Shown: piece after piece, positions 1 through 57,052 of the stretch
How the letters are laid out: the number at the start of each line of letters is the position of its first letter
Position numbering within the stretch: the first letter of the stretch is position 1
Origin: Actinomycetes bacterium
GTDB lineage: Bacteria; Actinomycetota; Acidimicrobiia; Acidimicrobiales; RAAP-2
Length of the DNA: 57,052 bases
Assembly: GCA_021810205.1 (NCBI GenBank)
Contig: JAJZJC010000007.1
Span: 1-57,052, forward strand
Reading direction: 5' to 3'
Made by a program: the position numbers and the translations under genes
The notes under the pieces: model-generated
The model's input: only the letters and a program-made list of their open reading frames with translations
What the model was told of the DNA's origin: nothing
Database searches by the model: none

Positions 1-2
1 TG

Positions 3-1112
3 TGCAGCGACTCGCCGGTCGCCATCGAGGACTCCGTGCTCGTCGCGCGCCTGCGCGCCGCCGGGGCCGTCGTCGTCGGCAAGACGAACCTGCCGGAGTT
101 CGCCTGGACGGGCCACACGACCAACTCACTCTTCGGTACGACCGCGAACCCTTGGCACCTCGACCACAGCGCTGGGGGTTCGTCGGGGGGATCGGCCGCG
201 GCGGTCGCGTCGGGGATGGTCCCGCTCGCGACTGGGAGCGACGGCGGCGGGTCGATCAGGATCCCCTCTGCGTGCTGCGGGCTGTCGGGAATGAAGCCGT
301 CACACGGCAGGGTGCCTGCCGGCGAGCGCGGCGCCGGGTGGCTCGGGCTCTCTGCCAAAGGCGTCCTCGGACTCCACGTCGCCGACATCGCCACGGCACT
401 CGACGTCGCCGTCGGGCCGGAGCCCACGGACCTTCGGTCCCTGCCTCGCCCCGACACGGGCTGGCGCGGCGCGCTCGGCTCGCCGACGGTCCCGGCGCGC
501 GTGGCATGGTCGCCGGCACTCGGCTACACCGACGTCGATCGCGCCGTCCTCTCCGTGTGCGAGCAGGCGCTCGACGCGCTCGACGCGCTCGGGGTAGAAG
601 TCGTCGAGGTGCCCACGGTGTTCGACGAGGACCCGCTCGACGACTGGCTGATCATCGTGGGTGCGTGCCTGCTGCGAACACTTGAACCCCACGAGACGAG
701 GATCGCCGAGGTGACACACGGGCTCGCCGCGCTGGTCGAGCACGCCCGCTCGACCAGCGGAGCAGAGCTGGTGCGGGCGCTCGACCGCTGCTACGCACTG
801 AACCGGCAGCTGGTCTCGCTCTTCCACGACGTCCGCCTGCTCGTGACCCCGACGACGGCCGGTCTCCCGCCGCCGAACGCGCTCGGGGGACGCGGGATCG
901 TCAATGGCGTGGTCGACCCCAACTGGGTTCGCCTCACGTACCCTTTCAACATGACGCGCTCGCCGGTCGCGACGGTGTGCGCGGGCCTGACGCCCGACGG
1001 TCTGCCCGTCGGAGTCCAGCTCGCCGGGCCCCAGCACGCCGACCTCGTGGTGCTCCGTTCGGCGGCAGCCCTCGAGGCGGCCATCGGCTTCGACGTCCTG
1101 GCTCCGGCCTAG
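3..1112 (+). CDS. Amidase signature family protein, 5' end outside the window
   Basis: This is the C-terminal part of an amidase-signature enzyme (GatA/acylamidase type), which hydrolyses or transfers an amide. The reading frame is open from base 3, so the start lies upstream. The catalytic Lys lies in VVGKTNLPEF. The Gly/Ser-rich signature follows: GGSSGGSAAAVASG, then GSDGGGSIRIPSACCGLSGM, which carries the cis-Ser and the nucleophile Ser. The C-terminal substrate-pocket region includes PFNMTRSPVATVCAG and GLPVGVQLAG, usual for this family. No gatC or gatB is visible next to it, so a catabolic or general amidase is more likely than the tRNA amidotransferase subunit. Substrate is unknown. 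It converges with the acyl-CoA dehydrogenase gene, with 25 bp between the stops. Confidence 0.9.
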   Translation, partial: CSDSPVAIEDSVLVARLRAAGAVVVGKTNLPEFAWTGHTTNSLFGTTANPWHLDHSAGGSSGGSAAAVASGMVPLATGSDGGGSIRIPSACCGLSGMKPSHGRVPAGERGAGWLGLSAKGVLGLHVADIATALDVAVGPEPTDLRSLPRPDTGWRGALGSPTVPARVAWSPALGYTDVDRAVLSVCEQALDALDALGVEVVEVPTVFDEDPLDDWLIIVGACLLRTLEPHETRIAEVTHGLAALVEHARSTSGAELVRALDRCYALNRQLVSLFHDVRLLVTPTTAGLPPPNALGGRGIVNGVVDPNWVRLTYPFNMTRSPVATVCAGLTPDGLPVGVQLAGPQHADLVVLRSAAALEAAIGFDVLAPA

Positions 1113-1137
1113 GTTGTAGCAACCTTCCAGGCTTCGA

Positions 1138-2439
1138 TCAGTCGTTCAGCGTGACCGTCGAGAGCAGATCGGCGAACTTCCGCCTGGCCGCAGCCCGGCG
1201 CGTCGGGACGTGCTCGCTCGGAACCTCGGCAGGCTGATAGCCGCGCAGGACATGGCGAGCAACCGACTGGCGGTGGACCTCGTCGGGGCCGTCGTAGATC
1301 CGGGCGGCACGCGCGGCGCGGTACATGGACTCGAGCGGGAGGTCGGAGGAGAACCCGAGCGCGCCGTGGACCTGGATCGCCCGGTCGATGACGTTGTACA
1401 AGACGCTCGCGCCCCAGTACTTGATCATGGCGATCTCATCACGCGCGGCGCGTGCGCCCTCCCGATCGATCTTCCACGCCGCCTGGAGGGTCATGAGGCG
1501 CGCGGCCGTCATCTCGGCGAGCGAGTCCGCGACCCAATTCTGCACGGTCTGTTTCTCCGAGAGCAGCGAGCCATGGGCGTAACGCGACACGGCGCGCTCG
1601 CAGAGCATGTCGAAGGCGCGGCGCGACTGGCCCAGCCAGCGCATGCAGTGGTGTATGCGCCCGGGCCCGAGGCGTGCCTGGGCGAGACGGAAGCCCTCGC
1701 CCTCGCGCCCGATGAGGTTCTCGACGGGCACTCGAACGTCGCGGTACTCGATCTCCGCGTGATTGCCGAAGGCACCGAAAGTGGCGTGCGGATGGTCCAT
1801 CACCGGGACGTCGCGCACGATCGTGACGCCGGGCGTGCCAGCCGGCACCAGGATCATCGACGCGCCCTGGTAGGGATGCACGTCGGGATCGGTCACTGCC
1901 ATCACGATGAGGAAGTCCGCGACCGAGCCGTTGGTCGTGAACCACTTGCGACCGTTGATGACGTACTCGTCGCCGTCACGCACCGCGCGCGTCGAGAGCA
2001 GCGTCGGGTCGGAACCCGCCGTGTCCGGCTCGGTCATCGAGAAGCCGCTGCGCAGCTCGCCGTCGAGGAGCGGCTGTAGCCACTGCTCGCGCTGGTCTTC
2101 GCGGCCAGTCGTCTGGATCGCCAGCGCGAGCAGCTCTGCGTTGCCCGAGTCCGGCGCATTGTTGCCGAAGGCGACCGGCCCGTAGGGGGTCTGGCCGAGG
2201 ATCTCGTGCATGAGCCCCAGGCGTACCTGCCCGAAACCCTTGCCGCCGAGCTCCACGGGAAGGTGCGCGGCCCACAGGCCTCGCCGTTTGACCTCGTCTT
2301 GGAGCGGGCGGAGCACCCGCACCAGGTCGTCGTTGGACAGCGACAGAGTCTCGAGCGGGACGATCTCTTCGCGAACGAAGCCGCGCATCCACTCGAGATC
2401 GGTCTCGAACTCGGGCTCGGTCGAAAAGTCCCAGGCCAT
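1138..2439 (-). CDS. Acyl-CoA dehydrogenase
   Basis: Flavin-dependent acyl-CoA dehydrogenase of about 433 residues, expected to oxidise an acyl-CoA to the 2-enoyl-CoA and pass electrons to ETF. The N-terminal helical domain begins MAWDFSTEPEFE. FSMTEPDTAGSDPT and GRKWFTTNGS are the usual FAD- and substrate-contacting strands of the middle domain. The C-terminal domain ends with IQVHGALGFSSDLPLESMYR and YDGPDEVHRQSVAR, where the catalytic Glu is expected. A longer frame begins 45 bp upstream, but the ATG at 2439 is preceded by GGAGGTG (positions 2446-2452 on the complement) at good spacing, so I chose it. The N-terminus resembles ACAD10/11-like or FadE-type enzymes acting on longer chains. It probably works with the acyl-CoA synthetase and thiolase elsewhere in the window, though they are not in one operon. 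Confidence 0.93.
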   Translation of the reverse strand: MAWDFSTEPEFETDLEWMRGFVREEIVPLETLSLSNDDLVRVLRPLQDEVKRRGLWAAHLPVELGGKGFGQVRLGLMHEILGQTPYGPVAFGNNAPDSGNAELLALAIQTTGREDQREQWLQPLLDGELRSGFSMTEPDTAGSDPTLLSTRAVRDGDEYVINGRKWFTTNGSVADFLIVMAVTDPDVHPYQGASMILVPAGTPGVTIVRDVPVMDHPHATFGAFGNHAEIEYRDVRVPVENLIGREGEGFRLAQARLGPGRIHHCMRWLGQSRRAFDMLCERAVSRYAHGSLLSEKQTVQNWVADSLAEMTAARLMTLQAAWKIDREGARAARDEIAMIKYWGASVLYNVIDRAIQVHGALGFSSDLPLESMYRAARAARIYDGPDEVHRQSVARHVLRGYQPAEVPSEHVPTRRAAARRKFADLLSTVTLND

Positions 2440-2522
2440 GGCCGCCACCTCCGTCACTCGGTCGGGCCCGAGCGTACGGCGCACGGGCTGCGGTGACCAC
2501 CTCGCCCGAGCCTGTCAGGCGC

Positions 2523-4106
2523 TCAGGGGCCCGAGAGCGGCCCGGCCGTCGGCAGCCCCACGGGGTCGCGCCCTGCGGCGCGCCGTGCAGGCAGCGTCAC
2601 GCCCGGGCGGTCGAGGGTGGCCCTCGCAGCCGCGACCACCGCCGCGCCGACACCGACGACGACCATGACGTCGGCGATGAGCCCGTCGTGGGCGAGCGAA
2701 CGCACGATGCCGATCACCGACGACGCGCCGATGAGCGACTCGGCGACGGTGATCCACACCACCGCCCGCCGAGTGATGCCAGTCGCGACCGGCGCGAGCA
2801 CGACCAGACCCCACGTCACGTACCACGCCCAGAGCACCGGCCCGAGCAGCGAGACCACGAGCAGGCTGGCACCGAGCGCCTTCAGCACCCCGATGCGCGG
2901 GGAGTGCCAGAGCAGCCAGGACCCGACAGAGACCGCGACGGCTACCCCGATCACCGACAGGTCGGTGCGAACCCCGGTCAGCGTCATCGCACCGCCGAGG
3001 GCCTGGACGACGGGAGTGACGACGTGCGACACAGCGTCGACGGGAGTCACACCGGTGCTCACCTTGTCCGAGGCGGTGAACGTCAGCACCCACCCCCAGC
3101 CGACCCCCGTCACCGCCGACAGCACGCCAAGCGTGGCGGCACCGATCCCGAGCGCAGCGAGCGTGCGCCATGCCCGCGCGAGCCATCGCAAGTCGGGGGG
3201 TCCCCAATTCCAGCCGATCGCCACGATCCCGAGGGCTGCGGGAATCTTGACCCCCGCAGCGAGCGCGCACAGCACGATGCCGGGAACGGGCCCGTAGCGC
3301 TGCCACACGGCGAGACCGGCGACGAGCAGGCCCAGCATGAGCGCGTCGTTGTGCGCGCCCCCCACGAGGGTCTCGAGGACGAGCGGGCTTCCCGCGCCGA
3401 GCACCACGACGAGGGCCGGATCCCGACCGACGCTGCGCGCGAGAGTAGGGAGCCCGGCGGCGATCAGTGCCACGCCGAGCACCTCGACGACACGGAGGAG
3501 CACGAGGTCGGCGAGCACCTGGTGGTCCGAGAGATGGGCCGCGAGCGCATCGAGGGAGAGGAACGTCGGGCCGTACGGCGATGGGGTGTTCGCCCACAGC
3601 GGCCCCGCGAGGAGATTGAACCGGGTGATGCCGAGCACGCCGGGGCCGTAGGCGTAGGGATCGATGTGGAAGTTCACGAGAAGACCCTGTCCGGCGTAGC
3701 TGTAGACGTCCCGGCTGAACAGCGGCGGCGCCACGACCAAGGGCGCGCTCCAGGCCGCAATGACGCCCAGCACCTGACGTACGGGCGTGCCCGGGTGGGC
3801 TCGCAGGGCCCTGAGGAGCCGCCACCAGATGGCTGCCGACGCGCCGAGCCCCCCGTAGACGAGGAGCACTGCGATCGCGGGTGCGTGCTTCGAGTTGCTC
3901 GACACGGACCCGAGGGGCCCGGCAGGCGTGCCGAAGAACCAGGCACCAGGGAGGTGCGACACAAAGCTCGTGCCGCCCACGACCGCACCCGCCACGACCG
4001 CCACCGCCGCGAGGAGCCCGGCGGCGGCGTAGCGTCGCATCGACGGCGTCCCGACAGCACACGTATCGGTTTCGGCACCAAGGCGTCGCCTCAATGTCGC
4101 AAGCAT
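2523..4106 (-). CDS. MptB-like polyprenol-phosphomannose mannosyltransferase (GT-C, multi-pass)
   Basis: A 527-residue multi-spanning membrane protein with about 12 hydrophobic segments, resembling alpha-(1->6)-mannopyranosyltransferases of the MptA/MptB type. These use polyprenyl-phosphate-mannose on the outer membrane face to build lipomannan-type cores. The extracytoplasmic motif SRDVYSYAGQGLL, typical of the family, follows the second segment (about residue 130). HIDPYAYGPG and NTPSPYGPTFL follow, with VGGAHNDALMLGLLVAGL later. The internal ATG at 4040 (MRRYAAAGLL) is an alternative start that trims a charged leader; the upstream start at 4106 has a GAGGG-like site about nine bases before it. 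It is consistent with the mannose-activation genes further along. Exact linkage and acceptor cannot be told from sequence. Confidence 0.82.
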   Translation of the reverse strand: MLATLRRRLGAETDTCAVGTPSMRRYAAAGLLAAVAVVAGAVVGGTSFVSHLPGAWFFGTPAGPLGSVSSNSKHAPAIAVLLVYGGLGASAAIWWRLLRALRAHPGTPVRQVLGVIAAWSAPLVVAPPLFSRDVYSYAGQGLLVNFHIDPYAYGPGVLGITRFNLLAGPLWANTPSPYGPTFLSLDALAAHLSDHQVLADLVLLRVVEVLGVALIAAGLPTLARSVGRDPALVVVLGAGSPLVLETLVGGAHNDALMLGLLVAGLAVWQRYGPVPGIVLCALAAGVKIPAALGIVAIGWNWGPPDLRWLARAWRTLAALGIGAATLGVLSAVTGVGWGWVLTFTASDKVSTGVTPVDAVSHVVTPVVQALGGAMTLTGVRTDLSVIGVAVAVSVGSWLLWHSPRIGVLKALGASLLVVSLLGPVLWAWYVTWGLVVLAPVATGITRRAVVWITVAESLIGASSVIGIVRSLAHDGLIADVMVVVGVGAAVVAAARATLDRPGVTLPARRAAGRDPVGLPTAGPLSGP

Positions 4107-4297
4107 TCGCTCACGCCCTCGTCACATCGGACCGGTTCGCGCCACATATCGCCAGCGCCATTTTGCTCTCGATGCCACCGCAGCGCCGCGCACCCGCTGC
4201 GGTCGACGGCGCCCGCCGACGGTTGCCGGAGCGTGTGTGAGGGTACCGATCTTTCCAACGGCGACGACGGGGTCGCCGGCGACATGGAGGACTCGAC

Positions 4298-4462
4298 GTG
4301 ATCCTCATCCTTGCATTCCTGTTGGTCCTGGTGTTCTTCGGACTTGGATTCGCACTGCACTTGTTGTGGATCCTTGCCGCCATCTTCCTCGTCCTCTGGC
4401 TGATCGGTTACGCGGTCGGCCGTGGAGAGAGTGCCGGCAGGCATCGCTTCTATCGCTGGTAG
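4298..4462 (+). CDS. Small hydrophobic membrane protein, 54 aa
   Basis: Short gene starting at GTG 4298, seven bases after a clear GGAGG at 4286-4290. The product begins VILILAFLLVLVFFG and continues through a second hydrophobic stretch, LLWILAAIFLVLWLIGYAVG, then ends in a basic, aromatic tail (GRHRFYRW). Two membrane segments are predicted. It resembles the very small two-helix hydrophobic proteins common in actinobacteria, sometimes linked to stress, but I do not assign a function. It stands alone between the divergent MptB-like gene and the riboflavin synthase gene. The flanking 190 and 170 bp hold no other gene I can support. Confidence 0.7.
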   Translation: MILILAFLLVLVFFGLGFALHLLWILAAIFLVLWLIGYAVGRGESAGRHRFYRW

Positions 4463-4635
4463 CGCACGGCAGCCGGGGCTCGTCAGCCCGCCGGGACCCT
4501 CGCGTCCAGCGCGGCGTCCAGCGCGCTGGCCCCTCAGGTAGCTCGCCATCGGCATCCGATGGGACCGCCCGCGCGCGCGTGGCGTGCACGGGCGGCGGTG
4601 TGCACCTGCGCTCCTGGTCACGCGACAATGGCCAG

Positions 4636-5112
4636 ATGGAGAAGATCGGTGTGGTGGACACGATGTTCGCTCGTTACGACATGGGCAGCGAGGCGTTGGA
4701 CGAGCTGGCATCATGCCCGGGGTACGGCGAGCGGTTCAGCGTCGTGCGCCGCACCGTGCCGGGCTTCAAGGACCTGGCAGTCGCTGCCAAGCGTCTCATC
4801 GAGCAGGACGGCTGTGCGATCGTGATAGCCCTGGGCATGCCCGGCAAGGCGCCGATCGACAAGACGTGCGCCCATGAGGCGTCGACCGGGATCATGATGG
4901 CGCAGTTGCTCACGAGCACCCCGATCCTCGAGGTCTTCGTCCACGAAGACGAAGAGGAGAACCCGTCGCAGCTGGTTCCCGTCTTCAAGGACCGTGCCCG
5001 GAAGCACGCGCGCAACGCCTACTGGATGCTGTTCGAGCCCGAAGAGCTCGTCCGGCGGGCCGGACGGGGTGTCCGCCAGGGATACGCCGACGCCGGGCCG
5101 ATCAGCGCCTGA
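4636..5112 (+). CDS. ribC: Riboflavin synthase, archaeal type
   Basis: A 158-residue protein matching the archaeal riboflavin synthase family (Methanocaldococcus RibC type), which dismutates two 6,7-dimethyl-8-ribityllumazine molecules to riboflavin and pyrimidinedione. Family hallmarks run through the whole length: GVVDTMFARYDMGSEAL at the N-terminus, RRTVPGFKDLAVAAK, IVIALGMPGKAPIDKTCAHE, the FVHEDE stretch, and the end GVRQGYADAGP. It is unrelated to the two-domain bacterial RibE. The homologous sequence begins at ATG 4636; no strong ribosome site is seen there and an ATG at 4628 is out of frame. No other riboflavin genes and no FMN riboswitch are apparent nearby, so it is a stand-alone gene. 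See findings. Confidence 0.93.
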   Translation: MEKIGVVDTMFARYDMGSEALDELASCPGYGERFSVVRRTVPGFKDLAVAAKRLIEQDGCAIVIALGMPGKAPIDKTCAHEASTGIMMAQLLTSTPILEVFVHEDEEENPSQLVPVFKDRARKHARNAYWMLFEPEELVRRAGRGVRQGYADAGPISA

Positions 5113-5214
5113 CTCCCGCCGCACCGCCTGGCGCGCAATGCCGGCGTCGGCTTGTCGCGCGCCGGCTCCCGGCGCATAGGCTCCGGCGCTGGCAGGGTTG
5201 GACGGGAGTAAGTG

Positions 5215-6852
5215 ATGGCAGCCAGCTGGAACTATGCCGACGTCTGGGAGGCCGTAGCGGACACCCAGCCCGAGGCACTTGCCCTCGTCCAGGGCGAGCG
5301 CCGGCACACGTGGGCCGAGATGGACCGCCGCGCGGACGGCGTCGCACAGTGGCTCCTGTCTGTCGACGTGTCGCGGCAGGACAAAGTGGCCTTGTACCTC
5401 TACAACTCCCCGGAGTACCTCGAGGGGGTATTCGGGGCAACCAAGATCTCGACCGTGCCGGTCAACACCAACTACCGCTACGCGGACGACGAGCTCGTGT
5501 ACCTCTGGGACAACTCCGACGCGGCGGCAGTCGTGTTCCACGGCTCGTTCTCCGAGCGCGTCGCCCGTGTCCGCCCGCGGGTGCCGAGGGTGCGTGGCTG
5601 GCTCTGGGTCGATGACGGGTCTGGGCCCTGCCCGCCGTGGGCGACCCCCTACGAAGAGGTCGCGGCATCAGCCCCACGTCGCACCGCCGCGCCGTGGGGC
5701 CGCAGCGGAGACGACCTCGTGCTGCTCTACACCGGGGGCACCACCGGGATGCCAAAGGGCGTCATGTGGCGACAGGACGACGTGTTCGTGCGCATGAACA
5801 CCGCGGGCTTCCGCAAGTACGACCTCGAGAGGGACCTCGGCGCAGTCTGCGACACACTGCGCGCCAACGGGCCGGGGATGGCGCTGCTCCCCGCGTGCCC
5901 GCTCATGCACGGGACGGGGAGCTTCACTGCGATGGAATGCCTGAGCGAGGGCGGGCGGGTGGTGCTCCTCGAAGGTCGCCACTTCGATCCCGTCGAGCTG
6001 TTCGACACGATTGCGCGGGAGCAGGTGAACGGCCTCGTCATCGTGGGCGACCCCTTCGCCCGCCCCATGCTCGAGGCCCTCGACGCCCAGCCCGAGCGTT
6101 GGGACCTCTCTTCGCTGCTCGGCATCCTCTCGTCGGGCGCCATGTGGAGCGAGGAGGTGAAGGCCGGCCTCCTTCGCCACCACCCCGGCATGTTGCTGCT
6201 CGACTTCTTCTCCTCCACCGAGGCGCTCGGAATGGGTGCGTCCATCTCCTCGGGCGCCTCGACGACGAAGACCGCGGATTTCGTGCTGGGACCAGACGTC
6301 ACGGTGCTCGACGACAACGGGAAGGCGATCGCGCCCGGCTCCGAGGAGATCGGCGTCCTCGCTATCGCTGGACGGAACCCGCTCGGCTACTACAAGGACG
6401 AGCAGAAGACCGCCTCGACCTTCAAATCGGTCGACGGCGTGCGCTATTCGGTCCCCGGCGACTATGCGCAGGTGCGCGCCGACGGCTCGATCCACGTCCT
6501 CGGCCGCGGGTCGAGCACGATCAACACGGCCGGTGAGAAGGTCTTCCCCGAAGAGGTCGAAGAAGCGCTCAAGACTCACCGCGCGGTAGGCGACGCAGTG
6601 GTCGTGGGTGTGCCCGACGAACGCTTCGGGGAGATGGTCGTCGCAGTGGTCGAGCCAGCGGACGGCCAGGACCCCGGCGAAGAGGAGCTCATCGAGTACG
6701 TGAAGTCGCGTCTCGCCGGCTTCAAGGCCCCGCGACGGGTCCGCGTCGTCCCGTCGATCGGCCGCGCGCCGAACGGGAAGCTCGACTATCGCCGCCACAA
6801 GGAGGAGGCGGCGGCTTGGGCACGGACCTCTGGCGAGGAGCCCGCGCCCTGA
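5215..6852 (+). CDS. Acyl-CoA synthetase (AMP-forming)
   Basis: A 545-residue member of the ANL superfamily (acyl-CoA synthetase/luciferase), converting a fatty or other carboxylic acid to its acyl-CoA through an acyl-adenylate. The phosphate-binding loop is YTGGTTGMPKG (about residue 178). FFSSTEALGMG is in the A5 position, PGDYAQVRADG holds the ribose-binding Asp, and the C-terminal catalytic Lys is in RAPNGKLDYR. The ATG at 5215 follows GGGAG by six bases; a GTG three bases earlier is also possible. The stop overlaps the start of the next oxidoreductase gene by 37 bp, so the two are probably co-transcribed. Overall similarity is to medium/long-chain or steroid side-chain FadD enzymes of actinobacteria; the substrate is not resolved. 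Confidence 0.93.
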   Translation: MAASWNYADVWEAVADTQPEALALVQGERRHTWAEMDRRADGVAQWLLSVDVSRQDKVALYLYNSPEYLEGVFGATKISTVPVNTNYRYADDELVYLWDNSDAAAVVFHGSFSERVARVRPRVPRVRGWLWVDDGSGPCPPWATPYEEVAASAPRRTAAPWGRSGDDLVLLYTGGTTGMPKGVMWRQDDVFVRMNTAGFRKYDLERDLGAVCDTLRANGPGMALLPACPLMHGTGSFTAMECLSEGGRVVLLEGRHFDPVELFDTIAREQVNGLVIVGDPFARPMLEALDAQPERWDLSSLLGILSSGAMWSEEVKAGLLRHHPGMLLLDFFSSTEALGMGASISSGASTTKTADFVLGPDVTVLDDNGKAIAPGSEEIGVLAIAGRNPLGYYKDEQKTASTFKSVDGVRYSVPGDYAQVRADGSIHVLGRGSSTINTAGEKVFPEEVEEALKTHRAVGDAVVVGVPDERFGEMVVAVVEPADGQDPGEEELIEYVKSRLAGFKAPRRVRVVPSIGRAPNGKLDYRRHKEEAAAWARTSGEEPAP

Positions 6853-8495
6853 CATCGCCTGCGCCGCGGCGACGGGTCGCGAACTACGACGCGGTGGTCG
6901 TCGGAGCCGGACCGAACGGTCTCGTCGCAGCGAACGTGCTCGCCGACGCTGGCTGGCGTGTCGTCGTCCTCGAAGGCGCTCGCACGCCCGGCGGCGCGGT
7001 CTCGAGCACGACGTCGCTCGCCCCCGAGATCGTCTCGGACGTCTGCAGCGCGTTCTACCCGCTCGCTGCCGCGTCGCCCGCCTTCGTCCGCCTGGGCCTC
7101 GAGGAGCACGGGCTCGAGTGGTGCCGGGCACCGGTAGTGCTGTGCAATCCCCTTCCGGGCGGGGACGCAGTGACGCTGCACGGCGACGTCGAGGCGACCG
7201 CGGCCGCCCTCGACGCGCGCAGTGCCGGGGACGGTGCGGCGTGGCGCCGCCTCTACGGGCTTTTCGAGCGGGCCAGCGGACCGCTCCTCGACGCCCTCTG
7301 CACGCCGTTCCCCCCGGTGCGCCCCGCGACGCGCCTGTGGCGCGCGCTCGGGCCGGCGGAGGCGTTGCGCTTCTTTCGGCTCTCCCTCCTCTCCGCCCGT
7401 CGGCTCGGGGAGGAGGAGCTTGCCGACGCGGGTGCCCGGCTGCTGTTCGCCGGTAGTGCTGCCCACACCGACCTGCCCCCCGAAGCGGCAGGCGGCGCGT
7501 TCTTCGGCTGGCTCCTCGCCATGCTCGGCCAGCGCCACGGCTTCCCGGTCCCAAAGGGCGGCGCGGCGCGCCTCTCAGAGGCCCTGGTACGCCGCCTCGA
7601 GTCCAAAGGCGGGGAGCTGCGCTGTGACAGCGAGGTGATCCACGTAACGGTACGGGCAGGGCGCGCGATCGGCGTCGTCACGGCCAACGGCTCGACCGTG
7701 CGCGCCAGGCGGGCCGTGCTCGCGGACGTCTCGGGACCGGCCCTCTACGGCACACTGCTCGACGCCCACCGCCTGCCGGCGCGGGTCCCAGAGGACCTCC
7801 GACGCTTCCAGTGGGACCCCGCGACCGTAAAGATCGACTGGGTGACGAGCGGGCCCGTGCCCTGGAGCGCACCTGATGCCCGGCGCGCGGGGACCGTGCA
7901 CATCGCGAGCAGCGTCGACGAGCTGACCCGCTACCACGCGGAGCTCGCCATGGGAGAGGTACCGAGCCGGCCGTTCGTGCTCCTCGGCCAGGCGGACCTC
8001 GCCGACCCGACTCGCGCGCCGGCGCCGGCGCAGGCGATATGGGCGTACACCCACGTACCGGCCCACGTGCGCGCGGATCCATTCGGCACCTTGACGGGGA
8101 CGTGGGACGCACACGAGCTGTCCATGTTCGCCGAACGCGTCGAAGCACGCATCGAGCAGCACGCGCCGGGATTCCGCGCGCTCGTGACTGCACGCCGCGT
8201 GGCCGGTCCACTGGAGCTCGCCGCCCATGACGCGAACCTCGTCCATGGCGCCATCAACGGCGGCACGACCGCCTTGCACCAGCAACTCATCTTCCGGCCT
8301 CTGCCCGGGCTCGGCCGTCCCGAGACGCACCTGCGCGGTCTGTACCTCGCCTCGGCCTCGGCGCATCCGGGGGGCGGGGTCCATGGCGCCTGCGGCTGGA
8401 ACGCCGCACATGCCGCCATCCGGGCGCACGAGGGGGCGGGTCGGCTGGCCCAGTTCGGCCTGGTCGCCGCCCAGCGCCGCCTGGCTCGTTGTTGA
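6816..8495 (+). CDS. FAD-dependent oxidoreductase, phytoene desaturase-like
   Basis: A 559-residue flavoprotein with an N-terminal Rossmann motif, VVVGAGPNGLVAANVLADAG, followed by the acidic ribose-binding VVVLEGARTPGG. The C-terminal FAD-contacting segment reads GLYLASASAHPGGGVHGACG. This pattern fits the NAD(P)/FAD-dependent amine-oxidase/CrtI-like group (PYROXD2-type) rather than true carotenoid desaturases, and no crtB or other carotenoid genes are near. The only available start is TTG 6816, inside the end of the acyl-CoA synthetase gene; about 25 residues precede the Rossmann strand. Overlap with the upstream gene suggests a coupled step in lipid metabolism, but the substrate is unknown. 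Confidence 0.88.
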   Translation: MGTDLWRGARALTSPAPRRRVANYDAVVVGAGPNGLVAANVLADAGWRVVVLEGARTPGGAVSSTTSLAPEIVSDVCSAFYPLAAASPAFVRLGLEEHGLEWCRAPVVLCNPLPGGDAVTLHGDVEATAAALDARSAGDGAAWRRLYGLFERASGPLLDALCTPFPPVRPATRLWRALGPAEALRFFRLSLLSARRLGEEELADAGARLLFAGSAAHTDLPPEAAGGAFFGWLLAMLGQRHGFPVPKGGAARLSEALVRRLESKGGELRCDSEVIHVTVRAGRAIGVVTANGSTVRARRAVLADVSGPALYGTLLDAHRLPARVPEDLRRFQWDPATVKIDWVTSGPVPWSAPDARRAGTVHIASSVDELTRYHAELAMGEVPSRPFVLLGQADLADPTRAPAPAQAIWAYTHVPAHVRADPFGTLTGTWDAHELSMFAERVEARIEQHAPGFRALVTARRVAGPLELAAHDANLVHGAINGGTTALHQQLIFRPLPGLGRPETHLRGLYLASASAHPGGGVHGACGWNAAHAAIRAHEGAGRLAQFGLVAAQRRLARC

Positions 8496-8560
8496 GGTAC
8501 GTGCCCGAGCGGCAGGACACTCGCCGAGCCGGTCGGAGCACAGCCGTGGCGTGAATACGC

Positions 8561-8620
8561 CGGGGTAGTGGACGGGCGCCGGGGGTAGTGGACGGGCATC
8601 GGGGGTAGTGGACGGGCATG
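8561..8620. repeat. 20-bp x 3 tandem repeat ending on a start codon
   Basis: Three consecutive 20-bp units at 8561-8580, 8581-8600 and 8601-8620, built on GGGGTAGTGGACGGGC. The last four bases differ: CGCC, CATC and CATG. Only the third copy ends in ATG, which is the start codon of the small ORF at 8618. The array lies between the oxidoreductase and that ORF. Confidence 0.95.
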
Positions 8621-8923
8621 GCCATCCCCACTGGGCAGCGCGGCGCTTGTGGCCCCGGCGGGCCGACTCACCGCCGACGGGGCCGCCGGTTCGAGTTGAA
8701 CCCGGGATGCTTCGGGCGCGCGGCGCTCTTGGGCGGCGGCGCAGCACTTGGCGGAGCAGCGCTCGGCGGACTTGGGCTCTGGGCCGCATGGCGGGTGTGG
8801 CGTGCACGGGGCATCGCACGGACCACGCGTGCGATCTGGCACGGCTGGCGCCGTGTGCGAACCGTGCTCACGGGAGGCGCCCGCCACGCGACGCGCGCCC
8901 GCCAGGCAGCCCGTCGTCGCTGA
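8618..8923 (+). CDS. Possible small membrane protein, 101 aa
   Basis: A 101-residue frame beginning at the ATG that closes the 20-bp tandem array. The N-terminal 30 residues are polar and basic. A single Ala/Gly-rich hydrophobic segment (AALLGGGAALGGAALGGLGL) follows, then a strongly basic tail rich in Arg. I recognise no family. The frame could be a GC-driven open frame: codon use is plausible but the amino-acid composition is skewed to Arg, Ala and Gly. It is kept because it has one clear membrane segment and fills an otherwise empty interval. Confidence 0.4.
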   Translation: MAIPTGQRGACGPGGPTHRRRGRRFELNPGCFGRAALLGGGAALGGAALGGLGLWAAWRVWRARGIARTTRAIWHGWRRVRTVLTGGARHATRARQAARRR

Positions 8924-8993
8924 CACACTGCGCCGGCGCGTTGCCCCAGCGACCCGCGTCGTCTCGAGCCACCAGCTCGTCGCCTGCCACCGC

Positions 8994-9975
8994 TCAGTCC
9001 CCGTCACTGCTCTGGAGCACCACGTCAGGAGTCGCAAGCGGCGCCTCGTCGCCATTGGGAGTGAACGCCTCGATGCGCGCGACATACGCGCGGGACTCGG
9101 TCATGCGCACCGTTGCGGGCTGCCGCAGCTTGCGTCTTTGCGGAACATGCTGAGGGTCCTTGCAGATGCGATACGTGATGAGGGCGATGATCACCGGCAC
9201 CCCGACCGTCGCGGCACGGAACGCCCACACCGTCTGGTTCAGTGCCAGATGGAAGAACTTCGAGATGACGTCGTCACCGCTTGCCATGAACAGGACGAAG
9301 TGGAAGGTGAAGAACCCGGCGCCGATCGCCGTGTGGATCGGACGGTCCCGTGGCGCGACGAGGAGATGGTGTGTCACCTGGTTGCGCATGAACCATCCTT
9401 CGAGCCACGGCCACGCCATCATGAAGAGGAACTCGCCCAGCGGGAAGAGGACGACAGGGCCGAAGACCTCCCACGGCACCGTGTGACCCCAACCGGTCCA
9501 CTCCCAGTTCGGCGTGATGCGCAGTGCCCCCTCGGAAATGAGCAGCACGTGGGCAATGTAGAAGCGGTGGATCCACAAGGTCCCGGGGTACTGGCCCCCC
9601 CAGATGAACGATGCCAAGTACGACCCGACGAAGGGGATCGACTCGCAGATCGAGTAGGCGATCCGGTTCCCCGAGCCAGCCAGGTTGTCGTTGATCATCA
9701 CGTAGCCGAAGTAACCATTGAAGATCGCGAGCAACAGCATCGTCAGCCCGATCACCCAGTTGGTCTCGCGCGGGCGGCGGTAGGCGCTCGTGAAGAAGAT
9801 CCGGCAGCTTCGTGGCGCTCTTCGCGCGCCCGAACCGCTTGTCGAGCCCGGCGACCGGCTTGCGCGTGACCTGGCGAGGGGTGCCGACGCGCGCTTCGAC
9901 CTAGTACGTCGCGCGCTCGATCGGCCGAGGTCGATGCCGTTCGATCTCTTTACGGACGAACCGCTCCAGTGTCAT
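8994..9975 (-). pseudogene. Cytochrome b (QcrB-type) gene with in-frame stop and internal deletion
   Basis: The region encodes pieces of an actinobacterial cytochrome b in order but not in one frame. An ATG at 9975 overlaps the NrfD stop (ATGA) and opens MTLERFVRKEIERH, ending at TAG 9901-9903. The same frame then continues with QcrB-like N-terminal sequence (VGTPRQVTRKPVAGLDKRFG) and breaks at about 9796. There the sequence jumps straight to RIFFTSAYRRPRETNW, which in intact proteins lies roughly 100 residues later; the first helices and part of the haem ligands are missing and the frame changes. The remainder, open from GTG 9755, carries NGYFGYVMINDNLAG, WIHRFYIAHVLL and several membrane segments. 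It probably cannot make a working bc complex subunit unless the assembly is wrong here. Confidence 0.75.
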
Positions 9976-11051
9976 CCCCGCGCGGTGACCTCCGCACGAC
10001 GTGCCCGCTGTGGTGCGATGGTGTACACAGGGTCGCGAGCGGACTGGACACCCGCACGGAAGACCCCGAACCGTTCGAAGGCAGACCCGAGGAGCAGTGC
10101 CGCGCCGGCTGCGATGCCCGCACGCCGGTCCCGGCGGGCCAAAGAGGACGTGAGCGAGCCCAACGCCGTGAGCCCCACGGCCAATTTCATATAGATGCCG
10201 GCCCGCCCTTGGTGATAGGGCTCAGCCGCCATGCCCATCTCGCGCTCCATGAGCTTGGTCAGCGCGATCTCGGCGGGGCCAGCGACAAGGGCCAGGCGTC
10301 GCACCGGCTCGCACTCGGTCGGCGGTGCGGTGAGCAGTCCCCATCCAGCAGCGGCGCTCGCGCCCGAGGCGACGAACACGTACGGCATCGTGCGGTGACC
10401 CCCATGCCAGGAGGGCACCGCGGTGTTGGCGATCAGGGCGGCGGTGTACGCCGAGACCCCGGGGCCGAGCACGGCGGCGGCGGCCGTGGCAATCGCCCCG
10501 CCGGTCGGCGCGAGCCCCGTCACCTCGCTCGCCGCCGACGCCATCGCGGCCGGCGCGAAGCCGGCCAAGAGCCACGATCCGATGTTCATGGGCGACGTCA
10601 CCTTGAGCACGCGCAGCATGTTCAAGAAGCGGGTCGGACGTCCCAGATCATGCACGAGTGCGGCGAGCGAGAGGCCTACAGCACCGGCAGCACCGAGCTT
10701 CGCGCCACGGGCCAGCGCCCGTCTGCCCGTCACGTGCGCCCCTGCGCCAACTGCTGCCGACGCACCGGCAAGCCCTCCCAAGAAGAGATACCCCGCGATG
10801 TCCCTGGCCGACCAGACGGGCTCGTTCAGCACGGGAAGGCCGTAGTAGGAGGCGGTGGCCGCGCCCGCGGACGACGCGATGGCTCGGGGTCCCCGCCCGT
10901 TTCCCTGTCCTCGAGGAGCCCAAGGATCCCGGACGCGCACCGCGGTCTCGGCATTGGAGGACGAGGCACCCACGTGGACGCCCGTCGTGGCCCCCCGCCC
11001 GGGCCGGACACCCTCTTGGCCTTCGCGGCCAACGTTGCTTTGGTTGCTCAC
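9972..11051 (-). CDS. NrfD/PsrC-family membrane subunit
   Basis: A 359-residue protein with an N-terminal polar region of about 80 residues and then about eight hydrophobic segments, including WSARDIAGYLFLGGLAGASA and the conserved ALVHDLGRPTRFLNMLRV motif of NrfD/PsrC quinol-interacting subunits. It should anchor the Fe-S subunit and exchange electrons with the quinone pool. GTG 11051 is chosen because AAGGAGG lies five bases upstream and the codon shares one base with the stop of the Fe-S gene, indicating translational coupling. Its own stop overlaps an ATG of the damaged cytochrome b locus. Homologues occur in formate dehydrogenase, polysulfide reductase and alternative complex III systems; FdhD nearby favours the first. 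Confidence 0.88.
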   Translation of the reverse strand: MSNQSNVGREGQEGVRPGRGATTGVHVGASSSNAETAVRVRDPWAPRGQGNGRGPRAIASSAGAATASYYGLPVLNEPVWSARDIAGYLFLGGLAGASAAVGAGAHVTGRRALARGAKLGAAGAVGLSLAALVHDLGRPTRFLNMLRVLKVTSPMNIGSWLLAGFAPAAMASAASEVTGLAPTGGAIATAAAAVLGPGVSAYTAALIANTAVPSWHGGHRTMPYVFVASGASAAAGWGLLTAPPTECEPVRRLALVAGPAEIALTKLMEREMGMAAEPYHQGRAGIYMKLAVGLTALGSLTSSLARRDRRAGIAAGAALLLGSAFERFGVFRAGVQSARDPVYTIAPQRARRAEVTARG

Positions 11052-12001
11052 TACGACCTCCTTGCGACGAAGACCGCGGCCACCGTTGCCGACAGCGCCG
11101 CAGCGGCCAGGCCCACGCGTGCCCACAGCGCAGGCAGCTCCCGAGTGCCCACGACAGGGTCCGGTGGAAGCCCATAGACCTCGGGCTCGTCGAGCAGCAA
11201 GAAGAACGCCCCGTCTCCCCCGACCCCGTCGTCGGGATCCCTTCCGTAGAGCCGCGCGTCGGACACGCCGGCCGAGTGCAGCACCGCGAGCCGCTGGTCC
11301 GCGCGTTCACGCAGCTCGTCGAGCACACCGAACTGGATCGAGTCAGTGGGACACGCTTTTGCGCACGCAGGCTCTTGACCGACCTTCAGCCGGTCGTAGC
11401 ACAGCGTGCACTTCCAGACCCTGCCGTCGTCCTCCCGCTTGTCGATGACACCGTAGGGACAGGCGGGGACGCAGTATCCGCACCCGTTGCAGATGTCCTC
11501 TTGGACGACGACCGTGCCGAACTCGGTGCGGAAGATGGCCCCCGTGGGGCAGACGTCGAGGCAGGCAGCCTCGGTGCAGTGCTTGCACACATCCGACGCC
11601 ATGAGCCACCGGAAGCCGACGGCACCGCTGGCGTCTCCTTCGTCGTGCGACTCGAGCCCGGTCCGGGCGACCGCGCCGGTGACCTGCCTCGCGAGCGGCT
11701 TGCGCTGCTCGATGAACGCGACGTGACGCCAGGTGTCGGCGCCGAGTCCTTGGGTGTTGTCGTAGGACATCCCGGTGAAGACGAGGCCATCCTCGGGGAC
11801 GCGGTTCCACTCCTTGCACGCCACCTCGCACGCCTTGCAGCCGATGCACACAGAGGTGTCGGTGAAGAAGCCGACGCGGGGCGGAGGGTCCACGTAGCCG
11901 CGCGCCTCCGCTGCGTCTTGACCGTTGCTGAGCGGTCCAGTCCTGAGTCGCCGGTCCGCCACAGGATCGAGGATTTGGCCAGGCGTGGTGTCGGTGCTCA
12001 T
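11051..12001 (-). CDS. 4Fe-4S ferredoxin-type electron transfer subunit (formate dehydrogenase beta-like)
   Basis: A 316-residue protein with four cysteine clusters spaced as in FdnH/FdhB-type subunits: CIGCKACEVACKEWN (from residue 52), CKHCTEAACLDVCPTG, CNGCGYCVPACPYG and CTLCYDRL with CAKACPTDS. Together they can bind four 4Fe-4S clusters. A hydrophobic C-terminal segment, LWARVGLAAAALSATVAAVF, would anchor it in the membrane beside the NrfD subunit. It would carry electrons from a catalytic molybdoenzyme to the quinone-reactive partner. The start at ATG 12001 is the last of five ATGs in a 14-bp tandem array. No catalytic subunit lies upstream, where one would be expected. Confidence 0.92.
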   Translation of the reverse strand: MSTDTTPGQILDPVADRRLRTGPLSNGQDAAEARGYVDPPPRVGFFTDTSVCIGCKACEVACKEWNRVPEDGLVFTGMSYDNTQGLGADTWRHVAFIEQRKPLARQVTGAVARTGLESHDEGDASGAVGFRWLMASDVCKHCTEAACLDVCPTGAIFRTEFGTVVVQEDICNGCGYCVPACPYGVIDKREDDGRVWKCTLCYDRLKVGQEPACAKACPTDSIQFGVLDELRERADQRLAVLHSAGVSDARLYGRDPDDGVGGDGAFFLLLDEPEVYGLPPDPVVGTRELPALWARVGLAAAALSATVAAVFVARRS

Positions 12002-12068
12002 CTCTCGGTGCTCATCTCTCGGTGCTCATCTCTCGGTGCTCATCTCTCGGTGCTCATCTCTCGGTGCT
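11999..12068 (-). repeat. 14-bp tandem array carrying five start codons
   Basis: On the minus strand the unit ATGAGCACCGAGAG is repeated. ATGs fall at 12057, 12043, 12029, 12015 and 12001, preceded by a partial copy. Each of the four upstream ATGs reads ATG AGC ACC GAG AGA TGA (MSTER-stop), and its TGA overlaps the next ATG. The last ATG starts the Fe-S subunit. The hemerythrin-domain frame also stops inside the array, at 12040-12042. Confidence 0.97.
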
Positions 12069-13044
12069 CCCGCATGCAGATCCCCGAGCGGTGCAGCCAC
12101 GGCGGTCGGTCGGACGATCGTCCGCGCGGTCCCGCTCGTGGTCGAGGGCGGCGACGGGGGGCCGTCGCGCGGAGCGCCGCGGCACCCGACGGGGCGTGCG
12201 GGCGCAACCTCGTGGGCGACCTGTCCAACATGTCGACAAGGCGTCCTCCGAGCTGCCGGCGGTTCTCCTCGCAGAGCTGTTCACGCACCTCGGTGCACAC
12301 GGCGTCTTCGAACGCGACGTGCGTGCGGACGAAGCCGGAGATCTCGTCGACCAGTTCGTCGAAGCGGTCGCCTCCCTCGGCAAGGCCTCGGAGCTGATCG
12401 AGCAACCGCTTACCCTCCCTTTCTTGCTCACGCGCCATGGCGGCCATGCTCGAGCCGCCGTCGATGGTGTCCGCTACGGCCGGCCACAAGACGCGCTCCT
12501 CGGCGTCCTCGTGCACTGACAAGCGCTGGACGACGAGGTCCGCCAGCGGCTCTCGACGAGAGAGGTCACCGGGTCCTGCGCCGTCGCGGATGTGAGGGAG
12601 CGACGAGAGCTCTTGGAGGACAGCGTGGATCTCGTTGTGCTCTCTGGCGAGAACCGAGAAGACATCGGGCGAGGCGTCTTCCAGCAGTACGTCACCGCCT
12701 TCCTGTCGCTTTTGCAACTTGCGCTGCTCTTTTCCGCTGGCCATCGACGCGGCGACCATCTGGCCGTCCGACGCCGCCATGGCCTTCATCCACTCGTCCA
12801 CGATGTCCGAGGACGCCGGGGAGGACGCCGGGGAGGACGCCGGCGGGTTCGGCAAGTGCTGAGTGCTCGAGCACAGAAGACCGGGACGCCGGCGGTCCTC
12901 CGTCGAAAGCACGTCGCTGCCGTCTGCGGGCACACCGGCCGCGATCAGGAACGCGAGGCCGGGGGACAGTCCCATGGCGAGGCCAATCTCCTCGTAGCTC
13001 ATCCCTCGAAGAGCCAGATCGAGCACTTGGTTCCTTCTCACCAT
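12040..13044 (-). CDS. Hemerythrin (HHE) domain protein
   Basis: A protein of about 334 residues. The N-terminal 30 residues (MVRRNQVLDLALRGMSYEEI) look like a helix-turn-helix-like segment. A low-complexity linker (PASSPASSPASS) follows, encoded by a 12-bp x 3 repeat at 12809-12844, and then a hemerythrin-like domain. The domain has His/acidic residues in the expected places: REHNEIHAVLQEL, VHEDAEERVLWPAV and THVAFEDAV. Such domains bind a di-iron centre and sense or carry oxygen, NO or iron. The last 60 residues are Arg/Pro-rich, run into the 14-bp array and are probably not native. The start is uncertain: ATG 13044 or GTG 13041; a well-placed ribosome site instead precedes a six-codon mini-ORF (MTTRTW) whose TGA overlaps the GTG. 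Confidence 0.7.
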   Translation of the reverse strand: MVRRNQVLDLALRGMSYEEIGLAMGLSPGLAFLIAAGVPADGSDVLSTEDRRRPGLLCSSTQHLPNPPASSPASSPASSDIVDEWMKAMAASDGQMVAASMASGKEQRKLQKRQEGGDVLLEDASPDVFSVLAREHNEIHAVLQELSSLPHIRDGAGPGDLSRREPLADLVVQRLSVHEDAEERVLWPAVADTIDGGSSMAAMAREQEREGKRLLDQLRGLAEGGDRFDELVDEISGFVRTHVAFEDAVCTEVREQLCEENRRQLGGRLVDMLDRSPTRLRPHAPSGAAALRATAPRRRPRPRAGPRGRSSDRPPWLHRSGICMREHREMSTER

Positions 13045-13078
13045 GTCCTCGTCGTCATGTTCGTCTCCTGGTGGCACC

Positions 13079-13141
13079 GCTCTTCCCATGCTCTTCCCAT
13101 GCTCTTCCCATGCATGCTCTTCCCATGCATGCTCTTCCCAT
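13079..13141 (-). repeat. 11-bp tandem repeat upstream of the hemerythrin gene
   Basis: Five copies of an 11-bp core (GCTCTTCCCAT on the plus strand) at 13079, 13090, 13101, 13116 and 13131. The last three are separated by GCAT, giving mixed 11- and 15-bp periods. On the minus strand each unit supplies an ATG about 35-95 bp upstream of the hemerythrin start. The rest of 13045-13260 holds no gene I can support. Confidence 0.95.
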
Positions 13142-13260
13142 GCGCCGTGCACGGCGGACGAGAGCGGTGCGGCGGCTTGTCGCATACCCGGGTGTGGCGA
13201 CGCCAATCCTCTGTGCGATGGCAGGACCCGCGCCTGGCAGCGGTGCGGGGAACACGAATC

Positions 13261-13923
13261 ATGATCGCGTCGCCGGTGCTCGACTACCAGTTCCACGGCA
13301 CCTACTTCATCGTCGCCTACTTCATCGTCGCCCACTTCCACTACACGCTGTTCGCCGGCAGCGTCTTCGGAGCCTTCGCGGGCGTCTATTACTGGTTGCC
13401 GAAGTCAACCGCCGTGATGCTCGACGAGAAGGTCGGCAAGGTCAATTTCTGGCTCATGGTCGTGGGGACCAACGTGACGTTCGGTCCCATGTTCGCCCAG
13501 GGGTACTTGGGCCTTCCCCGACGCGTCGCGACCTACTTCCCGAACCTCGGGGTCGACCCGCTCACCCTCACCTCGAGCATCGGCGCCGGCATCATTGCCC
13601 TCGGCGTCGGGGTCTTCGTCTTCAACGTCGCGAAGTCGCTCATCGTGCGTGTCCCTGCGGCCGACGACGCATGGGGAGTCGGCCAGGGCATCGAGTGGGC
13701 CACCTCGTCCCCGCCACCCATGTTCAACTTCGACGAGCTCCACTCGGTGCCGCGAGTGAAGAGCTACGCGCCGTTGCTCACCTTGCGCTGGGAGGCAGAG
13801 GACGCCGAAGCGCAAGAGGCTGCGGCACGTTTTGCCGCGACCGCCGGCCGGGGCGCGCTCGGCACCGTCGATGGCGACGAGGGCGCCGTCGGGCCGGGCG
13901 GCGACGGGGCGACGTCACCGTGA
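13261..13923 (+). pseudogene. C-terminal fragment of haem-copper oxidase subunit I (CtaD-like)
   Basis: About 220 codons corresponding to the last third of cytochrome c oxidase subunit I. It begins MIASPVLDYQFHGTYF, which in intact proteins lies near helix IX-X. It includes the haem-ligand region VAHFHYTLFAGSVFGAFAGV, then YYWLPKSTAVML and later helices, ending in an acidic Gly-rich tail. The first 300 or so residues, including the CuB ligands, are absent: the upstream frame is open but unrelated and repeat-rich. A perfect 15-bp duplication (13303-13332) adds YFIVA to the family-conserved TYFIVAHFHY. The stop overlaps the next GTG (GTGA). This fragment cannot form an active site. Confidence 0.85.
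13303..13332 (+). repeat. 15-bp x 2 in-frame duplication in the oxidase fragment
   Basis: TACTTCATCGTCGCC occurs at 13303-13317 and again at 13318-13332 with no mismatch, duplicating five residues (YFIVA) immediately before the conserved HFHY histidines. Confidence 0.95.
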
Positions 13924-14359
13924 GCGCCCGGGTCGTCCGGTCGGTCAAGGGGGTCGCGAGCGGCCAGACAGGGCACAGCGGTGCGATCGTGCCCGTGGGC
14001 TGGGGCCTCTACAACGCCGTCTGGCTCTTCGTGGAAAGCGGCTTCGACGGCGTTCGCATGACCTACATCGGCACGACGTGGCGCTGTACCTCTACGCCGG
14101 CGCGGTGGCGCTCACCATGCTCTTCGCGGCGGCCATCTCCATCTCGCGCTGGCGCCATCCGATCGAACCGCGACAACGTCCGGTCTCGACGCGCGGCGAC
14201 GCGGCGATCTGCGGTGCACTCGGCGTCATGTTCGGCGGGATGGCGTCCTTCTTCGGCGCGTGGTGGGCACCCTTCTCCCTCGTGATGTTCGTCATGGCGA
14301 TCTGGCTCGTGATCAAGGACGCGAGCGCTCGCCACCGGAGCCCCAGCCGCTCGAACTGA
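13920..14359 (+). pseudogene. Oxidase-associated membrane protein, frameshifted
   Basis: Starting at GTG 13920, which overlaps the stop of the oxidase fragment, the frame reads VSARVVRSVKGVASGQTG and continues to MTYIGTTW near 14085. From there the protein-like reading continues in another frame as VALYLYAGAVALTML, followed by a polar loop and two hydrophobic segments (GALGVMFGGMASFFGAWWAP, LVMFVMAIWLVIKD), ending at 14359. A one-base indel at about 14078-14086, within an ACGACG run, explains the break. The product would be a small protein of about 145 residues with three or four membrane segments, likely an oxidase accessory or small subunit. I cannot name the family. The 3' end overlaps the convergent ctaG-like gene by 47 bp. 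Confidence 0.6.
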
Positions 14360-15321
14360 TCGTGACACCGGCGCCGCTGACACGGGCGCCGCTGGCACCG
14401 CCGTTGGCACCGCCGCTGTCGAGCAAGAGATCGATCCCCACTCCCCGACGGGTGTCGTCGACGACCCACTGGACGAGAACTGCGCCGAGGACCGTACCGC
14501 TCGCGACCATGCTCGAGATCCACAAGACGACCCCCGCGGTGTGCGTCGCTGCGAGCGCGGTCCCGGCGATCATCGGCCGAGGCCACACGGCGAGCGCGAT
14601 GCCCACCGCCGTCTCGAGCGGCGCCCCTGCAAGGAGGGCAGCGAAGCGAAAGCCAAAGCTGCGCGGCACACCGTTTCCCGTCCGGACCCCGAACCCCGAG
14701 AAGAACAGGAGGCCGACGGCGACGAACCAGCAGTCGACGACGTCGAGCAGCCCGGGCGCACGAACGGAGTCAGCGAGGAGTGGCGTCAGGAAGAAGGCCG
14801 CCATGGAGGCGTAGTAGAGCGGCGTAGTAGAGCGGCGTAGTAGAGCGGCGTAGTAGAGCGGCGTAGTAGAGCGGCGTAGTAGAGCGGACGGACGGGCGGG
14901 TCGTCGCTTCGGGCGCACGGCGGCGCGGCGCCCGCCACGCGCCGACTGGCAGACCCACGACGAGCAGCGGCGGCGCTGCCATCATCAACAAGACGTGTTG
15001 CACCACGAGGACCGACGGTCTGCTCTGGTAACGAGCAAGCCCGGAACCCACGGCGGTGAAGACGAGCAACGCTCCGCCCACGAACGCGGCGCTGCGCCAT
15101 ACCGGCCAGTGGACCACCGACCCGTCGCACTCGCCCTTCCCCTCACCAGCGCGCCGGCGGGAGCCGACGCAGTACGTCGAGACGGCCACAAGATACGTCG
15201 AGACCACCACGAGCAGGACGCCGTCGGCGCCCAGGGCGAACGGCGACATGAGCGGCCAAGTGAGCACGATGACGAACGACAGCGGCCCCGACGGCGCGTC
15301 GAGGACGCCGATGAGGTGCAT
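14313..15321 (-). pseudogene. ctaG: CtaG-like cytochrome c oxidase assembly protein, frame broken in a 13-bp array
   Basis: The N-terminal half (from ATG 15321, MHLIGVLDAPSGPLSF) has membrane segments and the family motif VVQHVLLMMAAPPLLVVGLP. It then enters the 13-bp array in a frame that ends soon after at 14770. The C-terminal half is open in another frame from ATG 14804, MAAFFLTPLLADSVRAPGLL, then CWFVAVGLLFFSGFG and three more hydrophobic segments, all typical of the caa3-type assembly factor CtaG. The two halves differ by one base of frame. Removing one or four 13-bp units (leaving five or two) joins them exactly. CtaG is involved in copper delivery to subunit I; here the oxidase genes themselves are also damaged. 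Confidence 0.75.
14811..14888 (-). repeat. 13-bp x 6 tandem array inside ctaG
   Basis: Six copies of GTAGTAGAGCGGC (plus-strand reading) at 14811, 14824, 14837, 14850, 14863 and 14876, with the last base of the sixth changed. As 13 is not a multiple of three, copy number sets the reading frame. Read in the N-terminal frame, three units encode the 13-residue cycle RSTTPLYYAALLR. Confidence 0.97.
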
Positions 15322-15400
15322 CGAGCTCGCGGATACCCCCCGATTGCTTCCCGCAAACGTTCGGCGTCGCGTGCCAGCGCCGTCCCGGTCGGGTAGACCT

Positions 15401-15742
15401 GTGAGCGTGACCGATGCCGCCGGGGAAACAGTCGACGAGAAAGCAGCCACCGCCGATGCAAAGGGACCCGCGGGAACCGCGGCCGCCGCGCAGGCAGGGG
15501 CTGCCCAGATCGGCGGCACCGAATGGTTGCGCCGGTTCTCCGATGCGCTCGGCATGCCCGCACCGAGCGAGGAGGAGATCGACGCGCTCCTCGGCCTTGC
15601 AGGGATCGCCGCGCACGCCTCCGAGCGGACGGCGGCGCCCCTGTCGACGTGGCTCGTCGGGCGAGCAGGCGTGCAGCCGGCGGTCGCGAAGGAGCTCGCC
15701 GCCCGGCTTGCCACGATGCTCTCGGCACAAGACGAGGGGTGA
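15401..15742 (+). CDS. DUF6457-type small protein
   Basis: A 113-residue protein with an Ala-rich N-terminal 45 residues and then a compact helical domain: WLRRFSDALGMPAPSEEEID, LLGLAGIAAHASERTAAPLS, and a helical C-terminus. This matches the small DUF6457 domain found in actinobacteria near molybdenum-cofactor and fdhD genes. I assign no activity. Start is GTG 15401; GTG 15407 is an alternative. It lies 79 bp before fdhD on the same strand and is likely in the same transcription unit, which supports a role linked to molybdoenzyme maturation. Confidence 0.75.
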   Translation: MSVTDAAGETVDEKAATADAKGPAGTAAAAQAGAAQIGGTEWLRRFSDALGMPAPSEEEIDALLGLAGIAAHASERTAAPLSTWLVGRAGVQPAVAKELAARLATMLSAQDEG

Positions 15743-15821
15743 GCTCAGACGGCGCGCGCCGCCCACAGCGCCGGCGCACGAGGCACGCTGGTACGTTCGA
15801 TCAGGTGAGGCGGGGAATGCC

Positions 15822-16748
15822 ATGACGAAGCATCCCGTAGACCCAGTGAGCAGCGCCACCATCGCAGGTCGCGTGACCCTGGACCCCATGCCGCCAGCGA
15901 GCGGAGGCGGGACGGTGGACCGCGCCGCGCCGGTCGAGCAGGTGATGGTGACTGCCGTGGGCCCACGGACGCGTCGAGAACGTCCCGACCGGGTGGCAGG
16001 CGAAGAACCCCTCGAGATCCGGCTCGCGGGCCCCGGCACCGAGCCCGAGCCCGTTGCCGTCACCATGCGAACGCCGGGTCACGACTTCGAGCTCGCCGTC
16101 GGCTTCCTGCTCGCAGAGGGATTGCTCGTGGACCAGCGCGACGTGCGCACCGTGAAGTACTGCGAGCTCCCGGAGGGTGATCTGCAGCGATTCAACGTCG
16201 TGACGGTCACCGCGGCGCGCCCGGTGGCCGTCGGGGACCGGCGACGCCGAGTCACGGTGAGCGCCAGCTGCGGTGTATGCGGCACGGCAAGTCTGGACGA
16301 ATTGAAGGACCGCTGCCCCGCAGTCCCGACCGGTGAGCCGATCAGCGTGGGAGTGCTCACGAACCTTCCCGACAAGCTGCGCCGGCGTCAGCCGGTGTTC
16401 GAGCAGACGGGAGGGCTCCACGCGGCAGGGCTGTTCGACACGAGCGGGCGGATGCTCATGGTCCGTGAGGACATCGGCCGGCACAATGCGCTCGACAAGC
16501 TCGTCGGCTGGGCGGCACTCCAGCGGCAGCTCCCCTTGTCGCACGCCGTCCTCGTGGTGTCGGGCCGCGTCAGCTTCGAGATCGTCCAGAAGGCGGCCGT
16601 GGCAGGTATCCCGACGGTCATCGCCGTCTCGGCACCTTCGAGCCTGGCGGTGGCGACGGCTCGCTCGCTCGACATGACGCTCGCCTGCTTCGTGCGAGAC
16701 GCGCACGCCAACATCTACGCCGCGCCGTGGCGGGTGACCGACACATGA
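15822..16748 (+). CDS. fdhD: Formate dehydrogenase accessory sulfurtransferase FdhD
   Basis: A 308-residue FdhD, which transfers sulfur from a cysteine desulfurase to the molybdenum cofactor of formate dehydrogenase before its insertion. The catalytic CxxC pair is in ASCGVCGTAS (Cys150, Cys153). Other family landmarks are PGHDFELAVGFLLAEGL, QTGGLHAAGLF, REDIGRHNALDKLVG and SGRVSFEIVQKAAVAGIP. The N-terminal 45 residues are variable. Start is ATG 15822. The stop TGA overlaps the first moaC ATG (ATGA), so the two are translationally coupled. Its presence implies a molybdenum or tungsten formate dehydrogenase in the genome; the Fe-S and NrfD subunits 4 kb away could belong to it. Confidence 0.96.
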   Translation: MTKHPVDPVSSATIAGRVTLDPMPPASGGGTVDRAAPVEQVMVTAVGPRTRRERPDRVAGEEPLEIRLAGPGTEPEPVAVTMRTPGHDFELAVGFLLAEGLLVDQRDVRTVKYCELPEGDLQRFNVVTVTAARPVAVGDRRRRVTVSASCGVCGTASLDELKDRCPAVPTGEPISVGVLTNLPDKLRRRQPVFEQTGGLHAAGLFDTSGRMLMVREDIGRHNALDKLVGWAALQRQLPLSHAVLVVSGRVSFEIVQKAAVAGIPTVIAVSAPSSLAVATARSLDMTLACFVRDAHANIYAAPWRVTDT

Positions 16749-16774
16749 GCCGGGGCGACATGAGCCGGGGCGAC
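16745..16774 (+). repeat. 15-bp x 2 start-codon repeat at moaC
   Basis: ATGAGCCGGGGCGAC occurs at 16745-16759 and 16760-16774, directly followed by ATGAGC of the third start. Each unit contains an in-frame ATG and a GGGGCGA stretch that could act as a weak ribosome site for the next one. Confidence 0.97.
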
Positions 16775-17260
16775 ATGAGCGATGCGCCACTCACCCATGT
16801 CGACGACCACGGTCGCGCCCGGATGGTGGACGTCACGGGCAAGGCGGTGACGCAGCGTCGCGCCCTCGCGCGATGCATAGTGCGCACCACCGACACTGCC
16901 GCGAAGTCCCTGCTCGCCGACGAAGACGCCGTCGCGTTCGCGCGTGCGGCAGGGATGCTGGGAGCGAACAGGGCACCCGAGCTGGTACCTCTGTGCCATC
17001 CGCTCCCGCTCGACGAGGTGAGCATCCGCGTGCACGTCGGCCAAGGGTCGATCGAGATCCTGGCCGAGACCGCGGTGGTGGCCCGAACGGGCGTGGAGAT
17101 CGAGGCGCTGACCGCATGCGGCATCACCGCGCTGAACCTCGTGATGGTATTGCTCCCGCACGACCCGACAGCCCGCGTCGACACACTCGCGCTATGGGAG
17201 AAGTCGGGCGGACGTTCCGGGACATGGCGCCGTGGCGAGGTGCCGGCGAGCGAGGGATAG
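16745..17260 (+). CDS. moaC: Cyclic pyranopterin monophosphate synthase MoaC
   Basis: MoaC converts the product of MoaA (3',8-cyclo-7,8-dihydro-GTP) to cyclic pyranopterin monophosphate in molybdenum cofactor synthesis. Family sequence starts LTHVDDHGRARMVDVTGKAV and includes GANRAPELVPLCHPLPLDEV and TGVEIEALTACGITALNLVM. From the third ATG (16775) the protein has 161 residues, the usual MoaC length. From the first ATG (16745), which overlaps the fdhD stop, it has 171. The extra ten residues are two copies of MSRGD from a 15-bp tandem repeat, so three in-frame starts are available. I give the longest form, coupled to fdhD; 16775 is probably ancestral. Confidence 0.95.
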   Translation: MSRGDMSRGDMSDAPLTHVDDHGRARMVDVTGKAVTQRRALARCIVRTTDTAAKSLLADEDAVAFARAAGMLGANRAPELVPLCHPLPLDEVSIRVHVGQGSIEILAETAVVARTGVEIEALTACGITALNLVMVLLPHDPTARVDTLALWEKSGGRSGTWRRGEVPASEG

Positions 17261-17318
17261 ACGGGGGCGCTCGGCCCATTCGGCGGTTCGGCGTGAGACG
17301 GCACGAGGAGAGGCCGTG

Positions 17319-18185
17319 ATGGCGAGCAGCGGACACCCACAGGCACGAGACGGACGGCACCGTGAACGACACCAGGAGCCCCCGCCACTTCACGACGCGC
17401 TGGCGGGCGGCATCGCGGTCGCGATCGGCGGCGCGAACGTCGTGATGCAGCTTGCTCGTCTCCCGGTGGGACGCGGCGTAGCCGAGAGCCGAGTCCAGAG
17501 CGGGCGCCTGGACGAACACCCGCTCAAGCGAACGCGGACTACGTTCACCTATCTGGCTGTCGCTGCAGGTGGGACCGATGAGGAGCGGCTCGCTCTGCGA
17601 AGAGAGGTCGACCGCGCGCATCGTCATGTCAGATCCACGCCTGCCGACGACGTGCACTACGACGCCTTCGATCCCGAAGCGCAGCTCTGGGTCGCCGCGT
17701 GCCTCTATCGAGGCGTGGCGCTCGGCTACGAGCTCCTCTACGGCAACCCGGACGGGCGAACTGCGGACTCGCTGTATCACGAGTGCGCGCGTTTTGCGAC
17801 GACGTTGCAGGTTCCACCCTCGCTGTGGCCGCCCGACCGGTGCGCGTTCGAGGCCTATTGGGAGCGTGGGGTCGGCGCCATCGAGATCGACGAGATCACT
17901 TCGGAGTACCTCCGCCGCTTCGCGAGGCTCGGTTTCCTCCCCCTGCCACTGCGGCTCACCCTCGGTCCCCTCCAGCAGTTCCTCACGACCGGATTCCTCC
18001 CCGAGCCGTTTCGTCGGGAGCTCGGCCTTCCCTGGGGCGGTGGGAGGCAGTTCGCCTTCGAGCTCACGACGACGGCCGGGGCGATCGTGCTCCGCCATCT
18101 GCCCTCCCCCGTTCGGCGCTTCCCCTTCAACTACCTCCTATCGGACTTCCGACGTCGGCGAGCCGAGGGTAGACCGGTCGTCTAG
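17319..18185 (+). CDS. Oxygenase MpaB family protein (DUF2236)
   Basis: A 288-residue protein of the MpaB/Lcp-related DUF2236 family, whose characterised members are haem-containing oxygenases. Visible family features are RTRTTFTYLAVAAGGTDEER, the histidine in DRAHRHV, YDAFDPEAQLWVAACLYRGV, and the C-terminal LPSPVRRFPFNYLLSDF. The ATG at 17319 follows GAGGAGAGG at good spacing; a GTG sits three bases earlier. It is 58 bp downstream of moaC and may be in the same unit, but there is no obvious functional link to molybdenum. It converges with the ABC transporter permease gene. The substrate is unknown. Confidence 0.85.
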   Translation: MASSGHPQARDGRHRERHQEPPPLHDALAGGIAVAIGGANVVMQLARLPVGRGVAESRVQSGRLDEHPLKRTRTTFTYLAVAAGGTDEERLALRREVDRAHRHVRSTPADDVHYDAFDPEAQLWVAACLYRGVALGYELLYGNPDGRTADSLYHECARFATTLQVPPSLWPPDRCAFEAYWERGVGAIEIDEITSEYLRRFARLGFLPLPLRLTLGPLQQFLTTGFLPEPFRRELGLPWGGGRQFAFELTTTAGAIVLRHLPSPVRRFPFNYLLSDFRRRRAEGRPVV

Positions 18186-18204
18186 CAACCAATTCACCGG
18201 TGGA

Positions 18205-19152
18205 TCAGTCGCTCCGGCCGAAGGCATAGATCGCGATGCCGAGGAGAGCCGCACCGATCAGCGCGGTCAGCCCAAGCTCGACACCGATCGGCACCCTCCA
18301 CCCGTTCCACGTCACCCCTCCGGCGAACAGCGCGCGGATCTGTGGCGTGGTGCGAACGTGCTCGAACACAGCCCTTCGCATCGGATCCACGATGTAGGCA
18401 AGCGGGTCGAACTTCGTGAGCACGGCGAGCCAGGTGGGCAGCGCACGCAGCGGGAAGAGCGCGCCGGAGAGGAAGAACAGCGGAAGCACGACGAACTGCA
18501 TCACCACCTGGAAGGACTCGATCTGGGAGATCCGCGAGGCGAGCGCGGTCCCGAGCGCGGTGATGGCGACGGCCGCCAACAGCATTTCGCCGATCAGGGT
18601 GAGCATGAGCGATGGCGAGTACGGCACGTCGACAAGTCCCGCGAGGGCGAGCATGATGATCGCCTGGAGGGTCGCGACCGTGGCACCTCCTGCGCACTTG
18701 CCCACCACGAGCGCGCCGCGACGCACCGGCGCGACCAGCATCTCGCGCAGGAAGCCGAACTCACGGTCCCAGACGATGGAGACCGATGAGAAGATCGCCG
18801 TGAACAGCACGGTCATCGCCACCACGCCCGGGAACATGAACATCCGGAAATTTCCGGCGCCTGTACCGAGGCTCCGCCCCATGAGCGACCCGAGCCCGGT
18901 GCCGAGCACGAACAGGAAGAGCACGGGCTGGACGAGCGAGGTCACTATGCGCAGGCGGTTCCTGCTGAAGCGAATGAGCTCGCGCCGCCACACCATGGTG
19001 ACGGCCCGCACGTCGTCCTGCCAGCGCCCGCCCGCCACCCTGACCGCGGCCGGCGCCGCTCGGTGCCGCTCCGCGGCACGCTCCGCGCGAAGCGTGGGGG
19101 GCGCCGCTGCTGGCGCGTCGGTCACATGCGCGCCCTGTGGCACGTCGCTCAT
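18205..19152 (-). CDS. ABC-2 type permease (DrrB-like)
   Basis: A 315-residue protein with a 60-residue polar N-terminus and six hydrophobic segments, matching the ABC-2 exporter permease family. FSRNRLRIVTSLVQPVLFLF begins the membrane domain, MFMFPGVVAMTVLFTAIFSS is the second segment, and REFGFLREMLVAPVRRGALV is the conserved cytoplasmic coupling loop. LPLFFLSGALFPLRALPTWL, close to the usual family motif, precedes the last helices. It forms a transporter with the ATPase encoded immediately upstream; its ATG 19152 overlaps the ATPase stop (ATGA). Such DrrAB-type pairs export drugs, lipids or polysaccharide precursors; the cargo here is not known. Confidence 0.92.
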   Translation of the reverse strand: MSDVPQGAHVTDAPAAAPPTLRAERAAERHRAAPAAVRVAGGRWQDDVRAVTMVWRRELIRFSRNRLRIVTSLVQPVLFLFVLGTGLGSLMGRSLGTGAGNFRMFMFPGVVAMTVLFTAIFSSVSIVWDREFGFLREMLVAPVRRGALVVGKCAGGATVATLQAIIMLALAGLVDVPYSPSLMLTLIGEMLLAAVAITALGTALASRISQIESFQVVMQFVVLPLFFLSGALFPLRALPTWLAVLTKFDPLAYIVDPMRRAVFEHVRTTPQIRALFAGGVTWNGWRVPIGVELGLTALIGAALLGIAIYAFGRSD

Positions 19153-20258
19153 CGCCGCCTCGCTCGGAGCCACGGGTTCGTCGCCATCCGCTCGCTGCTC
19201 GACGCCTCGGCGTCGCGGATCGTGCGGCCGGTGTAGTTCATGAAGACGTCGTCGAGCGTCGGCCGGGCGATGCTCACCGACTTGATGGCGACACCGAGCT
19301 CTGCGAAGAGGCGGGGGACGAACGCCTCCCCTTGGGCAACGTAGAAGGCGACGGCACCCTCGCTCATGGTCGCCGAAAGCGCGAACCGGTTCGAGAGCGC
19401 GTCGATGGCGGCCGCGTCGTCGTCCGTGGAGATCTGCACCCTGTCGAGGCCGATGCCTTGCTTGAGGCGTTCGGGCGTGTCCTCGACGACGATCCTCCCC
19501 TCGTCGATGATGGCGATCCGGTCGCAGTGCTCCGCCTCGTCCATGTAGTGCGTGGTCAGGAACATCGTGATGGCCTCTCGCTGGCGCAGCTCGTCTATGT
19601 AGCCCCAGATGTGCGACCGCGTCTGGGGATCGAGCCCGACGGTGGGCTCGTCGAGGAAGAGGACGCGGGGGGAGTGCAGGAGCCCCCGAGCGATCTCGAG
19701 CCGGCGCTTCATGCCGCCCGAGAAGGTGCGGACCAGCCCGTCCCGGCGCTCGAAGAGCCCGACCATGTGGAGCACGTCGGCGATGCGCTCGGCGGTCTGG
19801 TGGCGCGGCACGCCGTAGAGCTCTGCGTGGAAGCGGAGGTTCTCCTGCGCGGTCAGGTAGTCGTCGAGCGTGGTGTCTTGGAACACGAGTCCGATGCGCT
19901 TGCGCACCTCGGCCCGTTCGGTGACGACGTCGTAGCCGGCCACTCGAGCGGCGCCCGACGTGGGCTGCAAGAGGGTGCAGAGCATGGAGATCGTGGTGGA
20001 CTTCCCGGCGCCGTTCGGCCCGAGGAACCCGAAGGTCTCCCCTTGGGGCACCTCGAAGCTCACGCCCCGCACCGCCTCGACGTCGCCGAACCGGCGCACC
20101 AGATCCCGGACCGAGATCGCTGGTTCCGCACGTGGAGAAGCGTCCACGCCAGCCTCCTCGGCGCCCACAGCTGGGGTGGGCGACTTGTTCGGGACAGCGC
20201 CCGCGGCGCGACGTGCGCAGGGCAATTGGCTCACCGCGGGAGCGTACCGCTGGCTCAC
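19149..20258 (-). CDS. ABC transporter ATP-binding protein (DrrA-like)
   Basis: A 369-residue ATPase. Walker A is GPNGAGKSTT, the Q-loop is in GLVFQDTTLDDYL, the signature is FSGGMKRRLEIARGLL, and Walker B with the D-loop is VLFLDEPTVGLDPQT. The switch His lies in TTHYMDEAEHCDRI. The C-terminal DrrA-type extension has the typical PTLDDVFMNYTGR end. The first 45 residues are variable. Two in-frame GTG-AGC starts (20258 and 20234) exist because a 24-bp segment is perfectly duplicated; no clear ribosome site precedes either. It works with the downstream permease. Confidence 0.93.
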   Translation of the reverse strand: MSQRYAPAVSQLPCARRAAGAVPNKSPTPAVGAEEAGVDASPRAEPAISVRDLVRRFGDVEAVRGVSFEVPQGETFGFLGPNGAGKSTTISMLCTLLQPTSGAARVAGYDVVTERAEVRKRIGLVFQDTTLDDYLTAQENLRFHAELYGVPRHQTAERIADVLHMVGLFERRDGLVRTFSGGMKRRLEIARGLLHSPRVLFLDEPTVGLDPQTRSHIWGYIDELRQREAITMFLTTHYMDEAEHCDRIAIIDEGRIVVEDTPERLKQGIGLDRVQISTDDDAAAIDALSNRFALSATMSEGAVAFYVAQGEAFVPRLFAELGVAIKSVSIARPTLDDVFMNYTGRTIRDAEASSSERMATNPWLRARRR

Positions 20259-20274
20259 CGCGGGAGCGTACCGC
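20227..20274 (-). repeat. 24-bp x 2 duplication of the ABC ATPase start region
   Basis: A perfect 24-bp unit occupies 20227-20250 and 20251-20274. On the minus strand each copy contains GCGGTGAGCCA, that is, the GTG start plus the next codons, so start and N-terminal residues are duplicated in frame. Confidence 0.97.
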
Positions 20275-20346
20275 CTTCTCCCCCACTGCCTCCCTCACGC
20301 TCACCGAAAGGTTCACACCTCGTTGCCCAGGCCGCGAGCACCGTAC

Positions 20347-20360
20347 TTACTCACTGGTAA
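20347..20360. promoter_or_regulatory. Possible TetR-type operator upstream of the thiolase
   Basis: TTACTCACTGGTAA is an imperfect palindrome (TTAC-N6-GTAA) 84 bp before the thiolase ATG. Short TTAC/GTAA palindromes are typical of TetR-family regulators of fatty-acid genes in actinobacteria. No regulator gene is adjacent, and the assignment rests on the palindrome alone. Confidence 0.3.
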
Positions 20361-20443
20361 CGTGCGGTGGCCGGCCCGTCCACGGGTAAGAGCGGAGCGA
20401 AACGAGGCGCTGGTGCGCCCACCGAGACGTAGAGAGGTGCCGA

Positions 20444-21649
20444 ATGCCCGAAGCCGTCATCGTCGCCACCGGCCGCACGCCCATCGGGCGGGCCAACAAG
20501 GGGTCGCTCGTCGACTGCAGGCCAGACGACCTCACGGCCCACGTCGTGAAGGCGGTGCTCGACAAGGTGCCGCAGGTGGAGCCCCACATGATCGAGGACC
20601 TGATCGTCGGCTGCGGAGAGCCGGCCGGTGAGGCAGGCTTCAACATCGCCCGGGTGGTCGCCGTCATGGCGGGCCTCGACGATGTCCCCGGGGTCACCGT
20701 GAACCGGTACTGCTCGTCGTCGCTGCAGGCGATCCGCATGGCGGCCCACGCGATCAAGGCGGGTGAAGGAGACGTCTTCGTCGCCGCGGGCGTCGAGACC
20801 GTGAGCCGGTACGTCCACGGCGTCTCAGATGCAGGGCCGCACAACCCGGCGTTCGCCGAGGCCGAGGCCCGCACGGTGGCGAGGTCCACGGCGGTCGGCG
20901 AGCCCTGGGCGCCGCACTCGGGGCTCGACGACGTCTACATCGCGATGGGCCAGACGGCGGAGAACGTCGCCGAGTACAAGAAGGTGAGCCGGGAGATCCA
21001 GGACGAGTACGCGCTCATGTCGCAGACTCGGGCGGTCGAGTCCCAGGCCAACGGCTTCTTCGAGCGCGAGATCATCCCGGTCACGACTCCCGACGGCACC
21101 GAGGTGACCAAGGACGACGGTCCCCGCCCCAACACCACCTTGGAGGGCCTGGCCCAGCTGAAGCCGGTCTTCCGAGAAGGCGGCACCGTGACCGCCGGCA
21201 ACGCCTGCCCGCTGAACGACGGCGCCGCAGCCGTCGTCGTGATGAGCGACACCCGTGCGGCCGAGCTCGGCATCACTCCCCTCGCACGCATCGTGGCGAG
21301 CGGCGTCAGCGCGCTGAACCCCGAGATCATGGGACTCGGACCGGTCGACGCCATCCGCCAGGTCCTCGGGCGGGCCTCCATGACGATCGATGACATCGAT
21401 CTCGTGGAGATCAACGAGGCGTTCGCCGCCCAGGTGGTCCCGTGCGCAGACGAGCTCGGGATCGCCTGGGCCAAGCTGAACGTCCATGGCGGCGCCATTG
21501 CCCTCGGCCACCCCTTCGGGATGACCGGCGCCCGGATCATGACCACGCTCTTGAACGGCCTCGAAGACGGTGACAAGACCGTGGGGCTCGAGTCCATGTG
21601 CGTCGGCGGCGGCCAGGGCATGGCCATGATCGTCGAGCGGCTCAGCTGA
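20444..21649 (+). CDS. Acetyl-CoA C-acyltransferase (thiolase)
   Basis: A 401-residue thiolase. The acyl-accepting Cys90 is in VNRYCSSSLQA, the catalytic His is in GGAIALGHPFGMTGAR, and the second Cys is in CVGGGQGMAM. NEAFAAQ, the conserved Asn-Glu motif, is also present. It is full length for FadA-type degradative thiolases and probably performs the last step of beta-oxidation on products of acyl-CoA dehydrogenases like that at 1138. The start at ATG 20444 follows AGAGAGGTGCCG. The gene stands alone, with a possible palindromic operator upstream. The 255 bp after its stop hold only a weak minus-strand frame. Confidence 0.95.
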   Translation: MPEAVIVATGRTPIGRANKGSLVDCRPDDLTAHVVKAVLDKVPQVEPHMIEDLIVGCGEPAGEAGFNIARVVAVMAGLDDVPGVTVNRYCSSSLQAIRMAAHAIKAGEGDVFVAAGVETVSRYVHGVSDAGPHNPAFAEAEARTVARSTAVGEPWAPHSGLDDVYIAMGQTAENVAEYKKVSREIQDEYALMSQTRAVESQANGFFEREIIPVTTPDGTEVTKDDGPRPNTTLEGLAQLKPVFREGGTVTAGNACPLNDGAAAVVVMSDTRAAELGITPLARIVASGVSALNPEIMGLGPVDAIRQVLGRASMTIDDIDLVEINEAFAAQVVPCADELGIAWAKLNVHGGAIALGHPFGMTGARIMTTLLNGLEDGDKTVGLESMCVGGGQGMAMIVERLS

Positions 21650-21681
21650 TCAGCGGCGCGGGCCGCCCGCGGACGCTCCGA

Positions 21682-21876
21682 TCACGGCTCGGGGACCCGT
21701 CGCAACAGCACGCGGTCGCGCGCTCGGCCGATGCCGGCGAAGACCATGCCCGCCGAGCCCCGCACCCGCGGTGCGGATGGCGTGTAGGGACGCGGCCGAG
21801 TCGGCCCACTCCCTCGGGTGAGGACGTTGGCGGCCGCCAGCTGGTCGAGCTCAGCGGGCGTCGTGTGATCCTCCAA
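21682..21876 (-). CDS. Possible small protein, 64 aa, unrecognised
   Basis: A 64-codon frame starting at TTG 21876, downstream of the YceH gene on the same strand. Codons end mainly in G or C as in genuine genes here, and the first residues (EDHTTPAELDQLAAANVLT) look protein-like. The later part is Arg/Pro-rich. No family is recognised. It may be a fragment or chance frame in the thiolase-yceH interval. Confidence 0.3.
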   Translation of the reverse strand: MEDHTTPAELDQLAAANVLTRGSGPTRPRPYTPSAPRVRGSAGMVFAGIGRARDRVLLRRVPEP

Positions 21877-21904
21877 TCATGGCCAGCGCCCCGACGCGCG
21901 GTGC

Positions 21905-22552
21905 TCAGCCGCCGAGGCTCTCGCGCAGCTCGAGCAGCTCGGCACGGAGCGCGTCGACCTCACGTCGCAATTCTGCGACCGCGGCCTGCAGCTCACCGAG
22001 CACCGGCGCTCGTCGAGGCATACCAGGAGCCTCCTCGGCCACCGCCGACGCGGCGTCGGTCGGCCCCTCGCTCGTGAGGAGCGACTGCCAACGCTCCTCC
22101 TTCTGCCCTGGTCGCCGTCCGAGACTGCGCACGAGCGGCGGCGTGGCGGCCGCCAGCAGTGCGAGGTCGTGCTCCACCGATTCGACGCGCGCCATGCGCT
22201 CGGTGCGTGCCCGGAGCTCCGCTGCGGTCTGGGGGCCCCGGAGCTCGAGCACCGCGAGGACGGCGAGCTGTGGCGCGTCGATCCCGAGCACCTCGTCGAG
22301 GACATGGCGGTAGCGGACGACCGAGCGGCCGTGGGAGGGCAGCACGAATCGGACGAGGTGCTGTGCCTTCAGTGACTCGAGCGCTCCTTCGACCTCACCG
22401 TCGCTCAGGATCATCACCGGATCGCGGCTCGTCGACTGATTGCACGCCGCCGTGAGGGCGTGCAACGTCAAGGGGTACGCCTGCGGCGTCAGCAGCTGCT
22501 TTTCGACGAGGGACGCCACGACGCGCCCTTCGATGACGTTCAGCCGCTCCAT
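21905..22552 (-). CDS. YceH family (DUF480) protein
   Basis: A 215-residue protein of the YceH/DUF480 family, built of two winged-helix domains. The N-terminal domain has the family pattern VEKQLLTPQAYPLTLHALT followed by ACNQSTSRDPVM. The second is around DAPQLAVLAVLELRGPQTAAE, and a C-terminal coiled-coil-like stretch (AVAELRREVDALRAELLELR) ends the protein. Function is not established; a DNA-binding role is possible from the fold. Its start overlaps the end of the PGI/PMI gene by 13 bp, so it belongs to the 3' end of the mannose operon. Confidence 0.9.
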   Translation of the reverse strand: MERLNVIEGRVVASLVEKQLLTPQAYPLTLHALTAACNQSTSRDPVMILSDGEVEGALESLKAQHLVRFVLPSHGRSVVRYRHVLDEVLGIDAPQLAVLAVLELRGPQTAAELRARTERMARVESVEHDLALLAAATPPLVRSLGRRPGQKEERWQSLLTSEGPTDAASAVAEEAPGMPRRAPVLGELQAAVAELRREVDALRAELLELRESLGG

Positions 22553-23589
22553 GGCGAGGCAAGCCGCGTCTTCAGGTCGGCGAGCACGGTCACCGGCCCC
22601 GGGTCGACACCGACGCGCTCGGCGAGGTGGAGGGAGACGAAGTCGCCGAGGAGCGCCAAGTCGAACAGGGCGAAGACGTCAGTGGTGGCGTCGCTGCGCA
22701 CGTCGATGACGTTCGTCACGACATCGCCCATCAGCCTTTCGACGAGCGAAAACCGCCGCGCCACTTTGGGATGCTCGGCGTCGTAGCGCAGTGCCACCAA
22801 CGACAGCGACTTCTGGGTGACCTCGCGTCGCTGCCCCCAACCCGCCACTTCGTTGTGACAGAGCTCGGGCTGGAGCGAATGGAATGCCGGCGTCTTCGCG
22901 TTCTCGTTGATCTGGGTCTTCCAGCGGACTGCCGCCACCCCCGTCGGACCGGGCGCCCCATGGACGAGGGGGATGGTGTCGCCGATTGCCCGCGCGAGCT
23001 GCGCCGCGGCGCTGTCGGGCTGCACCAAGAGGTCGCGGCTGCTCGCGAGGTCGTCCGCGGCGCTGCGAACCATGTCGCGCATCCCCTCGAGGAGCCCCAA
23101 CCGGTCGAGCACCACGAGGGGGGGTACGGCGAGGGCACCGAACGCCGCGCGCGGCTGCGGAATGTCGGCGGGCACAGGAACGAGCGATCCTTGGTCATCG
23201 CCAGCCGCAGCGGCCAGCGCGCCTGGCCCCGCGACGGTGATCACGCACGCACCTCGGCGACGAGCATCGGCCGCAGCCTCGATCGTCTCTTCGGTGTCGC
23301 CCGAGCACGACACAGCGAACACCATGGTGCGGCGTCCGACATGCGCGGGGAGCCGGTAGCCCTTCACGACGGACACCGGCACGGCGAGCCGAGGGTACGC
23401 CAAGGCGGCGAGAACGTCGCCGGCGAGCCCACTCCCCCCCATGCCGCAGACGACCACATTGGCGATCTCGTCACCTCGAAGGCATCGGTCGAGCTCGGCG
23501 CGCTCGGCGCGAGCGATGGCATCGGTGATCTGCTCGGGGAGCCCTGCCGTCGCGTCCCACATGCCGAGCGAGTCGGCGGGCGTGCCCAT
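22540..23589 (-). CDS. Bifunctional phosphoglucose/phosphomannose isomerase
   Basis: A 349-residue SIS-domain isomerase of the PGI/PMI family, interconverting glucose-6-P, fructose-6-P and mannose-6-P. The first SIS domain has VCGMGGSGLAGDVLAALA and VSCSGDTEETIEAA, which bind the sugar phosphate. KTQINENAKTPAFHS and LCHNEVAGWG carry the catalytic Glu and His region. With the phosphomannomutase two genes upstream it would supply mannose-6-P and then mannose-1-P. The order phosphomannomutase, Trm112-like, PGI/PMI on one strand with short gaps implies an operon, an arrangement known in actinobacteria. Confidence 0.92.
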   Translation of the reverse strand: MGTPADSLGMWDATAGLPEQITDAIARAERAELDRCLRGDEIANVVVCGMGGSGLAGDVLAALAYPRLAVPVSVVKGYRLPAHVGRRTMVFAVSCSGDTEETIEAAADARRRGACVITVAGPGALAAAAGDDQGSLVPVPADIPQPRAAFGALAVPPLVVLDRLGLLEGMRDMVRSAADDLASSRDLLVQPDSAAAQLARAIGDTIPLVHGAPGPTGVAAVRWKTQINENAKTPAFHSLQPELCHNEVAGWGQRREVTQKSLSLVALRYDAEHPKVARRFSLVERLMGDVVTNVIDVRSDATTDVFALFDLALLGDFVSLHLAERVGVDPGPVTVLADLKTRLASPWSG

Positions 23590-23604
23590 CCGCCCTTCCC
23601 CGGA

Positions 23605-23907
23605 TCAGCCCGGGTTCCCGGCGGGGCCGGCGCCCGTCTCGCCCACACCGTCGCCTGCGGTGGCAGTCCGTCCGGCCGAGCCGGTCTCTGGCACGCCACC
23701 CGCGGCGGCCTTTGCCATGAGGCGGTCGTGCTCGGCGTCGGTGACGTCGGTCGACTCGTCGACGAGGAGCACCGGGATGTCGTCGTGAACGGCATACGAC
23801 TTCTTGAGGCGAGGGTTGTAGAGCAGTTGCTCGTCCTCGAACCACAAGAGCGGCTGCTTGTCGATCGGGCATGCAAGCACCTCGATCAAGAGCGGGTCGA
23901 GCGGCAC
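23605..23907 (-). CDS. Trm112-like protein
   Basis: A 100-residue protein. The first 55 residues form the Trm112/YcaR-type domain: LLIEVLACPIDKQPLLW, then LLYNPRLKKSYAVHDDIPVL. Eukaryotic Trm112 activates methyltransferases; bacterial members are poorly characterised. The usual second Cys pair is missing (only the Cys in LACPID is present), as in many bacterial YcaR-like proteins. The tail from residue 60 is Gly/Ala-rich and probably disordered. It sits between phosphomannomutase and PGI/PMI, with 15-16 bp on either side. Confidence 0.85.
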   Translation of the reverse strand: MPLDPLLIEVLACPIDKQPLLWFEDEQLLYNPRLKKSYAVHDDIPVLLVDESTDVTDAEHDRLMAKAAAGGVPETGSAGRTATAGDGVGETGAGPAGNPG

Positions 23908-23923
23908 GCTGTTCCTCCTTCGC

Positions 23924-25294
23924 TCAGTTTCCGGCGGTTCCGGTCACCTGGGACACGAGGTCGAGGACTTCTCTCACGTGCCGGGCGCACGACTCCTCGT
24001 CGGCCGCCTCGAGGTTCAAACGCAGGAGCGGCTCGGTGTTGGACGGACGCAGGTTGTACCACCAGTCACCGTGATCGGCCGTGAGCCCGTCGAGCCTGTC
24101 GAGCCTCGTCCCCGCGGCCTCCTCTTGCCGGGCGACCGCGTCGACGGCGGCCGCTGGATCAGGCACCTCGGTATTGATCTCCCCCGAATCGACGTAGCGG
24201 CGGTACGGAGCCAGCAATGCGGAAAGCGGCTGGTTCGCCTTGCTCATCAGCTCGAGGACGACGAGCGCGGTGATGATCCCCGAGTCGGCGCGGTAGTTGT
24301 CCCGGTAGTAGTAGTGCCCCGAGTGCTCACCACCGAAGACGGCGTCGGTCTCGGCCATCACCTGCTTGATGAACGAGTGGCCCACCCGCGTCCGGATGCC
24401 GGTGCCGCCGTGCTCGTCGATCACCTCAGGCACGACGCGCGAGCAGATGCAGTTGTAGAGGACCGTGGCGTGGGGATGCTTTTCGAGCATCGAAGCAGCG
24501 ACCAATGCGGTGGTGAGCGAGCCTGACACGGGCGCGGCCCGCTCGTCGACCAAGAAGACGCGATCCGCGTCGCCGTCGAACGCGAGCCCGACGTCCGCGC
24601 CGGTCTCGAGCACCCTGGCCTTCAAGTCGCGCAGGTTCTCGGGCTGGATCGGGTCCGCGGGGTGGTTCGGAAAGGTGCCATCGAGGTCGCCGTAGAGGAC
24701 CTCGACCTCGAAGGGCAGCCCCGCCATCACGCGGGGCACGACCAGGCCCCCCATGCCGTTCGCGGTGTCCGCCACCACCTTGAGCGGGCGAAGCACCTCT
24801 CGATCGATGAAAGAGCGCGCGTGGTCTGCAAAGTCCTCGAGGATCTCCGCGTGCTCGAGCGGCGCGAGATGGTCGCCTGGCAGCGGCACGGACATGAGCT
24901 CGTTAGTCATCGCCTCGATCTCGACCAGCCCGGTCTGTCGGCCGATCGGTCGGGCCCCGGGCAGGCACAGCTTCACCCCGTTGTACGCCGCGGGGTTGTG
25001 CGAGGCGGTGAACATCGCGGCCGGCGCATCGAAGAACCCCGAGGCGAAGAAGGCGCAGTCCGTAGAGATCATCCCGAGATCCACGACGGTCACGCCTTCG
25101 GCGCGGGCGCCTTCGGCGAACGCCATGGAGAGCTCGACACCCGACGGGCGCATGTCGCGCCCTACGAGCAGCCGGGACGCCCCGGTGAAGCGGGCCGTCG
25201 CCCTGCCGATCGCCCGGCACATGGTGGCGTCGAGCTGGTCGGGGACGGTGCCGCGGATGTCGTACGCCTTGAACACGTCGCCGGTCGCACCCAT
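23924..25294 (-). CDS. manB: Phosphomannomutase/phosphoglucomutase
   Basis: A 456-residue alpha-D-phosphohexomutase, interconverting mannose-6-P and mannose-1-P and often the glucose equivalents. The phosphoserine is Ser98 in MFTASHNPAAYNG. The metal loop is FDGDADRVFLVDE. The sugar loop is FGGEHSGHYYYRD, with the Glu-x-Ser-x-His pattern. The phosphate-binding loop at the C-terminus is RPSNTEPLLRLN. FKAYDIRGTVPD opens the protein as in the PMM/PGM group. It is first in the manB, Trm112-like, PGI/PMI, yceH run. It supplies mannose-1-P for the nucleotidyltransferase at 45116. Confidence 0.95.
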   Translation of the reverse strand: MGATGDVFKAYDIRGTVPDQLDATMCRAIGRATARFTGASRLLVGRDMRPSGVELSMAFAEGARAEGVTVVDLGMISTDCAFFASGFFDAPAAMFTASHNPAAYNGVKLCLPGARPIGRQTGLVEIEAMTNELMSVPLPGDHLAPLEHAEILEDFADHARSFIDREVLRPLKVVADTANGMGGLVVPRVMAGLPFEVEVLYGDLDGTFPNHPADPIQPENLRDLKARVLETGADVGLAFDGDADRVFLVDERAAPVSGSLTTALVAASMLEKHPHATVLYNCICSRVVPEVIDEHGGTGIRTRVGHSFIKQVMAETDAVFGGEHSGHYYYRDNYRADSGIITALVVLELMSKANQPLSALLAPYRRYVDSGEINTEVPDPAAAVDAVARQEEAAGTRLDRLDGLTADHGDWWYNLRPSNTEPLLRLNLEAADEESCARHVREVLDLVSQVTGTAGN

Positions 25295-25301
25295 GGGCCG
25301 G

Positions 25302-27902
25302 TCAGCCTATCCGAGCGCGCCGACGGCGCCGCTGCCACAGGGTCCATCCGGCGAGCCATACGAGCGCAGCGAACCCGGCCAGGGTCACTGCGTCGCCCAG
25401 CGCTGTCGCGGTGCTCGAGCCGTAATAGAGCGTGACGTGGTGACTCGTGGGCACCACGACCATCAGGTTCGGCGTCGCTCGCCAGGGGCCGTCGGCGCCG
25501 CGGGCGTGCCAGTTGGGGAAGTAGGAGGTCTTCACGAGGACCGGCTTGCCGAGCCTGCTCACCGAGAAGCTGACCGTGTCCGCCGTCTCGCGCACGTGGG
25601 AGACCGTCGTCGGGCGCTGCGCGATCGCAGGCGGGTCGGTGGCACGCGACGCCTGGATCCTTGGCCAGCCCGCCGGGCCGCCCGCGACGAGCTCCGTCCG
25701 CCACGCGCTGGGATCCAGGTACCAGCGCAGGGACGGACCCTGGCGAATCACGTTCTGTGGAGTGAGCTTGCCCAGCCATGTTGTCTGTGTCTGCCCCACA
25801 CCGCGGAGGACCGCTGGCTTGGCCGACAGCGCAGTGACCTGTGTGGAATGTGCGACGAGGTAGATCTTCCACGTCGTCGTGAGAGGTGAGCCGTCATATG
25901 TCGTGCGCCATGGACCGCTCGTGGCGAGCAGCCGTAGTGTCGGGTCTGCAGCAGCCTCCTGCTCGACCTGCGGGCTCGCCGCCATGAAGTAGCGCACACC
26001 GAGCAGCTGGAGATGCTCGACGCCGAGTCGGACTGTCATCGGCCCGTACGGGAGCCCGACGACGGCCTCGGACGGTGAAGCGGAGAGCTCGGCCTGGTTC
26101 AAGAAGTGGTAGGGCGTCGTCGCCGACGACTCGAACAGGAGCCCCTCCATCGAGTCGATGCACCCCTTCGTCCACAGCGGCAGGAGCATCAGCGCCTCAG
26201 GGGTGCCGAAGCGGTTCTCGTTCGCGTTGTACTCCCACATGGCTCGCCCACAGCCGTACCTCCGCCCGATGCGCGACATCAGCGCCATGAGCCCGTGGTA
26301 CTCGGGATAGTCGGCCTTCCCCTCGTAGCCGGTGTAGTTCCAGTTGGCCCACACGCTCACCTGGTTCGGCCCTGGGTGGATCCCGACACGCGGCAAGGAG
26401 GACGCGAGCGCGGGGACGAAGGGGGGGACCACGGCGACGAGCGCGCCCACGAGCGCGAGGCACGCACCACCGACCGCGCCGGGGGCCCACCGAGCCACTC
26501 TTGGCGGTCGCCGGTGGATCGTTGTCGCATCAATCTGCGGCCTGGCATCTCCGTCGCCGCCCGAGCCGTCCTCACCGGCCGGCGCTACCGAGGCAAGGCG
26601 CGCGCGGGCGCCGGCCAGCTCGCGGCTCGAGCGAGCGAGGCGCGCGTGCCGTGCCCTGCGAGCGAGCGCCGCGACCGCGACACCGAAGGACCATCCGACC
26701 AAGAGGTACACGCAGAGGAACCACAGCGGAAGGAAGCGGACGTTGTACAGGCTCCGAAGCGGGTCGAGGACGACCGCAGCCGCCGCCACCGCCGCCAAGG
26801 CCACGAGGACGATGCCCACACGACTGCGCAGGACCACGGCCGCCACGGCCCCGACAGCGGCGAGCACGAGTGCCCACAAGTCTGCCCTCGGGAAAAAGAT
26901 GGACATGTAGGTCGTGACCTTCGAGTAGTTCATCGACGTCGAGTACGTCAGGTCCATGACGAAGGGCACCAGCCACCACGACACGAGCAGCATCCCGATG
27001 CCGACCGTCGACACCGCCCACCACAGCGTCGCTCGTCGAGCGCGCGTCCCGACCGCCGCCGAGCCGGATGTTCCCTGCGCGGACTCGGCGTGGCGTGGTG
27101 AATGACGTGGCGACGTGAACGCATCGTCGTCGCGCGGTCGCAGGCGCGCTGGGAGCAGCTCGAGCACGGTGAGCACCGCAGCGCCCGCCACTGCGAACGC
27201 ACCAGGGACTGCGTGCGCGAGGAAGCAGATTGCGAGCGTGAGCGCGCTCAGCACCCGGTAGCGCCCCGTCCGCACCCCGCGCGCGAAGAGCCCGAGGAAG
27301 AGCACGAGGAACGCGACGGAGAACGAGTACGGGTACTCGCCGGCGAGCGTGGAGAAGAGGTTGCCCCCGTAGATCGTCCACGTGTAGTCGAAGAGGAACG
27401 GGAGCGTCGCTGCAGCGAGCGCGGCGGGGATCGGCGGACGCAGCCCGAAGAGCCTCCCGAACGCCCACGCCGCGACGGGTAGGAGCAGGGAACCGGCGAT
27501 GGTCGCGAGCTTGAACGCGATGTCGTAGCTGATGACGTGCGCGGCAAGAGCGACGAGCACGTCGGGGAGGACGAAGTAGAAGGTGTAGTCGGGGTAGCCG
27601 TCGTACCAGTAGGGATTCCAGCCCGTGAGGTGCGGAAAGAGGTTCGTGTTGAAGTACGCCGGCATCATGTAGTGCGACCCGGTGTCGCCCCCGGTGGTCG
27701 TGGTGCTCGACAACAAGAGCGGTAGGTGCACCTGCCAGAGGACGACGGTGAGCACTCCGAGCACCACCAGTGCCGTCGCAGCGGATGGCAACCAGCGCGA
27801 CGTGCGCCCCCCTGGCGGCGACGCGACCATGGCGTCGTCCTCGGACTTGCTCGTGCCCCTCGTCGGCACGAGCACCGCACCGGGCGAACGGGGAGCGCTC
27901 AC
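25302..27902 (-). CDS. Large GT-C-like membrane protein (PTPS-related 10-TM type)
   Basis: An 866-residue protein with about 13 hydrophobic segments and a large extracytoplasmic C-terminal domain ending in one more helix. After the first helix come GGDTGSHYMMPAYFNTNLF and GWNPYWYDGYPDYTFYF, the conserved luminal loop of the membrane family annotated as 6-pyruvoyl-tetrahydropterin-synthase-related, which resembles GT-C glycosyltransferases with an acidic catalytic residue. LVKTSYFPNWHARGADGPW near the C-terminus is also usual for this group. Activity is presumed to be lipid-linked glycosyl transfer outside the membrane. Start is GTG 27902; ATG 27830 (MVASPPGG) is equally possible. It lies 7 bp upstream of manB, on the same strand. 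Confidence 0.8.
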   Translation of the reverse strand: MSAPRSPGAVLVPTRGTSKSEDDAMVASPPGGRTSRWLPSAATALVVLGVLTVVLWQVHLPLLLSSTTTTGGDTGSHYMMPAYFNTNLFPHLTGWNPYWYDGYPDYTFYFVLPDVLVALAAHVISYDIAFKLATIAGSLLLPVAAWAFGRLFGLRPPIPAALAAATLPFLFDYTWTIYGGNLFSTLAGEYPYSFSVAFLVLFLGLFARGVRTGRYRVLSALTLAICFLAHAVPGAFAVAGAAVLTVLELLPARLRPRDDDAFTSPRHSPRHAESAQGTSGSAAVGTRARRATLWWAVSTVGIGMLLVSWWLVPFVMDLTYSTSMNYSKVTTYMSIFFPRADLWALVLAAVGAVAAVVLRSRVGIVLVALAAVAAAAVVLDPLRSLYNVRFLPLWFLCVYLLVGWSFGVAVAALARRARHARLARSSRELAGARARLASVAPAGEDGSGGDGDARPQIDATTIHRRPPRVARWAPGAVGGACLALVGALVAVVPPFVPALASSLPRVGIHPGPNQVSVWANWNYTGYEGKADYPEYHGLMALMSRIGRRYGCGRAMWEYNANENRFGTPEALMLLPLWTKGCIDSMEGLLFESSATTPYHFLNQAELSASPSEAVVGLPYGPMTVRLGVEHLQLLGVRYFMAASPQVEQEAAADPTLRLLATSGPWRTTYDGSPLTTTWKIYLVAHSTQVTALSAKPAVLRGVGQTQTTWLGKLTPQNVIRQGPSLRWYLDPSAWRTELVAGGPAGWPRIQASRATDPPAIAQRPTTVSHVRETADTVSFSVSRLGKPVLVKTSYFPNWHARGADGPWRATPNLMVVVPTSHHVTLYYGSSTATALGDAVTLAGFAALVWLAGWTLWQRRRRRARIG

Positions 27903-27964
27903 GGTCCCCGGAACGGTCCCCCGAGGACCGCGCGCGCGCCGCTGCCCGCGCCCTCGGCTCCCGA

Positions 27965-29086
27965 TCAGTGGATCACACCCCCCGTGGAGCTCACGAGCGC
28001 GAGGACCGCCACCAGGTTGAACGACGCGTGCGTCACCATGTTCATCCCGAGGCGTCCGGTCTTGTAGCTGATCAGCGCCAAGAGCATGCCGAAGGCGGCA
28101 AGACCAGCGAACTGATAAAGCTCCCAGTGCGCGAGCCCGAAGAGCACGCCGTCGACGACCACTGCGGCGGTCAGCCCGGCCGCGCGCCGACGCGTCGCTC
28201 CTCCTTCACCTGGCGTGAAGAGGCGCGCAAGCGCTTTGAGGCCGAGCCCCCGGAACAAGATCTCTTCGAAGAACGGGGCACCGCACACCGTGAGGATCGC
28301 GATCAATGCATAGCCCCACCCGTGCGACGCCCCGACGAGCTTGGTCGTCGGGGCTGTGAAGTGCTTCAAGTGCTCGATGAACGGCGAGTACAGCGCGTCG
28401 AGCACGAACTGGGCACCTACCCCGATCGGCACTCCCACCAGGTCGACAGGGCGGAACCGCACCCCGAGGTCGGCGAGAAACCGGCCCGTCCCCCGTGCGC
28501 GGCTGGCGACCCACGGCCCAGCGAAGAAGCCGACCCAGAGTCCGACGAGCGACGTGGCGACGTACCACTCGGGAGGCGCCGCCATCGTCGCGAACCGGTG
28601 GAGCTCGGCGCTGTCGCCAGCAAGCGCTGCCGCGATGGCGACGAAGGCCGTCGCCACGATCTGGCCGACGACGAAGCCGACGAGTCCCATCACGAGCCAG
28701 AACCACGCGCTCGACCTCGTGGCCGGTGGTGCGCCGGGGACGTCGAGGAAACGGGCGCCGTTCGACATCGAGGGGGAGCGCGACGGACGGGTGCCGTTCG
28801 AGCCCGAGAAGGTGGCGGCGTACTGCGATGTCCACGGCCGTGTGCTCCATCGCGGGGCTGCACGGCCCGGTGGCGGGTAGCCACCCCGTGGCGGGTAGCC
28901 GCCCGATGGCGGCAGGTCGCCCGACTGAGAGGGAACAGGCGGTGGCCAGGGACCCGGCGGTGAGGCGTACGGCTCTGGCCGGCTGCCGTGCGCGTCGCCG
29001 GCGCCAGAGCCCTCAGAAGCACGGGGTCGAGGCATGGCGTCCTCTCCGTCGGGTGGTGCGCTGTCTCCGTCGGGCGGTGCGCTCAC
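27965..29086 (-). CDS. CPBP family intramembrane metalloprotease
   Basis: A 373-residue protein with a long Pro/Gly-rich N-terminus (about 120 residues) and an eight-helix CPBP/CAAX-protease domain. Motif 1 is EEILFRGLGLKAL (about residue 275), motif 2 is FGLAHWELYQFAG and motif 3 is THASFNLVA; together they give the Glu/His/Asn zinc site. Bacterial members process or shield small peptides or have unknown targets. The N-terminal stretch PPSGGYPPRGGYPPPG comes from imperfect nucleotide repeats at about 28868-28918. The first codons (SAPPDGD twice) come from a 21-bp duplication at the start codon. ATG 29035 is an alternative start that would skip the duplication. Confidence 0.85.
   Translation of the reverse strand: MSAPPDGDSAPPDGEDAMPRPRASEGSGAGDAHGSRPEPYASPPGPWPPPVPSQSGDLPPSGGYPPRGGYPPPGRAAPRWSTRPWTSQYAATFSGSNGTRPSRSPSMSNGARFLDVPGAPPATRSSAWFWLVMGLVGFVVGQIVATAFVAIAAALAGDSAELHRFATMAAPPEWYVATSLVGLWVGFFAGPWVASRARGTGRFLADLGVRFRPVDLVGVPIGVGAQFVLDALYSPFIEHLKHFTAPTTKLVGASHGWGYALIAILTVCGAPFFEEILFRGLGLKALARLFTPGEGGATRRRAAGLTAAVVVDGVLFGLAHWELYQFAGLAAFGMLLALISYKTGRLGMNMVTHASFNLVAVLALVSSTGGVIH
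29042..29083 (-). repeat. 21-bp x 2 duplication right after the CPBP start codon
   Basis: Two adjacent 21-bp units, 29063-29083 and 29042-29062, built on AGCGCACC-CCCGACGGAGA with two differing bases. They begin at codon 2 of the GTG 29086 start and end seven bases before the alternative ATG 29035. Confidence 0.95.
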
Positions 29087-29334
29087 CGGGTCACGATATC
29101 CGCGGCCCTCCTCCCGGCGGCTTCAGCGCAGGGCCATTTCCTCATGTGCATGTTCCCCATGCAGCCATGGAGGCACCACGGCCTGGAGACGGCGAACCGG
29201 GACCGTGGCGTTGGGTCGGCGGCATTCGTCGGGACGGGTGCGCCAGCTAAGGGCGCGATAAGAACCTATGGCAGATTCCCCTCACCTGCACCCCCCGGTC
29301 ACCGACGGAGACGACCGGCGCATAGCATGTGCCG

Positions 29335-31785
<2,451 letters not shown>

Positions 31786-31868
31786 GCCCATCCGGCTCGC
31801 AGCCCGCCCCCGTTGAACCTGGGCTGCGCCCGGGCCGTTGCCTCCCGACGTTCAGCGCGCTCGCGCGC

Positions 31869-33416
31869 TCAGCGTTGCTGCACCGCGGAGAGCGCGATGA
31901 CCCCAGCGGACCCAGCGGGGGTTGCCAACTCTTCGATCGCCAGGGGTCGGTTCGCGTCGACGAGCAGTGGTCCCACCCGGGCACCGAGCGTCGCGATGCC
32001 GTGAGGCGCAACATGGACCGTCCCCACCACTCGGACACCTCCACCCGTCATGACGCGCACCGAGGCGCGCCGCGCGACGGTGCCAGGGTTGTCGAAGACC
32101 ACCACGTCCCCGGGAGCCCGCGCGGCTGGCGACGGCGTCGCGCTTGCCACCGTTCTCGTTGTCGCGGCCTTCCCCGAGACCGCTCCACCGGCAACGCAAG
32201 GAACGAGCCAACGCGTCGCGTACGGGCCTGACGCGACGGGCACCGGGATCCCCACCTGGCTCCCCCACTGTGGGGCGGCAGACTGCGGAGTTCCTGCGCC
32301 GATGCGGCCGACGACCACACCGGGCCCTCCGGTGGCGGTGATCTCCAGCGAGTACGCCACACCGGTGGGGATCCTGAGCTGGGAGCTCGTCTCGAGGCTC
32401 CACACGCTCGACGGCGCGACCACCTGCTCGAACGGGGCGGCTGTCCCGGTGGGTAGGCGCACGGCAACCGTCACGTGGGCCGGGACGCTCCGTGACGGAT
32501 TCAAGACCGAGAGCTCGGACGCCCCACCCGCGACATCGAGCAGGTACGGGAGCTCCCACCGACGGGCGGGGGCCGGCACGCCGGGCACGAGCGCCATGCC
32601 CGCCACTCCTCCGACGTCATAGACCTGCAGCTCGGCCGCGGTGACGGCACCCGAGCGCGCCGAGACGACCGTCGCCACGTCCCGCTCGTCCTGGACGTAC
32701 TGGCCGACTGTGACGGTCACCAGCCGTCCCGGGTCGACGACGATCCCCTGGTCGGGGGCGGGAGAGATGAGGCCGGAGACCGTGTGGAACGTCAGGTCCA
32801 CCACTGCGAGGTTCGTCGTCGGGTTGAACAGGGAGACGAACAGCGAGGCGCCCCGCACGGTCGTCGCCTGTGCGAAGTACCAGTGCAGCGACGTCTCCGA
32901 CGCACACGGGATCATCGCAGTGCCCGACGACGCGCGGAGGAGCTCGCTCGCCGTGACGCCGCCGCCGTGGACGTCCACCCGAGCGGCGAGCCACGCGCCG
33001 GCGAGGACGGTGCCGGGCCGTTCGTCGATCTGGCCGTCGGGTGGGACCACGAAGGTCCGCGAGCCCGTCTGACCCCTGCCGTCGACCACGTCCATGGTGC
33101 CCGTGACCCGTCTCGTGCTCGCATTGGCGAGCACGATCGTCGTAGTGGCCCCGGGCGTCGCAGTGTGCCCCGTGCCCCCCGTGCCTCCCGTGCAGTACCA
33201 GCTCGAGGACTGCGACCCGACTGGGGCCGCCTCCGCGGCGAGCGCAGCTGGCTGCAACGTCACACGGGGCCCGTCTGGCGCCTGGGCCGTCGCCACCCCG
33301 GCGCCGGCGGCAAGCCCGACGGCGACCAGGCCGATGCCGAGGATCCGCGCCCTGACGGAGGGGAGATGCCCGGCCGGCAACCGAGTGGCGACACGGGGAT
33401 CGGAGGGGCTACTCAT
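31869..33416 (-). CDS. Exported DUF5719 protein
   Basis: A 515-residue protein with an N-terminal signal or anchor (RILGIGLVAVGLAAGAGVAT) ending near ATAQAP, followed by a beta-rich extracytoplasmic region. SSSWYCTGGTGGTG near residue 75 and LHWYFAQATTVRGASLFVSL in the middle are typical of DUF5719 proteins of actinobacteria, which are found next to a large GT2-membrane glycosyltransferase exactly as here. The ATG 33416 overlaps the stop of that glycosyltransferase (ATGA), so the pair is translationally coupled. A role in assembly or anchoring of a surface glycan is a guess from this context. Confidence 0.85.
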   Translation of the reverse strand: MSSPSDPRVATRLPAGHLPSVRARILGIGLVAVGLAAGAGVATAQAPDGPRVTLQPAALAAEAAPVGSQSSSWYCTGGTGGTGHTATPGATTTIVLANASTRRVTGTMDVVDGRGQTGSRTFVVPPDGQIDERPGTVLAGAWLAARVDVHGGGVTASELLRASSGTAMIPCASETSLHWYFAQATTVRGASLFVSLFNPTTNLAVVDLTFHTVSGLISPAPDQGIVVDPGRLVTVTVGQYVQDERDVATVVSARSGAVTAAELQVYDVGGVAGMALVPGVPAPARRWELPYLLDVAGGASELSVLNPSRSVPAHVTVAVRLPTGTAAPFEQVVAPSSVWSLETSSQLRIPTGVAYSLEITATGGPGVVVGRIGAGTPQSAAPQWGSQVGIPVPVASGPYATRWLVPCVAGGAVSGKAATTRTVASATPSPAARAPGDVVVFDNPGTVARRASVRVMTGGGVRVVGTVHVAPHGIATLGARVGPLLVDANRPLAIEELATPAGSAGVIALSAVQQR

Positions 33417-36400
33417 CGGTTGTCCCCCGCAGGAGCCGGCGACGGCAGGACCGCGTCCGTGAGCACGACCGCTTCATCGGGCGCGTGGCCGCTCGCCAAC
33501 CGAGCCGGTGATGCCTCCACCGCTGACCCCGCCCGGGGCCGCCGGCGACCACGCTGCCACGACCGCAACGGCCGCCACCACCAGTCCAGGCAGCGGCGAC
33601 GCCCGAGGAACGCGGCGACGAGCGCCACCCACAGGGCAAGCTCCAGTGCGCCACCGAGCGCGTCGAGCAGCGTCGCCGTCGTCGACACGACGGGAGGTGC
33701 CGCGAGATGCCGAGCCGCCGAAGCGCCGAAAGCGGTGTTCTGCAGCTCCACCAGCCCGCCGACGCTCAACGGCACTGTACGGAAGTCGCCTTGCCGCATG
33801 AGCGCGTCGAGCAGTCCGGAGGGAAGCGGGAGTGTCGGCGAGCTACCGGCTCCCGGCGTCTGGGGCGCGAGTGCCCGCACCACGACCGTGTCCCGCACGC
33901 CGAAGGGCGCGAGAAGCCGCCCGAGCTGCACCGTCTCACCGCGCATCGCAAGCCTCACGTCCCGCGCGATCGTGCGTGCCTTGCCGGGCGAGGCCTGCGG
34001 CCACACGTCGCCCAGCTGCGGTGTCCCGTCGAGCGTGATGGTGAAGGCGAGCCCGTCCCCCATCGACCACCCGCCGGCAGGGAGCGCGGCGGGGTTGCCG
34101 ATCCACAGCACACGATAGGCCGGCAGACGCGGGCCGACCGGCGGCAGCTGCGCCGCGCCCGCGTAGCCCACAGATGGCAGGTCCCAGCGCCCGCTGCCTG
34201 CGGCGGCGAGCGCAGGGAGCATGCCGAGCGCGATGGCGCAGACGGTAACGGGCGCAAGTACCTGTCGCCACCCGAACCGGAAGTCCGAGAGATCTCTTTC
34301 GAGCGCGGCCACCCCGATCCCGACGCAGCCGGCGATCCCGAGTGCCACCGGCGCGAGCACCACGGCGACCGAGGGAGCGAACGCCCCAGCGAGGCCCTTT
34401 GCACCCACGAACGCCACGAGCGCGCCTCCAAGCGCCACGACCCAGAGCCGCACGGCCCACGCGAGGCGGCTCTGACGTGCCACCAGCAGGGGTGCAAACG
34501 CCGCGGCCAGGAGCAGCCACGCAAGGGGCGAAGCTCCATATGGGCCGACCGCCAGGCGCAGGATCCCGCCCCAGCCAGGTTCGGCCGACGCGCTTGCGGG
34601 GAGCCCGAACACCGACACCACGGCGCCGCCGGTACCGAGGGTACCGATCACCCACGGCGCGCAGAGGACGCACGCGACGAGCGTCGCGCCGCCCGCGACG
34701 GCCAGTGCCCGCCACGCCGAGCGACTCCCCCCGGTCACGAGGGAGCCGCTTGCGATCCCCAGAGCCACGAGGACGACGACGAGCACGATGCCGGGGGCAA
34801 ACGACATCGCGACCCCCTCGATCGCCCCGACCACCAGCATGCGCCCGATGAGGGTCTGGCGCCACCCGTGTGACGGTCCCAGCCCATCGGCGTCGAACGG
34901 CGCGAGGCCCGTCGCGCGCGCCAAGTGGACGGCGAGCCACGGCGTCGCCGCGTACGCGACGAGCCCGTCGAAGCGCCCACGAGCGAGCGCGTCATAGGCG
35001 AGCGGCAGTGCCAAGTACGCGAGCGCGCCGACAAAACGCGCGCGCACCGAGCCAAACGCCCCGAGGAGCCGGGAAACCCCCCACACACCGACAGGGAAGC
35101 AGCCGAGCACCAGCACTTCTTGCAGCAGGCCCATTCGGCCGAACACGACCGTACCGAGGACCGCCAGCACGCCGAAGGCAGGACTCGCGGGTGCCGTCGT
35201 GCCCAGGCCCGTGGGCTCCCACGACGCGAACAGCTGATGCCAGGCCGACGTCCACGTGCCGAAGGGTGCGAACTGTCCGATGAGCGGGAGCGGGTCACCG
35301 ATGAGATGACGCGAACCCACTACGAGCACTGCAGCGACGAGAAGCCATGCCACGATCCGGGAGCGACGGGACGCGAACAGCCGACCGGTGCGGTGCGCGC
35401 GCTCCGCGGCGCGGTACCCGAAGTCGTCGAGCTCGTCGAAGTCGGCGTCCTCGGCGAACCCGATGCGAGCGGTGCGCTGAGCCTCCCCGATGGTGCGGGC
35501 AACGGCGTCTTCGACCGTCGCACGCGCTGTCGCGGGGTATGCCGTCTGAGCGTCCCCGACCCCAGCGTCCGACGCGGGCGCGCCCACCGGATCGTGGTCG
35601 GCGTCCCGGCGCGCGCGTGCCGCCTCCATGCCGTGGGCGGTCAGGCGTGCGAAGAAGCCGGAGAGCCGCGCGCTGCCCCGGACCTGGAGCTCGCGCACGT
35701 CGGCGTCCGCGAGCACCCGTACCGCGCGCACCCCGGCGCGCCGGCGCCGGACACGAGCGAAGTTCGCGAGGTTCCACCGCCAAGCGTGGAGCACCGCTCG
35801 CGCTCGGTTCCCGTCGCCCGTCACCACCGCCACGAGGAGCTCGCCGAGTGCGAGCAGCATTGCCTGGGGGAGGACCCGCAACAGGTGCGCACGCGTGTAG
35901 CAGGCGAGCACCGCCGCGAGCTCGTTGCGGCGCTGCAGCGCCTGGAGCGAGGGAGCATCGGCGGGCATCGGGGCGCGACCGCCTCCCGCCGTGAGGGAAA
36001 GGTGGCGCACCTTGGCCGCGGGAGCGACGACCACCCGCGCTCCGGCGATGTGCGCCCGCCACGAGAGGTCGACGTCCTCGCCCATCCCGGCGACGTCGGG
36101 GTCGTAGCCGCCGAGCGCACGCAGGAGGTCAGCGCGTACAAGAGTGCACCCGCCCGGCGCGACGAACACGTCGCGCACCGCGTCGTGCTGGCCGGCGTCG
36201 ATCTCGCCGTCTTGGACTCGCTCGACGACCGCGCCGGTCTTGTCGATGCTCTGGCCGACGTGCATGAGCAACAGGGGGTCGTCCCAACAGACCATCTTGG
36301 GCGACACGATGCCAGCGTTGGAGCGGAACGACTCTTCGACCATGAGATGCAACGCGTCGGGTGTCGGCGCGCAGTCGTCGTGGCAGAGGAGGAAGAACGG

Positions 36401-36673
36401 CGCGCCCTCCACCATCGAGAGCGCCTCGCCCACCGCCGCGCCGAACCCGCGGTTCTCGGGTAGCCGGCGCACGAACGCCTCTGGGAGCACCGTCGCGATC
36501 GTCGGGGTCGGGTCGGCGGTGCCCCCGGACACGAGCACCAACACGGACAGGCTCTCGTAGTCCTGTGCAGCGAGCGCTGCCAGCGTCTCGTCGAACCACG
36601 GACCCGGATCCGTGGTCACCACGACCACCACTACTGCGGGCGCCCGCGCGGCGGTCGCCGACCCCTGCATCAT
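33413..36673 (-). CDS. Large GT2 glycosyltransferase with multi-pass membrane domain
   Basis: About 1086 residues. Residues 1-300 form a GT-A domain of family 2: VVVVVTTDPGPWFDETLAAL, ENRGFGAAVGEAL, the HDD metal site in FLLCHDDCAPTPDAL, and GGYDPDVAGMGEDVDLSWRA near the acceptor site. From about residue 460 the protein has a long run of hydrophobic segments (at least 14), with an extracytoplasmic stretch and a final pair of helices. The end is Pro/Asp-rich. This two-part layout occurs in actinobacterial cell-wall glycosyltransferases. I chose ATG 36673 (MMQGSATAARAP) where homology starts; an open frame extends further up but looks non-coding. The start has no strong ribosome site. It precedes the DUF5719 gene. 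Confidence 0.88.
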   Translation of the reverse strand: MMQGSATAARAPAVVVVVVTTDPGPWFDETLAALAAQDYESLSVLVLVSGGTADPTPTIATVLPEAFVRRLPENRGFGAAVGEALSMVEGAPFFLLCHDDCAPTPDALHLMVEESFRSNAGIVSPKMVCWDDPLLLMHVGQSIDKTGAVVERVQDGEIDAGQHDAVRDVFVAPGGCTLVRADLLRALGGYDPDVAGMGEDVDLSWRAHIAGARVVVAPAAKVRHLSLTAGGGRAPMPADAPSLQALQRRNELAAVLACYTRAHLLRVLPQAMLLALGELLVAVVTGDGNRARAVLHAWRWNLANFARVRRRRAGVRAVRVLADADVRELQVRGSARLSGFFARLTAHGMEAARARRDADHDPVGAPASDAGVGDAQTAYPATARATVEDAVARTIGEAQRTARIGFAEDADFDELDDFGYRAAERAHRTGRLFASRRSRIVAWLLVAAVLVVGSRHLIGDPLPLIGQFAPFGTWTSAWHQLFASWEPTGLGTTAPASPAFGVLAVLGTVVFGRMGLLQEVLVLGCFPVGVWGVSRLLGAFGSVRARFVGALAYLALPLAYDALARGRFDGLVAYAATPWLAVHLARATGLAPFDADGLGPSHGWRQTLIGRMLVVGAIEGVAMSFAPGIVLVVVLVALGIASGSLVTGGSRSAWRALAVAGGATLVACVLCAPWVIGTLGTGGAVVSVFGLPASASAEPGWGGILRLAVGPYGASPLAWLLLAAAFAPLLVARQSRLAWAVRLWVVALGGALVAFVGAKGLAGAFAPSVAVVLAPVALGIAGCVGIGVAALERDLSDFRFGWRQVLAPVTVCAIALGMLPALAAAGSGRWDLPSVGYAGAAQLPPVGPRLPAYRVLWIGNPAALPAGGWSMGDGLAFTITLDGTPQLGDVWPQASPGKARTIARDVRLAMRGETVQLGRLLAPFGVRDTVVVRALAPQTPGAGSSPTLPLPSGLLDALMRQGDFRTVPLSVGGLVELQNTAFGASAARHLAAPPVVSTTATLLDALGGALELALWVALVAAFLGRRRCLDWWWRPLRSWQRGRRRPRAGSAVEASPARLASGHAPDEAVVLTDAVLPSPAPAGDNR

Positions 36674-36749
36674 AAGGATGAGGAGGCTACTCCCCGTTGC
36701 CGATCCGTTCCCGCTGACGACGAGTGGGGCACGTGGTCCGCTGTGATGC

Positions 36750-36776
36750 TTGCAACTGTTTATATGCGGGTATGCT
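36750..36776 (+). promoter_or_regulatory. Weak candidate promoter for the 36813 gene
   Basis: The interval between the divergent genes at 36673 and 36813 is unusually AT-rich for this window. TTGCAA (36750-36755) and TATGCT (36771-36776) resemble -35 and -10 boxes, but the 15-bp spacing is short. Confidence 0.3.
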
Positions 36777-36812
36777 GTAGTTGTACACCGGCCACGATCC
36801 GAGGAGCTGAAC

Positions 36813-37184
36813 ATGCAGGAGAGAAAAGACCTGAGCGGCCTCGCCAGCGATGTGGCGAACAGGGCCCGGGACGCCGCCTACGTCGCAGTGGGCCTCGGCA
36901 TTCTCGGCTTCCAGAAGGCCCAGGCACGCCGACGCGGCCTCGGGCCCTTCGCGGCGCGTGATCGGCACGACGACGAGCGTCTCGCCCAGCTTCGAGGCGG
37001 CATCGTCGAAGGCGCGCGGCAGTTGGCAGAGTGGGCCGACGCGACCACCCACGTGCTGAGCGAGTCGCTCGAGCCTCTCGAAGCCCAGCTCCCCGAACCA
37101 GCCCGGGAGCTGGCGGGCAAGGCGCGCGCCGGGCTGTGCGCGATCGGGGCGCAGCTGCGTCAGGTGGCCTCGCCGGGGACCTGA
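36813..37184 (+). CDS. Small helical protein, 123 aa, unrecognised
   Basis: A 123-residue protein starting at ATG 36813, preceded by GAGGAG at good spacing. It begins MQERKDLSGLASDVANRA. A moderately hydrophobic stretch (DAAYVAVGLGILGFQKAQAR) follows, then two amphipathic helices (LRGGIVEGARQLAEWADATT; EPLEAQLPEPARELAGKARA). This is the pattern of small actinobacterial proteins sometimes linked to the membrane or polymer granules, but I do not recognise a named family. The 3' end overlaps the convergent epimerase gene by 25 bp. Confidence 0.75.
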   Translation: MQERKDLSGLASDVANRARDAAYVAVGLGILGFQKAQARRRGLGPFAARDRHDDERLAQLRGGIVEGARQLAEWADATTHVLSESLEPLEAQLPEPARELAGKARAGLCAIGAQLRQVASPGT

Positions 37185-38077
37185 TCCGTGGACCGCTCGA
37201 GCCCGGCGAGGACGTCGCGCAAGGTGTCGTCGAGCGGGATCTCCGGCTTCCATCCCGTGTCCGCTCGCACACGCGAGGGATCGCCGCGTACGACCGGCAC
37301 GTCGATAGGCCGCACCAGCGCAGGATCGGTCACCATATGGAGCTCCACGCCGCACAGCGCCATGAGCCTGTTGGCGATCTCCGAAATCGCGATGTCGCGA
37401 CCCGAGCACACGTTGTAGACGCCGCCCGGCGCGGCCCGCGCGGCGATGAGCCGGTACGCCCGTACGACGTCGCGCACGTCGGTGAAGTCACGCCGCGTCG
37501 TGACGGTACCCACCGCCAGCTCGGCTGAGCCCGCGTACCGAGCGTCGAGGATCCGGCGCGCGAGTGCCGGCACCGCGAAGGTGGGTGCCTGGCCGGGACC
37601 CACGTGGTTGAACGGCCGGACGACCACGACGTGCTGGCCGTACCCGCGCCACGCCTGCAGCGCCACCGCCTCGGCTGCCGCCTTCGACGCCGCGTACGGC
37701 GTGACAGGGCGCAACGGCACCGACTCGGTCACCGGCAGCTCGCCGGGCGCGACGGCGCCGTAGACCTCGGCCGAGCTGACCACCACCACCCTCGCCACGC
37801 TGGTGACGCGCCGCGCGGCCGCGAGAACCGCCGCCGTACCGAGGACGTTCACCCGCAGCACGTCGAGCGGGGCACGCCACGACTCCCCCACGTGGGTACG
37901 GGCCGCGAGGTGGTAGATCACGTCTGCGCTCGCCTCGTCGATCGCCAGTGCGACGGCGTCCTCGTCGGTCACGTCCGTTTCGGCATCGCGCGCGACCACT
38001 GTGTCGCCGCAGGCCTCGAGGTGCGCGACAAGCCAGCGCCCCACGAAGCCTCCGCCGCCGGTGACGAACGCGCGCAC
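37160..38077 (-). CDS. NDP-sugar epimerase/reductase (GDP-4-keto-6-deoxymannose reductase-like)
   Basis: A 305-residue extended SDR. The cofactor loop is VTGGGGFVGRWLVAHLE, and the NADP-type acidic turn is replaced by RDAETDVTDE. The catalytic YxxxK is YAASK in RPVTPYAASKAAAEAV, with the preceding Ser in VVVSSAEVYG. RPFNHVGPGQAPTFAVP is diagnostic of the GDP-mannose dehydratase/RMD branch, so a role making GDP-rhamnose or a related 6-deoxy sugar is likely. It is the last gene of a long minus-strand run with three GT4 glycosyltransferases. No GDP-mannose 4,6-dehydratase is seen here, so its substrate supply is uncertain. Confidence 0.87.
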   Translation of the reverse strand: MRAFVTGGGGFVGRWLVAHLEACGDTVVARDAETDVTDEDAVALAIDEASADVIYHLAARTHVGESWRAPLDVLRVNVLGTAAVLAAARRVTSVARVVVVSSAEVYGAVAPGELPVTESVPLRPVTPYAASKAAAEAVALQAWRGYGQHVVVVRPFNHVGPGQAPTFAVPALARRILDARYAGSAELAVGTVTTRRDFTDVRDVVRAYRLIAARAAPGGVYNVCSGRDIAISEIANRLMALCGVELHMVTDPALVRPIDVPVVRGDPSRVRADTGWKPEIPLDDTLRDVLAGLERSTDQVPGEAT

Positions 38078-38086
38078 GGCCCGACC

Positions 38087-39226
38087 CTATGCCCCGAGCG
38101 CCATGCGGTAGGCCTCGAAGTGGCGCGACGCGCTCGCCGCCCACGTACGGGCCGCAGCAATGGAGAATCCGAGCTCGATGCGCGCCTTCACCGCAGGGTC
38201 CGTGCGCCCGGCTTCGAGCACCGAGACGAGCGCGCCTGCGAGCGCATCGGGATCCGCGGGCGGGACGAGCACCGCGGCGTCGCCCGCGAGCTCAGCCATC
38301 GCGGTGCCGGCGGTCGTCACGAGGGGCGCCCCGCACGCAAGCGCCTCGAGGGCGGGCAGTCCGTAGCCCTCGGCGAGCGACGGGTACGCCACCACTGCCG
38401 CGCGCCGCAAGAGCGCGGGGACGGCATCGTCGGGTACGTAGCCGAGGCGGACGATGCGCGCGCGATGGCGCTCGGTCTCGGCGAGCGCCACCTCGAGCGG
38501 ACCACCCCCCCAGCCCGGGCGCCCCGCCACGACGAGCACGACGTCCGGATTGACGTCCGCCACCCGTGCGAACGAGCGCACCAGCGACGCGACGTCCTTC
38601 CTGGGCTCGACAGTGCCGACGTAGAGGATGAACGGACGTGCCGCGTCGAGACCGAGACCCTCGAGCACTGCCGCGTCCGCTCCGGGAGCCGGGGGCCGAG
38701 GAGCGAAGCGCCGGTGGTCGACCCCGTGGGGCGCGACGACGATCGGGACGGCGACCTCGCAGACCGCGCTGAGGTGGCGAGCCGTCGTGTCGCTCACGCA
38801 CACCACGACCGCCGCGCGCTGTGCGGCGACACGGATCGCCCTGCGAAACAGCGCCACCTTGGTGCGCTCGTGCCATTCGGGATGGTCGAAGAAGGTGGTG
38901 TCGTGGACGGTCACTACGACCGGAAGACGTGCTCGCTCGGGCATCGTGTAGTGCGGAGAATGGTGCACGTCGAGGTGGCTGCGGCGGAGCAGACCGGGGA
39001 GGGCCAGCTGCTCCCATGCGAGCCGCAGGGGCCGCGCGGCGGGCGCGACGGCAGCGACCGTATCGTCGGGGGCGATCCCACGCCAGCGGGCCCCGTCGGC
39101 CCGGCGGGCCACGAACAAGACGCCCAGGTCCCGGACGTCGGCGAGCGCGCTGGCAAGCTCGAGCGCGTACCGGCCGGCACCGGCAGGCGACGCCGGCACC
39201 GCCGTCACGTCCAGGGAGATCCTCAC
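38087..39226 (-). CDS. Glycosyltransferase family 4 (1 of 3)
   Basis: A 379-residue GT-B enzyme of family GT4, usually retaining mannosyl- or other hexosyltransferases. The N-terminal domain starts VRISLDVTAVPASPAGAGRY. HHSPHYTMP and VVTVHDTTFFDHPEWHE follow, then PHGVDHRRFAP. The C-terminal donor domain has YVGTVEPRKDVASLV and the EX7E-like motif YPSLAEGYGLPALEALACG. GTG 39226 follows GGGAGGAG and overlaps the stop of the preceding gene (GTGA). The nearest relatives by pattern are GT4 enzymes of rhamnan or mannan gene clusters. Confidence 0.9.
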   Translation of the reverse strand: MRISLDVTAVPASPAGAGRYALELASALADVRDLGVLFVARRADGARWRGIAPDDTVAAVAPAARPLRLAWEQLALPGLLRRSHLDVHHSPHYTMPERARLPVVVTVHDTTFFDHPEWHERTKVALFRRAIRVAAQRAAVVVCVSDTTARHLSAVCEVAVPIVVAPHGVDHRRFAPRPPAPGADAAVLEGLGLDAARPFILYVGTVEPRKDVASLVRSFARVADVNPDVVLVVAGRPGWGGGPLEVALAETERHRARIVRLGYVPDDAVPALLRRAAVVAYPSLAEGYGLPALEALACGAPLVTTAGTAMAELAGDAAVLVPPADPDALAGALVSVLEAGRTDPAVKARIELGFSIAAARTWAASASRHFEAYRMALGA

Positions 39227-40338
39227 TGCAGCTCCTCCCACCATGCGATGTGCGCCCGAGCAGCAGCTGCCCAGGTCAAGGGCGCCACGAGCTCGGCCGC
39301 ACGCTGGGCGAGCTGCACACGCAAGGTCTCGTCCCAGGCGATCTGGACGAGGGCGGCCGTGATGTCGTCGACCGAGCGGGCGTCGACCACGAGCGCCGGC
39401 GGTGCCACGTCGTGCTGCACTCCGACGCTCGGCACCGCGCTGCTGACGACGACCGGGACACCCAAGGCCATCGCTTCGACGGGGGGGAAGCCGAACCCCT
39501 CCTCGAGCGGCACGTACGCGAACGCCCGCGCGCCTGCATAGAGCGACGCGAGGACCGCGTCGTCGACGTGACCGGCGAAGACGACGCCCTCGACCCCGCG
39601 GCTTCCCAGCTCGCCCCAGCCGTTCGGGCCGACTACGAGCAGCGACCAAGGACCGGGCAGCGACGGCCGCGCGGCGGCGTACGCTTCGGCCAGGCGCTCC
39701 AGGTTCTTGCGGGGCTCCAGGGTCCCCGCGGCGAGCAGGTAGTCGCCGGCGACGCCCAACCGGCGGAGAAGCAACCTCGCGCCGTCGTCGTCAGGGGGCG
39801 GCAGATGGTCTGCACCATGGGGGATCACGCGCACCTTCGTCGGGTCGGCGCCGGCAGCCACCAGGGCGGAAGCGACGGGGCTCGAGGGGACGACGAAGCC
39901 GTCGGCGTGCACCAGCGCTCGTGCGAGCGCCGCCTCGTGCCAGCGACCGCCGCGGGCCGTGGTCGCATGGGGCTGCGTGCGCCAGGCGAGGTCGTGGACG
40001 GTGACGACGAGCGCCCGCCCGCCGCGACGCAGCGGTCGACGCACCGGTGGCGCGGCAAGCGACACAGAGTGCACGACTCCCACCCCGGCAGGCACCGGCG
40101 CGAGCCCGTGGTCCCAGGCCACGGTGAGAAAGGGCGCGGGGATCCTCGAGCACCGAAGCTCGAACCCCCAGCGCCCGAGCGGGTCCGGACCTCCCCCGGC
40201 GTGCCTGCTCGCCAAGAGCGCGATGGGCGGTGCCGGGACGGCGAGCAGCCCCTGGAGAAGGCCCGTCGCGTACCGTCCCACACCGCCAGGGACCCGTCGG
40301 CGCAGCTGCTCGACCGCGAGCACCACCTCGGAGGTCAC
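39223..40338 (-). CDS. Glycosyltransferase family 4 (2 of 3)
   Basis: A 371-residue GT4 enzyme. It starts with VTSEVVLAVEQLRRRVPGGV and GRYATGLLQGL. VVTVHDLAWRTQPHATT marks the acceptor domain; PHGADHLPPP and AAGTLEPRKNLERLAEAY mark the donor domain; PLEEGFGFPPVEAMALG is the conserved donor-binding Glu motif. GTG 40338 overlaps the stop of the upstream gene by four bases (GTGA), so I prefer it to a start 54 bp further up. It shares the layout of its two neighbours and likely adds one sugar of the same polymer. Donor and linkage cannot be read from sequence. Confidence 0.9.
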   Translation of the reverse strand: MTSEVVLAVEQLRRRVPGGVGRYATGLLQGLLAVPAPPIALLASRHAGGGPDPLGRWGFELRCSRIPAPFLTVAWDHGLAPVPAGVGVVHSVSLAAPPVRRPLRRGGRALVVTVHDLAWRTQPHATTARGGRWHEAALARALVHADGFVVPSSPVASALVAAGADPTKVRVIPHGADHLPPPDDDGARLLLRRLGVAGDYLLAAGTLEPRKNLERLAEAYAAARPSLPGPWSLLVVGPNGWGELGSRGVEGVVFAGHVDDAVLASLYAGARAFAYVPLEEGFGFPPVEAMALGVPVVVSSAVPSVGVQHDVAPPALVVDARSVDDITAALVQIAWDETLRVQLAQRAAELVAPLTWAAAARAHIAWWEELQ

Positions 40339-41468
40339 GACGTGGCCTCCGCGTGGGCATCGCGGTAGAGGTCGGCGAACCCCTCGGCGCAACGGTCCCA
40401 GCGATAGCTCGCCGCACGTGCGCGCCCGCGCGCCGAGAGGCTGGCCGCGAGCGACTTGGACGCCAGCACCGCGTCGAGGGCCTCCGCGAGGGCGCGCGCG
40501 TCACGCGGCGCGACGAGCATTGCGGCATCACCGAGCACCTCTTGGACCGCACCGACGCACGTCGAGACGACCGGGGTTCCGAGCGTCATCGCCTGGAGCG
40601 GCGGGAAGCCGAAGCCCTCGTAGACGGAGGGGTAGGCAAGGACGTCCGCCTGCTGCAGGAGCCCGGCGAGCGTCGCGTCGTCGACCCATCCGGTGAGCAC
40701 GATGCGCTCACGCGCCTTCGCGTCGGCGAGCACGGTCGCGAGGTCGCCGCTGCCCCACCCCTGTGGCCCAGCGAGGACGAGCGCGAGGTCGTCGTGGCGC
40801 GCCGCGACAGAGTCGAACGCGCGCACCAGGCTGGGCAGGTCCTTCCTCGGCTCGTGGGTGCCGACGGCGAGCACGAAGCGGCTGGTCCCTCGCGGCAGAT
40901 GGCGGGCCGCCGTCTCGAGGTCGGCGGGCGGCAGCGGAGGCACGCCCGGGGCGATGGCGCGCACCTTCGCCGGATCCGCCCCGAAATGCTCGACCACCTC
41001 GGCCGCAATGTACTCACAGTGCGTGTGCACCCATGCGCCGTCCGCCAGTGCGCGCCGGACGAGGTGCGGGTATACGAGCGTCGCGCGGTCGCACAGCTCA
41101 GGGAACCGCACCGTCGTCAAATCGTGGACGGACATCACGCGTGCCGCCCGTCGAGTCGGCGGCACGACGTAGTTGGTCCCGTGGACCACGTCTTTGCGAC
41201 CGACGAACCACTCGAGTGCCGGCACGCGAGCGTGCCCCCACAGGAGGTGGAGCGGACGCGCGGGCATCGCCCGCTGGGCGAGCGAGATGCCTTCGGGCAC
41301 CCGGTCGACGATCGCGCTCCTGCGGCGCCAGCTCACTGCGAATGCGGACACCTCGAGATCCGATCGCGCGGCGAGACCTCCGAGCAGCCCGGCACAGAAG
41401 ATGCCGATGCCCGTCGGCCGTCCGAGGAGCGGGGTCGCGTCGAGCGCGACCCGAAGCTGCTCACGCAC
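40335..41468 (-). CDS. Glycosyltransferase family 4 (3 of 3)
   Basis: A 377-residue GT4 enzyme starting LRVALDATPLLGRPTGIGIF. VVHGTNYVVPPTRRAARVMS and VHDLTTVRFPELC belong to the acceptor domain. Donor-domain features are AVGTHEPRKDLPSLVRAF, LTGWVDDATLAGLLQQADV and YPSVYEGFGFPPLQAMTLG. The product is close in organisation to the next two glycosyltransferases, suggesting gene duplication. GTG 41468 overlaps the end of the serine hydrolase gene by eight bases, and its own stop overlaps the next start (GTGA). The whole run 42339-37160 is likely one transcript. Confidence 0.9.
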   Translation of the reverse strand: MREQLRVALDATPLLGRPTGIGIFCAGLLGGLAARSDLEVSAFAVSWRRRSAIVDRVPEGISLAQRAMPARPLHLLWGHARVPALEWFVGRKDVVHGTNYVVPPTRRAARVMSVHDLTTVRFPELCDRATLVYPHLVRRALADGAWVHTHCEYIAAEVVEHFGADPAKVRAIAPGVPPLPPADLETAARHLPRGTSRFVLAVGTHEPRKDLPSLVRAFDSVAARHDDLALVLAGPQGWGSGDLATVLADAKARERIVLTGWVDDATLAGLLQQADVLAYPSVYEGFGFPPLQAMTLGTPVVSTCVGAVQEVLGDAAMLVAPRDARALAEALDAVLASKSLAASLSARGRARAASYRWDRCAEGFADLYRDAHAEATS

Positions 41469-42339
41469 CGGTCACGCCGCCTCTCTCAGGGTCGAGCGAC
41501 TCGATGACTGCGTCGGAGAGCGCTGGCCAGCGCTGTGCTGCCCACGGGCCGAACGGCTCGTCGGTGAGCACCGCACAGCCGATGCGGGCGAGCGGGTCCA
41601 CCCAGAGGAAGCCGCCCGCCCGGCCGAAGTGCCCGAAGGTCGCGGGGCTGCACCGCATCCCCGTCCAGTGCGGGTGCTTGGCGTCGCGGATCTCGAAGCC
41701 GAGCCCCCAGTCGCACGGGTCCTGGCGACCGAAGCCAGGCAGCACCCCGGCAAGGCCCGGGAAGGCGACCGTCGTGGCCGCCGCCAGGGTCTCAGGGGCG
41801 ACGATGCGCGGGCGTAGGAGCTCGGTGCCCAGCAAGAGGAGGTCACCGAGCGTGCCGCGCATGCCCCACGCCGGCGAGGCGTCGTCCGCCAGGCGTGCGC
41901 CGTGCATCCCCAGCGGCTCGAGCACTGCCGCCGCCACATACCGGGCGAACGGCATCTCCGCGCGCTCGGCGACGAGCTCGCCGAGCAGCTCGAAGCCAGC
42001 GTTGGAGTACACCCGCCGGGTGCCGGGTGCCGCGATCGCCTCCCTGCGGTCGGGCGCGAGACCGGACGCGTGGGCCAGCAGGTGGGCCACCGTCGAGCCC
42101 GGGGGACCCGCAGGGTCGTCGAGGGCGACCGAGCCCTCTTCGAGCGCGACCAAGACGGCGAGCGCGCTGCAAAGCTTGGTGAGCGACGCCCACTCGTAGC
42201 TGTGCTCGAGATCGCCGACGTCGCCGTGCAGCCACACGTCCTCGCGCACGTGAGCCGCGCCCGCGGCCGGCCACGTTCCGAGGATCCCAGCTGCGGCCGA
42301 CCGGACCGGCCAGGTCGCGACGACGTCCAGCGCCCGCAT
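41461..42339 (-). CDS. Beta-lactamase-like serine hydrolase (class C/esterase type)
   Basis: A 292-residue penicillin-binding-protein-like hydrolase. The nucleophile motif SxxK is Ser52-Leu-Thr-Lys55 in EWASLTKLCSAL, the second motif is Tyr111-Ser-Asn in RVYSNAGFELLG, and the third is close to HFGRAGG near residue 235. No signal peptide is seen, so it is likely cytoplasmic or non-classically placed. Such proteins are often esterases or peptidases rather than true beta-lactamases. ATG 42339 is chosen; the longer frame upstream overlaps the divergent cofD start. It is first in the glycosyltransferase run. Confidence 0.85.
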   Translation of the reverse strand: MRALDVVATWPVRSAAAGILGTWPAAGAAHVREDVWLHGDVGDLEHSYEWASLTKLCSALAVLVALEEGSVALDDPAGPPGSTVAHLLAHASGLAPDRREAIAAPGTRRVYSNAGFELLGELVAERAEMPFARYVAAAVLEPLGMHGARLADDASPAWGMRGTLGDLLLLGTELLRPRIVAPETLAAATTVAFPGLAGVLPGFGRQDPCDWGLGFEIRDAKHPHWTGMRCSPATFGHFGRAGGFLWVDPLARIGCAVLTDEPFGPWAAQRWPALSDAVIESLDPERGGVTGA

Positions 42340-42397
42340 GACCCGAGGAGCGTACCGTCGTCGTGCGGCCACCACCTCGCCACGTAGGCTGTCCGCC

Positions 42398-43345
42398 GTG
42401 CTCGTCGCCCTTGCCGGAGGAGTTGGCGCGGCGCGTCTCCTCGCCGGGCTCGTCCGCGTGGTCGCGCCAGGAGACGTCACCGCGGTGGTCAATACCGGCG
42501 ACGACATGGTGCTCCACGGCCTCCACGTGAGCCCAGACATCGACACCGTGCTCTACACCCTCGCCGGGCTGTCCAACACGGTCACCGGGTGGGGTGTGAA
42601 GGGCGAGAGCTGGACGGTCATGACGGCGCTCGAAGCCCTCGGCGGCGAGACGTGGTTCCGGCTCGGAGACCGGGATCTCGCCACCCACCTGTATCGCACG
42701 CAGCGTCTGGGCGATGGCGCGACCCTCAGCGAGGTCACGGCCGCGCTCGCCGCCGCCCGCGGCGTGGACGTGCACGTCTTGCCGATGTCCGACGATCCGG
42801 TCCGCACCCGCCTCACGATCGCCGAGCCGGCCGGCTCATACCCCGCAGGCGCCGAGGTGGGCTTCCAGGACTACTTCGTGCGGCTCGGCCATGGCGTCGC
42901 CGTCCGCTCGGTCCACTTCCAAGGGGCAGAGGCGTCCCGACCGGCCCCCGGCGTGCTCGACGCCATCGACTCGGCCGAGATCGTGATCGGCTGTCCGTCC
43001 AACCCCATTCTCTCGCTCGGCCCGGTGCTCAGCGTGCCCGGAGTGCGCGAGCACGTTGCGCGGCGGCGCACACGCGTCGTCGCCGTGTCGCCCATCGTGG
43101 CCGGCGCGGCGCTGAAGGGACCGGCAGACCGGCTGCTGCGAGAGCTCGGTCACGATGCCTCGGTCGTCGGCGTTGCGCGGCTCTACGCCTCGTGGGCGGG
43201 GACCCTGGTCATCGACGAGAAGGACGCCGCGCTCGCCCCCAGCGTCGAGGCGGAGGGGGTCCGCGCCGTGGTCGCGCCGACGGTCATGTCGACATCGGCG
43301 CGAGCTGCCGCGCTCGCGGAGGCGGTGCTCGATGCCGCTCGATGA
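42398..43345 (+). CDS. cofD: 2-phospho-L-lactate transferase CofD/FbiA
   Basis: A 315-residue enzyme of F420 synthesis that transfers the (enol)lactyl phosphate moiety from its guanylyl-activated donor to the deazaflavin Fo, giving F420-0 or dehydro-F420-0. The N-terminal LVALAGGVGAARLLAGL is the nucleotide-binding loop. VVNTGDDMVLHGLHVSPDID, FRLGDRDLATHLYRTQRL and the C-terminal IGCPSNPILSLGPVL and AVSPIVAGAALKGPAD are all family hallmarks. Start is GTG 42398. Its 3' end overlaps cofE by 14 bp, so the two are coupled. Divergent to the serine hydrolase gene. Confidence 0.96.
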   Translation: MLVALAGGVGAARLLAGLVRVVAPGDVTAVVNTGDDMVLHGLHVSPDIDTVLYTLAGLSNTVTGWGVKGESWTVMTALEALGGETWFRLGDRDLATHLYRTQRLGDGATLSEVTAALAAARGVDVHVLPMSDDPVRTRLTIAEPAGSYPAGAEVGFQDYFVRLGHGVAVRSVHFQGAEASRPAPGVLDAIDSAEIVIGCPSNPILSLGPVLSVPGVREHVARRRTRVVAVSPIVAGAALKGPADRLLRELGHDASVVGVARLYASWAGTLVIDEKDAALAPSVEAEGVRAVVAPTVMSTSARAAALAEAVLDAAR

Positions 43346-44063
43346 GGCGGGAGCGCTCCATGCCTACGCGGTGACCGGCATCGGCGAGATCCACCCCGGT
43401 GATGACCTCGCCAGACAGCTGGCCGACGCGCTCGGACCACCAGGGAGCTCCACACTGCGCGATGGCGACGTCGTCGTCGTGACCCAAAAGATCGTCTCGA
43501 AAGCCGAGGGACGGCTCGTGCCCCTGGACCACGAGGACCTCGATGCCAAAGTCGCCCTCGTCGAGCGCGAGGCACTTCGGGTGCTTCGACGTCGCGGCGA
43601 GCTCCGGATCACCGAGACCGCCCACGGCTTCGTATGCGCGAACGCCGGCATCGACCTCTCCAATGTCGGCGACGGCTGGGCGGCTCTTCTCCCCGTGGAC
43701 CCCGACCGCTCCGCCCGGCGCATCCGCGGCGCGCTCGGTCGCCTCCTGTCGGTGTCAGTGGGCGTGGTGATCTCCGACACCTTCGGGCGCACCTGGCGCA
43801 ACGGCGTCACCGACGTCGCGATCGGGTGCGCGGGGATCGCTGCCGTCGTGGATCTTCGAGGCTCGAGGGACGCGACGGGCAGGGAGCTCGTCGCGACCCA
43901 GGTGTGCGTCGCCGACGAGGTCGCGGCGGCGGCCGAGATCGTGATGGGCAAGGACCGAAGCGTGCCCGCGGCGGTGGTGCGAGGTGTCCCGGCCGAGTGG
44001 CGACGCGACGGCTCGGTGCGCGACGAGATCATTCGCCGCCCAGCAGACGACCTCTTCCGCTGA
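43332..44063 (+). CDS. cofE: Coenzyme F420-0:L-glutamate ligase CofE
   Basis: A 243-residue GTP-dependent ligase adding L-glutamate to F420-0. The start region YAVTGIGEIHPGDDLARQL, VVVVTQKIVSKAEGR, and VGVVISDTFGRTWRNGVTDVA (the metal/GTP site) identify the family, and ELVATQVCVADEVAAAAEIV is also typical. The length is that of the single-domain CofE; the C-terminal nitroreductase-like domain that mycobacterial FbiB carries for dehydro-F420-0 reduction is absent. A separate protein must do that step if the phosphoenolpyruvate route is used. ATG 43332 lies within the end of cofD. Confidence 0.95.
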   Translation: MPLDEAGALHAYAVTGIGEIHPGDDLARQLADALGPPGSSTLRDGDVVVVTQKIVSKAEGRLVPLDHEDLDAKVALVEREALRVLRRRGELRITETAHGFVCANAGIDLSNVGDGWAALLPVDPDRSARRIRGALGRLLSVSVGVVISDTFGRTWRNGVTDVAIGCAGIAAVVDLRGSRDATGRELVATQVCVADEVAAAAEIVMGKDRSVPAAVVRGVPAEWRRDGSVRDEIIRRPADDLFR

Positions 44064-44071
44064 GCCGAGCC

Positions 44072-45046
44072 TCAGTGAAGCGTGGCGCCTCGTGTGGCGT
44101 CGTAACGTCGCCGGGCAGTCTCGACCACCGCGGCGACCCCGTCGGAGAGCAAGGTCCACGGACGCCACCCCAGATGGATCTGAGCCCGGCTCGGGTCCAG
44201 GCAGCTCCGAAGCACCTCACCATTCCTCGCGGGCGCGTGCACCGGGTCGGCGTCGGTGCCGGCGGCTGCGGCGATCGCATGGTACAGGTCGTTCACCGAC
44301 GTCTCGATCCCCGTACCGATGTTGCAGACGAGACCGCCCCCTTTCGTCGCCGCCCGGGCGAACGCGTCGACCACGTCGTCGACGTAGACGTAGTCGCGCG
44401 TCTGATGACCGTCGCCGAAGATGTGGACCCTTTCGCCACGCACCAACGCGTCCGCGAAGATGGCAACGACACCCGCCTCGCCATGCGGATCCTGACGGGG
44501 ACCGTAGACGTTGGCAAGGGCGAGGGCGCAGAACTCCAACGCGTGGAGCTCACGGTACGCCACGAGGTAGTCGATCACGGACTTCTTGGAGACGCCGTAG
44601 GGGGAGAGGGGCCGGTGCGGCTGCGACTCGCGGACCGGTAGCTCGCCCGCGTCCGACTCACCGTAGAGCGTGCCGCCGCTCGCCGCGAACACGACTCGCT
44701 CGGTGGCCGCTGCGCGGGCGCCTTCGAGAACACGGAGGCTGCCAATGACGTTCACGTCCGCATCGAGGACAGGGTCCATGACCGAGACTCGGACGTCGGC
44801 TTGGGCTGCGAGGTGGAAGATCACTTTTGGGCGCCGACGTGCGATGAGGTCGGACGTCTCGGGGAGCCGCACGTCGAGCTGATGGATGGTGAGCGACCGG
44901 CCTGCCACTGCCCGCGCCTCGGCGAGATTGGCGAGCGATCCCGTCGACAGGTCGTCGATGACGTCGACCTCGTGGCCCTCCGCGAGCAGCCGGTCAACCA
45001 GGGTCGAGCCGATGAACCCAGCACCGCCGGTGACCATCGTCCGCAT
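44072..45046 (-). CDS. NAD-dependent sugar epimerase (GalE-like)
   Basis: A 324-residue extended SDR. The cofactor loop is VTGGAGFIGSTLVDRLLAEG, the acidic residues DVIDDLSTGS favour NAD, and HLAAQADVRVSV follows. The catalytic Ser/Tyr/Lys are in FAASGGTLYGE and SPYGVSKKSVIDY. ANVYGPRQDPHGEAGVVAIF and GDGHQTRDYVYVDDVVDAF are typical of UDP-glucose or UDP-glucuronate 4-epimerases. I chose ATG 45046, which puts the Rossmann motif five residues from the start; ATG 45067 lies 21 bp upstream, only two bases after GAGGAG. It converges with cofE (8 bp apart). Confidence 0.9.
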   Translation of the reverse strand: MRTMVTGGAGFIGSTLVDRLLAEGHEVDVIDDLSTGSLANLAEARAVAGRSLTIHQLDVRLPETSDLIARRRPKVIFHLAAQADVRVSVMDPVLDADVNVIGSLRVLEGARAAATERVVFAASGGTLYGESDAGELPVRESQPHRPLSPYGVSKKSVIDYLVAYRELHALEFCALALANVYGPRQDPHGEAGVVAIFADALVRGERVHIFGDGHQTRDYVYVDDVVDAFARAATKGGGLVCNIGTGIETSVNDLYHAIAAAAGTDADPVHAPARNGEVLRSCLDPSRAQIHLGWRPWTLLSDGVAAVVETARRRYDATRGATLH

Positions 45047-45115
45047 GGCGGCCAACTCTTGCAGCATTTCTCCTCGCGGGCGAAGGGGCAGCGTGGTGCC
45101 GATCGTCCGGCTGTC

Positions 45116-46195
45116 TCAGCTGGGAACCCTCGCGCCGTCCACGATCGCCCGTGCGGCCACCGTCGCGCCGGCACCGATCACCGAGACGGGTCGCACGTCA
45201 CTCCCTTCGCCGATGCGCGCGCCCGGGCCAACGAGCGATCCCTTGACCGATGCGCCCGGGCCCACGAGCGCGCCCTCCATGAGGACCGAGCGCACGACGC
45301 GCGCACCGACCGCGACAAGGCAGCCCCGGCCGACGACTGCACCTTCGACCGACGCTCCTGCTTCGACCACCGCGCCGTCCGCGACAAGCGCAGGCGGCAG
45401 TACTTCCCCTCCAACCTTGGGGACCCCGAGCGTCCAGCAGGCGGGTGCGACTTCGGTCGCGCCGGCAACGGGCGGCCCGTCGGCCCGCCTGCCCTCGAGG
45501 ACGTCCCAGTGCGCCGCGAGGAACGCCTCGGGCGTCCCGGTATCGAGCCAGTACGCCGGATCGGCCAGGGCGAACAACGTGCCGTCCGCGACCATGGCGG
45601 GGAAGGTCTCGCGCTCGATCGACACGCGCCGGTCGTCTGCGATCCGGTCGAGGACCGAGGGTTCGAGCACGTACGTCCCAGCGTTGATCAGATGAGTGGG
45701 CTCCTTGCCCGGTGGTGGCTTTTCGACGAAGGCCGTGACCCGGCCCTGCTCGTCGGTGGGCACGACACCGTAGCGGGATGGATCGTCGACCGGATGCAGC
45801 GAGATCGTCCCCTCGGCACCGCGGGCTCGGTGGAAGGCCACGAGGGCATCGAGGTCCATGTCGGTGAGCACGTCGCCGTTCACAACCACGAACGTCTCCT
45901 CCACTCCCGCGTGCCGCGCGGCGAAGCGAACCGCCCCGGCAGTGTCGAGCGGTGCGGGCTCGACTGCGTACGAGAGGCGGACACTTGCCGCCTCACCGGA
46001 GGGATAGGCACGCATGAAGGCACCAGGGAGGTACCCGAGCGACAGCACCGCCTCGTCGACCCCGTGAGCTGCGAGCTTGCCCAGGACGCGCTCGATCATC
46101 GGCTGCTCGACGATTGGGAGCATCTGCTTGGGGAGCGAAAGCGTAAGCGGCCGCAGACGCGTCCCCTCGCCGCCGACGAGAACGACCGCCTTCAC
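45116..46195 (-). CDS. NDP-sugar nucleotidyltransferase (mannose-1-phosphate guanylyltransferase-like)
   Basis: A 359-residue enzyme. The N-terminal nucleotidyltransferase domain starts KAVVLVGGEGTRLRPLTLSL, then PKQMLPIVEQPMIERVL. The metal-binding Asp is in VVNGDVLTDMDL, and VEKPPPGKEPTHLINAGTYV is the sugar-phosphate site. The C-terminal quarter has left-handed beta-helix hexapeptides (VVEAGASVEGAVVGRGCLV). This resembles the actinobacterial GDP-mannose or dTDP-sugar pyrophosphorylases located near cofD/fbiA, and would use the mannose-1-P made by the manB product. GTG 46195 opens the domain directly; the Pro/Arg-rich upstream extension is not believed. The downstream GalE-like gene follows after 69 bp. 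Confidence 0.9.
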   Translation of the reverse strand: MKAVVLVGGEGTRLRPLTLSLPKQMLPIVEQPMIERVLGKLAAHGVDEAVLSLGYLPGAFMRAYPSGEAASVRLSYAVEPAPLDTAGAVRFAARHAGVEETFVVVNGDVLTDMDLDALVAFHRARGAEGTISLHPVDDPSRYGVVPTDEQGRVTAFVEKPPPGKEPTHLINAGTYVLEPSVLDRIADDRRVSIERETFPAMVADGTLFALADPAYWLDTGTPEAFLAAHWDVLEGRRADGPPVAGATEVAPACWTLGVPKVGGEVLPPALVADGAVVEAGASVEGAVVGRGCLVAVGARVVRSVLMEGALVGPGASVKGSLVGPGARIGEGSDVRPVSVIGAGATVAARAIVDGARVPS

Positions 46196-46211
46196 CCCGA
46201 GGTCACGTCCA

Positions 46212-47143
46212 TCAGCCCGACGTGGAAGTGGTGCTCTTCGTCGTGGTCGAAGTCGTGGAGGACGGGGCGGTGGTCGAGGTGGAGGACGGGGCGGTGGTCG
46301 AGGTGGAGGACGGGGCGGTGGTCGAGGTGGAGGTCGTCGGGGTGATCGGCGACGTCGGCGTCGTGCTCGAAGAGCCCGCCGCCGCATCGAGCAGCGCGGT
46401 CACAACGCCACCGTTCGGCTTGGGAAGCGTGGTCCCGGACGGCACGAAGCCGACCGTGATGAGCTGGTCATCGGTGAAACGGAGTGTGGCCGGATTTCCG
46501 GAATAGCTGACCGGTTTCTGCTTGGCAGCGAACGCGCTCGGCCAGTACGTGACCTGGACCGTCGCCTTCTTGCCGGCGTACTTGGTGCCCTTCGCGCAGG
46601 TGGTGCCACTTCGGTAGACCGCCGACGTCGCGGCGGTCGTCTTGGTCGTCGACTTGGGGGTCTTGGTCTTCGACTTGGGGGTCTTGGTCGACGTCGGCGC
46701 CGACGCGCCGGCCGCGCTCGTCGGAAGGACGATCTCTGTAGAGCTCACCGTGAGCCCCTTGTAGGAGGAGACGAACTTTCCGAACGTGGCATTCGCTCCA
46801 GCGACGCTTGTCGTCTTGGGCGCGATGGTGATCACGCCATTACCCGAGGTGTAGAAGGACTGAGTGGTCGTGTCGACGATGTCCGCAGGCAAGACCTTCT
46901 GGGTCCACAGATGTCGAAGACCGCCGCCGCATACCACGGCGAGCCGTTCTTGGTCGGCGCGGTGGTGTTCTGGGCCGGACCGGTCTGGTACTCGTAGCGC
47001 GCGAACGCCACCGAGGCCAGGCCGAGCAGGACGATGACCACCAGCGCCGCGTACCAATTGACCGGCGCCTGACCGCGATAGGTACGCCCGCCGCCGGTCG
47101 CCGCGGCGCGTGCAACCCATTTTCCCGTCGAGCTTCTCGGCAT
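46212..47143 (-). pseudogene. Membrane-anchored surface protein with Thr/Ser-rich tail, frameshifted
   Basis: The N-terminal part (ATG 47143, MPRSSTGKWVARAAAT) has one membrane segment (WYAALVVIVLLGLASVAFAR) and then PAQNTTAPTKNGSPWYAAAV. At about 46915, after FDIC, the coding sense passes to another frame: WTQKVLPADIVDTTTQSFYT, and continues to the end at 46212 with a domain including VQVTYWPSAFAAKQ and LRFTDDQLITVGFVPSG. A one- or few-base indel explains it. The tail is built of TSTTAPSS repeats. The layout (short inside part, one helix, outside domain) is that of actinobacterial surface proteins of unknown function. It may be a true gene with a sequencing error, since both halves look well conserved. 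Confidence 0.65.
46252..46332 (-). repeat. 24-bp tandem repeat coding TSTTAPSS
   Basis: About three units of 24 bp, core GAGGACGGGGCGGTGGTC on the plus strand; full units at 46276-46299 and 46300-46323 with partial flanking copies. In the minus frame each gives TSTTAPSS. A second coding repeat of about 21 bp (46641-46690, giving KTPKS) lies in the same gene. Confidence 0.93.
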
Positions 47144-47220
47144 GGCGCGCACACCCTAGCAATCGGGCACCTGCAGGCTCCCGCGCCCGGAAGTAGAGCT
47201 GACGCATCGTGCCCTGCAGT

Positions 47221-47260
47221 GGCGGTTCGCGCCCTTCGGCGGCGGTTCGCGCCCTTCGGC
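47221..47260. repeat. 20-bp x 2 intergenic tandem repeat
   Basis: A perfect 20-bp unit, GGCGGTTCGCGCCCTTCGGC, at 47221-47240 and 47241-47260. It lies between the frameshifted surface protein and the BTAD gene, 78 bp upstream of the surface-protein start. No gene is supported in 47144-47315. Confidence 0.95.
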
Positions 47261-47315
47261 GGCAAGATGCCTCTTGCGCACGGAACCAGGGCGGTGCACA
47301 CGAGGCACTGGGATC

Positions 47316-48299
47316 TCACCACGACGTGGTCGTTGCGACGACACGAGCTCCCCCTCGTCGGCTGAGCGCCCGGTACACGGCGGCGGTGTCGGGATGAACC
47401 CAAGAGGTCAACTCGCTGGGTGTCTGTGGAAGGGCGCGACGGCCGATCCACGTGCTTCCGACACCCAGCAGGCTGGACAGCTCCGCCATCGCCCGTTCGA
47501 CGCCAGCGGGGTTGCCCTGGTGGTCCGCGGCGCGCATCACCATTCGGTACAACCGCTCGTCGTACGGACATACGGCCAGGGCGCGCCGGGCCGCCCTCTC
47601 CGCGGCCCAACCGTCCCCTTCGGCCAGTCGACGCTGCGCGAGGCGCAGGGCGACCTGCACGACGGCGTCTTCGATGGCGGCCTGCACGCCCTCGAGCACC
47701 GGCCAGTCGGGCGCTCGGAGCCCGTCGAACGGCCGCCCGCGCACCAGTGCAAGGGCCGACTCCCACGCTTTGGGTGCCGCCACGCCGGTGACAAGCGCGA
47801 GCTCTGAGAACCGCGCCCAGTCCGAAGTCACCCCGGGGCCGAGCGCGAGCCTGCCGTTGCTGCGTGGCAGGTGGTCCCGGCCGTCCGCATCGGTGCCCAA
47901 GGCCCGGCGCGCGGCGGAGACGGTCGAGTGGCGAGTGGCGTCGGCGACCGGCCGGTCCGGCCACAACGCGGCGCTCCAGACATCTGCCGGTACGCCCCCG
48001 GGGTGCATCGCGAGATAGGCCACCAGATCGAGCGTCCATGCCCTCACGAACGGGCGGCACGCGCCGAGGACATCGACGGGCCCGAGGACACGGACCACGA
48101 GCTCGGCACTCGGGAGGTTCCAACGCCCTGGGCCCCGAGGGTGCACTGCGCTCGTCCCAACGGGCGAGCCGACAGGGATGACCGCCGCGACACCAGTACC
48201 TCCCCTCACGAACGCATGCGCCATGCACGCAACGGTCGTCCCGCCGATCGATACCGCGCCCGATATCGCACCCTGAGGCCAGGGCATACCCGGACACAC
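47316..48299 (-). CDS. BTAD-domain transcriptional regulator-like protein
   Basis: Up to 327 residues. Residues 65-140 form an OmpR/SARP-like winged helix (AELVVRVLGPVDVLGACRPF and YLAMHPGGVPADVWSAALWP, then DATRHSTVSAARRALG). The rest is a bacterial transcriptional activator domain with helical repeats: RLAEGDGWAAERAARRALAV, CPYDERLYRMVMRAADHQGN. This arrangement is usually the C-terminal half of larger SARP or LysM-BTAD proteins, so it may act as a cytoplasmic regulator or be a truncated form. The N-terminal 60 residues are poorly supported and the true start is unclear (ATG 48224 is one option). It precedes the surface-protein locus on the same strand. Confidence 0.75.
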   Translation of the reverse strand: MCPGMPWPQGAISGAVSIGGTTVACMAHAFVRGGTGVAAVIPVGSPVGTSAVHPRGPGRWNLPSAELVVRVLGPVDVLGACRPFVRAWTLDLVAYLAMHPGGVPADVWSAALWPDRPVADATRHSTVSAARRALGTDADGRDHLPRSNGRLALGPGVTSDWARFSELALVTGVAAPKAWESALALVRGRPFDGLRAPDWPVLEGVQAAIEDAVVQVALRLAQRRLAEGDGWAAERAARRALAVCPYDERLYRMVMRAADHQGNPAGVERAMAELSSLLGVGSTWIGRRALPQTPSELTSWVHPDTAAVYRALSRRGGARVVATTTSW

Positions 48300-48417
48300 C
48301 CCGCGGGTGGGCGGGAGACCGTTTGCGACCGCGCCCGCCTTCCCGTGTCACCCGCCAGGAGGAGCGACGGGCCACGGCGTGCCACGGCCGGTGGTGCGAA
48401 CAGTCAGACTGTTGCCG

Positions 48418-48491
48418 GGGGACGTAGCCCAACCGGCAGAGGCAAGGCGCTTAAACCGCCCCCAGTGAGGGTTCGAATCCCTCCGTCCCCA
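48418..48491 (+). tRNA. tRNA with UAA anticodon (Leu by codon), class I fold
   Basis: A 74-nt cloverleaf. The acceptor stem is GGGGACG paired with CGTCCCC, discriminator A, and CCA is not encoded. The D arm GCC-CAACCGGCAGA-GGC keeps G18-G19. The anticodon arm is AGGCG-CTTAAAC-CGCCC (first pair A-C mismatched), with U33, anticodon TAA and A37. The variable loop CCAGT is only five bases. The T arm is GAGGG-TTCGAAT-CCCTC. UAA reads the Leu codon UUA, but Leu tRNAs normally have a long variable arm, which is missing here. Confidence 0.88.
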
Positions 48492-48617
48492 CTCGAGTTT
48501 CGTTGAGAAGGCAAGGAACAGCGCGCACGGCGGGCCAAAACCCCCGCGCAGCCGCCGGGGGCCGGGAGCCGGGCGCCACCGGGAACGGAGCAGGGGGAGG
48601 CGAGGCCGCGGGGGAAT

Positions 48618-48968
48618 TCAGACGGGGGACGAGCCCGAGGCGAGCCACGTGACGACGCTCTGTACACCCATGGGCTGCCTCATCAGAGTGCGCCCATCCT
48701 TGTCATCGAAACGCAGCCAAACTTCCTGGGGTGCACCATCTGGAAGGTGGAATTGGCCGGACGTGACGAGACTAATGATCCATCGCCCGCCATCAGTGGT
48801 CGTCCATCGGAGTTTTCCTGGCTGGCGCTCGGTTACTTCGACACCGCCGTATCCCTCGAGCACGAACGTGCCTTCGAAGACGTCTTCCTTCATGCGTGGA
48901 GAGCCTACGGCGCAGGGTTGACAGTCATCGACCAACTCAGGTCTCGAGACCGGGACTGTTCTAGCCAT
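48618..48968 (-). CDS. Small uncharacterised protein, 116 aa
   Basis: A 116-residue frame from ATG 48968 (MARTVPVSRPELVDDCQPCA). It has two Cys residues near the N-terminus and a soluble, mixed alpha/beta-looking body: FEGTFVLEGYGGVEVTERQP, RWTTTDGGRWIISLVTSGQF, EVWLRFDDKDGRTLMRQPMG. Composition is less Arg/Ala-rich than chance frames here, which argues that it is real, but I recognise no family. ATG 48893 (MKEDVFEGTFVLEG) is an alternative start. It lies alone after the tRNA, on the opposite strand. Confidence 0.55.
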   Translation of the reverse strand: MARTVPVSRPELVDDCQPCAVGSPRMKEDVFEGTFVLEGYGGVEVTERQPGKLRWTTTDGGRWIISLVTSGQFHLPDGAPQEVWLRFDDKDGRTLMRQPMGVQSVVTWLASGSSPV

Positions 48969-49480
48969 GGGCTCCCCGTCGTCCCCGCTCGGCCCTGTGT
49001 GCGCCCGTGTGGCGCCGTCGTCGCCCGTGGTAGCAGGGGTTTGGGCGCCTGCCCGGCTCCAGAGCCGACAGGGCCAGACGTGGGTGCTCTGCCGGCACGG
49101 TGGCGCCGAACGGCCCACGGGCCGACTCCCGAGCAGTTCAAGCGCTACCGGCTGAGATCGAGCACGCCCGCCGGTTTAGGGAGTTCGTCGCAGAGCTCGA
49201 CAATCCAGAGATGCACCGCGTCGAGCGGGCCGAGGGATGGGGGAGGTAAAGCGGCCGCGCCCGAGGCACTGGGCTCCCCTCGCCGGGCTGGATACTCTCG
49301 CCTCCGTCCCGCGATTCGAAGGGAAAAGCATACATCGAGGGGCAAAGCAAATAGCCCCTACCTCACCCCGCCCTCCTTCGAGCGGAAGGTGGGGTCAGGC
49401 TCCCCGACGATTCGCAGTTCGTCGAACCATCGCCGCCACGCCTACTTCGACCCACAAGCCGTTCAGCAGCCGCTACCGCC
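48969..49480. other. Interval without a supported gene
   Basis: About 510 bp between two minus-strand genes. The one protein-like stretch is on the plus strand at about 49151-49250 (EIEHARRFREFVAELDNPEM, ending in TAA), with no convincing start or family; it may be a gene remnant. Base composition is somewhat lower in GC than around it. No RNA gene or repeat was seen. Confidence 0.5.
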
Positions 49481-50026
49481 TCAGCTGCAGGAGAACGGAC
49501 CTGTTGACGATGTCACGCACCGCATGCCTGTGATCGTGTACGTGTACCGCCACCCGTGGCTCGACGTGATGGTGGCCTTTGTGAGGAACAGCTGCTCCAG
49601 CATTGTCGTCTGTGGCACGCTGCCTGCCTCCTGAGGCGGCAAGTTCGACGGGTCCGGCGCGGCTGTGGACGTGACCTGGTAGTTGACCCATCCGTTCACC
49701 GACCCGCGCTGCGCTGTGCAGGCGCCAGTGAATCGGCTGGCGAAGCCGTCATAGCTCCCGCTGGCTGTGATTGTCACTGTGTAGGTGTCTTTGCCGGTCG
49801 ACACGACCCGGAAGCGGAACGACAGGTTGTCATTTGCCCACACCGGTCCACCCACCGACGTCTTGGTGCATGCGCCCGGCGCTGTGCTCGTGTCGGGGTG
49901 GTCAGATGTGTGCGTCACCGCCGTGACACCTCGCGAGGCGGCAGCGGCGAGAGGTGCCGCCGCGCCAATACCTAGAAGCGCAAGAGTGCAGAGCCCCGAA
50001 ACTGCAACGACTGGCCGTAGCCTCAT
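49481..50026 (-). CDS. Secreted protein, 181 aa, unrecognised
   Basis: Begins at ATG 50026 after GGAGGAAAGG. The first 31 residues are a classic signal peptide: MRLRPVV then a hydrophobic core (SGLCTLALLGIGAAAPLAAA) and an AAAS-type cleavage site. The mature part of about 150 residues is rich in Thr, Ser and Gly, with four Cys that could form two disulfides (ACTKTS, GACTAQ, MRCVTS, and the Cys just before the C-terminus). Segments such as LSFRFRVVSTGKDTYTVTIT look like beta strands. No family is recognised. Confidence 0.75.
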   Translation of the reverse strand: MRLRPVVAVSGLCTLALLGIGAAAPLAAAASRGVTAVTHTSDHPDTSTAPGACTKTSVGGPVWANDNLSFRFRVVSTGKDTYTVTITASGSYDGFASRFTGACTAQRGSVNGWVNYQVTSTAAPDPSNLPPQEAGSVPQTTMLEQLFLTKATITSSHGWRYTYTITGMRCVTSSTGPFSCS

Positions 50027-50134
50027 ACCAGGTTCCTTTCCTCCACGAAGATGTGGGGTTCTCTCCACAACGGCGCATGAAGACACCGCCTCGACTCCCC
50101 AACCGGGAGCGCTCGAGATATACCGCTGCGAACT

Positions 50135-50784
50135 CTAGGATCCTCGTGGCAGAGTGTCAACCGTTTCGCGGCAGAGTGCCAACCGTTTCGGCACATCACA
50201 CGGGGCGTATTGCTCGTCGCCCGTCATGCTCGCCGGGTCCCCCGGCTGATGGTCCCGGCGGGAGGCGACGTGGGCGCGCTGTTGGCACGGCGGCGCCGGG
50301 CGATGCCCAGGTGAACGGTCGAGCGCGCCAGTCACCTGGTGGCGCGCTGCTACCACGTCTCCTCGTCGCCGAGTGAGCTGCGCCTGCAGGTCGCTCGGGT
50401 CCGAACCTCCGAGGGCATGGTGCGTGGCCAGCCGTTCGAGGCGGCCCTCGGAGTCGCTGCCGAACAGCCGGCCGACCAGCATCGCATGCCTTTCGGCGAG
50501 ATCGCTGGTGGGCTGATCGCGGGTCGGGCCTTGGGTCGTCGGCGAGAAGGCGCCATCGCCGAGCGACGGGCGACCACCTCGTCGAGCGCCTCGATGTACC
50601 GGTCCGTCAAGGCGGCCCAGCGGTCGGGCAGCGTGAGCAGACGCGCAAGGAAGGCAGCGGGCGAGGTCTCCTGCTCGAGTACGCGGCCGGCGCCCGTCCG
50701 GGTCCACCCGTACGCGGACTCCCACCACACGAGCTGAGGCGCGGCCGATCGAGCGAACAGCGAAGCCGGCCCGGTCAGCCACAC
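50135..50784 (-). pseudogene. Possible frameshifted gene, unrecognised
   Basis: From GTG 50784 one frame gives a protein-like start (MWLTGPASLFARSAAPQLVW, then EQETSPAAFLARLLTLPDRW and ALTDRYIEALDEVVARRS). Near 50548 the coding character moves to another frame (TRDQPTSDLAERHAMLVGRL, LERLATHHALGGSDPSDLQA, RRRGDVVAARHQVTGALDR) and runs to 50135. If joined, the product would be about 215 residues, mainly helical. I recognise no family. The second half may instead be a chance frame. It follows the secreted-protein gene at 50794 by nine bases. Confidence 0.35.
50148..50191. repeat. 22-bp x 2 tandem repeat
   Basis: Two adjacent 22-bp units (50148-50169 and 50170-50191) with core GGCAGAGTG-CAACCGTTTCG and two differing bases. 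They lie at the 3' end of the possible frameshifted gene, about 120 bp upstream of the 50026 start. Confidence 0.92.
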
Positions 50785-50793
50785 GCGACCAGG

Positions 50794-51564
50794 TCAGCCG
50801 CAGCCGGAATCCGTGTCCACGCCGCTCGTCGTCCCCCCTTGGACGACCCAAACGGGTGCCCCGCTGAAGCCTGCCGTGGCGCAGCTGAGACCCGGTCCCC
50901 AGTCGCCGGCGAACGGCGGTGTGGCCGTGAAGCCAGCCCCGACGAGCTTGTCCCAGGCCGTCGCGTACGAGTAGACGCCCGACATGCCGGGTGCAAACTT
51001 CTGCATCTCGTAGGAGATGCCATCGACGGCGAACTGGTTCACGGTCCGGCTCGTCGACCAGCTGTTCCCGGTCTCGATATCCGCCCACCACACACTCGGA
51101 ACCTCGTTGTGAGCTTGGGCAGTCGCCGCTGCATAGGCGAACTCACTGCAGCCGATCTCCCACGCTTTGGTATAGGTGCCCTGATCGTGCTTCGGGACCC
51201 CGGCCAGGGACGGTCCGGCATATGTCGCGCACGAAGAGGTCACATCGCGCCCGTAGGCTCCGGCGTAGCCCGTGTTGAAGTAGAGCGCCGGACCGGGCGT
51301 TGCAGAGAAATCAGAGGCCGTTCGCCATTCGCTCGAAAGGCAGGAGTTCGTCGTAAACGGCCGACCTCCGCCGAGCCCCACGATGGCGAAGCCACCAGGA
51401 GGAGTGTCGCTGCAGTTTGGCTGGCCGACGTCATAGCCAGACGAACCCGTCGGGTAGGGACTGATGGTCGAGGCACCGACTGGCCCGATCCAGCCGAACA
51501 TCACAACGACGGCGACGAGGCCGCCGAGCCACGAAAGACGCCGCCACCTGAGTGCGTTCTTCAT
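50794..51564 (-). CDS. Secreted glycoside-hydrolase-like (DUF1906-type) protein
   Basis: A 256-residue exported protein. ATG 51564 follows GGAGGAACGG. The signal peptide is RLSWLGGLVAVVVMFGWIGPV, with cleavage near VGAST. The mature part begins with GSSGYDVGQPNCSDTPPGGF and has FAIVGLGGGRPFTTNSCL, ALYFNTGYAGAYGRD, VWWADIETGNSWST and GVYSYATAWDKLVG. A TIM-barrel-like pattern with an Asp near the first strand and the WADIETG acidic pair resembles GH25/DUF1906 domains that act on cell-wall sugars. Six or more Cys suggest disulfides outside the cell. The catalytic assignment is tentative. Confidence 0.75.
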   Translation of the reverse strand: MKNALRWRRLSWLGGLVAVVVMFGWIGPVGASTISPYPTGSSGYDVGQPNCSDTPPGGFAIVGLGGGRPFTTNSCLSSEWRTASDFSATPGPALYFNTGYAGAYGRDVTSSCATYAGPSLAGVPKHDQGTYTKAWEIGCSEFAYAAATAQAHNEVPSVWWADIETGNSWSTSRTVNQFAVDGISYEMQKFAPGMSGVYSYATAWDKLVGAGFTATPPFAGDWGPGLSCATAGFSGAPVWVVQGGTTSGVDTDSGCG

Positions 51565-51723
51565 CGTCACCGTTCCTCCGCCAATGCGGTGTACGACGCG
51601 CATCGTACTACCAGCCCAGACGCTCGTCTCAGGACATGGTGTGCAGTGGCCGAGCTGAGTAGGAACCAGTGGCGAGCCGGTGAGCAAGCACGCCGGCGCT
51701 TGGTGCCATGGGGCTCCTGTCGC

Positions 51724-52116
51724 TCAGCCGACGATCGCCTCGATCCGCTTGAGGAGCTTGTCTTCGACCTCGAAGTTCCACGCCGTCTCGGCGACGTCGA
51801 TGACGAGGAACAGATCGGAGATGAGCAACGTCTCCACGACGGCCACTCCGAGATGCTCCAACCACTTGCCGATGCCCACTCGAACCGTGAAGTCGTCCGG
51901 GCCGCCCGAGATCATGATGGTGAGCGCCCGGTCGGCGTCGACGACCCCTCGGAGGAATCCCCCCTTCTTTGCCTGCAGCACCGTTCCCTGGTCGCTCGGA
52001 GCCGAGGACTGCACCGAGAAGCCATCGGACTTCAGGTACTCCTCGATCCTTTGCTGCAGAGCGCTCAGGTCCGTTCCCTTGCCCTGGAAGTGCAGTGACT
52101 TGTCACCAAGGGTCAT
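51724..52116 (-). CDS. Small uncharacterised protein, 130 aa
   Basis: Starts at ATG 52116 six bases after GAGGAGG. The sequence MTLGDKSLHFQGKGTDLSAL is followed by an amphipathic helix and beta-like strands (SSAPSDQGTVLQAKKGGFLR, ADRALTIMISGGPDDFTVRV, GIGKWLEHLGVAVVETLLIS), ending in VEDKLLKRIEAIVG. It looks like a compact cytoplasmic alpha/beta domain. Similar small domains occur beside membrane or zinc-ribbon proteins, but I cannot name the family. It is divergent from the fused ABC transporter gene, with 213 bp between the starts that could hold both promoters. Confidence 0.75.
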   Translation of the reverse strand: MTLGDKSLHFQGKGTDLSALQQRIEEYLKSDGFSVQSSAPSDQGTVLQAKKGGFLRGVVDADRALTIMISGGPDDFTVRVGIGKWLEHLGVAVVETLLISDLFLVIDVAETAWNFEVEDKLLKRIEAIVG

Positions 52117-52329
52117 TCGGCCTCCTCATGGCGTGATGTGACGTCTGTCGGCATGCGATCGCCGACCGACCTGGACGCTAGGTGGCCCAGGAGCCGAAGG
52201 GGTGGCGCGGCCGGGGAGCACGCGTCGCTTGACCGAGTACTTACCGATCGACCGCGCGGTTTTCTGCGAGCTCCGGCAGTATCCTCGACATCAAGCCGCG
52301 ATCCACGCCGCTGTCGGGAGACTTCGCAG

Positions 52330-54213
52330 TTGTCCACTCTTTCGATCGAAGCAGCCGGTGCGGCCAGCCCCGACCCCGACCTGCTGCGCCCGCTTGCCTT
52401 GTGCTTTCGCAGTGTCACGCACCGCTACGGCACCAAGACGGCTCTCGACCGATTGAACCTGGACGTCCGGCAAGGCGAGGTGCTCGCCCTGCTCGGTCCC
52501 AACGGCGCCGGGAAGTCGACGACCATCTCGGTGCTTCTCGGCCTCATCCGGCCACAGGAAGGTGCCGTCGAGGTCCTCGGTTCGGACCCGAGCCAGGCCG
52601 TCACGGACGGCCGCGTCGGCGCCATGCTGCAATCGGGTTCCGCGGTCGGCCTGCCCCCCGGCGTTCGCGTCGGCCAAGCGCTCCACCTGGTGCGGCGCCT
52701 GTACCATCGCCCCGCGCCGTTGGACAAGGTGATCGAGCAGGCGAAGATTCGCAGCCTCCTGCACGAACGGACCGATCGGCTTTCAGGCGGACAGGCACAG
52801 CGAGTGCGGTTCGCGATCGCGATCGCCGGAGACCCTGAAGTGGTCTTCCTCGACGAGCCGACGTCGGCGATGGACGTCGAGTCCCGACAGGCTTTCTGGC
52901 GAATGATGCGCGAGTTCGGCGACGAGGGCCGCACCGTGGTCTTCGCCACGCATCACTTGGCCGAGGCCGATGAGATCGCGGATCGAGTCGTCGTGCTGAA
53001 CCACGGCAGAGTGGTCGCCGACGGTCCAGGCGCCACGCTGAAGGCGGCGGTGGCCACTCGGCGGCTGCGCTTCGTCTCGGACCACTTGGATCGCGCGTTG
53101 CTATCGGAGCTCGACGGCGTCACGGAGGTAGAGGTGCGCGGCACCAGCGTGTCGATCGACTCGCTCGACGCCGATGCGACCACTCGGGACCTCGTCACGC
53201 GCGACGTGCCGTTCCGTGACCTCGAGGTCACCTGCGCCGGGCTGGAGCAGGCGTTCGTAGCATTGACCTGCAAGCCGGCCAACCCATCGCCGGCCAACCC
53301 ATCGCCGGCCAACAGCGCGCCAGTGGCCGGCGCGCCACCCTCCCGCGCCGCGATCGAACCGGCAGCAGCGCAACCGCAAGAAGCGCCGCGCGCGCAAGAA
53401 GCACGGCCACCGATCGGCGCACCAGGCGCACGGCGCTCTCTCGGTCTTCGGCGTGAGCGGCTCGCGCCGCTTGTGGCTTTCGCCGGCTTCGAGGTGGGAA
53501 GGCTGTTGCGCAGCTGGAAGTTCCTCGCCATCACCATCGGATTCCCGGTGATCTTCTACCTCCTCTTCTTGGGCGACCACACCGCAGGCGCCGTCGTAGA
53601 CGGCGCGGTGCCATGGCGCGTCTACCTCATGGTGTCGATGTGCTCGTTCGGCGCGCTGGTCGCCGCGTTGAACGCAGGTGGTACCCGGCTGTCCATGGAG
53701 CGCGCGTCGGGCTGGGCGCGCCAGCTCCGCGTCACCCCGATTCCGGCCTGGTCGTACGTGGGCACCAAGATCTTCGCCAGCATGCTCGTCGTCCTCCCGG
53801 TCATCGCCCTCGTCGAAGTCGTGGGGGCAGGCTTCGGCGACGTGCGCCTCGGTGCAGCCGCATGGGTCGGCCTCACCCTCCTCATGTGGGCAAGCTCCCT
53901 GCCCTTCGCCGTCCTCGGAGTCTTCATCGGCTTCCTCGTCTCGACCGAGGCTGCCTTCCCGGTCGTCACTGGGCTCATGTTCGTCCTCGGGTACTTCGGC
54001 GGCCTTTTCACCCCGGTCGACCGCATGCCGGGCGCGCTCCAGGTCGTCGCACACCTGTTACCGAGCTACCACAACGACGCACTCGGCCTGGCCGCCCTCG
54101 ACGGGCACACGCTCGCGTTCTCGCACTGGGCGGTGCTGATCGGCTACGCCGCGGTCCTCGGACTGGCGATCGCGTGGAAGCACCGGGCCCAAGAGGCCCG
54201 CGGCATCGCCTGA
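52330..54213 (+). CDS. Fused ABC transporter: ATP-binding domain plus ABC-2 permease
   Basis: About 627 residues in one chain. Residues 20-310 are an ABC ATPase: Walker A GPNGAGKSTT, Q-loop GAMLQSGSAVGLP, signature RLSGGQAQRVRFAIAI, Walker B VVFLDEPTSAMDVES and switch His in VVFATHHLAEADEI. A 70-residue Pro/Ala linker follows, part of it encoded by a 15-bp tandem repeat. Residues 385-625 are an ABC-2 permease with six membrane segments (KFLAITIGFPVIFYLLFLG; later YFGGLFTPVDRMPGALQVVA). Most homologues are two genes. Start is TTG 52330, with GGGAG ten bases upstream; a longer frame from 52138 looks non-coding. Export cargo is unknown. Confidence 0.85.
   Translation: MSTLSIEAAGAASPDPDLLRPLALCFRSVTHRYGTKTALDRLNLDVRQGEVLALLGPNGAGKSTTISVLLGLIRPQEGAVEVLGSDPSQAVTDGRVGAMLQSGSAVGLPPGVRVGQALHLVRRLYHRPAPLDKVIEQAKIRSLLHERTDRLSGGQAQRVRFAIAIAGDPEVVFLDEPTSAMDVESRQAFWRMMREFGDEGRTVVFATHHLAEADEIADRVVVLNHGRVVADGPGATLKAAVATRRLRFVSDHLDRALLSELDGVTEVEVRGTSVSIDSLDADATTRDLVTRDVPFRDLEVTCAGLEQAFVALTCKPANPSPANPSPANSAPVAGAPPSRAAIEPAAAQPQEAPRAQEARPPIGAPGARRSLGLRRERLAPLVAFAGFEVGRLLRSWKFLAITIGFPVIFYLLFLGDHTAGAVVDGAVPWRVYLMVSMCSFGALVAALNAGGTRLSMERASGWARQLRVTPIPAWSYVGTKIFASMLVVLPVIALVEVVGAGFGDVRLGAAAWVGLTLLMWASSLPFAVLGVFIGFLVSTEAAFPVVTGLMFVLGYFGGLFTPVDRMPGALQVVAHLLPSYHNDALGLAALDGHTLAFSHWAVLIGYAAVLGLAIAWKHRAQEARGIA
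53275..53315 (+). repeat. 15-bp tandem repeat in the ABC fusion linker
   Basis: The unit CCGGCCAACCCATCG occurs twice and partly a third time, in frame, encoding PANPS repeats at the junction of the ATPase and permease parts. Confidence 0.94.
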
Positions 54214-54286
54214 CGCCGGGCGCGCCCCCTCTTCTCGTCGATCCCACAGACGGGTCGGCGTCGACAGCGGCGGCCGCATGGCGACG

Positions 54287-55816
54287 TCACTCGTCGAGAG
54301 GGAAGAGCGCCTCCCAAGTCGCCAGCTCCTCGTCACGTGGCGCGTCCTGCACTCCGACGGTGGGGCCGAGCATCATCGTGGGCCGGCGAGCCGGCTCCCA
54401 GGTCGGCCACGGCCCGGTCCGCGGGTTCGACGGGTCGCCTGCACGAGCGAACGCGGTCCAGGCGGCCTGTATCTCCTCCGACAGCTCGACGGCGCGCAGG
54501 CCCGATCCGGCAATCGCTGCAACCGCGGGGTCACGGACAGTGCCGAACACGAAGGGGATCTCCAGCGCGTGGCAGGCACCGAACGCGCCGCCGAGGACCG
54601 GGGACTCCCAGGTGAAGAGATAGACGAACACTCGGCCGCCGCTCGAGCGACGTGCCGCGGCGAGGCGCAGGGATGGCCATCGGAAAACGAGGTCGCTCGC
54701 GACGGCGATCCACACGTCGCGCGGCGTCACCGGTTCGCCCCGCCGCCGACGTACGGCGCGGTAGGCGGCCACGATGTCGCCGGGACGACTCGCCGGTGCG
54801 GAGTGCGCGATGCGCCGAAGGAGTCCATCCTCGTCCAACGTGGCCATCGCCGGGTCCGACATCTGGAAGAAGGCGATCTCGTCCCGGTTCGTACCGATGA
54901 GCACTTCGACACTCGCGGCATCGTCTCTCGCTGCCTCGAATGGGGCGACCGGCATCGTCTTGCCGTCCACCACCGGAAGGAACGGCAGAGGCAGCTCGCC
55001 AGGTCGCAGGGTCGCGCGCTGGACCGCCGACACAGCGTCGACGAGCGCCGCCGGCGGCAGTTTCTCGAGGCTCGGGCGGTCGAGCGAGGCGAGTCCGAGG
55101 GCTCGCGCCAGCGCGCGTGCAGCCACCTCGGCGCGTTCGGGCGTGTGGACGTAGGGCGGTCCGCTCTCGATGATCACCCGACGGAAGAGCCCCCGCGCCG
55201 CGGGCATGGCGAGCATCGACAGGATGCTCATCGCGCCCGCGGACTCGCCGAAGACGGTGACATTGCCCGGGTCTCCGCCGAACCGGGCGACGTGGTCTCG
55301 CACCCAGCGCAGCGCGGCGATCTGGTCGAGCAGCCCCCAGTTCGCGAAGCCCTCGTGATCGTCGGTCTCGAGCGCCGGGTGTGCGAGGAATCCGAGGGCA
55401 CCGAGCCGATAGTTCACCGATACCACGACGACGTCGCGGCGGCGTGCCAGCAGCGCACCGCGGTAGAGCACGTTCCCCGCGCTGCCCGAGGTGTAGCCCC
55501 CGCCGTGTATCCACACCATGACCGGCCGGCGAGCGTCGTCGAGCGCTGGCGTCCACACGCTCAGGTGCAGGCAGTCCTCGCTCTGGTGCTGGGGATCACC
55601 CGGGAGCAACGAGCCGGGCGCCGCGACGGCCTGCGGCGCCAGAGGACCAGGCGCGAACGCGTCACGGACGCCGCGCCACGGTTCGGGGGGCGCCGGTGGG
55701 CGCCAGCGGAGCCCCCCGACGGGCGCCCTCGCGTATGGCACGCCGAGGAACGCCCAGACACCGTCGGACTCGAGCCCCCGTACCAGACCGCCGTCGACGC
55801 CGACCGTCCCTTCCAC
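54287..55816 (-). CDS. Type B carboxylesterase
   Basis: A 509-residue alpha/beta-hydrolase of the carboxylesterase/para-nitrobenzyl esterase family. The oxyanion hole is HGGGY (residues 104-108), the nucleophile Ser192 is in VTVFGESAGAMSIL, and EDCLHLSVWTP is the family signature near residue 80. The acidic member is in GTNRDEIAFFQ and the His in the region before ALEIPFVFG. No signal peptide, so intracellular. It hydrolyses esters of unknown identity. It converges with the fused ABC transporter (73 bp) and lies downstream of the GT2 gene with only nine bases between them. Confidence 0.93.
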   Translation of the reverse strand: MEGTVGVDGGLVRGLESDGVWAFLGVPYARAPVGGLRWRPPAPPEPWRGVRDAFAPGPLAPQAVAAPGSLLPGDPQHQSEDCLHLSVWTPALDDARRPVMVWIHGGGYTSGSAGNVLYRGALLARRRDVVVVSVNYRLGALGFLAHPALETDDHEGFANWGLLDQIAALRWVRDHVARFGGDPGNVTVFGESAGAMSILSMLAMPAARGLFRRVIIESGPPYVHTPERAEVAARALARALGLASLDRPSLEKLPPAALVDAVSAVQRATLRPGELPLPFLPVVDGKTMPVAPFEAARDDAASVEVLIGTNRDEIAFFQMSDPAMATLDEDGLLRRIAHSAPASRPGDIVAAYRAVRRRRGEPVTPRDVWIAVASDLVFRWPSLRLAAARRSSGGRVFVYLFTWESPVLGGAFGACHALEIPFVFGTVRDPAVAAIAGSGLRAVELSEEIQAAWTAFARAGDPSNPRTGPWPTWEPARRPTMMLGPTVGVQDAPRDEELATWEALFPLDE

Positions 55817-55825
55817 GGCGGCACC

Positions 55826-56779
55826 CTAGTGGCCCGGCTGCGGCCTCCCCGCGGTCGTTCGGGCGGGGACAGGAGGCGACGGCCGTCGAAATGGGACACG
55901 CCGTTCGAGCCGGCGCGCAAGAAACGGGAGGAGGTAGCGCACCGTGGCTTCGGGAACCCCACGCAGGTGTCCGGCCCGCCGGCAATCGACGAGGCACGAG
56001 CGCGCGCTCACCTTGTCCCCCGCCAGCAGGTACGCCGCAGCGAATCGCAAGTGGTGCCAGGCGAGGACCGTGTCGCCACGGTGACGGCCGGCCCCGGCGA
56101 GCTCACGATCGAGCATCGTCCATCCGGTGCGGTAGACGCGGTCCAGCACCTTGCTGTAGCCGCTCGGCGTATCCGCATAACAGACCAAGGGCCAGTCCAG
56201 CTTCTTCACCCTGCCGCGACGGGAGCAGCGCAACCACATGTCCCAGTCCTCGACGCCGTCGAGCGCGGGATCGAACCCGCCAACCGCGTCAAAGGTTCGC
56301 CGCGAAAGGAGCACCGTCGAAGTCTGGAACCGGTTCAGCAGCAAGAGGTCGCAGGTGGTGATCTCCGAGGTCGGCACCGATGGCGGAGGATCGTCCTCGA
56401 CGAGGGTGCGCGCCCAGTCGCTCGCGATGAGAACGGTGTCGTCGTCGACGAGCGCCCATTGGCGCTCGAGCTTCGCCGGGTGCCACTCGTCGTCGGCGTC
56501 CAAGAAGGCGACCCATTCGCCGCTGGACGCCTCCACGCCCGCGTTTCGCGCGCCCGACGGGCCGGAAGGCCCCGAGGCGTCGGACTGCCCGCCCGCTCCA
56601 CGACGCACGAGCCGCACCCCCGGATCGACAGCGGCTGCGACTGTCGCGGTGCCGTCTGACGACGCGTCGTCGACGACGATCACCTCATCGGGCTGCAGCC
56701 GTTGGGCAAGCACCGACCGTAGGGCCGCCTCGATCGTCCCTGCCGCGTCGTGCGCGGGGACGACGACGCTCAGGCGCAT
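55826..56779 (-). CDS. Glycosyltransferase family 2
   Basis: A 317-residue GT-A enzyme starting MRLSVVVPAHDAAGTIEAAL. DEVIVVDDASSDGTATVAAA is the nucleotide site, SGARNAGVEASSGEWVAFLD and ADDEWHP contain the DxD metal motif, and VGGFDPALDGVEDWDMWLRC the acceptor-side ED pair. The last 25 residues are Pro/Arg-rich. ATG 56779 is chosen as it opens directly on the first strand; it overlaps the stop of the MurE-like gene by 10 bp. No membrane segment is present. Donor and acceptor are not known. Confidence 0.9.
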   Translation of the reverse strand: MRLSVVVPAHDAAGTIEAALRSVLAQRLQPDEVIVVDDASSDGTATVAAAVDPGVRLVRRGAGGQSDASGPSGPSGARNAGVEASSGEWVAFLDADDEWHPAKLERQWALVDDDTVLIASDWARTLVEDDPPPSVPTSEITTCDLLLLNRFQTSTVLLSRRTFDAVGGFDPALDGVEDWDMWLRCSRRGRVKKLDWPLVCYADTPSGYSKVLDRVYRTGWTMLDRELAGAGRHRGDTVLAWHHLRFAAAYLLAGDKVSARSCLVDCRRAGHLRGVPEATVRYLLPFLARRLERRVPFRRPSPPVPARTTAGRPQPGH

Positions 56780-57052
56780 GGGCCCGTCGCGACGTCGGAC
56801 CACGTGGCGACGATCGCATCGCGTGCCGCGACGCGATCGTCGAGCGGCACCGTCTCGTCACCGATGTGCTGAAACTGCTCGTGGCCACGCCCGACGATGA
56901 GCACGGCATCACCCTCGCGCGCGGCGCCCACCGCGCGGGTGATGGCACTACGGCGGTCCGGATCGACGACGACCGTCGTGCTGCGTCCGGCATCGAGCGT
57001 TCCCTGGTAGAGGGCGCGGAAGATCTGGGAGATGGGTTCGTCGCCCGGAGAT
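56770..57052 (-). CDS. MurE-like Mur ligase, C-terminal part only
   Basis: The last 93 codons of a gene that enters from beyond the window. SPGDEPISQIFRALYQGTLD, VVDPDRRSAITRAVGAAREG, and DAVLIVGRGHEQFQHIGDET with VPLDDRVAARDAIVATW match the C-terminal domain of UDP-N-acetylmuramoyl-tripeptide synthetases (usual forms DNPRxE..., AGKGHE, FDDR). The usual Lys of GKGHE is Arg here. It may be a genuine MurE or a MurE-like paralogue used for another polymer, which its position beside a GT2 allows. Confidence 0.8.
   Translation of the reverse strand, partial: SPGDEPISQIFRALYQGTLDAGRSTTVVVDPDRRSAITRAVGAAREGDAVLIVGRGHEQFQHIGDETVPLDDRVAARDAIVATWSDVATGPCA

What the first reader, a model, noticed from the sequence alone, without database searches (positions are those of the whole stretch)
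8561..53315. Window-wide family of short tandem duplications, several placed exactly on start codons
At least fourteen arrays with units of 11-24 bp occur: 8561 (20 bp x 3), 11999 (14 x 5), 12809 (12 x 3), 13079 (11), 13303 (15 x 2), 14811 (13 x 6), 16745 (15 x 2), 20227 (24 x 2), 29042 (21 x 2), 31590 (18), 46252 (24), 47221 (20 x 2), 50148 (22 x 2), 53275 (15). Sequences differ, so they are not one mobile repeat; the process is shared. Four or five duplicate the start codon or the first codons of a gene, and a few more lie in linkers or just upstream of genes. Inference: local slippage or error-prone repair creates copy-number variants that tune translation start choice, N-terminal length or frame. 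This density is unusual for a bacterial chromosome.
Basis: partly seen in the sequence, partly recalled or inferred. Interest (0 to 1): 0.85.

Follow-up and report, generated by a model that had tools for sequence, protein, structure and literature searches.

The report
Slippage-made short tandem repeats, genus-wide
A little-known group of actinobacteria carries two to three times more short, tandemly duplicated DNA repeats than other actinobacteria; they sit where a duplication does little harm rather than targeting gene starts, and they look like copying errors filtered by selection.

Summary
The arrays are real: all 14 listed sites are tandem repeats (12 of 14 with exact copies), against 0.15-0.3 arrays per shuffled window. 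The density belongs to the genome and its genus, not to the window: 82 arrays in 524 kb sampled (15.6 per 100 kb), genus mates 12.6 pooled, versus 5.2 in 80 actinobacterial loci. The start-codon claim fails: 11 of 82 arrays lie within 40 bp of a called start, 8.4 expected, P 0.22. Stop codons, not starts, are straddled in excess (11 versus 2.4 expected; starts 1 versus 2.4), and other actinobacteria show the same placement. Inside genes 29 of 34 units are multiples of three, outside 18 of 48. The two window arrays that include a gene's start codon both sit on a stop/start (ATGA) junction, where the first copy keeps the stop and the last keeps a start. Flanking homology and private arrays at orthologous sites (PolA linkers) point to direct-repeat-primed slippage plus purifying selection. 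One array lies between two halves of ctaG that are in different frames. Why this lineage has more is unsolved.

The parts
11991..12069 (-). 14-bp unit x 5.6 on an ATGA junction: first copy (transcription order) holds the stop of the hemerythrin-domain gene (12040), last copy holds the start of the FDH-beta-like 4Fe-4S gene (12001)
   Evidence: TIGR01582 matched below its cut-off; no array at the corresponding gene start of genus mate G002, whose upstream neighbour differs
16743..16780 (+). 15-bp unit x 2.5 on the ATGA overlap of the fdhD stop (16746-16748) and the first moaC start (16745); the three ATGs are in one frame and any could serve
   Evidence: PF01967; FdhD above cut-off; MoaC NCBIfam models below theirs; no array at the G002 junction
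14808..14887 (-). 13-bp unit x 6.15 inside ctaG; the two parts of the CtaG domain lie in different frames on either side
   Evidence: PF09678 positions 14-117 in window:14770-15714 and 104-235 in window:14313-14918
8562..8619 (.). 20-bp unit x 2.9 (94%), between called genes
12809..12843 (-). 12-bp unit x 2.9, in the reading frame of the hemerythrin-domain protein
13079..13143 (-). compound array, 11-bp x 3.2 running into 15-bp x 3.1, about 35 bp upstream of the inferred start (13044) of the hemerythrin-domain gene
   Evidence: start inferred from frame by eye
13301..13338 (+). 15-bp unit x 2.5, in frame in a COX1 remnant (13261-13923)
20227..20274 (.). 24-bp unit x 2, between called genes, upstream of an ABC transporter ATPase gene; no array in the matching G002 interval
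29043..29083 (-). 21-bp unit x 2 (95%), upstream of or in the N-terminal extension of a CAAX-protease-like ORF
31589..31719 (+). 18-bp unit, about 7 copies with indels, in the C-terminal tail of an FtsH-like protease
46255..46333 (-). 24-bp unit x 3.3, in or upstream of the N-terminal extension ahead of a nucleotidyl transferase domain
47221..47263 (.). 20-bp unit x 2.15, between called genes
50144..50190 (.). 22-bp unit x 2.1 (92%)
53274..53313 (+). 15-bp unit x 2.7, in frame between the ATPase and membrane parts of a fused ABC transporter
4502..4525 (.). 12-bp unit x 2, between called genes; no array in the matching G002 interval
46639..46690 (-). 21-bp unit x 2.5 (93%), in an ORF without Pfam match

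Best explanation
These are ordinary bacterial minisatellites (VNTR-type arrays) made one by one by replication slippage between short direct repeats (ABA becomes ABABA, then gains copies), in a genus where such events arise or persist two to three times more often than in other actinobacteria. Purifying selection decides where they are seen: inside genes mostly in-frame units in linkers and tails survive; between genes and across stop codons any unit length survives; on ATGA stop/start junctions a duplication does little harm because the first copy keeps the upstream stop and the last keeps a downstream start. Shown: excess, frame rule, placement, flanking homology, private arrays at orthologous sites. 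Inferred: slippage as the act, neutrality of the survivors, and a raised mutation rate in the lineage.
For: 14 exact rows versus 0.15-0.3 in Markov sequences. Own genome 82 in 524 kb versus 76 in 1.47 Mb of 80 actinobacterial loci, ratio 3.0, P 1e-11; genus mates 109 in 866 kb, ratio 2.4 over the same loci. Frame rule: inside 29 of 34 units divisible by three, outside 18 of 48, Fisher P 1.5e-5. Placement alike in own genome and in the 80 loci: inside 0.52/0.53, stop-straddling 4.7/4.1, start-straddling 0.4/0.5, intergenic 3.0/3.6 times expectation. Flanking homology of 4 bp or more in 48% of 73 simple arrays against 3.8% of random duplications; 43% of the 47 with clean edges. Short direct repeats of 6-9 bp, the substrate, are fewer in own genome than in the 80 loci, yet runs of 15 or more are about four times as many. 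Of six PolA sequences of the genus, five carry repeats of different units in the linkers; one intergenic site has a 13-bp array here, a shorter degenerate form in G005 and a 14-bp array in G001.
Against: 15 of 47 clean arrays have no flanking homology at all, so a second route may contribute. Own genome is not significantly above its genus mates (ratio 1.24, P 0.14), and against all family stretches including the array-rich G053 the ratio falls to 2.1. Against the other family members the 6-9 bp substrate is slightly higher here (1122 versus 1022 runs of 6, 46 versus 35 runs of 9, per 100 kb). No repair gene loss was found that explains the lineage effect. Gene starts come from my own simple caller and are imprecise. 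Only about 17% of the genome was sampled, not at random. No reads were available, so change within a population is not shown.
Confidence: 0.77

Rival explanations
1. Contingency-locus device: copy number at gene starts tunes translation start choice, N-terminal length or frame.
For: Two window arrays include a start codon (11991, 16743) and one 13-bp array separates two frames of ctaG, so individual arrays could change expression.
Against: No enrichment at starts in the sampled genome (11 versus 8.4); start-straddling is at or below expectation in three data sets while stop-straddling is 2.6-4.7 times above; the three window arrays whose flanks align to G002 (4502, 16743, 20227) are not present there.
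Confidence: 0.07
2. Lineage relaxed selection or genome decay: arrays are not made faster but are removed less.
For: The stretch 9-15.7 kb, rich in arrays, holds partial genes (COX1 C-terminal part only, cytochrome b part, split ctaG).
Against: The in-gene depletion and frame rule are as strict here as in the 80 actinobacterial loci (inside ratio 0.52 versus 0.53; non-multiples 5 of 34 versus 3 of 33).
Confidence: 0.12
3. Assembly artefact of a metagenome-assembled genome.
For: The genome is fragmented (177 contigs, 72% complete); arrays are over-represented at contig ends (6 of 55 against 1.6 expected).
Against: Artefacts would not obey reading frame (29 of 34 in-gene units divisible by three); many other draft genomes of the family are array-poor (13 arrays in 272 kb); the longest of the 82 arrays is 103 bases.
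Confidence: 0.04

Closest known systems
Bacterial minisatellites / VNTR loci used for MLVA typing
   Same: short identical units in tandem, unrelated sequences at different loci, copy number differing between relatives
   Different: units here are mostly 10-24 bp and the density is two to three times that of other actinobacteria sampled; population variation could not be tested
Direct-repeat-mediated insertions of yeast rad27/FEN1 mutants (ABA to ABABA)
   Same: duplicated units flanked by a few bases of homology; PMC5677150 (passages and section 11 read) gives unique part 1-91 bp, repeat 1-21 bp, with hot spots that change copy number
   Different: no loss of the flap-nuclease domain is seen in the own genome
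MIRU elements of mycobacteria
   Same: repeat at a start codon with a stop/start coupling, thought to have little effect on the gene (PMC12548453, one passage read)
   Different: MIRUs are described there as one repetitive, apparently mobile kind of sequence; the arrays here share no sequence
Phase-variable simple sequence repeats
   Same: the 13-bp unit in ctaG is not a multiple of three, so copy number changes the frame
   Different: no variation seen; unit longer than the 1-5 nt given for phase variation in the abstract of PMC4692102 (seen in the search listing only)

Membership tests
Minisatellite / VNTR | tandem identical units of about 10-100 bp | tested here: met
Minisatellite / VNTR | copy number differs between close relatives | tested here: met
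   one intergenic site in three species, PolA linkers; between species only
Minisatellite / VNTR | copy number differs within a population | not testable with these tools
   one genome per species, no reads
Direct-repeat-mediated slippage products (ABABA) | flanking homology beyond whole units | tested here: met
   48% of 73 with 4 bp or more against 3.8% null; 15 of 47 clean ones have none
rad27/FEN1-type mutator | loss of 5' flap nuclease | tested here: not met
   PF02739 matched in 41 of 41 genomes, own included at E 1e-52; in G003 and G011 only the weaker, stand-alone-like match; own polymerase part of PolA is off the contig
MIRU | one dispersed repeat sequence family | tested here: not met
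   consensus units differ between sites; no comparison with MIRU sequences was made
Start-codon contingency loci | enrichment at start codons | tested here: not met

The most novel reading that the evidence does not exclude
A heritable change in DNA replication or flap processing in this actinobacterial genus (and perhaps again in the genus of G053) raises the rate of short direct-repeat-primed tandem duplications several-fold without a matching change of substrate or selection, so that some hundreds of minisatellites per genome, a few of them frame-switching as in ctaG, supply continual small-scale variation; a natural counterpart of the yeast rad27 mutator.
Probability: 0.3. Interest if true: 0.65.

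Novelty: new member of a known kind. Interest (0 to 1): 0.37.

Why it matters
It replaces a start-site hypothesis by a simple rule that holds in all three data sets tested here: short tandem duplications are kept where the first copy preserves what lies upstream and the last copy what lies downstream, hence across stops and on ATGA junctions but rarely across starts. The genus offers species with high and low array density whose sampled DNA aligns at about 67-90% identity, so the cause of a natural excess of tandem duplications could be mapped.

Tried and rejected
Start-codon enrichment: tested and not found. Duplication without homology as the only route: rejected, because flanking homology is far above random, though a minority has none. 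More substrate because of composition: not supported against the 80 loci, where the substrate is commoner; against other family members it is slightly higher here, too little to explain the excess. Loss of the flap nuclease: PF02739 matched in 41 of 41 genomes (in G003 and G011 only a weaker match); own polA runs off a contig end and PF00476 is not found in the own assembly or in G011, no evidence of loss at 72% completeness. NucS loss: none of 25 genus and family genomes above the cut-off (G016 has a weak match below it), array-poor ones included, so not sufficient. A coding-frame scan of flanks in 210-base pieces was too noisy to use. My first gene model was poor and was retrained.

Biases: the grouping of the genus into G001, G006, G008, G009 against G002-G005 was made after seeing the densities. 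G006, G009 and G053 were sampled further because their first stretches were array-rich; the later stretches alone give 27.7, 23.6 and 12.5 per 100 kb. The 'other family' control leaves G053 out; with its first stretch the family has 17 in 292 kb (5.8), with all of it 29 in 388 kb (7.5). Own contigs were not drawn at random. A compound array counts as a non-multiple of three if any of its units is one.

Literature: ten searches. In the titles and abstract openings listed I saw no paper on short tandem duplications in this family (one search found 0 papers) or on their placement at stop codons; the lists are capped and most subscription papers are not in that library. Read: passages of PMC5677150 and its section 11, one passage of PMC12548453, passages of PMC2884548 (not used).
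Full report
OBSERVATION. Counting only exact arrays (unit 10-120 bp, at least two full copies) gives 14 rows or 13 merged loci in 57,052 bases; 20 third-order Markov sequences held 3 in all and 20 fifth-order ones held 6. The signal is real and far above chance.

THE GENUS, NOT THE WINDOW, IS UNUSUAL. The window is contig C140 of a draft genome (3.0 Mb, 177 contigs, 72% complete). One genus mate, G003, holds the record 'Acidimicrobiaceae bacterium isolate clean1680': a 10,000-base stretch of L034 lies in L133. I sampled 524,119 bases of the own genome in 37 stretches (contigs taken at steps by number, plus contigs known from searches; not random) and found 82 merged arrays, 15.6 per 100 kb; without the window 69 in 467 kb, 14.8. 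The window alone has 22.8, not significantly above the rest (P 0.15). Controls: 80 actinobacterial loci of up to 21 kb around a homologous gene, 76 arrays in 1.47 Mb, 5.2 per 100 kb; other family members 13 in 272 kb, 4.8 (without G053; 7.5 with it); order 7 in 129 kb, 5.4. Genus mates: G006 27.1, G009 23.0, G001 17.1, G008 14.6, G012 10.9, G004 9.0, G003 7.9 (38 kb), G005 7.2, G002 2.5 (40 kb); G007, G010 and G011 have samples of 20 kb or less (1, 0 and 0 arrays); G053 of another family genus 13.8. Pooled genus mates: 109 in 866 kb, 12.6, 2.4 times the 80 loci (P 2e-9) and not significantly below the own genome (P 0.14). Own genome against the 80 loci: ratio 3.0, P 1e-11.

START CODONS. With a simple self-trained gene caller, 11 of 82 arrays lie within 40 bp of a called start; random placement gives 8.4 with standard deviation 2.8, P 0.22. 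In that scoring arrays are depleted inside genes (30 against 61.6) and abundant between genes and at gene ends. Scoring only arrays that include the codon itself: stop 11 observed against 2.4 expected, start 1 against 2.4, both 1 against 0.9, between genes 35 against 11.5, inside 34 against 64.9. In genus plus family stretches held by then (44 arrays): stop 3 against 1.2, start 1 against 1.2, both 0 against 0.5. In the 80 actinobacterial loci (76 arrays): stop 7 against 1.7, start 1 against 1.9, both 0 against 0.6. Pooled, stops exceed starts 21 to 3 (P 0.0003). The caller missed one true start in the window (12001), so the start count is a lower bound; moving that array to 'both' leaves 20 to 3 (P 0.0005). 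The stop excess (4.7-fold) is not far from the intergenic one (3.0-fold), so it needs no special function.

READING FRAME. Inside genes 29 of 34 units are multiples of three; outside 18 of 48 are (Fisher P 1.5e-5). In the 80 loci it is 30 of 33 inside. Assembly errors would not respect frame, so the arrays are real and selection decides which survive. As the in-gene depletion is the same in own genome and in the 80 loci, weaker selection does not easily explain the excess.

ANATOMY IN THE WINDOW. Array 11991-12069 (14 bp x 5.6, minus strand) covers an ATGA junction: the first copy in reading order ends the hemerythrin-domain gene (stop at 12040), and the last copy starts a 4Fe-4S gene resembling formate dehydrogenase beta (ATG at 12001; TIGR01582 below its cut-off). 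Array 16743-16780 (15 bp x 2.5) covers the ATGA overlap of fdhD (above the NCBIfam cut-off) and moaC (PF01967); the three ATGs share a frame. In both, duplicating the junction leaves both proteins readable. Genus mate G002 has no array at either gene start; upstream of its FDH-beta-like gene the neighbour differs. Array 14808-14887 (13 bp x 6.15) lies within ctaG: the Pfam CtaG profile is matched at positions 14-117 in one frame and 104-235 in another, on either side of the array. Other window arrays lie in a protease tail, between the parts of a fused ABC transporter, in an N-terminal extension, or between genes.

HOW THEY ARISE. A duplication made between short direct repeats leaves part of a unit beyond the last whole copy. 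Of 73 simple arrays in the own genome 48% have 4 bp or more of such residue, against 3.8% for random cuts. Restricted to 47 with no decayed copy at the edges it is 43%, and 59% of 32 with units of 13 bp or more; in genus stretches plus G053 39% of 69; in the 80 loci 21% of 42. Against this, 15 of the 47 have none. The supply of 6-9 bp offset repeats is lower in this genome than in the 80 loci and slightly higher than in other family members, whereas runs of 15 bp or more are about four times as common as in either (29.6 against 7.7 and 6.9 per 100 kb). The form matches the ABA to ABABA insertions described for rad27 yeast (PMC5677150, passages and section 11).

RELATIVES. At an intergenic site (L180:9368) own genome has a 13-bp array, G005 (94% identical DNA over 837 columns) a shorter degenerate form, G001 a 14-bp array. 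Six PolA sequences of the genus (own and G001 partial) were compared: own has 15-bp units x 4.4 and x 2.5, G006 15 bp x 2.9, G009 12 bp x 2.4, G012 21 bp x 2.4 and 12 bp x 3.3, G001 30 bp x 2.9; G008 has no array with a unit of 10 bp or more and two copies. These arrays lie in the poorly conserved linkers and differ between species. Arrays are over-represented at contig ends of the own assembly (6 of 55, 1.6 expected, P 0.007), so the true density may be higher.

WHY THIS LINEAGE. Not solved. The 5' flap-nuclease family is matched in 41 of 41 genomes searched (G003 and G011 only by a weaker, stand-alone-like match). NucS is absent above cut-off from the 25 genus and family genomes searched, array-rich and array-poor alike. 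Incomplete drafts make absence calls weak.

VERDICT. A real, genus-level excess of ordinary minisatellites, most likely produced by direct-repeat-primed slippage and sorted by purifying selection; the start-codon pattern is a small-sample impression, better described as tolerance at gene junctions.

Noticed in passing
window 8994-15714: Partial or split respiratory genes side by side: cytochrome b matched only at 29-102 of 169, COX1 only at 326-435 of 436, ctaG in two frames, next to an FDH-beta-like and an NrfD-like gene; G002 gives no DNA alignment between window 11,932 and 15,513.
   Followed up: partly
G000-G024: NucS (PF01939) gave no match above cut-off in 25 genus and family genomes, but did in 9 of 16 from other families of the order.
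   Followed up: partly
L229, L234, L239, L246, L261, L264: PolA of this genus has long, partly repeat-built linkers that differ between species.
   Followed up: partly
L084:1-99, L185:1-124, L082:46-71, L095:15-63, L085:8353-8389, L099:14757-14827: Arrays sit at contig ends more often than expected (6 of 55 ends against 1.6), suggesting longer or polymorphic arrays that stop the assembly.
   Followed up: partly
L161 and L224-L228 (G053): A genome of another genus in the family also has a raised array density: 13.8 per 100 kb, 12.5 in the stretches fetched after the first; perhaps an independent gain.
   Followed up: no
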